Shown here: positions 1 through 35,637 of the stretch, in pieces
Numbering within the stretch: position 1 is the stretch's first letter
Layout: every line of letters begins with the position of its first letter
From: an uncultured Lachnospiraceae bacterium
GTDB lineage: Bacteria; Bacillota; Clostridia; Lachnospirales; Lachnospiraceae
DNA: 35,637 nt
Assembly: GCA_944380065.1 (NCBI GenBank)
Contig: CALWGM010000016.1
Location: 1-35,637 of the forward strand
Reading direction: 5' to 3'
The notes under the pieces: generated by a model
Database searches by the model: none
Told to the model about the DNA's origin: nothing
Seen by the model: the letters and a program-made list of their open reading frames with translations, nothing else
Made by a program: the position numbers and the translations under genes

Positions 1-824
1 ATATGGTTCTGACCTTAGAGGATATGGGATTTGAGATCGAAGCTTCCCATCACGAAGCCGCGCCGGGACAGCATGAGATTGATTTTAAGTATGTTCCGGC
101 CCTGCAGGCAGCAGATGATGTGGTGACCTTTCAGCTGGCGGTAAAAACGATTGCCAAACGTCACGGCATGCATGCCACCTTTATGCCAAAGCCCAAATCG
201 GACGCCAACGGCTCCGGGATGCATATTAATATGTCTCTGTCTAAAGACGGGCGCAACCTGTTTTCCGATCCTTCTGACCGGTACAAACTGAGCCGGGAAG
301 GCTACTATTTTATCGGCGGGCTGATGCAGCATGTCTACGGGATGTCCGCGGTGACCAATCCGCTGGTGAATTCCTATAAGCGCCTGGTATCCGGATTTGA
401 AGCCCCGGTACACATCGCCTGGTCCGTGAAAAACAGGAGCACACTGATCCGTATCCCTTCTGTGCGGGACGGCAGCATGCGTGTGGAGCTGCGGAGCCCT
501 GACTCGGCGGCCAATCCATATCTGGTGCTGGCTCTGTGCCTGGCAGCCGGGATGGAGGGGATCCGGAATAAAATCCTGCCGCCGGATAATATTACGGAGA
601 ATATTTATGAAATGGCAGGGGAAGAGAGAAAACGGCTGGGGATCCGTGAGCTTCCGGCAACCCTCCATGACGCCATTGACGCCATGGAGAACGATGAATT
701 TGTAAAAGGGATTTTAGGCGAACACATTTCCACCGTCTACTTAGAGGCGAAAAAGAAAGAATGGGATCGTTATTGCCGCACGGTCAGCGAGTGGGAAGTC
801 AAAGAGTACCTGACAAAATTTTAG
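1..824 (+). CDS. glnA: Glutamine synthetase type I, C-terminal part (5' end outside window)
   Basis: This gene makes glutamine from glutamate, ammonia and ATP in the cytoplasm. The visible 273 residues are the catalytic C-terminal part; a complete GSI has about 440, so roughly 170 residues lie upstream of the window. Codons are in phase with base 3, so bases 1-2 finish a preceding codon, and the ATG at base 3 is internal. Family landmarks are the GSGMHI metal/ATP-binding segment, the NRSTLIRIP loop and the RVELRSPD segment that contacts glutamate and ATP. An ANTAR-domain gene follows 18 bases later, an association common in Clostridia that suggests nitrogen-responsive control. The family assignment is certain; only the N-terminus is unknown. 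Confidence 0.97.
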   Translation, partial: MVLTLEDMGFEIEASHHEAAPGQHEIDFKYVPALQAADDVVTFQLAVKTIAKRHGMHATFMPKPKSDANGSGMHINMSLSKDGRNLFSDPSDRYKLSREGYYFIGGLMQHVYGMSAVTNPLVNSYKRLVSGFEAPVHIAWSVKNRSTLIRIPSVRDGSMRVELRSPDSAANPYLVLALCLAAGMEGIRNKILPPDNITENIYEMAGEERKRLGIRELPATLHDAIDAMENDEFVKGILGEHISTVYLEAKKKEWDRYCRTVSEWEVKEYLTKF

Positions 825-842
825 TAAAGGCGGATCGGGGAC

Positions 843-1391
843 GTGACAGGGATTATTGTTGTGTTTCCCAGTCTGGATACTGGGAAAAAAATCAAGTCCA
901 TATTGACCCGGAGCGGTTTTTCGGTGGCCGGGGTCTGCACCAGCGGAGCGCAGGCGCTGCAGGAGGCAAATGACCTGACTGTGGGGGTGGTTCTTTGCAC
1001 CTACCGCCTTCCGGACATGATGTACCGGGAGCTGCGGGACTGTCTTCCGGCAGAGTTCCAGATGGTGGCCATCTGTTCCCGGGAACAGTGGGAGGACAAT
1101 GGGGATTCCGGCGTGGTCAGCCTGTCACAGCCCCTGAAGGTACATGAACTGATTTCTACCATGGAAATGGTAGTCAGCCATGCGGAGCGGATCCGCCGGA
1201 AACGACGGACGCAGCCGCGCAGGCGCACCGGGGAGGAAAAAGCACTGATCGACCGGGCCAAGGCGGTTTTGATGGAACGGAATAATATGACGGAGGCGGA
1301 GGCACACCGCTATCTGCAGAAAACCAGTATGGATAACGGGACTGGTTTTACAGAAACCGCGCAGATGATCTTAAGTATGATGGATCTGTAG
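843..1391 (+). CDS. ANTAR-domain RNA-binding antiterminator with degenerate receiver
   Basis: A 182-residue two-domain protein. Residues about 3-110 look like a CheY-type receiver, but the phosphoacceptor position before RLPDM is Thr53 rather than Asp, and the usual N-terminal acidic pair is absent (VVFPSLD). It is therefore probably a pseudo-receiver not controlled by phosphorylation. Residues about 125-180 form an ANTAR domain, with the conserved three-helix pattern around RAKAVLMERNNMTEAEAH and a final hydrophobic helix. ANTAR proteins bind paired RNA hairpins and prevent termination, often in nitrogen genes. The start is a GTG 18 bases after glnA, so the two are probably co-transcribed. 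The direct RNA target was not identified in this window. Confidence 0.9.
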   Translation: MTGIIVVFPSLDTGKKIKSILTRSGFSVAGVCTSGAQALQEANDLTVGVVLCTYRLPDMMYRELRDCLPAEFQMVAICSREQWEDNGDSGVVSLSQPLKVHELISTMEMVVSHAERIRRKRRTQPRRRTGEEKALIDRAKAVLMERNNMTEAEAHRYLQKTSMDNGTGFTETAQMILSMMDL

Positions 1392-1400
1392 GACTGCGCC

Positions 1401-1430
1401 TTGATTTTTCGGCCGGATATGGTATATACT
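1401..1430 (+). promoter_or_regulatory. Predicted sigma-A promoter of dapL
   Basis: TTGATT (1401-1406) and TATACT (1425-1430) are separated by 18 bases, about 40 bases upstream of the dapL start. The matches are good but not perfect. A consensus-like AAGGAG ribosome binding site lies just before the gene. Confidence 0.6.
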
Positions 1431-1471
1431 AAGGTAAGTCAAAATATAACAGTACAAGAAGGAGTATACAT

Positions 1472-2686
1472 ATGTTTCAGGTAAATGATAATTATCAGAA
1501 GCTTCCGGGCAGTTATCTGTTCAGCACCATTGCGAAAAAGGTGAATGCATATTCTGACGCAAACCCGGATAAGAAGCTGATCCGTCTGGGGATCGGCGAT
1601 GTGACGCAGCCCATCGCCCCGGCGATTCTTGACGCCCTGCATAAGGCGGTGGACGAGATGGGACGGCCGGAGACTTTTCACGGTTATGCGCCGGATCTGG
1701 GCTATGAGTTCCTGCGCAGCGCCATTGCGGAGAATGACTATAAGGCCAGAGGCTGCGACATCAGCGCGGATGAGATTTTTGTATCTGACGGAGCCAAGAG
1801 TGATTCCGGCAATATCCAGGAGATCTTCAGCGTGGACAACCGTATCGCCGTGTGCGACCCGGTTTACCCGGTTTATGTGGATTCCAATGTGATGGCGGGG
1901 AGAACCGGCACCTATGACCCGGCTACCGAGAGGTGGAGCAATGTGATCTACATGCCCTGCACAAAGGAGAATGGTTTTGTACCGGAGTTCCCGAAGGAGA
2001 CGCCGGATATCATTTATCTCTGCCTGCCCAACAACCCCACAGGAACGACGATCACCAGGGCGCAGCTGCAGGAGTGGGTAGACTACGCCAATAAAGTGGG
2101 AGCCGTGATCATTTATGACGGCGCATACGAGGCATATATTTCCGAGGATGATGTGGCTCACAGTATTTACGAGTGCGAAGGCGCCAGGACATGCGCCATT
2201 GAGATCAAGAGCTTTTCCAAGAATGCGGGCTTTACCGGCGTGCGTCTGGGTTATACGGTAGTTCCGAAGGATCTGAAATGCGGAGAGGTTTCCCTCCATG
2301 CCATGTGGGCGAGACGCCACGGCACCAAGTTTAACGGAGCTCCCTATATTGTACAGCGTGCCGGGGAGGCTGTGTACAGCGAGGCCGGAAAGGCACAGTT
2401 AAAAGAGCAGGTGGCATATTATATGCGAAATGCATCTGTGATCAAGACAGGCCTGCAGGAAGCCGGATATGAGGTGTTCGGCGGCGTGAACGCACCGTAC
2501 ATCTGGCTGAAGACGCCGGGACAGATGACCTCCTGGGAATTCTTCGATTATCTGTTAGAGAACGCGAACGTGGTTGGTACTCCGGGATCCGGATTCGGCC
2601 CCAGCGGAGAGGGATATTTCCGGCTGACCGCTTTCGGCGCGTATGAGAATACCCTGGAGGCGCTGGAGAGAATCAAAGCGCTGTAA
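1472..2686 (+). CDS. dapL: LL-diaminopimelate aminotransferase
   Basis: A 404-residue fold-type I PLP aminotransferase that converts tetrahydrodipicolinate directly to LL-diaminopimelate, bypassing the acylated intermediates of the classical lysine/peptidoglycan route. Features seen are the N-terminal [13 protein letters not shown] segment typical of DapL, the substrate loop IGDVTQPI (41-48), PNNPTG (186-191), and the PLP-binding lysine at residue 250 in [10 protein letters not shown]. Length matches the family (about 400-410). The ATG at 1472 has an AAGGAG box at the right distance. With dapA and dapB also in this window, three steps of one lysine pathway are present, which argues for the DapL assignment over a general aminotransferase. 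Confidence 0.96.
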
Positions 2687-2709
2687 AAGATCATACAGAA
2701 ACAAACAGG

Positions 2710-2758
2710 AAAAAGCTGTTCCGTCAGCAGAGGTTATTCTCTGATGGAACAGCTTTTT
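2710..2758. terminator. Bidirectional terminator between dapL and typA
   Basis: An inverted repeat pairs AAAAAGCTGTTCCGTCAG (2710-2727) with CTGATGGAACAGCTTTTT (2741-2758), with one G-T pair and a 13-base loop. It carries A-rich and T-rich flanks, so it can stop transcripts from both convergent genes. Confidence 0.9.
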
Positions 2759-2785
2759 GTATACGGTAACTGTGTGAAACAGGGG

Positions 2786-4636
2786 TTACGCGTTCTGGTT
2801 CATCTGGTTCTTGCGGATGGCGGCGCGCTTGCGGAGAGTGGGATCCAGGATCTTTTTGCGGATCCGCAGGCTCTGGGGCGTAACCTCCAAAAGTTCATCG
2901 GTGTCGATGAAATCCAGCGCCTGCTCCAAGCTGAGGATCCGGGGCGGCGTCAGGGTCAGCGCTTCGTCCGCGGAGGAGGAACGGGTGTTGGTCAGATGTT
3001 TTTTCTTGCACACGTTCAGCTCAATGTCTTCCGCGCGGGAACACTGTCCCACGACCATGCCGGAATAGACGCGCTCGCCGGGACCGATAAAGAGGGCGCC
3101 GCGTTCCTGGGCGGCAAACAGCCCGTAAGTGACGGATTCTCCTGCTTCAAAGGCGATGAGGGAACCTAATTTCCGGTACTGGATGTCCCCTTTGTAGAGA
3201 TCATAGCCGTCGAAAATCGTATTCAGGATACCGTTTCCCTTGGTGTCGGTCAGGAAATCGCCGCGGTAGCCGATCAGGCCGCGGGAGGGGATGCGGAATG
3301 TGAGGCGGGTATAGCCGCCGCTGATGCTTCCCATATTCTGCAGTTCTCCCTTTCTCTGGCTCAGCTTTTCAATGACAACGCCGGAAAATTCATCCGGCAC
3401 ATCCACATAGGCCATCTCCATAGGCTCGGTCTTTTTGCCGTTTTCATCGGTGTGGTACAGAACCTCTGCCTTGGAAACAGCGAATTCATAACCTTCCCGG
3501 CGCATATTCTCGATCAATACAGACAGGTGCAGCTCGCCGCGTCCGGAAACCTTGAAACAGTCTGCGCTGTCGGTTTCTTCCACACGCAGGGAGACGTCTG
3601 TGTTTAATTCCCGGAACAGACGGTCGCGGATATGGCGGGAGGTAATGTACTTGCCCTCCTGCCCGGCCAGGGGACTGTCGTTTACCAGGAAATTCATGGA
3701 GATGGTAGGCTCGGAAATCTTCTGGAACGGAATCGGTTCCGGGTGCTCCGGCGCGCAGATGGTATCGCCGATATGGATATCCGCAATACCGGAGATCGCA
3801 ACGATAGAGCCGATCCGGGCCTCCTTCACCTCTACTTTGTTTAATCCGTCGAATTCGTATAACTTGCTGATTTTGACTTTTTTCAGTTTGTCCGGCTCGT
3901 GGGCGTTGACAATGACAGCGTCCTGGTTGACTCTGACGCAGCCGTTGTCCACTTTGCCGACAGCAATCCGGCCCACGTACTCGTTGTAGTCAATGGTGCT
4001 GACCAGCAGCTGGGTATTGGCGTCCGGATCGCCCTCCGGAGCCGGGATATAGTTGATGATCGTCTCAAAGAGAGGCATCATATCCTTCGGTTCCTCGTCC
4101 AGATTCAGAGTGGCGTATCCGTTTTTCGCGGATGCGAATACAAACGGGCAGTCTAACTGTTCGTCGGAGGCGTCCAGATCCATAAACAGCTCCAGCACTT
4201 CGTCCACCACTTCATCCGGGCGGGCCTCCGGGCGGTCGATTTTGTTGACGCAGACGATCACCGGGAGATTCAGTTCCAGGGCTTTCATCAGCACAAACTT
4301 GGTCTGGGGCATGGCGCCCTCAAAAGCGTCCACCACCAGGACGACGCCGTTTACCATTTTCAGTACGCGCTCTACCTCGCCGCCGAAGTCGGCGTGGCCG
4401 GGGGTGTCGATGATGTTGATTTTTGTGTCTTTATAGAATACAGCTGTATTTTTTGAAAGAATGGTAATTCCTCTTTCCCGCTCAATGTCATTGGAATCCA
4501 TGACACGTTCCTGAACCTCCTGGTTGGCGCGGAATACGCCGGACTGCTTTAACAGTTCGTCCACCAGGGTGGTCTTGCCGTGGTCAACATGAGCGATGAT
4601 AGCAATATTGCGAATGTCTTCTCTTGTTGTTTTCAT
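2786..4636 (-). CDS. typA: Ribosome-associated GTPase TypA/BipA
   Basis: A translational GTPase of the EF-G/LepA superfamily that binds ribosomes and helps 50S assembly and stress growth. The 616 residues match the family length of about 610. G1 is AHVDHGKTT near residue 15, G3 is DTPGHADFGGEVER and G4 is NKIDR. Domain III/V and a BipA C-terminal domain with the conserved TPxxLRIRK-type segment follow. Two in-frame ATGs are available. The one at 4642 abuts the AAGGAAGG box directly, whereas the ATG at 4636 has a 6-base spacing, so I chose 4636. It stands alone on the minus strand and shares its terminator with dapL. Confidence 0.97.
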   Translation of the reverse strand: MKTTREDIRNIAIIAHVDHGKTTLVDELLKQSGVFRANQEVQERVMDSNDIERERGITILSKNTAVFYKDTKINIIDTPGHADFGGEVERVLKMVNGVVLVVDAFEGAMPQTKFVLMKALELNLPVIVCVNKIDRPEARPDEVVDEVLELFMDLDASDEQLDCPFVFASAKNGYATLNLDEEPKDMMPLFETIINYIPAPEGDPDANTQLLVSTIDYNEYVGRIAVGKVDNGCVRVNQDAVIVNAHEPDKLKKVKISKLYEFDGLNKVEVKEARIGSIVAISGIADIHIGDTICAPEHPEPIPFQKISEPTISMNFLVNDSPLAGQEGKYITSRHIRDRLFRELNTDVSLRVEETDSADCFKVSGRGELHLSVLIENMRREGYEFAVSKAEVLYHTDENGKKTEPMEMAYVDVPDEFSGVVIEKLSQRKGELQNMGSISGGYTRLTFRIPSRGLIGYRGDFLTDTKGNGILNTIFDGYDLYKGDIQYRKLGSLIAFEAGESVTYGLFAAQERGALFIGPGERVYSGMVVGQCSRAEDIELNVCKKKHLTNTRSSSADEALTLTPPRILSLEQALDFIDTDELLEVTPQSLRIRKKILDPTLRKRAAIRKNQMNQNA

Positions 4637-4686
4637 GAGCATCCTTCCTTGATTTCTGTTGATTGCAAACTACAGGCAACTTACTT

Positions 4687-4714
4687 ATTCTACCATAATT
4701 TTTCGGTTTGGCAA
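4687..4714 (-). promoter_or_regulatory. Predicted promoter of typA
   Basis: Reading the minus strand, TTGCCA (4714-4709) and TAGAAT (4692-4687) are separated by 16 bases, with a TGG just before the -10 box (extended -10). The position, about 50 bases before the typA start, fits. Confidence 0.6.
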
Positions 4715-4824
4715 GTGGCAGATTGGGGAATGGCAAACGGTTGGTTAGGAAAATCTTCATAAATGGGAAATAAAATAGGAAAAATCTGTTACGATTTCTT
4801 CACGAAATATTCAGAAAACGGGGG

Positions 4825-5003
4825 TATAATAAAGAATATCCAAATCTTTCCTTGTCGACAGATTTGGTTATGATTCGCATTTCTCCCGTGATAAGATAGG
4901 CACGATCCGCGGATAAGCGTACCGTGAAGGTTCTAAAAAGAAATCACGTGAATAGATTTAAAGCACAGAGTGAAAGTACATGTGAAGAAGGGAGTATACG
5001 TAA
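4825..5003 (+). promoter_or_regulatory. Possible promoter and structured leader before the SSB-like gene
   Basis: A perfect TATAAT lies at 4825-4830, but no convincing -35 box sits 16-18 bases upstream. Downstream, CCAAATCT (4840-4847) is the exact reverse complement of AGATTTGG (4860-4867), giving an 8-bp stem with a 12-base loop. A palindrome ATCCGCGGAT lies at 4905-4914. If transcription starts near 4837, the leader is about 165 bases long. No known riboswitch class was recognised. Apart from this and the typA promoter, the 4643-5003 gap shows nothing else. Confidence 0.35.
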
Positions 5004-5636
5004 ATGACGGATAAATTGTTTGAGAACAACCAGGTGTCTATGATGGGAGAGATTGTGTCAGAATTCCGCTACAGCCATGAGGTTTTTGGAGAAGGGTTTT
5101 ATATGGTAGATATTGCGGTAAACCGGCTGAGCAATTACGCAGATTACATCCCGCTGATGATTTCGGAGCGTCTGATTGACACGGAGCAGGATTACATCGG
5201 CCAGCTGATCCATGTGACGGGACAGTTCCGCTCCTATAACAGGCATGAAGAGAAGAAGAACCGCCTGGTGCTGTCCGTATTTGTCCGGGAACTGGAGTTC
5301 CTGGATGAGATCGACGAGGATGAGAAGACGAATCAGATTTTCCTGGACGGCTATATCTGTAAAGAGCCGATCTACCGGAAAACGCCGCTGGGCAGGGAGA
5401 TTGCGGATGTGCTGCTGGCGGTGAACCGTTCTTATGGGAAATCCGATTACATACCCTGCATCTGCTGGGGCAGGAACGCGCGCTTTGCCGCAGGCTTTGA
5501 GGTGGGAAGCCATATCCAGATGTATGGCAGGATCCAGAGCCGGGAATATGTGAAAAAGATCAGCGAGACGGAGACAGAGCGGCGGGTGGCTTATGAGGTA
5601 TCGGTCAGCAAGGTGGATCTGATACCGGAGGAATAG
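5004..5636 (+). CDS. Single-stranded DNA-binding-like protein with two OB folds
   Basis: A 210-residue protein built from two successive SSB-like OB-fold units, roughly residues 9-100 and 108-206. Unit 1 begins NQVSMMGEIVSEF and contains the GQLIHVTGQFRSY strand. Unit 2 begins NQIFLDGYICKEP and contains GSHIQMYGRIQSREY. These are equivalent positions of the same fold, indicating internal duplication. There is no acidic DDxPF-type C-terminal tail of the kind that recruits partners in housekeeping SSB, so it is not the replication SSB. Proteins of this layout occur in Clostridia and are usually annotated only as single-stranded DNA-binding protein. The ATG has a GAAGGGAG box. The biological role is unknown. 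Confidence 0.8.
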   Translation: MTDKLFENNQVSMMGEIVSEFRYSHEVFGEGFYMVDIAVNRLSNYADYIPLMISERLIDTEQDYIGQLIHVTGQFRSYNRHEEKKNRLVLSVFVRELEFLDEIDEDEKTNQIFLDGYICKEPIYRKTPLGREIADVLLAVNRSYGKSDYIPCICWGRNARFAAGFEVGSHIQMYGRIQSREYVKKISETETERRVAYEVSVSKVDLIPEE

Positions 5637-5724
5637 CAGGACAGAGGCGCGGTGCGGCGTTTTTGTGAGCGGTGCGGACAGAAACGGCGCAGCTGCCGGA
5701 ATATGGGGAAAACAGAAGAAACAG

Positions 5725-5753
5725 TTGTCTTTTTGGGAACAATATGATATGTT
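5725..5753 (+). promoter_or_regulatory. Possible promoter of the cobalamin adenosyltransferase gene
   Basis: TTGTCT (5725-5730) and TATGTT (5748-5753) have a 17-base spacer and lie about 60 bases upstream of the start. Each box matches four of six consensus positions, so this is tentative. Confidence 0.4.
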
Positions 5754-5811
5754 AGCAGATAGATTTTTAAATTTACACAACAAAAGAAGCTGTAGATGGA
5801 AGGAGAAAACC

Positions 5812-6315
5812 ATGAGTACAGGCAAAGTACGGGTATATTACGGCGATGGCCGGGGAAAGACGTCGGCTGCCCTGGGATGTGCCATACATGAGGCGTGTAA
5901 CGGGGGATCTGTGATCATTATTGAGTTCCTGAAAAAGAAGAATGAAGAGGAGATCCGCTTCTTAAGCCGTCTGGAGCCGGAGATCCGGGTTTTCCGTTTT
6001 CAGAAATCGGATCGGGATTACCGGGATCTGGATGAGAAGGAACAGTTTGAGGAGCAGATGAACATGGTCAACGGCATGAATTATGCCCGCAAGGTGCTGC
6101 AGACCGGAGAGTGTTCTACCCTGGTGCTGGATGAAGTGCTGGGACTGGTGGATAACCACATTATTTCCGAGGAGGATCTGCTGCATCTTCTGGATCTCAG
6201 GTCGGAGGATACCGATGTGATCCTCACCGGCCGTGTGCTGGGGGACGCCCTGCTGGAGTACGCGGATTCGGTATACCAGATTTGCGTGAAAAAGGACGCG
6301 CCAGAGCACGAGTAG
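5812..6315 (+). CDS. cobO: Cob(I)yrinic acid a,c-diamide adenosyltransferase, CobA/CobO/BtuR family
   Basis: Transfers the adenosyl group of ATP to reduced corrinoids, making coenzyme B12 precursors. The 167 residues show a P-loop GDGRGKTS at residues 11-18, the IIEFLKK segment, a Walker-B-like LVLDEVLGLVD and the DVILTGR motif, all standard for the CobO fold. An in-frame ATG-less extension reaches upstream to 5665, but the ATG at 5812 has an AAGGAG box six to seven bases away and immediately precedes the conserved N-terminus, so I start there. No other B12 genes are adjacent, which suggests a salvage role, but this is inference. Confidence 0.92.
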   Translation: MSTGKVRVYYGDGRGKTSAALGCAIHEACNGGSVIIIEFLKKKNEEEIRFLSRLEPEIRVFRFQKSDRDYRDLDEKEQFEEQMNMVNGMNYARKVLQTGECSTLVLDEVLGLVDNHIISEEDLLHLLDLRSEDTDVILTGRVLGDALLEYADSVYQICVKKDAPEHE

Positions 6316-6368
6316 GGCGCAACAGTAACGGCCCCGGGGGAACATGGCTGCGAATTTGGCCGGAGTGG

Positions 6369-6397
6369 TTGACATTTCCCATATATCGTGCTATATT
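6369..6397 (+). promoter_or_regulatory. Strong sigma-A promoter driving the lysine riboswitch and dapA
   Basis: A perfect TTGACA (6369-6374) and TATATT (6392-6397) are separated by exactly 17 bases. The first riboswitch helix begins about 60 bases downstream. Confidence 0.85.
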
Positions 6398-6454
6398 CAC
6401 CATAGTGTACCGATAAAAATACAATTCTTTCGGTTACTGGTGAAAAGGATAATG

Positions 6455-6621
6455 AGATAGAGGTCGCGTGACCTATGAGTAGGCTGTCTGATGCGCCGGA
6501 AGCAGGGGAGGATAGCCCAAAGGAGATCATGCCGAAAGGGCAGACGGATTTCGGACGGATGTTTCTTGGGCGCAGCGTGAAGAATGCTGCGACTGTCATC
6601 GAATACGATGGAGCGCTATCA
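6455..6621 (+). ncRNA. Lysine riboswitch (L-box) upstream of dapA
   Basis: The stretch matches the L-box plan. The P1 helix is GATAG (6456-6460) pairing with CTATC (6616-6620). The 5' strand continues into AGAGGTCGCG, AGTAGG follows, and a GGGGAGGATAGCC core comes next. A GCCGAAAGGGC arm with a loop, a TGCTGCGACTGTCATCG segment and the typical 3' end TGGAGCGCTATC complete the pattern. Lysine binding would stabilise P1 and favour the terminator at 6655-6681. ATCAC (6618-6622), which overlaps the P1 3' strand, is complementary to GTGAT (6645-6649) and could form part of an antiterminator. The class is assigned from conserved motifs and from the downstream dapA; the exact pairings are my hand-folding. 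Confidence 0.9.
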
Positions 6622-6654
6622 CTGGATCATATCATATTTTGTTTGTGATTTCAG

Positions 6655-6681
6655 GGACCGGCACTTTCGTTGGTCCTTTTT
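6655..6681 (+). terminator. Riboswitch-controlled intrinsic terminator before dapA
   Basis: GGACCGGC (6655-6662) pairs with GTTGGTCC (6669-6676), including two G-U pairs, with a 6-base loop. Five Ts follow at 6677-6681. It lies between the lysine aptamer and the dapA start, so it is the expression platform. Confidence 0.85.
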
Positions 6682-6759
6682 ACGTTGCGGCAGGAGCCGG
6701 ATCTGTCATGTCCAGCATTCCCGGCTTCCGAATATTTACATGAAAAAGGAGGAGCTGAA

Positions 6760-7647
6760 ATGTCGATTTTCAGAGGAGCAGGTGTTGCGATCGTAACACC
6801 CATGAAGGACAACTATGAAGTAAACTATGATGCACTGGAGACGAATATCAACTATCAGATTGATAACGGCACGGACTGCATCGTCATTACGGGAACCACA
6901 GGCGAGAGCGCGACACTCACCGAGCAGGAGCATGTCGATGTGATTAAGGCTGCCATTGAGTTTACCAGGCATCGGATCCCGGTGATTGCAGGAACCGGCA
7001 GCAACAGTACGCAGACAGCCATCGAGCTCTCCAAAGAGGCAGATGCGGCAGGGGCAGACGGCCTGCTGGTGGTTACCCCTTACTATAACAAGGCGACGCA
7101 GAAAGGACTGATCGCCCACTATACAGCCATTGCGAATGCCGTAAAGGCGCCCGTTGTGATGTACAATGTACCTTCCAGGACGGGATGCAACCTGATGCCG
7201 GCTACCGTAGCGGAACTGGTGAAGAATGTGGACAATATCGTTGGTATCAAGGACGCCACCGGGAATCTGGCGCAGGCTGCGCGGATGATGTATCTTTGCG
7301 ACGGCAACTTGGAGCTGTACTCCGGTGAGGACGGACAGGTGCTGCCGCTGCTTTCCATTGGCGGAATCGGCGTGATTTCCGTGCTTTCCAATATTGCTCC
7401 CCGCCAGACACACGATATGGTGATGGAGTATCTGGAAGGTGACCAGGAGAAGGCGAGACAGATCCAGCTGTCCGCAACACCGCTGATCGACGCCCTGTTC
7501 TCCGAGGTGAACCCGATTCCGGTAAAAGCTGCCATGAATATGATGGGTATGCAGGCAGGGCCGCTTCGCGGACCCCTCTGTGAGATGGAGGACGCGCACA
7601 GAGAAGTACTCCGTCAGGAGATGGTGCGTTTCGGGCTGCTGAAGTAA
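6760..7647 (+). CDS. dapA: 4-hydroxy-tetrahydrodipicolinate synthase
   Basis: Condenses pyruvate with aspartate semialdehyde, the first committed step to lysine and diaminopimelate. The 295 residues match the family length. TGTTGES (residues 44-50) contains the catalytic threonine pair, Tyr135 lies in MYNVPSRTG, and the Schiff-base lysine is Lys164 in GIKDATGN. The ATG at 6760 follows AAGGAGG at a good distance. An in-frame extension reaching upstream to 6670 would begin inside the riboswitch terminator and was rejected. Expression is probably lysine-repressed through the L-box. A strong terminator ends the transcript downstream, so dapA appears to be monocistronic here. Confidence 0.97.
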   Translation: MSIFRGAGVAIVTPMKDNYEVNYDALETNINYQIDNGTDCIVITGTTGESATLTEQEHVDVIKAAIEFTRHRIPVIAGTGSNSTQTAIELSKEADAAGADGLLVVTPYYNKATQKGLIAHYTAIANAVKAPVVMYNVPSRTGCNLMPATVAELVKNVDNIVGIKDATGNLAQAARMMYLCDGNLELYSGEDGQVLPLLSIGGIGVISVLSNIAPRQTHDMVMEYLEGDQEKARQIQLSATPLIDALFSEVNPIPVKAAMNMMGMQAGPLRGPLCEMEDAHREVLRQEMVRFGLLK

Positions 7648-7693
7648 GATATCAAAAAGAGTTTTAACCCGGTTTATCTGATGGCTGGATTAT

Positions 7694-7752
7694 AAAACCG
7701 CCGGGGCTGTGATATGCAGGATCTTGTATATCGCAGCCCCGGCGGTTTTTTT
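7694..7752 (+). terminator. Strong intrinsic terminator after dapA
   Basis: A long stem pairs 7694-7715 (AAAACCGCCGGGGCTG followed by TGATAT) with 7728-7749 (ATATCGCAGCCCCGG followed by CGGTTTT), with a run of seven Ts at 7746-7752. It is very GC-rich with only one internal mismatch, so efficient termination is expected. Confidence 0.92.
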
Positions 7753-7801
7753 GTTTTGGCCAGTTTTTTCTGTTTTGCAACAGCGTTTCTGCGATTTGTA
7801 A

Positions 7802-7830
7802 TTGCCAAATGCTGCGTTTTTAAGTATACT
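7802..7830 (+). promoter_or_regulatory. Predicted promoter of the PAS-AAA+ regulator
   Basis: TTGCCA (7802-7807) and TATACT (7825-7830) have a 17-base spacer, about 38 bases before the start codon. It is a sigma-A-type promoter, independent of dapA. Confidence 0.65.
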
Positions 7831-7867
7831 GAATAAAAATGCAAAAATGCAACATGGAGATGCTGAT

Positions 7868-9352
7868 ATGGAAAAGGACAGACCGGATACGGTTTCAAAA
7901 TTTCAATACTGGAATTATTTAGAGGATATACTGAATGGCATCCAGGAAGGTGTTTATATTACGGACAGTGAGGCAAATACCATCTATATTAATCATTCTT
8001 ATGAATTGATCACAGGCCTGCTGAAAACAGAAATGTTGGGGAAGAATATGCGGGAGCTGGTAGACAGCGGGGCTGTTTCTGCCAGCGGAACCCTGATGGT
8101 TCTGGATTCCGGGGAACGGGTGACGATGGAACAGAGCTTTAAAACCGGGAAACGGGCGATTATTACCAGCGCGCCGGTGTACGCCGATCCGGTGAAACGG
8201 GAGCATATCCTGATGGTGGTGACCAGTGTGCGCGAGATCACGGAACTGTATTCCGTCCGCAAGGAGCTGCTGCGGCTGGAGCGGCAAAACCGCCAGTATG
8301 TCAGCGAGCTGCGCCGCCTGCACAGTGAGCTGACGGAGCATGTGGAGATTGTGGCGGAGGATCCGGCATCCGTCCGGCTGGTGCAGCTGGCCAGCCGTAT
8401 TTCGATTACGGACAGTCCGGTTCTGATTTCCGGCGAACCGGGGGTGGGAAAAGAAAAAATGGCGCGTCTGATCCATAATGGTTCCGGGCGCTCGGATTTT
8501 CTCTTCCTGTGCATCAGTTTTGCAGTGATCCCGGAACATGACCCGGTGGGATATCTCTTCGGATACGAAGATCCGGAAAAAGGGGAATATCATATGGGGA
8601 TCTTGGAGAGTGCGGATGGCGGGACGGTCTACCTGGATGAGATTGCAGATATGCCCCGGGCGGTACGCGGCCGTTTTCTTTCTCTTTTGCGGGACGGAAC
8701 CTGTCTGTTGGGGGACGGCACGCTGCGCAGGCTGAATCTGCGTATCATTGCCGGGAGTCAGTATACACTGGAAGAATTGGAAAGCCGGAGGCTTCTGGAA
8801 GAGGAGATCCTGGATTATTTTTCCTTATTCGCGCTGCAGATTTTGCCGCTCCGGAAGCGCAGGGAGGATATCGTTCCCCTGATCGAGTATTTTCTGCGCC
8901 GGTATCAGAAAAAGACGGGAGAGAAAAAGCGTTTTTCCAGGAAATGTTACGAAAAGCTTTTAGAATATTCCTGGCCGGGGAATGTCCGCGAAGTCCATGC
9001 CCTGGTACAGCGGGCGGCTGTTGTCAGCGCCGGGGAGGAAATTTTGCCGGCGGATCTGATGCTGCCGGAGGATCCGTCACCGGCTTTGGATCCGGTATCC
9101 GGCGGGCAGGGGGAGAGCCGGGCTGTTCCGTCCTTTGGAACGTGGCCGGGCGAGGATAGCTGGGATGGAGCCGAGATCAGTCTGAAGGATGAGGTGGCGA
9201 AGTTGGAGGCCACCTATATGAGCAGTGCTTTTGCGAAATACAGGAATATCCGTGAGGCGGCGGAAAAGTTAGGGATGGACAGCTCGACTTTTGTGCGGAA
9301 ACGGCAGCGCTATGAGAAAATGGGGCTGATGGAGCGTGACAGGAAAGCCTGA
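7868..9352 (+). CDS. PAS-AAA+-HTH transcriptional regulator lacking the sigma-54 GAFTGA loop
   Basis: A 494-residue protein with NtrC-like architecture. A PAS sensor covers about residues 15-125, a short coiled linker about 128-160, an AAA+ domain about 165-395 and a C-terminal helix-turn-helix about 455-488 (REAAEKLGMDSSTFVRKR). Walker A is GEPGVGKE (189-196) and Walker B GGTVYLDEIADM (251-262). Where sigma-54 activators carry GAFTGA, this one reads FGYEDPEKGEYHMG, so the sigma-54 contact loop is absent. Such proteins, by analogy with TyrR, can act on sigma-70 promoters. The start at 7868 has GGAGA eight bases upstream; an in-frame ATG at 7802 lies inside the promoter. Ligand and target genes are unknown; the adjacent LuxC remnant is one candidate target. 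Confidence 0.85.
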   Translation: MEKDRPDTVSKFQYWNYLEDILNGIQEGVYITDSEANTIYINHSYELITGLLKTEMLGKNMRELVDSGAVSASGTLMVLDSGERVTMEQSFKTGKRAIITSAPVYADPVKREHILMVVTSVREITELYSVRKELLRLERQNRQYVSELRRLHSELTEHVEIVAEDPASVRLVQLASRISITDSPVLISGEPGVGKEKMARLIHNGSGRSDFLFLCISFAVIPEHDPVGYLFGYEDPEKGEYHMGILESADGGTVYLDEIADMPRAVRGRFLSLLRDGTCLLGDGTLRRLNLRIIAGSQYTLEELESRRLLEEEILDYFSLFALQILPLRKRREDIVPLIEYFLRRYQKKTGEKKRFSRKCYEKLLEYSWPGNVREVHALVQRAAVVSAGEEILPADLMLPEDPSPALDPVSGGQGESRAVPSFGTWPGEDSWDGAEISLKDEVAKLEATYMSSAFAKYRNIREAAEKLGMDSSTFVRKRQRYEKMGLMERDRKA

Positions 9353-9415
9353 CGCTGGCGAAACGTCAGGCGACGTGGAACATCCCGCAAAGCAGGATGG
9401 TTTTGTATCACGGAT

Positions 9416-10330
9416 GTGGGCGGCAGGGATATATCCTGCCGGAAACCTTTGCTCAGGGATGTTCCTTCAATGCCAGGGAGATCTCTCCTGCGGCGGCTGC
9501 TGGAAGAGGAATACGCCGACTTGAAAGGGCGTTTTGTTTTCTGCCGTTATCCTCATGACCAGGCGGTTACAGACCGGCTTTGTTCGCTCTGCGATGTGCG
9601 CGTGATCTGGGGATCGGACGATTCTGTGACGGAGATCCGCCGGTCGCCGCTGCCGCCGCGGGCCGTGGATCTTCCTTTTGCGTCCCGGGGGTCGGCGGCT
9701 GTTTTTCTGGCAGATGCCGTCTGCCAGACAGAAAATCTGGACGGACTGGCACGGGAATTTTATAACGACACCTATCGGAATGACCAGAACGCCTGCTTCT
9801 CCCCGCAGATGATCTTCTGGCTGGGGACGAAGACGCAGGCGGAAATGGCGGCGGAGCGCTTCTGGCAGGCGGTATCAGAATTGCTGAAGGAGCGGCAGTA
9901 TCCGGTTCCGGCATCTGTTGCCGTCTGGAAACTGGACGCCTCTCTGCGCCTGGCAGCGAAGTTTGACGGCGTGCAGATTCTGCATGACGAAAACCGCTTA
10001 GTGCGGGTGCAGGTTCCGGTATTGCGGGAAGCTATGTGGGATGACACGGCGCCGGGGGGATTTTTTATAGAGAGCTGCGGGGAAGACCTGCAGGATATGT
10101 CGGGAATCCTCAGTGGGCACTGCCAGACGCTCTGCGTCTGCGGGCTGAATCCGGAAGAAACGGCAAACCGGCTGGCCGGCTGGCGGGTATCCGGCGTGGA
10201 TCGTGTCGTCCCTGTGGGGCATGCGCTGGACTTTTCCCTGACCTGGGACGGATTTGACCTGATTGCGAGTATGTCCAGGGAAATCAGCAGTTCTCTGTTT
10301 GCATTTGCGAATTTTACGTATTATAATTGA
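9416..10330 (+). pseudogene. LuxC-type acyl-CoA reductase, N-terminally truncated remnant
   Basis: The 304-residue frame resembles the C-terminal two-thirds of LuxC-family acyl-CoA reductases (aldehyde dehydrogenase superfamily), which reduce fatty acyl groups to aldehydes. Recognisable parts are the CDVRVIWGSDDSV segment, the catalytic-cysteine motif NDTYRNDQNACFSPQ (Cys127) and a C-terminal DFSLTWDGFDLI end. Full-length members have about 400-480 residues; here roughly 150 residues of the N-terminal half, with much of the nucleotide-binding fold, are missing. The regulator ends only 63 bases upstream, leaving no room for them. The GTG at 9416 has no good ribosome binding site. An out-of-phase ATG at 9397 (VLYHGCG) may be the old N-terminus beyond a deletion. 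No LuxE-like partner is adjacent. Probably non-functional. Confidence 0.65.
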
Positions 10331-10389
10331 AATGAACTGATGGAAGCAGACAGAAAGAAACATCTGACCGGGGAAGGAAGAAGAACATC

Positions 10390-12072
10390 ATGATGCAGAA
10401 AAAACTTCCGATTGGGATTGAAAGCTTTGAGGACATGATAAAAGAGGATTTTTATTATGTGGATAAGACTGGCTTCATTGCTGAATTGCTGCATAACTGG
10501 GGGTTTGTGAATCTCTTTACCAGACCCAGACGGTTTGGGAAATCTCTGAATATGAGTATGCTGGAATGTTTTTTCTCGCCAGACAGTGATAAACACGTTT
10601 TTGAAGGACTGAAAATTTCCGGGGAAACAGAATTGTGCAGCGCATATATGGGGAAATATCCTGTGATTTCCATTTCTCTGAAGGGAATCAATGCGCCGTC
10701 TTATGAACTGGCTTTCCAGCTTGCCGTTCAGCTGATCAACGAGACGGCGGCAAAAGTACAGTATCTTGCAGAGAGCAAACGCCTGAGTGAATACGATAAA
10801 ACAGAATATCGGAAGCTTCTGGACAGCCATATGACAGAAGCGGCATTTTACGGGAGTATGAAAAAATTATCGGGATTTCTGGAGAAGCATCACAATGCCA
10901 AAGTGATTTTGCTGATCGATGAATATGATGTCCCTCTGGCCAAGGCGTATGAAAATGGTTATTATGAGCAGATGATTTTTCTGATCCGGAACCTTTTTGA
11001 ACAGGCGCTGAAAACAAACGGAAGCCTGAAATTTGCAGTTTTGACGGGATGTATGCGCATATCCAGGGAAAGTATCTTTACCGGTTTGAATAATCTGAAA
11101 GTACTGACCGCTTCGGATGAGCGTTTTTCCGGATATTTTGGGTTTACGGATCAGGAGGTAAAAAAGCTTCTGGAATATTATCACGTGGAAGATCACTGCG
11201 ATGAAGTAAAGAAATGGTATGATGGTTATCAATTTGGGGATACCCATCTGTACTGCCCATGGGACGTTTTGAATCACTGCGACAGAATCCGGCATAATCC
11301 ATCGGTTCAGCCGGAAAACTACTGGATCAATACCAGCAGCAATGACGCGGTGAAAAAGTTTATTCAGGAATCTGAAAATGCTGCGGTGAAACGTGACATA
11401 GAGCGGCTGATTGCCGGAGAAACCATTATAAAAGAGATTCATCAGGAACTGACCTATCAGGATATGTATCGGTCGGCGGATCATATATGGAGTCTGCTGT
11501 ACACAACGGGGTATCTGACGCAGAGAGGCAGGCCGGACGGAAGAAAATATAAACTGGCAATCCCTAATCAGGAGATACGCGATATCTTTCTGACTCAGAT
11601 CATGGAGTATTTTAAGGAGAATGTCCGCAAAGACGGAGAAATGCTGCATAAATTCTGCGATGCGTTGAAGAGCGGGGATGCGGCGGCAGTGGAATCGCTT
11701 TTTACAGGATATCTGAAAAAGACCATCAGTATAAGGGACACTTTTGCGCAAAAGGAAAGCAGAGAAAGCTTTTACCATGGAATTTTGCTTGGAATACTGG
11801 GAATCAGGGAAAGCTGGGGAGTTTCGTCTAATCAGGAAATGGGAGAAGGATACGGCGACATTCTGATTGAGCCGGATGATGCGGATCTGGGGATTATCAT
11901 TGAAGTAAAATATGCCAGGGACGGAAATTTGTCTGCGGCCTGTGAAAAGGCTTTGCGGCAGGTGGATGAGAAGAAATACGAAGAGTATTTCCTGGATGAT
12001 GGAATAGAACATATTTTGAAATATGGGATTGCCTGCTATAAGAAAAGGTGTAAGGTGGAATTGGTGAAGTGA
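10390..12072 (+). CDS. AAA-ATPase-like protein with C-terminal PD-(D/E)XK nuclease-like domain
   Basis: A 560-residue protein of the AAA-ATPase_like / PDDEXK_9 family, widespread and often multi-copy in Clostridia, Fusobacteria and Bacteroidota, with unproven function. The N-terminal IGIESFEDMI and YYVDKTGFI lead to a Walker-A-like RPRRFGKS (residues 45-52), and Walker B is VILLIDEYD. The mid-region carries WYDGYQFG and NPWDVLN-like motifs (here CPWDVLNHC). The C-terminus has a PD-(D/E)XK core, GYGDILIEP then IIIEVKY, so the nuclease-fold residues are retained. ATGs at 10390 and 10393 are both usable after GGAAGG. The gene looks more AT-rich than its neighbours, consistent with acquisition, though I judged this only by eye. 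Confidence 0.85.
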   Translation: MMQKKLPIGIESFEDMIKEDFYYVDKTGFIAELLHNWGFVNLFTRPRRFGKSLNMSMLECFFSPDSDKHVFEGLKISGETELCSAYMGKYPVISISLKGINAPSYELAFQLAVQLINETAAKVQYLAESKRLSEYDKTEYRKLLDSHMTEAAFYGSMKKLSGFLEKHHNAKVILLIDEYDVPLAKAYENGYYEQMIFLIRNLFEQALKTNGSLKFAVLTGCMRISRESIFTGLNNLKVLTASDERFSGYFGFTDQEVKKLLEYYHVEDHCDEVKKWYDGYQFGDTHLYCPWDVLNHCDRIRHNPSVQPENYWINTSSNDAVKKFIQESENAAVKRDIERLIAGETIIKEIHQELTYQDMYRSADHIWSLLYTTGYLTQRGRPDGRKYKLAIPNQEIRDIFLTQIMEYFKENVRKDGEMLHKFCDALKSGDAAAVESLFTGYLKKTISIRDTFAQKESRESFYHGILLGILGIRESWGVSSNQEMGEGYGDILIEPDDADLGIIIEVKYARDGNLSAACEKALRQVDEKKYEEYFLDDGIEHILKYGIACYKKRCKVELVK

Positions 12073-12099
12073 TCATTTTGGGAACAGAGGAGCAAAACT

Positions 12100-13236
12100 A
12101 TGGCGGGGACAGTAGGAATCGGGCTGCAGGATTTTGGCAAAATCCGGCGGGAACACGTTTTTTATATCGATAAGACGAGATTTATCAAAGAGTGGTGGGA
12201 GTCCAAAGATGAGGTCACACTGATCACCAGACCGAGACGCTTTGGAAAAACCCTGACCATGAGTATGGTGGAACAGTTCTTTTCTGTCGAATATGCGGGG
12301 AATGAGAACTTCCAGGGGCTGGAAATCTGGAAAGAGGATGGATACCGGAAGATGCAGGGGACATATCCGGTGATTTCCCTCAGCCTGTCGTCTGTCAAAG
12401 AAAAAAGTTATGAAGAGGCCAGGAAAAAAATATGCTCCCTAATCCGGATGCTGTATCAGAAAAATAGTTTTCTTCTGGGGGGAGACTGGTTAAACGGCCA
12501 GGAAAAAGCAGAATTCAGACAGGTTTCTGCCGCAATGCCGGAGTATGAGGCGTCGCTGACGATCAGAAAACTTTCCGGGTATCTGAAACGGTATTATGGA
12601 AAGAACGTGATTTTGCTGATGGATGAATATGATACCCCCATGCAGGAGGCTTATGTGAAGGGGTACTGGCAGGAACTGGCAGATTTTATGAGAAATCTCC
12701 TGAATGCGGCGCTGAAGGATAATCCATATCTGGACAGGGGCATAATGACAGGGATTACAAGGATCAGTAAAGAATCCATCTTCTCAGACCTGAATCATCT
12801 GCAGGTGGTCACCACGACTTCGGATAAATACGCAGACTGTTTTGGATTTACAGAAGAAGAAGTGTTTGCAGCGCTGGAAGAATACGGATTGGGAGACCGG
12901 AAAGCGGAGGTAAAAAAGTGGTATGACGGCTTCTGTTTTGGAAAGAGAAAGGATATTTATAATCCATGGTCCGTTTTGAATTATCTGGACAAACGGGAGG
13001 CCGGGCCGTACTGGGATCAGATCTATGAGCTGAGCGTCACAAATTTTGAGGTGATGATTATGCTGAAAAAGCTGGTGCGGGGATGGTTTGCCCCGTCCTC
13101 TGCCAGCTATAACGAGTTTATCAGGGCGCTGCTGCAGGATGATATACAGGCGATGAACGTCTATATGAACCGGATCGCTCAGGCTACGTTCAGTTATTTT
13201 GACAGCGGAAAGCCGGAGAACATAGAGCGGAATTGA
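12100..13236 (+). pseudogene. Second AAA-ATPase-like gene, internally deleted and truncated
   Basis: A 378-residue relative of the preceding gene, from a different branch. It keeps VGIQDF-like and YIDKTRFIKEWW motifs, Walker-A-like RPRRFGKT, Walker B VILLMDEYD and the conserved WYDGFCFG. It then runs from NPWSVLNYLDKREAGPYWDQ straight into YELSVTNFEVMIMLKKLVRGWF. In intact members these two blocks are separated by roughly 60-90 residues, so an in-frame internal deletion is likely. The frame stops at SYFDSGKPENIERN, where intact proteins continue into the PD-(D/E)XK domain, so the nuclease-like part is gone. It starts 28 bases after the first copy. It is probably a decaying copy, though a shortened product could still be made. 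Confidence 0.7.
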
Positions 13237-13239
13237 CGC

Positions 13240-13268
13240 TTGCATTTTCCCCGCGAAAAGTTTATCCT
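13240..13268 (+). promoter_or_regulatory. Possible promoter of dapB
   Basis: TTGCAT (13240-13245) and TATCCT (13263-13268) are separated by 17 bases, immediately after the degenerate AAA gene and about 58 bases before dapB. The boxes are moderate matches. A local promoter is expected because the dapA promoter is cut off by the terminator at 7694-7752. Confidence 0.45.
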
Positions 13269-13325
13269 TAAAACAGGATATTTCGACGGGCTGACAGCCA
13301 GCCTGGAATGAAGGAGGATTTTATC

Positions 13326-14087
13326 ATGACAAAAGTAATCATGAACGGATGCAACGGCCACATGGGACGTGTGATCAGCGACCTGTGCGCGCAGGATGCA
13401 GATATTGAGATTGTGGCAGGGATCGATATCAATACGGAGCAGAACTATGATTATCCGGTATTTGCCCGGATTGAGGACTGTGACGTGGCGGCGGACGCTA
13501 TCATTGATTTCTCCCATGTGAGCTGTGTGGACGCCATGCTGGCCTACAGTGTCAAAAATCAGATCCCGGCGGTTGTCTGCACCACCGGTTTATCTGAGGA
13601 GCAGAATGCGGCGGTGAAGGCTGCCAGTGAGAATGTGGCGGTTTTAAAATCCGCTAATATGTCCCTGGGAATCAACACTCTGATGGAGCTTCTGAAATCC
13701 GCGGCGAAAGCCCTGGCACCGGCTGGATTTGACATTGAGATCGTGGAGAAGCACCATAACCAGAAGTTAGACGCGCCCAGCGGGACAGCGATCGCGCTGG
13801 CGGACTCCATCAACGAGGCCATGGACAACGCTTATGAGTACAAATATGACCGCAGCCAGGAGCGCAAAAAACGTGAGAAACAGGAGATTGGCATCCAGGC
13901 TGTCCGCGGAGGCAATATTGTGGGCGAGCATGAGGTGTTCTTCTGCGGTACGGACGAGGTAATCACTTTCAAGCATACTGCCTACTCCAAGGCGATTTTC
14001 GGCAAGGGAGCGATCGAGGCGGCCAAGTTCCTGGCAGGAAAACCGGCAGGTTTTTATGACATGGGCGATGTGATCCGCGGCAAATAG
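13326..14087 (+). CDS. dapB: 4-hydroxy-tetrahydrodipicolinate reductase
   Basis: Reduces the dapA product with NAD(P)H to tetrahydrodipicolinate, the substrate of DapL. The 253 residues match the family. The nucleotide-binding loop is NGCNGHMGR (7-15). The substrate/catalytic segment EKHHNQKLDAPSGTA contains His143-His144 and Lys147. The C-terminus ends FYDMGDVI as is usual. The ATG at 13326 has a textbook AAGGAGG box at 13311-13317; a longer in-frame start at 13308 would place that box inside the gene. It is separated from dapA by 5.7 kb of unrelated genes. Confidence 0.97.
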   Translation: MTKVIMNGCNGHMGRVISDLCAQDADIEIVAGIDINTEQNYDYPVFARIEDCDVAADAIIDFSHVSCVDAMLAYSVKNQIPAVVCTTGLSEEQNAAVKAASENVAVLKSANMSLGINTLMELLKSAAKALAPAGFDIEIVEKHHNQKLDAPSGTAIALADSINEAMDNAYEYKYDRSQERKKREKQEIGIQAVRGGNIVGEHEVFFCGTDEVITFKHTAYSKAIFGKGAIEAAKFLAGKPAGFYDMGDVIRGK

Positions 14088-14111
14088 GAGAAACAGACAG
14101 AGCAAATATCA

Positions 14112-14149
14112 CAGGGGTCGGACTTTCCTGACCCCTGCGCCTTGTTTTT
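14112..14149 (+). terminator. Intrinsic terminator between dapB and fbp
   Basis: CAGGGGTC (14112-14119) pairs perfectly with GACCCCTG (14130-14137) across a 10-base loop, followed after four bases by TTGTTTTT. It ends 15 bases before the likely fbp start, so it may act as an attenuator for fbp as well as a terminator for dapB. Confidence 0.7.
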
Positions 14150-14164
14150 ATGGGGGATTTTATT

Positions 14165-16129
14165 GTGAAGAACGCAGATATGAAATATTTAAAGGTGCTG
14201 GCCACCCAGTACCCCAACATAGCGGCCTGCGCGACGGAGATCGTGAATCTGAACGCGATCCTCAACCTGCCGAAGCCAACCGAGCATTTTATTACGGACG
14301 TACATGGAGAATACGAACAGTTCCGCCATATTATGAGCAACGCTTCCGGGGCGATTGAGCGGAAGATCGAGGACGAGTTTGGCAACAGCCTGGGGATCCC
14401 GGAGAAGCGGACGCTGGCTATGCTGATTTATTATCCGGAGGTGAAGATCCGTCAGATCGAGGGCAAGATCAAGCATAAAGAGAATATGGATGACTGGTAC
14501 ATGGTCACCATCTTCCGCCTGATCCGGGTGTGCAAAAACGCCTCTTCCAAATATACCAGATCCAAGGTGCGCAAAGCGCTGCCGAAGGATTTTTCCTATA
14601 TCATTGAAGAACTGATGGCGGGGCGTCCGGACGTGGCGGATCAGGAAGCATACTATAATGAAATCATCCACTCTGTGATCCGCACGGGCAGGGCGGCGCA
14701 GCTGATCTGCGCTTTCTGTCATCTGATCCGCAGGTTTACGGTGGATCACCTGCATGTGCTGGGGGATATTTTCGACAGAGGCCCGTATCCGCATCTCATC
14801 ATGGATGACCTGATGAGGCATCACTCTGTGGATATCCAGTGGGGCAATCATGACATCCTCTGGATGGGGGCGGCCGCCGGCTCGGTGGCCTGCATGTGCA
14901 ATATGCTGCGCAATTCCGCGCGTTACGGCAATCTTTCCATCATCGAGGACGCCTACGGCATTAATATGATCCCGCTGATGCGCCTGGCTATGGACTGTTA
15001 TAAAGGCCCGGTCAGCAAGACGTTTGATATCCGTGTCAGCGACGACGATTATGACCGGAGCTTCGCGGAGATCGATGCCAAGATGCACAAGGCGATCACG
15101 GTGATCCAGTTCAAGATCGAGGGGCAGCTGATCAAAGAGTATCCGGAGTGGGATATGGAAGACCGGATGCTGCTGGATAAGATGGATCTGAAAAAGGGGA
15201 CTGTGGTGGTGGAAGGCGTGGAATATCCGCTGAACGATACCTTTTTCCCTACCATTGACCCGGAGCATCCCTATGACCTGACGCCGGAGGAGCAGGATGT
15301 GGTGGAGCGCCTGAAAAACAGCTTCCAGCGCAGCGAACGTCTGCAGCGCCATGTCCGTTTTCTGTATACCAAGGGCAGCCTGTACAAGATTTATAACGGC
15401 AACCTGCTGTACCATGGCTGCGTGCCGATGAATGAGGACGGCAGCTTTATGGAAGTGGGGCTGTTTGGCAAGACTTACAGCGGGAAAGCCCTCTATGACA
15501 TTTTAGAGCATTACGCCAGAAAAGGATATTATTCCCTGGATCCGGTGGAGAAAAAGCGGGGACAGGATATCCTCTGGTTTATCTGGAAAAATAAGAACTC
15601 ACCGGTATTTGGGAAGAAAAAAATGGCCACCTTCGAGCGGTATTTTATTGACGATCCTGCGCCCCATGAGGAGCCGAAAAACGCGTATTACCATCTTTAC
15701 GAAAAAGAAGAGATCGTGGATAAGATCCTGCGGGAATTTGACCTGGATCCGAAGGGCGCCCATATCATCAACGGCCATGTGCCGGTGCAGGTGAAAAAGG
15801 GCGAGTCCCCGGCCAAATGCAACGGCAAGCTGCTGGTGATCGACGGCGGCTTTTCCCGGGCGTATCAGTCCAAAACCGGGATTGCGGGCTATACGCTGAT
15901 CTATAACTCCTATGGCCTGATTTTAGCGGCTCATGAACCCTTTGAGTCGCTGGAAAAAACGGTGCTGACGGAGACCTGTATCCATTCCCATATTGTGATG
16001 GATGAGAATGTGGTGAAGCGAAAGACCGTAGCCGATACGGATACCGGGCGGAAGCTGAAGGAGCAGATCGAGGAACTGGAAGAGCTCTTGGAGGCTTACC
16101 GGAGCGGTATTTTAGTGGAGAAGGCGTAG
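14165..16129 (+). CDS. fbp: Class III fructose-1,6-bisphosphatase
   Basis: Removes the 1-phosphate of fructose-1,6-bisphosphate in gluconeogenesis. It belongs to the Firmicutes-type class III family built on a calcineurin-like metallophosphatase core. Signature metal-site motifs are DVHGEYEQF, GDIFDRGPYP and WGNHDILWMG, and a later INGHVPVQ supplies a further histidine. About 654 residues agrees with the roughly 640-670 of known members. An ATG at 14150 is in frame but has only T-rich sequence before it and sits at the end of the terminator. The GTG at 14165 has GGGGG eight bases upstream, so I prefer it. No separate promoter is obvious, so read-through from dapB or an unrecognised promoter is needed. 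Confidence 0.93.
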   Translation: MKNADMKYLKVLATQYPNIAACATEIVNLNAILNLPKPTEHFITDVHGEYEQFRHIMSNASGAIERKIEDEFGNSLGIPEKRTLAMLIYYPEVKIRQIEGKIKHKENMDDWYMVTIFRLIRVCKNASSKYTRSKVRKALPKDFSYIIEELMAGRPDVADQEAYYNEIIHSVIRTGRAAQLICAFCHLIRRFTVDHLHVLGDIFDRGPYPHLIMDDLMRHHSVDIQWGNHDILWMGAAAGSVACMCNMLRNSARYGNLSIIEDAYGINMIPLMRLAMDCYKGPVSKTFDIRVSDDDYDRSFAEIDAKMHKAITVIQFKIEGQLIKEYPEWDMEDRMLLDKMDLKKGTVVVEGVEYPLNDTFFPTIDPEHPYDLTPEEQDVVERLKNSFQRSERLQRHVRFLYTKGSLYKIYNGNLLYHGCVPMNEDGSFMEVGLFGKTYSGKALYDILEHYARKGYYSLDPVEKKRGQDILWFIWKNKNSPVFGKKKMATFERYFIDDPAPHEEPKNAYYHLYEKEEIVDKILREFDLDPKGAHIINGHVPVQVKKGESPAKCNGKLLVIDGGFSRAYQSKTGIAGYTLIYNSYGLILAAHEPFESLEKTVLTETCIHSHIVMDENVVKRKTVADTDTGRKLKEQIEELEELLEAYRSGILVEKA

Positions 16130-16173
16130 GGGCTGCAGACAGGCAGAAAGTGAAGTGAACAGGAGAGATTTTG

Positions 16174-16202
16174 AAAGGAGTTCCGGTTGCCGGAACTCCT
16201 TT
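16174..16202. terminator. Convergent hairpin between fbp and lpdD-like gene
   Basis: A perfect 13-bp stem AAAGGAGTTCCGG (16174-16186) / CCGGAACTCCTTT (16190-16202) with a 3-base loop. A short T or A run on either side makes it usable for both converging transcripts, although the U tract is short. Confidence 0.65.
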
Positions 16203-16254
16203 GTCATGGTTTTATAGAGAGGTTTTGGTGGATCTCATAGTAAAATAGTCCTGC

Positions 16255-16599
16255 CTATAAACAGCCGATCAGCTGTTCCAGCAGCTCATCACAGACCTTC
16301 AGGATTTCCTGAATCTGTTCCCGGGTGGCATGGTCATAGTGAATGCCGGCGGATACGATCACAGGAAGACCTTTTTTGTGCGCGATGGCCAGCGCCCATT
16401 TCTGGCTGAGCGTATCCTCTTTATGGCCGTCGAACGCTGTCGTATTGACCTGGCCGCCGGGCTCGACGATGGTTACCGCGCCGATGTGGCTCTTTTCCCC
16501 GCCATAGAGAAGGACATGAATCCCCTCGTCCAGCGCGGTGGCATCTGCGGCAATCTCGTATCCATATAACGTTTTTGAAACATGTCTCTGTCTGATCAT
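16255..16599 (-). CDS. lpdD: LpdD-like prenylated-flavin chaperone of a UbiD decarboxylase system
   Basis: A 114-residue protein resembling the LpdD subunit that accompanies Lactobacillus-type gallate decarboxylase (LpdC) and is now regarded as a prFMN chaperone. The pattern is a beta-rich start ending VLLYGGEKSHIGAV, a GGQVNTTAFDGHKED segment and an AGIHYDHATREQI helix start. This assignment rests on remembered family features plus context: ubiX and an LpdC-like ubiD lie within 5 kb. Its ATG overlaps the stop codon of the upstream MerR gene (ATGA), so the two are translationally coupled. What else it could be: an uncharacterised small protein of the same fold. Confidence 0.7.
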   Translation of the reverse strand: MIRQRHVSKTLYGYEIAADATALDEGIHVLLYGGEKSHIGAVTIVEPGGQVNTTAFDGHKEDTLSQKWALAIAHKKGLPVIVSAGIHYDHATREQIQEILKVCDELLEQLIGCL

Positions 16600-17486
16600 T
16601 CTGCACCTGCTTTCTGCCGGGCATCCTCACCGGGAAGGAGAACCGGCACCTGGAGCTGGCAGAAATCCGTCTGCCGCTCTTTTGTATAAAAAGTAGTATC
16701 TAAAATACATTCGTTTACTAAATCCCCGCATACAGTATAACACTGTTGGCGGATCCACTGATACAGTTTTTCAAGAAAAGACGTATCGTAGGGCATGGCG
16801 TATACGTTCATGCAAACATAAGTGCCTGCGGGGGCGACCACACACTGACAGTCAGAAAATGTGCGGGTCATATCAAAATCATCCGGCAGGCGCACATAAG
16901 CACCTGCATGCCGGATCGGGTCATTTGCCTGAATATCCGCATCAAAGAGCAATGCGCCCCATCCGTAATCAACTTCAAAGTCCAGATCATGCGCCAGGTT
17001 GCGCAGATTCATGTGGGAAATATGCATTTGTTTGCGCGTCATCTCCTGACATCCCCAGGCCTGAAACAGCAGGTTCCTTTTGGGAAACTGTTTCAGGTAG
17101 GGCTGTTCGATGTGCGACAGCTCGATTTCGGCCTGCTGGTAATAAAGGATCCGTTCTGTGATGGACCGTTTCTTTTCCTGCAGCGCAAGAATCTGCTGGT
17201 CAAGATTCTTCTGGTGAAGGATGAGCAGATCCATAGCGGTTTCGATATTGCGGTTATCCAGGTTGGTTGCGATATCCTTCAAATAGAGGCTCTTATCCTT
17301 CAAAGCACAGATTTCACGCAGAAAAGGTATCTGGTAAATGGAATAAAGGCGGTAGCCGTTTTTATTCGTATATACAGGTTTGAAAATGTTGTTTTTGTCG
17401 TAGTAAATCAGGGTCTGTCTGCTGACATGACATATTTTTGCCATTTCGCTGATGGTTAAAGTGGCATCCTCGTGATCGGTACTCAT
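16596..17486 (-). CDS. MerR-family transcriptional regulator with GyrI-like effector domain
   Basis: A 296-residue activator-type regulator. The N-terminal winged helix (about residues 10-80) reads TISEMAKICHVSRQTLIYYDKNNIFKP, the MerR helix-turn-helix and wing. A coiled dimerisation helix follows (about 85-130), then an effector-binding region similar to GyrI/BmrR-type domains (about 140-290) ending with the usual TxxxTERQTD-like strand. I start at the ATG at 17486. In-frame GTG (17498) and TTG (17516) codons exist, and the spacing to the GGAGAGG box is imperfect for all of them. It is divergent from ubiX, whose promoter carries a MerR-type operator, so it most likely activates the decarboxylase genes in response to an aromatic compound (inference). 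Confidence 0.85.
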   Translation of the reverse strand: MSTDHEDATLTISEMAKICHVSRQTLIYYDKNNIFKPVYTNKNGYRLYSIYQIPFLREICALKDKSLYLKDIATNLDNRNIETAMDLLILHQKNLDQQILALQEKKRSITERILYYQQAEIELSHIEQPYLKQFPKRNLLFQAWGCQEMTRKQMHISHMNLRNLAHDLDFEVDYGWGALLFDADIQANDPIRHAGAYVRLPDDFDMTRTFSDCQCVVAPAGTYVCMNVYAMPYDTSFLEKLYQWIRQQCYTVCGDLVNECILDTTFYTKERQTDFCQLQVPVLLPGEDARQKAGAE

Positions 17487-17543
17487 AGCTGCTCTCACTT
17501 CCTCTCCCTTCAGCAAATCTGCGCCAACCTTTATCTGAAAAAG

Positions 17544-17574
17544 ATTGTACGCTATGTTGTAAGAATACAGTCAA
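17544..17574 (-). promoter_or_regulatory. MerR-gene promoter with 19-bp spacer
   Basis: On the minus strand, TTGACT (17574-17569) and TACAAT (17549-17544) are 19 bases apart. The spacer shares the pattern GTAT-N2-TTAC with the ubiX promoter spacer and contains an imperfect inverted repeat (CTGTATT / AACATAG, five of seven positions). This suggests autoregulation by the same MerR protein. Confidence 0.6.
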
Positions 17575-17624
17575 CCGAAATCGACAAATTTCTGCCCTTA
17601 TGTTGAAAAAATAGCAGGGAAGGA

Positions 17625-17655
17625 TTGACAGTATATTTACTATACTGTTTATAAT
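17625..17655 (+). promoter_or_regulatory. ubiX promoter with MerR-type operator in a 19-bp spacer
   Basis: A perfect TTGACA (17625-17630) and a perfect TATAAT (17650-17655) are separated by 19 bases, too long for unaided sigma-A. CAGTATA (17629-17635) and TATACTG (17641-17647) form a perfect 7-bp inverted repeat with a 5-base centre in that spacer. This is the hallmark of promoters that MerR-family activators untwist. The regulator gene is divergent next door. Confidence 0.85.
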
Positions 17656-17689
17656 GAAATCCAACGAGGAGGAAAAAGGAGAGGAACAA

Positions 17690-18247
17690 ATGAAACGGTT
17701 AGTGATAGGAATGAGCGGCGCCAGCGGCGTGCCCATCGCAGTGGAAATCCTGAAAACGCTGCAGGAATGTCCGGACTGGGAAAGCTGTCTAATTGTGACG
17801 GAGGGTGCGAGACGTACCATTGAGCTGGAATCGGAATATACGGAAGAACAGATTTTGGGGCTGGCAGACCATGTTTACAATCTTCACGATATTGGGGCTT
17901 CGATTGCCAGCGGGACCTTTCAGACAGAGGGCATGGTTGTGGTTCCCTGCAGTATGAAAACGGTGGCGGGAATTCACAGCGGATATTCCGATAACCTGCT
18001 GCTGCGGGCTGCGGATGTGACCTTAAAAGAACGAAGGAAGTTAGTGTTAGTGGCGCGGGAGACGCCGCTGCACACGATCCATCTCAGGAACATGATGGAG
18101 CTTTCCCAGATGGGGGCTATTATTTTGCCGCCGATGCTGACCTTTTATAACCAGCCGGAGGGGATTTCCCAGATGGTGGAGCATATCGCGGCGAAGGTGC
18201 TGGATATTTACGGGATTGAGCACCGAAGATTCCGCAGATGGTCATAA
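17690..18247 (+). CDS. ubiX: Flavin prenyltransferase UbiX/LpdB, makes prFMN for UbiD
   Basis: Attaches a dimethylallyl unit to FMN to make prenylated FMN, the cofactor of UbiD decarboxylases. The 185 residues show GMSGASGVPIAVEIL (FMN-binding loop), VVVPCSMKTVAGIHSGYSDNL with the catalytic SGxxDNL region, and the LVLVARETPLH motif that binds prenyl phosphate. An in-frame ATG at 17654 falls inside the -10 box, so the ATG at 17690 with a GGAG box is the start. It is the only gene of its transcript before a strong convergent terminator. It is probably switched on by the divergent MerR regulator and supplies the ubiD product encoded at 19878-21347. Confidence 0.95.
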   Translation: MKRLVIGMSGASGVPIAVEILKTLQECPDWESCLIVTEGARRTIELESEYTEEQILGLADHVYNLHDIGASIASGTFQTEGMVVVPCSMKTVAGIHSGYSDNLLLRAADVTLKERRKLVLVARETPLHTIHLRNMMELSQMGAIILPPMLTFYNQPEGISQMVEHIAAKVLDIYGIEHRRFRRWS

Positions 18248-18252
18248 TTATA

Positions 18253-18311
18253 GGAAGAAAAAGGAAGGGATTCTGTCCTGACAGGATAGAGTCCCTTCCT
18301 TTTTTTCTTCC
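18253..18311. terminator. Bidirectional terminator between ubiX and the anion permease
   Basis: An 18-base arm from 18253 (GGAAGAAAAAGGAAGGGA) is almost fully complementary to 18292-18311 (TCCCTTCC followed by T-rich CTTCC). An inner stem TTCTGTCC / GGATAGAG has G-U pairs. A-rich and T-rich flanks suit termination from both sides. Confidence 0.88.
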
Positions 18312-18321
18312 ATAAATAGAA

Positions 18322-18347
18322 GCGGGAAAGCATGGATGCTTTCCCGC
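18322..18347 (-). terminator. Additional perfect hairpin after the anion permease gene
   Basis: GCGGGAAAGCAT (18322-18333) is the exact reverse complement of ATGCTTTCCCGC (18336-18347), with only two bases between. On the minus strand it is followed by TTCTATTTATGG, a weak T tract. It is probably the first terminator of the ubiD-permease transcript. Confidence 0.55.
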
Positions 18348-18393
18348 CGAAATCTGTTAAGAACCACTCTTTTTCTTCTGTACTGCGGCTGTC

Positions 18394-19833
18394 TTATACT
18401 CCGCCAAGCAGTCCAGTTGCGATTGGCATGAACAGTAGGCAGACGAAGAAGGAAATCACAACGAAAATCGTCGTATATTTTACGGTAGTCTTCATCGTCA
18501 CATGCCCCGGGCCGAAGAACAGCGGTGAAGGAACCGCCGCGGACGGCGTAACGGCAGCCATACCGGATGCGATAGAAACCATGATGGTGAATGCAGCCAT
18601 GTTTACCTGGTCAATGGACAGCAGTACGGCACCGATATTGAAGAACAGTACCATGGTAACTGTATTGGACAGGAAGTTTGTCATGATGATGGCCAGCAGG
18701 AACAGTACCGCGATGATACCGAACTGCGGAAGACCGCCAAGCACCGGCTGCAGCACGTTGCCCAGCCATACGTTGATACCAGTTGCCTCAGAAGACAGAG
18801 GTACTGCGAAGCAGGATACGGTACCTGCGAAAAGCAGGGGCGGCCAGGGAACCTGTTTCATAGCTGCGGGAACGTTCAGGACTGCCTTGCCGTTGGAACG
18901 GATCAGCGCCAGGAAAACGATACCCATAATAGCCGGGATCACGACGCCGATGCTGTTTAAGTAAGAGAAGAAGCCTGATACATTCTGCAGCAGTGAAGGA
19001 GCCAGTACGAAGAACACAACAATGATAAATACAGCTGCGGAAATCTTGCCTTCCTTGCTCAGCGGCTCCTGCTCTGCTTTTACTTTCTCTACATCGTAGT
19101 TTTTGAATGCAGAGGTGTCCGGATGCCAGATCAGTACAACCAGCATGATGACTACATACATAACTGCCGCATACGGGATACCAACCGCCAGCCACTGTGC
19201 ATAGGTGATGGTAATGCCGAATACGGACTCGCAGGAAGCCATGATGATGTTCGGCAGTGCGTGGGCGATCGGGGAGCAGATGGACAGCAGTACGTTACCG
19301 AACATTACGCCGGTGAACATACAGGTGTAGAAAGGATCTCCCTTCTTCAGTCCAAGGTGCTTGCACAGAACCTCTGTAATACCGATGTAGATAATTGCCA
19401 GGGACAGGTTGTCTACGAACATACCAATGATAACATTGGAAGCGAAGAACATGGCCATGAATGCATAAGGCCTGCCCTGGACAAATTTACGTGTTACAAA
19501 CCATATGGCGATTTTGTCAATGACTCCCGTTTCCTTCAGACATACATTCAGGATCATGTAGCAGAGAACGGTGATCACTACGAAGTGACCGAGGGAGTTT
19601 GCCCATACTTCATTGGCTGTCATGGCCTGGGTCATAACCAGAAGGCCGAGGGCCAGCAAACTGGTCCAGTGTGTGTTGGTTGTCAGCCACAGATACAGAC
19701 ACGGAATCATAATAGCGACAACACGAACACCGATATCTGTCAGCCCATTGCCCGGTTTCAGCGCAACCGCGATGACAATACCGATAATCAGGGCGATCAG
19801 ATAATGTATATATTCTTTCTTAAAAACTTTCAT
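18394..19833 (-). CDS. DASS/SLC13-type anion permease, probable aromatic acid importer
   Basis: A 479-residue polytopic membrane protein with about 11-13 hydrophobic segments. The family pattern is ion-transporter-like: a first repeat with VDNLSLAIIYIG and a second with FLSNTVTMVLFFN, matching the paired SNT signature regions of divalent anion:sodium symporters, and CSPIAHALPN and TPSAAVPSPLFF re-entrant segments. DASS proteins import dicarboxylates, sulfate and other carboxylates with sodium. It lies 44 bases downstream of ubiD on the same strand, so the two are almost certainly one operon. The likely cargo is the aromatic carboxylate decarboxylated by UbiD (inference from context, not from residues). 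A product exporter or exchanger is an alternative. Confidence 0.85.
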   Translation of the reverse strand: MKVFKKEYIHYLIALIIGIVIAVALKPGNGLTDIGVRVVAIMIPCLYLWLTTNTHWTSLLALGLLVMTQAMTANEVWANSLGHFVVITVLCYMILNVCLKETGVIDKIAIWFVTRKFVQGRPYAFMAMFFASNVIIGMFVDNLSLAIIYIGITEVLCKHLGLKKGDPFYTCMFTGVMFGNVLLSICSPIAHALPNIIMASCESVFGITITYAQWLAVGIPYAAVMYVVIMLVVLIWHPDTSAFKNYDVEKVKAEQEPLSKEGKISAAVFIIVVFFVLAPSLLQNVSGFFSYLNSIGVVIPAIMGIVFLALIRSNGKAVLNVPAAMKQVPWPPLLFAGTVSCFAVPLSSEATGINVWLGNVLQPVLGGLPQFGIIAVLFLLAIIMTNFLSNTVTMVLFFNIGAVLLSIDQVNMAAFTIMVSIASGMAAVTPSAAVPSPLFFGPGHVTMKTTVKYTTIFVVISFFVCLLFMPIATGLLGGV

Positions 19834-19877
19834 CTTATCAACCTCTTATATCTTTCCTTTTGCGTTGTATTCTGTTT

Positions 19878-21347
19878 TTAGAACATATCCGGCAGCCAGT
19901 GCTTCGGATCTACATCCAGGAACTGTGATCTCTCAAAGTGTTTCTTCTGGGAGAACGGCATCGTGCAGTCAAAGATAGTCTTGCAGGAAATACCGTTGTC
20001 ACGGATCATCGGATTGTAGGACGGCTCCTGTGTATGATCCAGCGGATGGCATCTTACGCCGGGGATCATCACCGTATCAATGTCTCCCTGATAACGGGTG
20101 TTCAGAGCCCATAAAACATCGTTGCTGTCGAACGGATCCACATCTTCATCCACCAGAATCACATGCTTCAGCTCGCTGAATGCGGAGAAGGCAAGCAGCG
20201 CAGCCTGGCGCTGACGTCCCTCATCGCTGGGGATGCTCTTCTTGAACTGGATGATAGCCATGTACTTTCCGCCTCCTGACGGATGAGCGTATACGTTCAT
20301 CAGACGTCCGGGCATGGCAGTCTCCACCATGTTGATGATACTTGCCTCTGTGGGAAGTCCGGCCATATGCACATGCTCCTCGGAAGGACCGATGGTCGTC
20401 TGCATGATCGGATTTACCCGGTGTGTAACGGCTTTTACTTTGATGATCGGAACCATCGGAGCAGGACCTGTCTGTCCGGGGAACTCCGGCATGGCCTTTC
20501 CTGTTCCTGTGGAGCGATCCTCCGGAACACGCTCGTGAGGCAGGAGCTCGCCTTCGATGACATACTCGGCGTTGGCAATGGCTTTCTCGCCGATGGTGAT
20601 GCAGTTGCACAGCTCAACCGGTTTCTGGCGGATCGCGCCTGCGCAGCCCAGCTCATTGTATCCCAGCGGTGTTGTCGGCGGCTCGAATCCGGAAGCAAGA
20701 TAAACAGCCGGATCCAGTCCGATGCTGATGGAGATCGGCATGGGCTTATTCAGCTTTTCATACTTGTCGTAGAAAACGCCTAAATGTCTTGCGCCCGGGG
20801 TAATCCACATGGAAAGTTCATCCTTGCTCTGCAGGCAGAATCTGTGAATCGTCACATCAGAGATGCCTGTCTCCGGATCGCTGGCGTAAGCCAGACCCAT
20901 CGTGATGTACGGACCGGCGTCTTCCGGTGTGTTGGTGGGTGCCGGAACCAGATCGCGGATATCAAAGCCTTCGTCTGTTGCGTAGTGTACGACTTCCTGA
21001 CAGGGGGCTTTCTCTCCGGTAAAGTCGATCGGATCAATGGGATGCTGCACCGCATCGCGCAGGTAAAAGCCCAGCTTCTCCGGCTCTGTGTCCAGGAGCG
21101 CGGCAACTCTCTTTCTGCTTGCCAGCATACCGATGATTACTCTTGCGCCAGGATGTCCCTTTACATTATTGAACATCATGGCAGGGCCGATTTTGGTAGG
21201 TCTCATTACCGTTCCGCCAGCGCCCACATGACGGTATACGCCGGAAAGTTCCGCTTTCGGATCAACTTCCACGTCGGTCTCAACATACTCGCCCGGGATT
21301 GACTGAATCAATTCAATGGCAGAACGTAAATCGTCTACTTTGTTCAT
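19878..21347 (-). CDS. lpdC: UbiD-family gallate/protocatechuate-type decarboxylase (LpdC-like)
   Basis: A 489-residue prFMN-dependent decarboxylase. It matches Lactobacillus LpdC (gallate decarboxylase) along its length as I remember that protein: the start ETDVEVDPKAELSGVYR, GAGGTVMRPT, GPAMMFNNVKG, APTNTPEDAGPYIT, FEPPTTPLGYNELG, GKAMPEFPG, IGPSEEHVHMAGLPTEASI and AFSAFSELKHVILVDEDVD. UbiD active-site parts are the Arg in DVTIHR and the glutamates in YVIEGELLPHER. The reaction would be non-oxidative removal of CO2 from gallate or protocatechuate to pyrogallol or catechol. It needs prFMN from ubiX and probably the LpdD-like chaperone. It is the first gene of the minus-strand operon and has a GGAGGG box. 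Substrate is inferred from similarity, not proven. Confidence 0.92.
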   Translation of the reverse strand: MNKVDDLRSAIELIQSIPGEYVETDVEVDPKAELSGVYRHVGAGGTVMRPTKIGPAMMFNNVKGHPGARVIIGMLASRKRVAALLDTEPEKLGFYLRDAVQHPIDPIDFTGEKAPCQEVVHYATDEGFDIRDLVPAPTNTPEDAGPYITMGLAYASDPETGISDVTIHRFCLQSKDELSMWITPGARHLGVFYDKYEKLNKPMPISISIGLDPAVYLASGFEPPTTPLGYNELGCAGAIRQKPVELCNCITIGEKAIANAEYVIEGELLPHERVPEDRSTGTGKAMPEFPGQTGPAPMVPIIKVKAVTHRVNPIMQTTIGPSEEHVHMAGLPTEASIINMVETAMPGRLMNVYAHPSGGGKYMAIIQFKKSIPSDEGRQRQAALLAFSAFSELKHVILVDEDVDPFDSNDVLWALNTRYQGDIDTVMIPGVRCHPLDHTQEPSYNPMIRDNGISCKTIFDCTMPFSQKKHFERSQFLDVDPKHWLPDMF

Positions 21348-21385
21348 AAATACTTTCCCTCCTTCATAAACTTGATGTGTTCAGT

Positions 21386-21399
21386 CTATACCTGTATAG
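21386..21399 (-). promoter_or_regulatory. Palindrome at the presumed ubiD promoter
   Basis: CTATAC and GTATAG flank two bases in a perfect 6-bp inverted repeat about 40-50 bases upstream of ubiD. On the minus strand, weak boxes TTGCTA and TATAGA are 17 bases apart, and the palindrome overlaps the -10. It could bind a regulator, but its half-sites differ in arrangement from the ubiX operator. Confidence 0.4.
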
Positions 21400-21574
21400 C
21401 AGGAATATAGCAAAATGTATTTTTTCACAATTTTTTTAGAAAATTTTTGGTGATTTTTTATAAAGGTAATTCTGAATTTATGCTTGACAACCGAAGAAGG
21501 ATGCGCAGATTGAACAAAGAAAACGGAGCGGAGAAATCCCATTCGCGGAGTCAATTTTCGGCGGATCTGCGAAG

Positions 21575-21721
21575 TTACTGTGAACGGGACGTACAGTAAG
21601 AAATTGTGAAAAAATAAAGAAAAAATATCGGAAAATACCTTGACTATTGTATGGTGTGAGCATATAATCATCATTACGAGATACATATGGTATACCAAAA
21701 TAATTCAGCGATGTATACCAT
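21575..21721 (+). promoter_or_regulatory. Promoter and operator-like repeats of the molybdoenzyme operon
   Basis: TTGACT (21640-21645) and TATAAT (21663-21668) have a 17-base spacer, a strong sigma-A promoter. Upstream, TTACTGT (21575-21581) and ACAGTAA (21593-21599) form a perfect inverted repeat with an 11-base spacer. Just after the start site, ATGGTATAC (21687-21695) and GTATACCAT (21713-21721) form a perfect 9-bp repeat, and TGGTATACCA (21688-21697) is itself a palindrome. These look like activator and repressor sites. The rest of the 21348-21746 gap has only the ubiD control region. Confidence 0.7.
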
Positions 21722-21746
21722 GCAGAAAATGCTGTGGAGGGATAAG

Positions 21747-24425
21747 ATGGGAGAAAAAGTAGAGATTTCCAGCATGGACTTCCTGGCGGCCACCAGTGTG
21801 AGGGGGCTGCGGTTTGCTACCGGAAATACCCGGATGTTCCGGAAAGCAAAACAGGAACGGAAAGAGAAGGAAGATGAGATCCGCAAGGTAAAGACCTGCT
21901 GTCGGGCCTGTATCGCCAACTGCGGCGTGATCGCCACTGTGAAGAACGGGCGTGTGGTGAAGTTGGAGGGCAATCCGGAGGACCGCATGAGCAAGGGGCG
22001 GATGTGCGCCAAGGGGCTGTCCGGAATCCAGGCGCTGTATCACCCGAACCGGAACAAATATCCGATGATGCGAGTGGGGAAGCGGGGAGCCAATAAGTGG
22101 CGCCGGATTTCCTGGGAGAAGGCGATCGATATTATCGCCCGCAAATTAGTGGAGACAAAACAGAAGTACGGAGCCGAAACGGTATTTTGTTCTACCGGAG
22201 GCGGCGGGAATCCGGAGATCTGGAGTATTGCCCGGTTCTGCAATATCTTCGGGACGCCGAACTGGTTTGAGCCGGGATGCGCCCAGTGCTATCTGCCCAG
22301 AGTGCTGGCATATACCATGATGTACGGAGGCGTCGATCCCAGTATCGCGGATTCCAATTCCCTGGAACTCTATGATACGGAAGACACACCCATCCGGACC
22401 CTGGTTCTCTGGGGGACAGACCCGTCCTATTCCTGCCCGGCCAGCGGCGGAGGCGCCGTGGTGGATCTGCGGGCAAAGGGAGTGCATACGGTTGTCATCG
22501 ATCCCCGTCTGACGCCGGATGCGGCGAAGGCGGATGTATGGCTGCCGATCCGGCCGGGTACGGACGTGGCTCTGATGCTTGCCTGGATCCGCTTTATTAT
22601 GGAAGAAAAACTGTACGATGAGGAGTTTGTCATGAAATGGACGAACCTTCCTTATCTGGTGGATACAGAGACGAAGATGTTCTGGCGGGATCAGGTCAGT
22701 GAAGATCCGGATATCCCGGATATCTTCATGGTCTGGGATGAGAAAAGCAATCAGCCGAAACCGATGGAATATCCCTGGAATGATGAACTGCAGCCTGCGC
22801 TGCAGGGTACATACACCTATGAGGGAAAGACTTACAAAACAGGATTCCAGCTTTTGTGGGAGCAGGTAGAGCAGTACACGCTGGAATATGCCGGCGGGAT
22901 CTGTGAGCTGGAGCCGGAGCGTATTGAGAAAGCGATCCGGATGTATGCACAGCAGACGCCCAGCGGTATCGCCATCGGCGTAAGTACGGATCAGACGCCG
23001 AACTCTGTACAGGCGGCCATGAGTACCGCCACCCTGGATCTTCTGATGGGAAATGTGGAGCGTCCCGGCGCGCTGCTGCAGCGCTTCCAGACCAGCGGGG
23101 TCTTTGATATGCCGAACTATCCGGTTCCCATTGCGGCAGACAAGCTGCCGGACGAGCAGCTGAAAAAGCGTCTGGGCGGTATTGAGCATAAGGGGCTGCA
23201 TATCTGGTACGCAGGCCATATCACCAGCATCATGGATGCTGTACTGACCGGGGAACCATACAAGCCGAGAGTCTGGATCGACCGTTCCGGAAACAAGATG
23301 GCGGCTGTGGCGGACAGCCAGAAGGTAAAGCGGGTGATTGATGAACTGGATTTCATTGTCCATATGTATATGTATCCCACATCGTTCTCCGCTTATGCGG
23401 ATATCCTGCTTCCGACAGAGGAATGGCTGGAAACCGATATGATCGTGGAAACCTGCAACACGCTCTGCGCCAGACAGCAGGTGACGCATCTCTGGGAGAC
23501 CATGGATGAGACGCTGATCTGGTCAAAAATCGCGAAACGCTGCGGTGAATTGGGGGATGAAGACTGTGCGAAAGCGTTTGATGCGGAGTACATGGGAAAA
23601 GATCTGCCTTACTGGGATAAAGTGACGGATCTGTGGGATCATTTCCTGGGAAGGATCGGCCTGGATTTTGAGACATTGAAAGAGAACACTCCCTATACCT
23701 ATATGCCGAAGGAAGAGTGGAAGGAATACTATGTGTATAAGAAGACAGATCCGAAGACGAATCTGCCGCAGGGATTCCCCACGCCTTCTAAAAAATGTGA
23801 GGTTTACCTGGAGAGCATGATTACCCTGGGACGTACCGGCAGGCCTTTTGCAAAGTGTGATCTGCCTCCGGCCTCGAAGGATTATGAACCCCTCCCCTAT
23901 TATCTGGAGCCGGCTGAAAGCCCCAGGGATACGGAAGGGCTGGCAAAAGAGTTCCCGCTGGTTATGACGAATGGCCGGGTGCCGTTTTTCCATCATAATA
24001 CGCTGCGCAACATTCCCTGGCTGCGGGAGATTTATCCGGTTCCGGAGCTGTGGATGTTCCCGGACGATGCCGAAAAGTACGGCCTGGAAGATGGCAGCTG
24101 GGCCTGGGTAGAGTCAAAGCGCGGAAAGATCCGGGCGATTGTATCGGTTACCCAGGGGATCAAGCCGGGGGTTGTCTATATGGAGCGGTTCTGGAATCCG
24201 GAGACGCTGGAGACAAAGACCCACGGCTGGACGGAGATGAATGTGAATATGCTGACGAAGGCGGACGCGCCGTTTAACGATGTGGTCGGGACCTATACGC
24301 TGCGCGGCTTCCTGGTCAAGGTATATCCGGCAGAAGGGGCGCCGGAGGGAATCTGGCAGTCACCCCGGGATTTCACCCGGTGGCTGGCGAAACCCAGCGA
24401 CAGTACAGAGGAGGTGTCCTTATGA
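21747..24425 (+). CDS. Cytoplasmic molybdopterin oxidoreductase (DMSO reductase superfamily), catechol dehydroxylase/acetylene hydratase-like
   Basis: An 892-residue catalytic subunit holding a bis-pterin Mo or W cofactor. A [4Fe-4S] site is formed by Cys52, Cys55, Cys59 and Cys87 (CRACIANC, then CAKG). A GTPNWFEPGCAQCYLPR segment follows; by comparison with acetylene hydratase, Cys181 is the likely metal ligand. VLWGTDPSYS and VVIDPRLTPDAAKADVWLPIRPGTD are the pterin-binding signatures, and a C-terminal domain starts near PLVMTNGRVPF. No twin-arginine signal is present, so it is cytoplasmic. An ATG at 21687 lies at the transcription start without a ribosome binding site; the ATG at 21747 has GGAGGG. 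The substrate is inferred to be a polyhydroxylated aromatic (for example pyrogallol) from the neighbouring UbiD; other substrates remain possible. Confidence 0.88.
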   Translation: MGEKVEISSMDFLAATSVRGLRFATGNTRMFRKAKQERKEKEDEIRKVKTCCRACIANCGVIATVKNGRVVKLEGNPEDRMSKGRMCAKGLSGIQALYHPNRNKYPMMRVGKRGANKWRRISWEKAIDIIARKLVETKQKYGAETVFCSTGGGGNPEIWSIARFCNIFGTPNWFEPGCAQCYLPRVLAYTMMYGGVDPSIADSNSLELYDTEDTPIRTLVLWGTDPSYSCPASGGGAVVDLRAKGVHTVVIDPRLTPDAAKADVWLPIRPGTDVALMLAWIRFIMEEKLYDEEFVMKWTNLPYLVDTETKMFWRDQVSEDPDIPDIFMVWDEKSNQPKPMEYPWNDELQPALQGTYTYEGKTYKTGFQLLWEQVEQYTLEYAGGICELEPERIEKAIRMYAQQTPSGIAIGVSTDQTPNSVQAAMSTATLDLLMGNVERPGALLQRFQTSGVFDMPNYPVPIAADKLPDEQLKKRLGGIEHKGLHIWYAGHITSIMDAVLTGEPYKPRVWIDRSGNKMAAVADSQKVKRVIDELDFIVHMYMYPTSFSAYADILLPTEEWLETDMIVETCNTLCARQQVTHLWETMDETLIWSKIAKRCGELGDEDCAKAFDAEYMGKDLPYWDKVTDLWDHFLGRIGLDFETLKENTPYTYMPKEEWKEYYVYKKTDPKTNLPQGFPTPSKKCEVYLESMITLGRTGRPFAKCDLPPASKDYEPLPYYLEPAESPRDTEGLAKEFPLVMTNGRVPFFHHNTLRNIPWLREIYPVPELWMFPDDAEKYGLEDGSWAWVESKRGKIRAIVSVTQGIKPGVVYMERFWNPETLETKTHGWTEMNVNMLTKADAPFNDVVGTYTLRGFLVKVYPAEGAPEGIWQSPRDFTRWLAKPSDSTEEVSL

Positions 24426-25054
24426 AACAGTATGCATTTGTAGTAGAACTGGACCGCTGCATCGGCTGTAAGGGATGTCAGGTGGCCTGCAAAATGGAAA
24501 ATGGAACAACACTGGGCTCTGACCGGACCAAGGTACGTGCAGTGGGACCCTTCGGGACATATCCGGACCTGCAGATGTACTTTCTGCCTACCATGTGCCA
24601 GCAGTGTGAAAATCCGGTGTGTGTGCGTGTCTGTCCTTCCGGAGCTGTTTACAAAAGCAAGGAAGACGGCGTGGTCCGCATAGAGACCAGGAAATGTATT
24701 GGCTGCCACAGCTGCAATAAGGAATGCCCTTATCATGCCAACACATTCAGCGAGACCCTGCGGGCGATGGATAAATGTACGATCTGCGCACAGCTGCGGG
24801 AGATCGGCGAGGAGCCGGCCTGTGTGAAGAACTGTTCCGGGAAAGCGCTCCATTACGGGGATATCAATGATCCGGACAGCGAGGTTTCCAGGCTGCTGCG
24901 GGAAGCGGGGGAAGAACATGTATACCGCCTGAGAGATTTCGGAAACGGGCCTTCCACCCGTTATATTCTGAAGAATGCACAATGGCAGGATATTCTTCCG
25001 CCGGAACTGGATGAGGTTTCTTTTGTACGGGGAGGCAAATATTATGAGCATTAA
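24422..25054 (+). CDS. Four-cluster ferredoxin-type electron-transfer subunit
   Basis: A 210-residue DmsB/PhsB-type iron-sulfur protein that carries electrons to or from the molybdoenzyme. Sixteen cysteines fall in the classic four groups: Cys13/16/19/23, Cys59/62/67/71, Cys92/95/98/102 and Cys119/122/134/138, enough for four [4Fe-4S] clusters. Its ATG overlaps the stop codon of the catalytic subunit gene (ATGA), with a GGAGG box inside the upstream gene, so production is coupled to that subunit. No membrane anchor subunit follows, so electrons must come from a soluble donor, presumably the next two gene products. Confidence 0.93.
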   Translation: MKQYAFVVELDRCIGCKGCQVACKMENGTTLGSDRTKVRAVGPFGTYPDLQMYFLPTMCQQCENPVCVRVCPSGAVYKSKEDGVVRIETRKCIGCHSCNKECPYHANTFSETLRAMDKCTICAQLREIGEEPACVKNCSGKALHYGDINDPDSEVSRLLREAGEEHVYRLRDFGNGPSTRYILKNAQWQDILPPELDEVSFVRGGKYYEH

Positions 25055-26795
25055 TAAAAAAGCGGATTTTCAGAGACTGATGAAAAACCGGCGTGATCTG
25101 TATCAGTTTTTTGCCAGATTTTTCGCGTCGGAGATTGACGAAGAGTTTTATGAGCAGCTGAAACACATTGAGTTCCCGGCAGACCGGGCGGAGAATGCGC
25201 TGACAGAATTCCAGGATGCCTTGATCCGTCTGAATGAATATTTTGAATATGATGCCGGGGAGACGCTGGAGGATCTGGCGGCGGATTATGCAAAAACCTT
25301 CCTGGGGGCGGGGGTCGCACAGGGAGATGCCGCATTCCCCTATGAATCGGTGTATACCAGCCCGAAGCATATTATGATGCAGGACGCCTGGAGTGAGGTC
25401 TGTGAGATTTACGAGGCAAAAGGCATCGAGAGAAACGATGATGCGGGGGACTGGCTGGAGGATCATATTTCCATGGAGATGGAATATATGGCTTATCTGT
25501 GTGACGAGATTAGTGAGTATACAGAGACTCTGGCGGGACTGGAGGAACAGAAATCCTTCCTGAACCGGCATCTGCTGAACTGGGCGCCGGAATTCTGCCT
25601 GAAGATCAAGGATTGTGCGGATACAGAGTTCTACCGCATGGTAGGGCAGCTGACCACCGGCTTTCTGCAGCTGGACAGCTTTATCCTGGACCGGATGATC
25701 GTGGACCGGAAGTCCGGGATGGCCTATTCCAGAAGCTGTACCGTCAGCCGGGAGATGATGAACCGGATCCTGCGGAAGCTGCAGAATGAGTACCGTATTT
25801 TTGCACCGGTGCACCGGCCGGACCGGGGAAGGTGGGAGACAGACGGACTGATCCGTTACCAGGAGATCAGTTCCCTCGAAGAGATTGTCACAGACCGGCA
25901 GTCTGATTTCTCGCCCAAGGAAGTGATTTTCCCGGTTGCGGAACCGATTTTCAAATTTGATGAGGACAATTGCCGGGAGTGTGTCTCGACGGACCCGAAG
26001 GGAATCATTATTTTTGCAAGACCCTGTGATATCAACGGCATGAAGCGTCTGGACAATATGTTCCTGGCCAACGGAGGCGTGGTGGATCCGTATTACAGCC
26101 GGGTGCGCGGCCGGGTGAAGTTTTTTATGATGGAATGTGAGGAGAGCTGGGATAACTGCTTCTGTGTATCCATGAAGAGCAACATCGCGGATTATTACAG
26201 CGTGGCCTGCAGGATTGGGAAAGACGAGATTCTGCTGAAGATCAAAGACGGAGAATTCGCAGACTATTTTGACTGGGCCAGGGACTGTGATTATGAACCC
26301 CGTTTCATTCTGGAGAATGAGAAAAAAGTCAGGGTGCCGGAAATTGCGGACAGCAATATGCTCAGGCAGATTGCGGATCTTGACATGTGGAAAGAGTATG
26401 ACAACAAGTGCATTTCCTGCGGTGGGTGCAATACGGTCTGCCCGACCTGCAGCTGTTTTGAAACGGTAGATTACCTGAACCAGGAAAACAGCCGCAAGGG
26501 CGAGCGCAGAAGAATCTGGTCTTCCTGCATGATCCCTGATTTTTCCAGGACAGCGGGCGGGAATATCGCGCGGAAGTTCCCCAGACAGATGATGCGTTAT
26601 AAAACACTGCACAAAGTATACGACTATAATAAGCGGTTTGGCGGAAATGAGCATATGTGCGTTGGCTGCGGACGATGCCTGCAGCGGTGCCCCGAGGAGA
26701 TTTCTTTTGTGGATACGATCAACCGGCTGAGCGAAGAGACGGACAGGCTGAAAGGCCGGGATGCTGAAAGAACAGGAGGAAGCTATGGAAAATAA
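25044..26795 (+). CDS. TorD-type chaperone fused to an AsrA-like iron-sulfur subunit
   Basis: A 583-residue two-part protein. Residues about 10-215 are helical and resemble TorD/DmsD chaperones, which hold molybdoenzymes during cofactor insertion (LYQFFARFFASEIDEEFYEQL, then DYAKTFLG, AFPYESVYTSP and DHISMEMEYMAYL). Residues about 235-583 match AsrA, the electron-transfer subunit of anaerobic sulfite reductase: IFARPCDINGMKRLDNMFL, ECEESWDNCFCVSM, then two ferredoxin motifs (Cys456/459/462/466 and Cys539/542/545/549) and CMIPDFS. The fusion is continuous in one frame with no stop. The start overlaps the previous gene by 11 bases and has GGAGG. The likely role is to mature the catalytic subunit and relay electrons from the AsrB-like protein. 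No siroheme sulfite reductase gene follows. Confidence 0.9.
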   Translation: MSINKKADFQRLMKNRRDLYQFFARFFASEIDEEFYEQLKHIEFPADRAENALTEFQDALIRLNEYFEYDAGETLEDLAADYAKTFLGAGVAQGDAAFPYESVYTSPKHIMMQDAWSEVCEIYEAKGIERNDDAGDWLEDHISMEMEYMAYLCDEISEYTETLAGLEEQKSFLNRHLLNWAPEFCLKIKDCADTEFYRMVGQLTTGFLQLDSFILDRMIVDRKSGMAYSRSCTVSREMMNRILRKLQNEYRIFAPVHRPDRGRWETDGLIRYQEISSLEEIVTDRQSDFSPKEVIFPVAEPIFKFDEDNCRECVSTDPKGIIIFARPCDINGMKRLDNMFLANGGVVDPYYSRVRGRVKFFMMECEESWDNCFCVSMKSNIADYYSVACRIGKDEILLKIKDGEFADYFDWARDCDYEPRFILENEKKVRVPEIADSNMLRQIADLDMWKEYDNKCISCGGCNTVCPTCSCFETVDYLNQENSRKGERRRIWSSCMIPDFSRTAGGNIARKFPRQMMRYKTLHKVYDYNKRFGGNEHMCVGCGRCLQRCPEEISFVDTINRLSEETDRLKGRDAERTGGSYGK

Positions 26796-27579
26796 TAATG
26801 TATTAATCCCCAAACCCCACAGGATCCTGAGTATGCTGCGGCATACGTCGACGGAATGTACCTTCCGTGTGTCCTGTGAGAACGATCCCGGCTACGGACA
26901 GTTTTTCATGCTGTCCCTGCCCAAAGTCGGAGAGGCCCCGATTTCTGCCAGCGGAAAAGGAGCCGGATATGTGGAGTTTACCATCCGCAACGTGGGGCTT
27001 CTGACACAGGCGATTTTCGACCTGGAACCGGGCAATTCCATTTTCCTGCGGGGACCCTTTGGAAATTCTTTCCCGGTCAAGCAGTTTGAAAACAAAGATC
27101 TGCTGGTGATCTGCGGCGGTACCGGCATGGCTCCGGTTATGACCATGATCAATCATTTTTATGACCATCCGGAGGTCTGCAGGTCGCTGTATCTGATTTC
27201 CGGCTTTAAGAATTATGACGCTGTGCTGTTTCGGGATGAAGCGAAGAAGTTTGCGCAGAGATTTCATGTGATTACAACGCTGGACAATGAAGAACGGGAA
27301 GGATTTGCAACCGGCATGGTGACTGCCCATATCGGGAAGGTGCCGATTCGGGAGTTCGACGATTATAATATTGTCATTGTGGGACCGCCGGTGATGATGC
27401 ATTTCGCCGCCCTCGAATGTCTGAAAAACGGGGCGTCCGAGGATAAGATCTGGGTATCTTTTGAGCGGAAAATGTGCTGCGGAATCGGAAAATGCGGGCA
27501 CTGCAGGATCAATGATACGTACGTATGCCTGGATGGGCCGGTGTTCAATTATTCCAAAGCGAAAGATATGTTTGACTGA
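26785..27579 (+). CDS. asrB: AsrB-like FAD/NAD(P)H-dependent ferredoxin reductase subunit
   Basis: A 264-residue flavoprotein of the ferredoxin-NADP reductase family, closest in motif content to AsrB of anaerobic sulfite reductase. It has the flavin segment GEAPISAS (49-56), the nucleotide-binding CGGTGMAPV (110-118), VGPPVMM, and a C-terminal [2Fe-2S]-type cysteine set CGIGKCGHC (Cys232, 237, 240) with Cys248, followed by GPVF. It would oxidise NAD(P)H and pass electrons to the AsrA-like part of the fusion protein. Its ATG overlaps the end of that gene by 11 bases and has an AGGAGG box. It is the last gene before a strong terminator, so the four genes form one tightly coupled operon. Confidence 0.9.
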   Translation: MENNNVLIPKPHRILSMLRHTSTECTFRVSCENDPGYGQFFMLSLPKVGEAPISASGKGAGYVEFTIRNVGLLTQAIFDLEPGNSIFLRGPFGNSFPVKQFENKDLLVICGGTGMAPVMTMINHFYDHPEVCRSLYLISGFKNYDAVLFRDEAKKFAQRFHVITTLDNEEREGFATGMVTAHIGKVPIREFDDYNIVIVGPPVMMHFAALECLKNGASEDKIWVSFERKMCCGIGKCGHCRINDTYVCLDGPVFNYSKAKDMFD

Positions 27580-27607
27580 CGGAAACGGAACAGGGGAAAA
27601 TAAGGGA

Positions 27608-27646
27608 CTGCCGCATGGAAACGTGTGATTTCCATGCGGCAGTTTT
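27608..27646 (+). terminator. Terminator of the molybdoenzyme operon
   Basis: A perfect 14-bp stem CTGCCGCATGGAAA (27608-27621) / TTTCCATGCGGCAG (27629-27642) with a 7-base loop, followed by TTTT (27643-27646). Confidence 0.9.
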
Positions 27647-27664
27647 GTGAAAGAAAGAAAAAAG

Positions 27665-28012
27665 TTAATATAATATATCCCAGTCGGAGGGGAAGCGTAC
27701 CGCTCCCAGGAGCATGCCGTCGCTGATGCGGCTGTGCCCGTCGGGAATGGTATATCCCATACTGTTTAAGTCTTCCTCAATATAGCGGATCAGCTTATGG
27801 TTGGTGGGAATGGCCCGGTAAGTGCCGGGGGCCAGTACGCCGTGCTTGTCATGCTCCCCGTAAAAAGCAATGTTTTCTGTCTCGGGATCATGCCAGATCC
27901 GGTAATAGCCGATGACTTCGTCGTTGTACTTGACTTCAAAACGCATGATCCGGAAGACGCTGTATTTTTCGATTTCTTCCCAGTGAATTTTTACAGGTTT
28001 TAATTCTGCCAT
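27665..28012 (-). CDS. Uncharacterised 115-residue protein of the molybdopterin operon
   Basis: I do not recognise this protein. It starts MAELKPVKIHWEEI, is soluble-looking with no signal or membrane segment, and contains a YYRIWHDPETENIAFYGEHD stretch rich in aromatic and acidic residues and a C-terminal MLLGAVRFPSDWDILY. No cysteine ligand motif or P-loop is visible. It follows the MoeA/MogA-like gene at 28034 by 21 bases on the same strand and is the last of three genes (mogA, the cysteine-tail gene and this one). Its position suggests a role linked to molybdenum cofactor supply or the Mo enzyme, but this is context only. The ATG is preceded by an AAAGGAA-type box. Confidence 0.6.
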   Translation of the reverse strand: MAELKPVKIHWEEIEKYSVFRIMRFEVKYNDEVIGYYRIWHDPETENIAFYGEHDKHGVLAPGTYRAIPTNHKLIRYIEEDLNSMGYTIPDGHSRISDGMLLGAVRFPSDWDILY

Positions 28013-28033
28013 TGTAGATTCCTTTCTGATTTG

Positions 28034-29065
28034 TTATTTGCCGAACCCGCAGTTCGGGAAGGTACAGACTTTGCAGCTCAGGCACAGACCGCCTTCGCCC
28101 AGCCCGGCGATATCTTCCCGGGTGATCTCGTCATCTGCCATGACCCGGGGAAGAACCAGATCAAAGATCGTGCGTTTTGCATACATGACGCAGCCGGGAA
28201 GCCCGAGGATGGGAACGCATCTGCCGTCCGCTGTCTGATAATAGGAGATCATCATCATGGCTCCCGGAAGGACGGGCGCGCCATAAGTGATCACCCTGGC
28301 GCCGGTGGCCGCGATGGCGCCGGGCGTGCGGTCATCCGGATCGACGCTCATGCCGCCGGTGCAGACAATCAGGTCGGCGCCCTGTGCAAGGAACGCAAGG
28401 ATCGCGTCTGTGATATGTTCTTTTTCATCGTCCACATACGTCTGTCCCAGGACTTCGGTGGGATATTCTGCCAGTTTTCCGCGGATCACAGGGCCGAAGG
28501 TGTCCTCGATGCGCCCTTTGAATACCTCGCTTCCGGTGGTGACTATGCCGACTTTTTTCTGGCGGAAGGGGAGAATCCGGAACAGGGGAGCGTCCCCGCC
28601 GGCCTTTCTGGCAGCTTCCATCTTTTCCTTTTCAATGATCAGGGGAATGATCCTTGTCCCGGCCAGTTTGTCGCCCTTTTTTACAGGGAAATCGCCGTGG
28701 ATAGAGGCAATCATCATTTCGCCCAGGCTGTTCACGGCCCGCAGATGCTGGCGGTCGATTTTCAGAAGGCCGTCCATATCGGCAATCAGCTCGATTTTTC
28801 CTTCTTTGACGTCTGTGCCGTGGATATGTTCCCCGGCGCAGATGTCATACAAAACAGCGGCCGCGTCGTTTTCGTGGAGCATATTTTCGTCTTTTTCCCA
28901 GACGTAGAGGTGCTCTTTCCCCACAGAAAGCAGAACCGGAATGTCCTCTTCGCGGACAACGTGCCCCTTGCGGAAAACAGCGTCTTTGGTGACTCCGCGG
29001 ATAATTTGTGTAATATCATGGCAAAGTACATGCCCTACGGCATCTTCTGTAGCAATCAGTTTCAT
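28034..29065 (-). CDS. Molybdopterin-binding MoeA/MogA-like protein with cysteine-rich tail
   Basis: A 343-residue protein. The N-terminal 140 residues contain IATEDAVGHVLCHDIT, typical of MoeA-like N-terminal regions. Residues about 165-300 form a MoCF-biosynthesis (MogA-like) domain with KVGIVTTGSEVFKGRI, VCTGGMSVDPDDRTP and LPGCVMYA motifs, used in inserting molybdate into molybdopterin. The C-terminus ends CLSCKVCTFPNCGFGK, a four-cysteine motif that could bind metal. This architecture occurs in Clostridia beside Mo or selenium enzymes. It is second in the minus-strand cofactor operon, 38 bases after mogA. Exact function is unproven; it is probably an auxiliary metal-insertion factor. Confidence 0.8.
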   Translation of the reverse strand: MKLIATEDAVGHVLCHDITQIIRGVTKDAVFRKGHVVREEDIPVLLSVGKEHLYVWEKDENMLHENDAAAVLYDICAGEHIHGTDVKEGKIELIADMDGLLKIDRQHLRAVNSLGEMMIASIHGDFPVKKGDKLAGTRIIPLIIEKEKMEAARKAGGDAPLFRILPFRQKKVGIVTTGSEVFKGRIEDTFGPVIRGKLAEYPTEVLGQTYVDDEKEHITDAILAFLAQGADLIVCTGGMSVDPDDRTPGAIAATGARVITYGAPVLPGAMMMISYYQTADGRCVPILGLPGCVMYAKRTIFDLVLPRVMADDEITREDIAGLGEGGLCLSCKVCTFPNCGFGK

Positions 29066-29102
29066 AATGCATAAACTCCTTTGTGGTCAGATTTTGAAAG
29101 AT

Positions 29103-29597
29103 TCAGGAATGGGAGGGGCGGGCGCATTCACTGTCCAGTCCCAGCATGATCTCCAGGCCGTGTTTCAAGGAGGGCAGGATGTACAGGAGAGCCTCTTCTA
29201 CCGCTTTGGGGCTGCCGGGCAGATTGATGATCAGGGTCTGTCCCCGGATTCCGGCCGCAGCCCGGGAAAGCATGGCCCGTTCCGTAATGGAGAGCGAATA
29301 AGAAAGGATGGCCATGGGGATGCCGTTGACCTCCTTTTCGATGACCATCCGGGTGGCCTCCGGCGTAACATCCCGTCTGGCAAACCCGGTTCCGCCCGTG
29401 GTCAGGATCAGATCGATCCCGCTGTCGCACATGCGGATCATTTCGTCTGCCAGCATCTGTTTTTCATCAGGCAGGATGACGGAATCCGCCACCTCATAAC
29501 CATGTTCTTTCATAATAGAAGCAATCTTGGGGCCGCTCAGATCTTCGCGTTCTCCTGCGTACCCTTTGTCGCTCGCTGTAATAATACCTACTCTCAT
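29103..29597 (-). CDS. mogA: Molybdopterin adenylyltransferase MogA/MoaB
   Basis: A 164-residue protein that adenylylates molybdopterin before molybdenum insertion. It shows the family motifs VGIITASDKGYAGEREDLSGP (ASD substrate loop), LILTTGGTGFARRDVTPEAT and LIINLPGSPKAVEEAL. Length is typical (about 160-195). It is first in the leftward cofactor operon and divergent from moeA, so the two insertion enzymes are transcribed from one intergenic region. No strong minus-strand promoter could be read with confidence; a TATACT lies about 65 bases upstream. Confidence 0.93.
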   Translation of the reverse strand: MRVGIITASDKGYAGEREDLSGPKIASIMKEHGYEVADSVILPDEKQMLADEMIRMCDSGIDLILTTGGTGFARRDVTPEATRMVIEKEVNGIPMAILSYSLSITERAMLSRAAAGIRGQTLIINLPGSPKAVEEALLYILPSLKHGLEIMLGLDSECARPSHS

Positions 29598-29745
29598 AGC
29601 AAAATACTCCTTTTTCCCGGTCTGTTTTCTGCAGACGCCGGTTCAATTCTCTGTATGTTACAGTATAGCAGACGGGGAGGAGAAATGGTATCATAAAACG
29701 GGGACAGCTTATGCACAAACGGAATAATATGTTGGAAAAGCTGGA

Positions 29746-29774
29746 TGGAAAAAACAGCATGAAAAACGTATAAT
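29746..29774 (+). promoter_or_regulatory. Predicted promoter of moeA-moaA-MOSC operon
   Basis: TGGAAA (29746-29751) and a perfect TATAAT (29769-29774) have a 17-base spacer. The expected transcription start is near 29781. Confidence 0.6.
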
Positions 29775-29802
29775 AGATACAATGACAGAAAGGGGATTTT
29801 CT

Positions 29803-31002
29803 ATGTTGCAGATCGAAGAAGCGCAGGCAATGTTAACTGCGCAGGTTCAGAAAATCGAGGAGACAGAGCGTGTTTCGCTGGCGGAGGCGTATGGCCGCGT
29901 ACTGGCAGAAGATGCGGCGGCCCGGCGGGACCAGCCGCCATTTCCCCGTTCGCCGCTGGACGGCTATGCGGTGAAAGCGGCAGATGTGGCGTCTGCCTCA
30001 AAGGAAAGTCCGGCGGTTTTGCAGGTGATCGGAAAGATTTATGCGGGAACCGCGTTTGCAGGCACTGTCGGCGCGGGACAGGCGGTCCGGCTGATGACGG
30101 GCGCCCCGATTCCGGAGGGGGCAGATACGGTGATCCGGCAGGAGGATACGCTGGCGGAGGCGGAGACGGTTCAGATCTTTGCTTCCTCAGAACCATACCG
30201 GAATTATTGTTTCCAGGGAGAGGATTACAAGGCGGGAACCGTGCTGCTGCAGAAAGGCAGGCGGCTGAACGCGGGAGCGATTGCCGTATTATCGTCTCTG
30301 GGAGCGGCTGAGGTGAGTGTTTACCGGAAACCGCGGGTGGCCGTGATCTCCACCGGGGATGAAGTGCTCGCACCCGGCACGCCCTGGAGCCCCGGGAAGA
30401 TTTATGATTCCAACCGGGCCTATATCTGTGCCAGGCTGGCGGAGGCGGGAAATCCGCCGGTGATTTCCATGCATGCGGCAGATGAGGGAGCCCGCGTGGC
30501 AGAAGAGATCCGGAAAGCGGCCGCACAGGCGGATTTTGTGATCACCACGGGCGGCGTTTCCGTAGGGGAAAAGGATATCCTGCATGAAGTGGTCAGGCTG
30601 CTTCCGGCAGAAAAACTGTTCTGGAAGGTTCGGATCAAACCGGGATCCCCGACGCTGGCTTTTGTATATCAGGGGACACCGGTGCTGTGTCTGTCAGGGA
30701 ATCCGTTCGGGGCGATCGCGAATTTTGAACTTCTGGCGCGCCCGGTGCTGGCAGCGCTGACCGGTCAGCAGGACTGGCTGCTGGAGAAAGAAGAAGCAAT
30801 CCTGCAGAATGATTTTAAAAAGCCTGCGGGGGCCAGGAGATTCCTGCGTGGCTGCCTGAAGGACGGGAGGGTTTCCGTAAACAGCGAAAACCAGGCGTCC
30901 GGGGCGGTTGCTTCCATGGCAAACTGCAACTGCCTGATTGAGATCCGTCCGGATATGGCCGGGGCGCAGGCAGGGGAGACGGTAACCGTGTACCGTTTTT
31001 AG
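29803..31002 (+). CDS. moeA: Molybdopterin molybdenumtransferase MoeA
   Basis: Inserts molybdenum into adenylylated molybdopterin. The 399 residues show the MoeA N-terminal RDQPPFPRSPLDGYAVKA, MTGAPIPEGADTVIRQE, and the MogA-like core VAVISTGDEVLAPG, DFVITTGGVSVGEKD and LCLSGNPFGAIANFEL. An ATG at 29782 sits at the predicted transcription start, while the ATG at 29803 has AAAGGGG at good spacing, so I chose 29803. moaA follows after 25 bases and a MOSC gene after that, forming a three-gene cofactor operon. Confidence 0.96.
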   Translation: MLQIEEAQAMLTAQVQKIEETERVSLAEAYGRVLAEDAAARRDQPPFPRSPLDGYAVKAADVASASKESPAVLQVIGKIYAGTAFAGTVGAGQAVRLMTGAPIPEGADTVIRQEDTLAEAETVQIFASSEPYRNYCFQGEDYKAGTVLLQKGRRLNAGAIAVLSSLGAAEVSVYRKPRVAVISTGDEVLAPGTPWSPGKIYDSNRAYICARLAEAGNPPVISMHAADEGARVAEEIRKAAAQADFVITTGGVSVGEKDILHEVVRLLPAEKLFWKVRIKPGSPTLAFVYQGTPVLCLSGNPFGAIANFELLARPVLAALTGQQDWLLEKEEAILQNDFKKPAGARRFLRGCLKDGRVSVNSENQASGAVASMANCNCLIEIRPDMAGAQAGETVTVYRF

Positions 31003-31027
31003 AGGATACAGGAAGAGAGAGGTACAT

Positions 31028-32011
31028 ATGAGAGACAGTTTTGATCGGGAAATTGATTATATGAGAATATCGGTAACAGACCGCTGCAATCTTCGCTGCC
31101 GGTACTGTATGCCGGAGGGCGGGATCAGGACGATTCCCATGCCGGAACTGCTGACGTATGAGGAGATTGCCCGTGTCTGTCAGATCGGCGTGGGACTGGG
31201 AATCCGCAAGATCCGGCTGACCGGAGGGGAACCGCTGGTCAGGACTGATCTGCCGAAGCTGATAGCGATGATCAGCAGGATTCCCGGGATTGAGCGGGTG
31301 AGTATGACAACGAACGGGATACTCCTGCCGAAGTATTTGCCGGAACTGACAGCCGCCGGTCTTCACGGCGTGAATATCAGCCTGGACACGCTGAATCCGG
31401 ATATGTTTTGCCGGATTACCAGAGTGGACGCGCTGCAGAAGGTGCTGGACAGTATCCGCGCGGCGCTGGATGCCGGACTGAAGGTGAAGGTGAATACGGT
31501 GCTGCTGCCCAGGGACTTTTTCGATGACGCGGTGGTGGACTGGAGAGAAATGCTGGCGCTGGCGAAGGAATTGCCCGTGGATCTGCGCTTTATCGAACTG
31601 ATGCCCATCGGCGAAGGAAAGCAGTATTACCATGTGACCGGCGAGGAGGTGCTCTCCTCCCTGAGAGAGATGTATCCTGCCCTGCAGGATGACCATACCG
31701 TACATGGCAGCGGCCCGGCGGTCTATTATCGGATTCCGGGGTTTGCCGGCAGCGTGGGGCTGATCCTGGCAATGCATGGAAAGTTTTGCCATGAATGCAA
31801 CCGGATCCGTCTCAGCGCAACAGGGAAGATCAAACCCTGTCTGTGTTATGCGGAAACCTTTAATCTGCAGCCGGTGATCCGCGGCGGCGGCAGTGACGCG
31901 CAGATCCGGGAGATCATGAAAAAAGCGATTTATGCAAAACCGGCGGCGCATTGTTTTGAGACATTGCAGGACGTTTCGGAAGAACACCGGATGGTTTCGA
32001 TCGGAGGTTAG
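31028..32011 (+). CDS. moaA: GTP 3',8-cyclase MoaA
   Basis: A radical SAM enzyme that starts molybdenum cofactor synthesis by cyclising GTP. The 327 residues include the radical SAM triad Cys20-Cys24-Cys27 (CNLRCRYC) and SAM-binding LTGGEPLVR. A second C-terminal cluster site CHECNRIRLSATGKIKPC and the functional double glycine at the very C-terminus (VSIGG) are also present, so the protein appears intact. GAGAGG precedes the ATG. The next step, MoaC, and the MoaD/MoaE/MobA functions are not in this window and must be elsewhere. Confidence 0.96.
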   Translation: MRDSFDREIDYMRISVTDRCNLRCRYCMPEGGIRTIPMPELLTYEEIARVCQIGVGLGIRKIRLTGGEPLVRTDLPKLIAMISRIPGIERVSMTTNGILLPKYLPELTAAGLHGVNISLDTLNPDMFCRITRVDALQKVLDSIRAALDAGLKVKVNTVLLPRDFFDDAVVDWREMLALAKELPVDLRFIELMPIGEGKQYYHVTGEEVLSSLREMYPALQDDHTVHGSGPAVYYRIPGFAGSVGLILAMHGKFCHECNRIRLSATGKIKPCLCYAETFNLQPVIRGGGSDAQIREIMKKAIYAKPAAHCFETLQDVSEEHRMVSIGG

Positions 32012-32015
32012 GCAG

Positions 32016-32453
32016 ATGGGAGAAGTAAAAGGGATTTGCATCAGCAAGATCCGGGGGATCCAGAAGCATGAGGTTGCGGAGGCAACGCTGAAGGAGAACT
32101 GGGGGATTGAGGGAGATGCCCATGCGGGCGACTGGCAGAGACAGATCAGCCTGCTGGATTATGCGGAAATCGAACATGTGCGTTCCAACGGAACCGATGC
32201 GGACTTTGGGACTTTTGGGGAAAACCTGATTGTGGAGGGATACGATCTGAAGCAGCTGCCCCTGGGAACCAGGCTGCGGATCGGAGAGGACGCTGTGCTG
32301 GAGCTGACCCAGATCGGGAAACAATGCCACAGGACCTGTGGACTGGATAAAGCGGTGGGGGAATGTGTCATGCCCCGGGAGGGGATTTTTACCAGGGTGC
32401 TGCATGGCGGCGTGATCCATGTGGGAGATCCGGTTGCCCTTGAAAAGGAATAG
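32016..32453 (+). CDS. MOSC-domain protein
   Basis: A 145-residue stand-alone MOSC domain, the fold found at the C-terminus of Mo cofactor sulfurases. The pattern is GIEGDAHAGDWQRQISLLD, FGTFGENLIVEG, LPLGTRLRIG, and a cysteine-containing QIGKQCHRTCGLDKAVGEC ending GIFTRVLHGGVIHVGD. Family members carry sulfur or bind Mo cofactor; the conserved cysteine in QCH is present. It begins four bases after the moaA stop with a GGAGG box inside the end of moaA. The probable role is in maturing or delivering the cofactor, possibly to the molybdoenzyme at 21747 (inference). Confidence 0.9.
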   Translation: MGEVKGICISKIRGIQKHEVAEATLKENWGIEGDAHAGDWQRQISLLDYAEIEHVRSNGTDADFGTFGENLIVEGYDLKQLPLGTRLRIGEDAVLELTQIGKQCHRTCGLDKAVGECVMPREGIFTRVLHGGVIHVGDPVALEKE

Positions 32454-32531
32454 AGAACAGTTATAGAAATACAGATGCTCTGACAGATGATGTCAGGGCA
32501 GATAAACTTCATAATCTCACTTTTTTACCCG

Positions 32532-32567
32532 AAGAAGGGGATCGGCCGACTGGCCGATCCCCTTCTT
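32532..32567. repeat. Perfect 16-bp hairpin between the MOSC gene and the symporter operon
   Basis: AAGAAGGGGATCGGCC (32532-32547) is exactly complementary to 32552-32567, with the loop GACT. It lies between convergent genes, but neither strand has a T run immediately after the stem, so it is not a canonical terminator. A weaker stem (GCTCTGACA / TGTCAGGGC, near 32476-32498) lies just upstream. Confidence 0.6.
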
Positions 32568-32589
32568 ACGTGGAATAGAATGTATGAAA

Positions 32590-32709
32590 TTACATTTCTT
32601 CTGTATTGTCTTCCTTGTCGGCACCGGATCTCTTCGCGCCAATGATGCACATCAGCGTCAGAATAATACCTACGGCAAGAAGATATAATGAAACGATAGT
32701 TACTGCCAT
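32590..32709 (-). CDS. Small membrane protein, 39 residues, symporter accessory candidate
   Basis: A 39-residue frame with one hydrophobic segment (VSLYLLAVGIILTLMCIIGA) and a charged tail ending SGADKEDNTEEM. Its ATG has a full GGAGG box eight bases upstream, so it looks genuinely translated. It follows a second tiny membrane protein by 15 bases and the sodium:solute symporter before that. Small one-helix proteins beside sodium symporters are known in Firmicutes (for example the MetS type and small symporter accessory proteins), and this is the likely class. Confidence 0.75.
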   Translation of the reverse strand: MAVTIVSLYLLAVGIILTLMCIIGAKRSGADKEDNTEEM

Positions 32710-32724
32710 AAAGCAATGCCTCCT

Positions 32725-32829
32725 TTATAATTTCTCTCCTTTATGTCTGATTTTCCAGATACCGAAAATGATGATGCAAAGGACGATACCAATAATATAC
32801 TGTGTAATAATATCCTGAATGACAAACAT
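32725..32829 (-). CDS. Small membrane protein, 34 residues, symporter accessory candidate
   Basis: A 34-residue single-helix protein: MFVIQDIITQ, then a hydrophobic stretch YIIGIVLCIIIFGIW and a basic tail KIRHKGEKL. The positive tail predicts a cytoplasmic C-terminus. GGAGG lies eight bases before the ATG, and the gene starts 17 bases after the symporter stop, so it is in the symporter operon. Probably a structural or regulatory partner of the transporter; no function is proven from sequence. Confidence 0.75.
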   Translation of the reverse strand: MFVIQDIITQYIIGIVLCIIIFGIWKIRHKGEKL

Positions 32830-32846
32830 ATGGTTTACCTCCGTTC

Positions 32847-34424
32847 CTATGCCTGCGTCTGTGCGTGGCTGTGGTCAATTTCCGCCTGCTCTGCGGCCAG
32901 CTTCTGCGCTGCCTTTGTTTTCTTCCAGCCCGGTGTTCCGGGAAGAATTAGATGAAGGACAATTCCCAGTACCAGGGATACCACCATGGTTGCGTACAGG
33001 TTCATGCCCCAGATGCTTCCGGCTTTCAGGTGAAGGATGGACTCCATGGGCAGGAAGGTCCAGATACAGTCAACAATGTAGGATACAATAATCGTGATCC
33101 AGGCCGCTGATTTGCTGACCTTGAAATTGTATCCGATGATGAAGACAATGAACACCGGCATACCGAAGGAGAATACCCACAGGAACAGGTTAAATACAAA
33201 CTCGTGAGCCATCAGCAGCGCGCCGGGGAGCAGCAGCAGGGCTGCGATGATAATGCAGACCTTTGTCGCTACGAGGCGTCCGTGGTCGCTCAGGTTCGGT
33301 TTTACGCATTTGTAGAAAATGTCGTGTGACATAACGTTTGCGTTTGCCAGTACGATTCCGCCGCCGGTGGAAAGGGTCGCTGCCAGCAGAGCAATCATCA
33401 GAAGGCCGATGGCCGGAACCGGGAGACCTGCCGCCGCAATGTTCGGAACTGCTTCCAGACCATTCGCGCTTACGGTAGAAGCGATGGCCGGGATGGTCAT
33501 AGCCGCCATACCCAGGAAGATCCAGGGAAGGGAGGACATAATATTGAAGGAACAGCCTACGAATACACCTTTCCGGCAGGAGCTGGTATCTTTTGCAGCG
33601 AAGAACGGCTGCATCATGGTCTGGGATACGGCTCCGGCTGTGGTATGTAAGACAATAACCGGGATGATGACGGAGAGCCATACCGGCATCTGGGTCAGGG
33701 TGCTCACCTGTGTCAGGATGTTGGAATATCCCATCTGCTCATATACTGCCTGAACGCCTTTCCAACCGCCGAACTGTGCCAGGTAATTAACGGCGATGAT
33801 CGCAATTGCGCTGTAAGATGCTACGATCATAACAACGGCGTTGATTACATTCAGCCATGCCATCTGAAGCATGCCGCCGAAGAATACGTAGCAGATCACC
33901 AGAACAAAACCAATGATAATGGCTGCATAAATGCTCAGGTCAATACCGCTGGCCTTGCACAGAGTATAGATCGCGGCGCCGATGGCAACGGTCTCGGAGC
34001 ATCCGATACCGGTCCAGGTCATGGTCTGGAAACCTGCATGGAACCAGGCTAATTTCTTTCCATATACACGCTCGATAGCCTCCGGTACGGTGGTTGCCCG
34101 CATTTTTTTGTAGATGGGTCCGATCCAGAGCATTGCGATGGGAAGGAACACAGCGCCTGCGCCGATCGCCCACCACATGGCGCCTGCGCCGATACCGGTG
34201 AAGTTCGCCCAGTCAGTGAAGCCGCCGCCGGCAGCTTTCTGCCACAGGGACATGGTATGGCCGGAACCAAGGGGCGCCAGTACGAAGGTAAAGGTAACCA
34301 TGATCCAGCCCATGCCGCCGCCTGCGTTTGCGAAATCCTCTGCGGATTTCGTTTTCTTCTTTGCGTATAAACTTGCCACAATAAACAGTGCGACATAGTA
34401 TACGACAGCAATCAATAGAGCCAT
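32847..34424 (-). CDS. Sodium:solute symporter family (SSS) transporter
   Basis: A 525-residue membrane protein with about 13 hydrophobic helices and the LeuT-like SSS layout. Features include the N-terminal KTKSAEDFANAGGGMGW segment, TMSLWQKAAGGGFTDW, VPEAIERVYGKK, the LLAATLSTGGGIVLANANVMSHDIF stretch typical of the SSS sodium-site helix, and a charged cytoplasmic tail. It imports an organic solute with sodium. The cargo cannot be read; the divergent LysR gene and the nearby aromatic-acid genes suggest a related organic acid (inference). AGGAGG sits at the right distance from the ATG at 34424. Two tiny membrane proteins follow in the operon. Confidence 0.92.
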   Translation of the reverse strand: MALLIAVVYYVALFIVASLYAKKKTKSAEDFANAGGGMGWIMVTFTFVLAPLGSGHTMSLWQKAAGGGFTDWANFTGIGAGAMWWAIGAGAVFLPIAMLWIGPIYKKMRATTVPEAIERVYGKKLAWFHAGFQTMTWTGIGCSETVAIGAAIYTLCKASGIDLSIYAAIIIGFVLVICYVFFGGMLQMAWLNVINAVVMIVASYSAIAIIAVNYLAQFGGWKGVQAVYEQMGYSNILTQVSTLTQMPVWLSVIIPVIVLHTTAGAVSQTMMQPFFAAKDTSSCRKGVFVGCSFNIMSSLPWIFLGMAAMTIPAIASTVSANGLEAVPNIAAAGLPVPAIGLLMIALLAATLSTGGGIVLANANVMSHDIFYKCVKPNLSDHGRLVATKVCIIIAALLLLPGALLMAHEFVFNLFLWVFSFGMPVFIVFIIGYNFKVSKSAAWITIIVSYIVDCIWTFLPMESILHLKAGSIWGMNLYATMVVSLVLGIVLHLILPGTPGWKKTKAAQKLAAEQAEIDHSHAQTQA

Positions 34425-34569
34425 TTCTCAACTCCTCCTTATATAGCATATTTCCTCTACTCTGAATTTTACGATACGGTGTATAGCCGCAACACAGTCA
34501 AGCGGAAAATACAAAAATACAGAAAAATACCATACAAAACTGTGCAATGTGATGAAAGACGAGGGAAGC

Positions 34570-34653
34570 GGTATACCAACGGAGTGACAGTAAGGTGCAA
34601 AAAGCATATTTTTGGTTTGCACTTCTTGACAGAATTGCTTTTGAACGTATAAT
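34570..34653 (+). promoter_or_regulatory. LysR-gene promoter and operator-like repeats
   Basis: TTGACA (34626-34631) and TATAAT (34648-34653) are 16 bases apart. GTGCAAA (34595-34601) and TTTGCAC (34616-34622) form an inverted repeat with a 14-base centre just upstream of the -35, a plausible autoregulatory LysR site. GGTATACCAA (34570-34579) and ACAGTAAG (just upstream of the repeat) also occur in the molybdoenzyme promoter region. Confidence 0.65.
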
Positions 34654-34718
34654 AAAAAAGAGAAATAACATCATAAGATAATGTAAGAAAAAACAGACAG
34701 ATGAAAGGGGGAAGATCT

Positions 34719-35636
34719 ATGAATGATTTGCAGATCCGCTGTTTCCTGGAGGTGGCAAATTGCCTGAGCTTTACAAAAGCGGCCAAGCATCTGTTCATCT
34801 CGCAGTCGAATATCAGCCGGCAGATTTCCTCCCTGGAAGAAGAGTGGGATCTGGTTTTGTTTGACCGGAATACGAAAGGGGTAAAGCTGACTGCACAGGG
34901 GCAGATGCTTGCCGAGACCCTGGAAGAGATGCTGGAAAACTGGAACACCGTGATGACCCGTGCGAAGAATTCTGTCCGGAAATATGCGGGTACGATTACC
35001 ATCGGCTGCCAGAATCATATCAAGGCGAACAGCTATCTGTCCCAGGTTCTTTTCGGGTTCCGCGAAGAGCATCCGGAGATTCAGATCATTAAGGAGAGGG
35101 CTTCCCAGAAGAAGATTGTGGAAGGGCTTCTGAACGATTATTATGATGTGATCCTGATAGCGGACCATGATGTGAAAATGGTAAAGGGTGTGGAAAAGCT
35201 GACGTTGTTTTATTCGCGGGTGGGTATTGCTGTCCATAAAAAGCATCCGCTTTTCTTTAAGAAAAATGTTACCCTGGCAGATTTTAAGGACAGCGCCTTT
35301 CTGCGTTATCTGCCGATGGAACTGAAGCCGGAAGACGATTATCTGATCAAAGTCTGCGGCGTGTTTGGCTTTTATCCGAAAATCACGGCCCAGATTGAGG
35401 ATTTTGACGAGCTGTTGTATCTGCTGGAGATGGGGGAGGGAGTCGCCCTGGTGTTTGAGGAGGCGGAGGTGATTTCCAATATGAATCTCCGTTTTATCCC
35501 TATTGAGGAAGATGTGCCGCAGAAATATCTGCCCATGCAGCTGACGCGCAAGGAAAAGAACCGCACGCCGGTTCTGAATGAACTGTTCGACTATGCGCAG
35601 AAGTATTCCAATCTGCATGAGAAAAAGGATTTCTGA
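34719..35636 (+). CDS. LysR-family transcriptional regulator
   Basis: A 305-residue regulator, complete in the window. Residues 1-60 form the LysR winged helix-turn-helix (SFTKAAKHLFISQSNISRQI, followed by LVLFDRNTKGVKLTAQG). A linker helix follows, and about residues 90-295 form the periplasmic-binding-protein-like effector domain (GTITIGCQNHIKANSYLSQV). The start at 34719 has GGGGGAAG upstream; the in-frame ATG at 34701 lacks a ribosome binding site. It is divergent from the symporter operon, the usual LysR arrangement, so it probably controls symporter expression and its own gene in response to the transported compound. Confidence 0.93.
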   Translation: MNDLQIRCFLEVANCLSFTKAAKHLFISQSNISRQISSLEEEWDLVLFDRNTKGVKLTAQGQMLAETLEEMLENWNTVMTRAKNSVRKYAGTITIGCQNHIKANSYLSQVLFGFREEHPEIQIIKERASQKKIVEGLLNDYYDVILIADHDVKMVKGVEKLTLFYSRVGIAVHKKHPLFFKKNVTLADFKDSAFLRYLPMELKPEDDYLIKVCGVFGFYPKITAQIEDFDELLYLLEMGEGVALVFEEAEVISNMNLRFIPIEEDVPQKYLPMQLTRKEKNRTPVLNELFDYAQKYSNLHEKKDF

Positions 35637-35637
35637 C

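What the first reader, a model, noticed from the sequence alone, without database searches (positions are those of the whole stretch)
16255..32453. Candidate pathway: aromatic-acid uptake, prFMN decarboxylation and a NAD(P)H-linked molybdoenzyme in one region
The sequence shows an LpdC-like UbiD decarboxylase, UbiX, an LpdD-like protein, a MerR regulator and an anion permease, flush against a four-gene Mo/W enzyme operon and six cofactor-related genes. Known LpdBCD systems convert gallate to pyrogallol, and known Mo enzymes of the catechol dehydroxylase type remove ring hydroxyls. Their adjacency suggests that the decarboxylated phenol is the next substrate (inference). I do not know a characterised system with this exact combination.
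Basis: partly seen in the sequence, partly recalled or inferred. Interest (0 to 1): 0.85.

Follow-up and report, generated by a model that had tools for sequence, protein, structure and literature searches.

The report
Gallate-breakdown locus with extra molybdenum reductase
This stretch of a gut bacterium's genome holds most of the genes for breaking down gallic acid from plant tannins, and beside them a separate, uncharacterised molybdenum enzyme that probably strips hydroxyl groups from related phenols.

Summary
The genes are as described: a gallate/protocatechuate-type UbiD decarboxylase with UbiX, an LpdD-like protein, a MerR regulator and an anion permease, next to a four-gene Mo operon and Mo-cofactor genes. 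The main inference, that the decarboxylated phenol is this Mo enzyme's substrate, is not what the comparison favours. The two halves adjoin in only one other genome found (G399, 93-95% identical). A pyrogallol-phloroglucinol transhydroxylase (TH) follows the window's last gene: in G399 it starts 266 bases past LysR, and the window's end maps about 1.24 kb from the own contig that carries most of TH. SSF and LysR at the window's right end are TH-locus genes, also in Eubacterium oxidoreducens, a known gallate degrader. So the locus reads gallate to pyrogallol to phloroglucinol. The Mo operon is another enzyme: cytoplasmic, fed by AsrAB-type NAD(P)H subunits, nearest to acetylene hydratase, the known neighbour of catechol dehydroxylases. 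Among 149 Lachnospiraceae genomes with MoaA it tracks TH (8 of its 12 carriers against 2 of 137), and its link to UbiD vanishes once TH is accounted for. Best guess: a fermentative, NAD(P)H-driven phenol dehydroxylase. Substrate unproven; new variant of a known kind.

The parts
16255..16599 (-). LpdD-like small subunit (PAC_bac family)
   Evidence: PF21758 98.6 bits; the same family sits beside UbiX and MerR in an uncultured Flavonifractor (L253)
16596..17516 (-). MerR-type regulator of the decarboxylase module
   Evidence: PF00376/PF13411; MerR-UbiX pairing also in E. oxidoreducens and G021 (L086, L085)
17628..17648 (.). Dyad ACAGTATATTTACTATACTGT between TTGACA and TATAAT hexamers 19 bases apart: MerR-type promoter of ubiX (hexamers read by eye)
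   Evidence: kept in G399; exact pattern not found in 14 other loci scanned
17654..18247 (+). UbiX/LpdB-type flavin prenyltransferase (makes prFMN); likely start at 17690, as the frame's first ATG overlaps the -10 hexamer
   Evidence: PF02441; TIGR00421 and NF004685 over cut-off; NF041206 VdcB 258 bits, under its cut-off of 290; flavin prenyltransferases in the PDB
18394..19833 (-). DASS/CitMHS anion permease, probable aromatic-acid importer
   Evidence: PF03600, PF00939; adjoins UbiD in E. oxidoreducens and G021
19878..21347 (-). UbiD/LpdC/AroY-type prFMN decarboxylase
   Evidence: PF01977/PF20695/PF20696; AroY 5ny5 669 bits; NF041204 VdcC 455 bits, under its cut-off of 650
21386..21399 (.). 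Perfect palindrome CTATACCTGTATAG upstream of ubiD, only copy in the window
   Evidence: kept in G399; not found in 14 other loci scanned
21687..24425 (+). MoA: bis-MGD molybdoenzyme catalytic subunit (likely start at 21747)
   Evidence: PF00384, PF01568, PF04879; best solved match acetylene hydratase 2e7z by sequence and by model
24422..25054 (+). Fe-S electron-transfer subunit (DmsB/TtrB-like)
   Evidence: PF13247 and other Fer4 domains; TtrB/NrfC/DmsB models under cut-off
25044..26795 (+). TorD-type chaperone fused to AsrA-type Fe-S subunit
   Evidence: PF02613 and PF17179; TIGR02910 387 bits, over cut-off; fused in 27 of 80 named loci
26785..27579 (+). AsrB-type FAD/NAD(P)H reductase subunit
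   Evidence: PF00175, PF10418; TIGR02911 324 bits, over cut-off; sulfhydrogenase gamma in the PDB
27665..28012 (-). Conserved hypothetical of the TH locus
   Evidence: no Pfam match; relatives near the TH genes in E. oxidoreducens (L255) and G230 (L261)
28034..29065 (-). MoeA2-like molybdopterin-binding protein
   Evidence: PF00994
29103..29597 (-). MogA/MoaB-like Mo-cofactor protein
   Evidence: PF00994, 114 bits
29782..31002 (+). MoeA, molybdenum insertase
   Evidence: PF03453/PF00994/PF03454
31028..32011 (+). MoaA, GTP 3',8-cyclase
   Evidence: TIGR02666 347 bits, over cut-off
32013..32453 (+). MOSC-domain protein
   Evidence: PF03473
32847..34424 (-). SSF sodium:solute symporter of the TH locus
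   Evidence: PF00474; homologues within a few kb of TH1 in L247, L253, L254, L255, L257, L258, L260, L261
34701..35636 (+). LysR regulator of the TH locus; TH1 follows it in G399
   Evidence: PF00126/PF03466; L247; contig-end mapping

Best explanation
The window is most of a tannin/gallate catabolic locus plus a neighbouring, distinct molybdoenzyme operon. Supported by homology and linkage: gallate-type acids enter through the DASS permease, UbiX makes prFMN, and the UbiD protein with its LpdD-like partner decarboxylates them (gallate to pyrogallol); TH, encoded immediately right of the window, carries pyrogallol to phloroglucinol, with Mo cofactor from MoeA2, MogA, MoeA and MoaA. Inferred: the MoA operon is a cytoplasmic complex in which AsrB takes electrons from NAD(P)H, AsrA and the Fe-S subunit pass them on, and the Cys-ligated Mo site of MoA reductively removes a hydroxyl group from a polyhydroxylated phenol met in the same diet (a pyrogallol-, catechol- or tetrahydroxybenzene-type ring), serving as an electron sink or clearing a side product. 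It descends from, or shares an ancestor with, exported respiratory forms that keep a twin-arginine signal and a NrfD-type membrane anchor. The dehydroxylase role and the substrate are not shown.
Against: No substrate or activity data. MoA occurs without TH in 31 of 50 and without UbiD in 35 of 50 further MoA genomes at E 1e-60. TH plus UbiD occur without MoA in G230 (98% complete), G229 (97%, TH only 45% identical) and G402 (91%), so MoA is not needed for the pathway. UbiD and TH lie on different contigs in 8 of the 14 genomes counted above. E. oxidoreducens and E. ramulus are recalled to leave 3,4-dihydroxyphenylacetate from quercetin intact, which speaks against that catechol as substrate. 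No characterised catechol dehydroxylase sequence could be obtained for a direct tree. The dyads lie at ubiX and ubiD, not at the MoA promoter hexamers, and were not found in 14 other loci, so co-regulation is not indicated. Associations are partly phylogenetic clustering.
Confidence: 0.6

Rival explanations
1. One reading: UbiD makes pyrogallol or catechol and the adjacent MoA complex dehydroxylates it with NAD(P)H, giving resorcinol or phenol.
For: Divergent genes, frames 339 bases apart in the window, also divergent neighbours in G399; the right enzyme branch; NAD(P)H subunits.
Against: Adjacency in one lineage only; TH takes pyrogallol and lies next door; the UbiD association disappears without TH; the MoA promoter lacks the dyads seen at ubiX and ubiD.
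Confidence: 0.2
2. MoA serves TH itself: it tunes the pool of the co-substrate 1,2,3,5-tetrahydroxybenzene (removing surplus or wrongly hydroxylated rings), which TH needs to move hydroxyls.
For: MoA of 80% identity or more is found with TH of 75% or more in 13 of 16 genomes, against 2 of 60 with more distant MoA; genus split 7 of 8 against 0 of 12; TH needs tetrahydroxybenzene as co-substrate (PMC13039779, passages read).
Against: TH+UbiD genomes without MoA exist (G230, G229, G402); making tetrahydroxybenzene is an oxidation, whereas the operon looks like a reductase; whether the TH genomes form one clade of the genus was not tested.
Confidence: 0.15
3. MoA reduces an unrelated acceptor (thiosulfate, polysulfide, selenium or arsenic species), and its place beside the gallate genes is chance in one lineage.
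For: The best-scoring NCBIfam model is PhsA, 293 bits, though under its cut-off of 694; AsrA/AsrB-type subunits are known from sulfite and sulfur reduction (model names); the operon sits in many contexts, among them bcd-etf genes (Pfam) and, by eye, biotin genes.
Against: Nearest solved relative is acetylene hydratase; several cultured carriers are phenol users; strong tracking of TH; a protein cluster whose tested member is an OYE-type reductase lies near MoA in 5 of 80 loci, and one whose tested member is URO-D-type in 5 of 80.
Confidence: 0.2
4. The decarboxylase works mainly on protocatechuate (to catechol), not gallate.
For: Best solved match is a protocatechuate decarboxylase.
Against: Recurrent linkage to TH points to pyrogallol; the E. 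oxidoreducens orthologue lies in a gallate degrader.
Confidence: 0.15

Closest known systems
LpdBCD/VdcBCD gallate and hydroxyarylic acid decarboxylase, AroY
   Same: UbiD, UbiX and LpdD-like subunits; 669 bits to AroY over nearly the full length
   Different: Genes not in one B-C-D operon; scores under the curated VdcB and VdcC cut-offs; tied to a TH locus
Gallate-pyrogallol-phloroglucinol pathway of Eubacterium oxidoreducens and Pelobacter acidigallici
   Same: Decarboxylase module, TH, SSF and LysR homologues (compared with E. oxidoreducens)
   Different: Here one region also holds the MoA operon; in E. oxidoreducens MoA, UbiD and TH lie on different contigs
Catechol dehydroxylases of gut Coriobacteriia (Dadh, Hcdh, Cadh, Cldh)
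   Same: bis-MGD enzyme, nearest to acetylene hydratase, with a Fe-S partner
   Different: Reported ones have a three-part membrane-linked or a two-part form (PMC11574389, PMC7028382, passages read); here cytoplasmic with AsrAB-type NAD(P)H subunits and a TorD-AsrA fusion, in Bacillota
Acetylene hydratase (2e7z)
   Same: Best match by sequence and fold; Cys at the metal-ligand position
   Different: The Asp of its CxxCDINC motif (Asp13, recalled) is Ile in MoA; MoA has redox partners
Pyrogallol-phloroglucinol transhydroxylase (4v4c)
   Same: Mo enzyme acting on the same ring chemistry, encoded beside this locus
   Different: Ser ligand (PMC10100899 table, passage read) against Cys in MoA; not among MoA's PDB matches at E 0.001
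Anaerobic sulfite reductase AsrABC
   Same: AsrA and AsrB electron-transfer subunits
   Different: The catalytic subunit is a molybdoenzyme; no AsrC gene follows

Membership tests
Gallate/hydroxyarylic decarboxylase LpdBCD | Catalytic UbiD-family subunit near AroY/LpdC | tested here: met
Gallate/hydroxyarylic decarboxylase LpdBCD | Over the curated VdcC and VdcB exception cut-offs | tested here: not met
   455 of 650 and 258 of 290 bits
Gallate/hydroxyarylic decarboxylase LpdBCD | UbiX-type B subunit and small D subunit nearby | tested here: met
   that PF21758 is the LpdD family is recalled
Gallate/hydroxyarylic decarboxylase LpdBCD | Acts on gallate | not testable with these tools
   needs an assay
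Catechol dehydroxylase (bis-MGD) | Closer to acetylene hydratase than to other solved bis-MGD enzymes | tested here: met
   only solved proteins were compared, and by fold the lead over the next is under 1 Z unit
Catechol dehydroxylase (bis-MGD) | Groups with Dadh/Hcdh/Cldh in a tree | not tested
   no reference sequences could be obtained
Catechol dehydroxylase (bis-MGD) | Partner set of reported enzymes (membrane-linked three-part or two-part) | tested here: not met
   AsrA/AsrB partners
Catechol dehydroxylase (bis-MGD) | Removes a hydroxyl from a catechol | not testable with these tools
   needs an assay
Pyrogallol transhydroxylase | Close match to 4v4c | tested here: not met
   4v4c absent from MoA sequence matches at E 0.001; true TH genes are elsewhere
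Acetylene hydratase | Asp directly after the second Cys of the Fe-S motif (CxxCDINC) | tested here: not met
   MoA has CRACIANC
Anaerobic sulfite reductase AsrABC | AsrA and AsrB over curated cut-offs | tested here: met
   387 against 323 and 324 against 289 bits
Anaerobic sulfite reductase AsrABC | AsrC catalytic subunit in the operon | tested here: not met
   the next genes are a hypothetical and Mo-cofactor genes on the other strand; the rest of the genome was not searched for AsrC

The most novel reading that the evidence does not exclude
The AsrAB-linked MoA complex is a dedicated, previously unassigned step of anaerobic gallate breakdown: an NAD(P)H-driven soluble phenol dehydroxylase that controls the tetrahydroxybenzene co-substrate of pyrogallol transhydroxylase, derived from an exported respiratory dehydroxylase that lost its twin-arginine signal and swapped its membrane anchor for sulfite-reductase electron subunits.
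Probability: 0.15. Interest if true: 0.8.

Novelty: new variant of a known kind. Interest (0 to 1): 0.55.

Why it matters
Gallate from tannins is a common gut and rumen phenol, and its breakdown consumes reducing power and yields short-chain acids. The locus gives gene-level markers for that route in an E. ramulus relative, and singles out a Bacillota Mo reductase near the catechol-dehydroxylase branch that appears to use NAD(P)H rather than a membrane chain. In the passages I read, the characterised dehydroxylases are mostly from Coriobacteriia. It is testable in cultured strains (E. oxidoreducens, E. ramulus).

Tried and rejected
MoA as TH: rejected (and the Cys ligand). MoA as acetylene hydratase: the motif Asp is missing. 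Conserved UbiD-MoA gene pair: rejected. Etf/acyl-CoA dehydrogenase neighbours in L060 first looked like caffeyl-CoA reduction; with thiolase and hydroxyacyl-CoA dehydrogenase they read as butyrate genes, and in L067/L082 such genes go with an FAD-linked oxidase, in L082 also a lactate-racemase-like gene. One operator shared by all promoters: not found; one 25-base dyad near MoA lies in a part that did not align to G399. Literature: the 1988 and 1993 E. oxidoreducens papers are not held. Eight full-text searches showed, in listings of at most 20 papers each, no description of an AsrAB-linked dehydroxylase; one search matched 15,541 papers, so this is weak. The VIA-align list does not show TH; that absence proves nothing. 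Rows dropped: 9 of 80 MoA rows before the tree (six cut, three near-duplicates); 30 of the 80 named loci were not put to (most already in the G sample, some cut or redundant). Only one member each of the neighbour clusters d1-d6 was put to Pfam.
Full report
What is there. Two details change the picture: the third Mo-operon gene is a fusion of a TorD-type chaperone and an AsrA-type Fe-S subunit, and the SSF transporter and LysR right of the given range matter.

Decarboxylase half. The UbiD protein matches AroY-type protocatechuate decarboxylases over nearly its whole length (669 bits). UbiX, an LpdD-like protein, MerR and a DASS permease accompany it. In E. oxidoreducens (L086) UbiX, MerR, UbiD and DASS stand together as well. 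A MerR-type promoter (dyad in a 19-base spacer) precedes ubiX and a 14-base palindrome precedes ubiD; each occurs once in the window and both are kept in G399, but neither exact pattern was found in 14 other loci. Gallate as substrate is inferred, not shown; the curated VdcB and VdcC cut-offs are not reached.

The missing neighbour. The own genome has two transhydroxylase-type genes on other contigs, C92 and C39. The E. oxidoreducens homologue matches pyrogallol hydroxytransferase 4v4c at 1628 bits and the own C39 copy at 1143 bits. In the near relative G399 the gene order of the window continues past LysR into the TH large and small subunits (L247). The window's last bases map to G399:C1 position 16306, and the end of own contig C92, which lies inside TH, maps to 15063, so about 1.24 kb separates the two own contigs on G399. 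Homologues of the window's SSF and LysR lie near TH in G021, E. oxidoreducens, G309, G230 and P. paucivorans (L254, L255, L258, L261, L257), and of SSF alone in L253 and L260. In L253 UbiD stands directly upstream of TH. Of 14 other genomes seen with UbiD and TH of 75% identity or more, the two share a contig in 6 (G399, G402, G404, G409, G021, G453) and lie on different contigs in 8 (G411, G405, G103, G309, G050, G230, G454, G455). So the recurrent linkage is decarboxylase plus TH, i.e. gallate to pyrogallol to phloroglucinol, as the literature has it (PMC10470551 and PMC13039779, passages read).

The MoA operon. It is a separate enzyme. Among solved proteins it is nearest to acetylene hydratase by sequence and, narrowly, by predicted fold (mean pLDDT 71.6, pTM 0.80). 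An invariant Cys aligns with the hydratase's metal-ligand Cys, while the hydratase's motif Asp is Ile (residue roles recalled). TH uses a Ser ligand (PMC10100899 table passage). AsrA and AsrB pass their curated cut-offs, which gives NAD(P)H as donor by inference. MoA in the window has no twin-arginine motif. Of 80 named MoA loci, 58 have AsrA, 54 AsrB, 27 the TorD-AsrA fusion; 7 have a twin-arginine motif, six of these with an anchor-like gene whose one tested member is DmsC/NrfD-type, and none of the 7 has AsrA (many contigs are cut, so absences are uncertain). In the tree the twin-arginine forms (Sporomusa, soil Bacillota, Acidobacteriota) group together against the fused forms (quick method, 71 of 80 rows). 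The N-termini of many soluble forms still show a DFLxAT-like stretch where exported ones read RRxFLKAT, which I read as a decayed signal.

Distribution. In one draw of 397 Lachnospiraceae genomes MoA is in 12, UbiD in 43, TH in 10, MoaA in 149. All MoA and TH genomes have MoaA. Within the 149: MoA with TH 8 of 12 against 2 of 137 (p=4e-9); MoA with UbiD 8 of 12 against 22 of 137 (p=3e-4); in the TH-negative rest, MoA with UbiD 1 of 4 against 20 of 135 (p=0.48). Three of the eight TH matches are distant (G343 54%, G219 53%, G154 38% identity). In the genus (20 genomes) MoA is in 16, UbiD in 15 counting the own genome, TH in 8; MoA of any kind is not associated with TH or UbiD there (p=0.62 and 0.53), but MoA of 83% identity or more is in 7 of 8 TH genomes and 0 of 12 others, and the 65-68% form is in 0 of 8 and 9 of 12. 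Over 76 MoA genomes examined, TH of 75% identity or more accompanies MoA of 80% or more in 13 of 16 and more distant MoA in 2 of 60. These tests ignore shared ancestry, and the identity cuts were chosen after seeing the data. Against coupling: of 50 further named MoA genomes 31 lack TH and 35 lack UbiD, and TH plus UbiD occur without MoA in G230, G229 and G402.

Reading. MoA most likely dehydroxylates a polyhydroxylated phenol with NAD(P)H. Exact substrate unknown. Catechol dehydroxylases are known (PMC7028382 section 11 and passages read; PMC12771579 abstract and passages; PMC11887054, PMC11585353 and PMC11574389 passages; [quoted passage not shown]

Noticed in passing
L251 (G000:C39) 8343-11140: The own genome's second TH gene reads as two pieces in different frames (781 and 107 aa); real lesion or assembly error not settled.
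   Followed up: no
L248 (G399:C1) 9092-16379: Between DapB and DapA, G399 carries a stretch that looks by eye like a xanthine-oxidase-type Mo enzyme set (435, 174, 345 and 305 aa), a LysR fragment and a further 715-aa MopB protein 41% identical to G399's MoA over 256 aa.
   Followed up: partly
L140, L146, L147: MoA operons in Lactobacillaceae (Agrilactobacillus, Loigolactobacillus); UbiD in two of these three genomes, no TH.
   Followed up: partly
L112: MoA gene in an Epulopiscium single-cell genome, without recognisable AsrA downstream.
   Followed up: no
window 10390-13236: Two AAA-ATPase_like genes (one with a PD-(D/E)XK domain) lie between the LuxC-like gene and dapB; other genes stand next to dapB in G399 (L248).
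   Followed up: no
L127 9896-12646: MoA read as two open frames (206 and 697 aa), possibly a broken copy.
   Followed up: no
L160, L170: A second MoA-like and FeSB-like pair follows the operon in two Parasporobacterium MAGs; not examined further.
   Followed up: no
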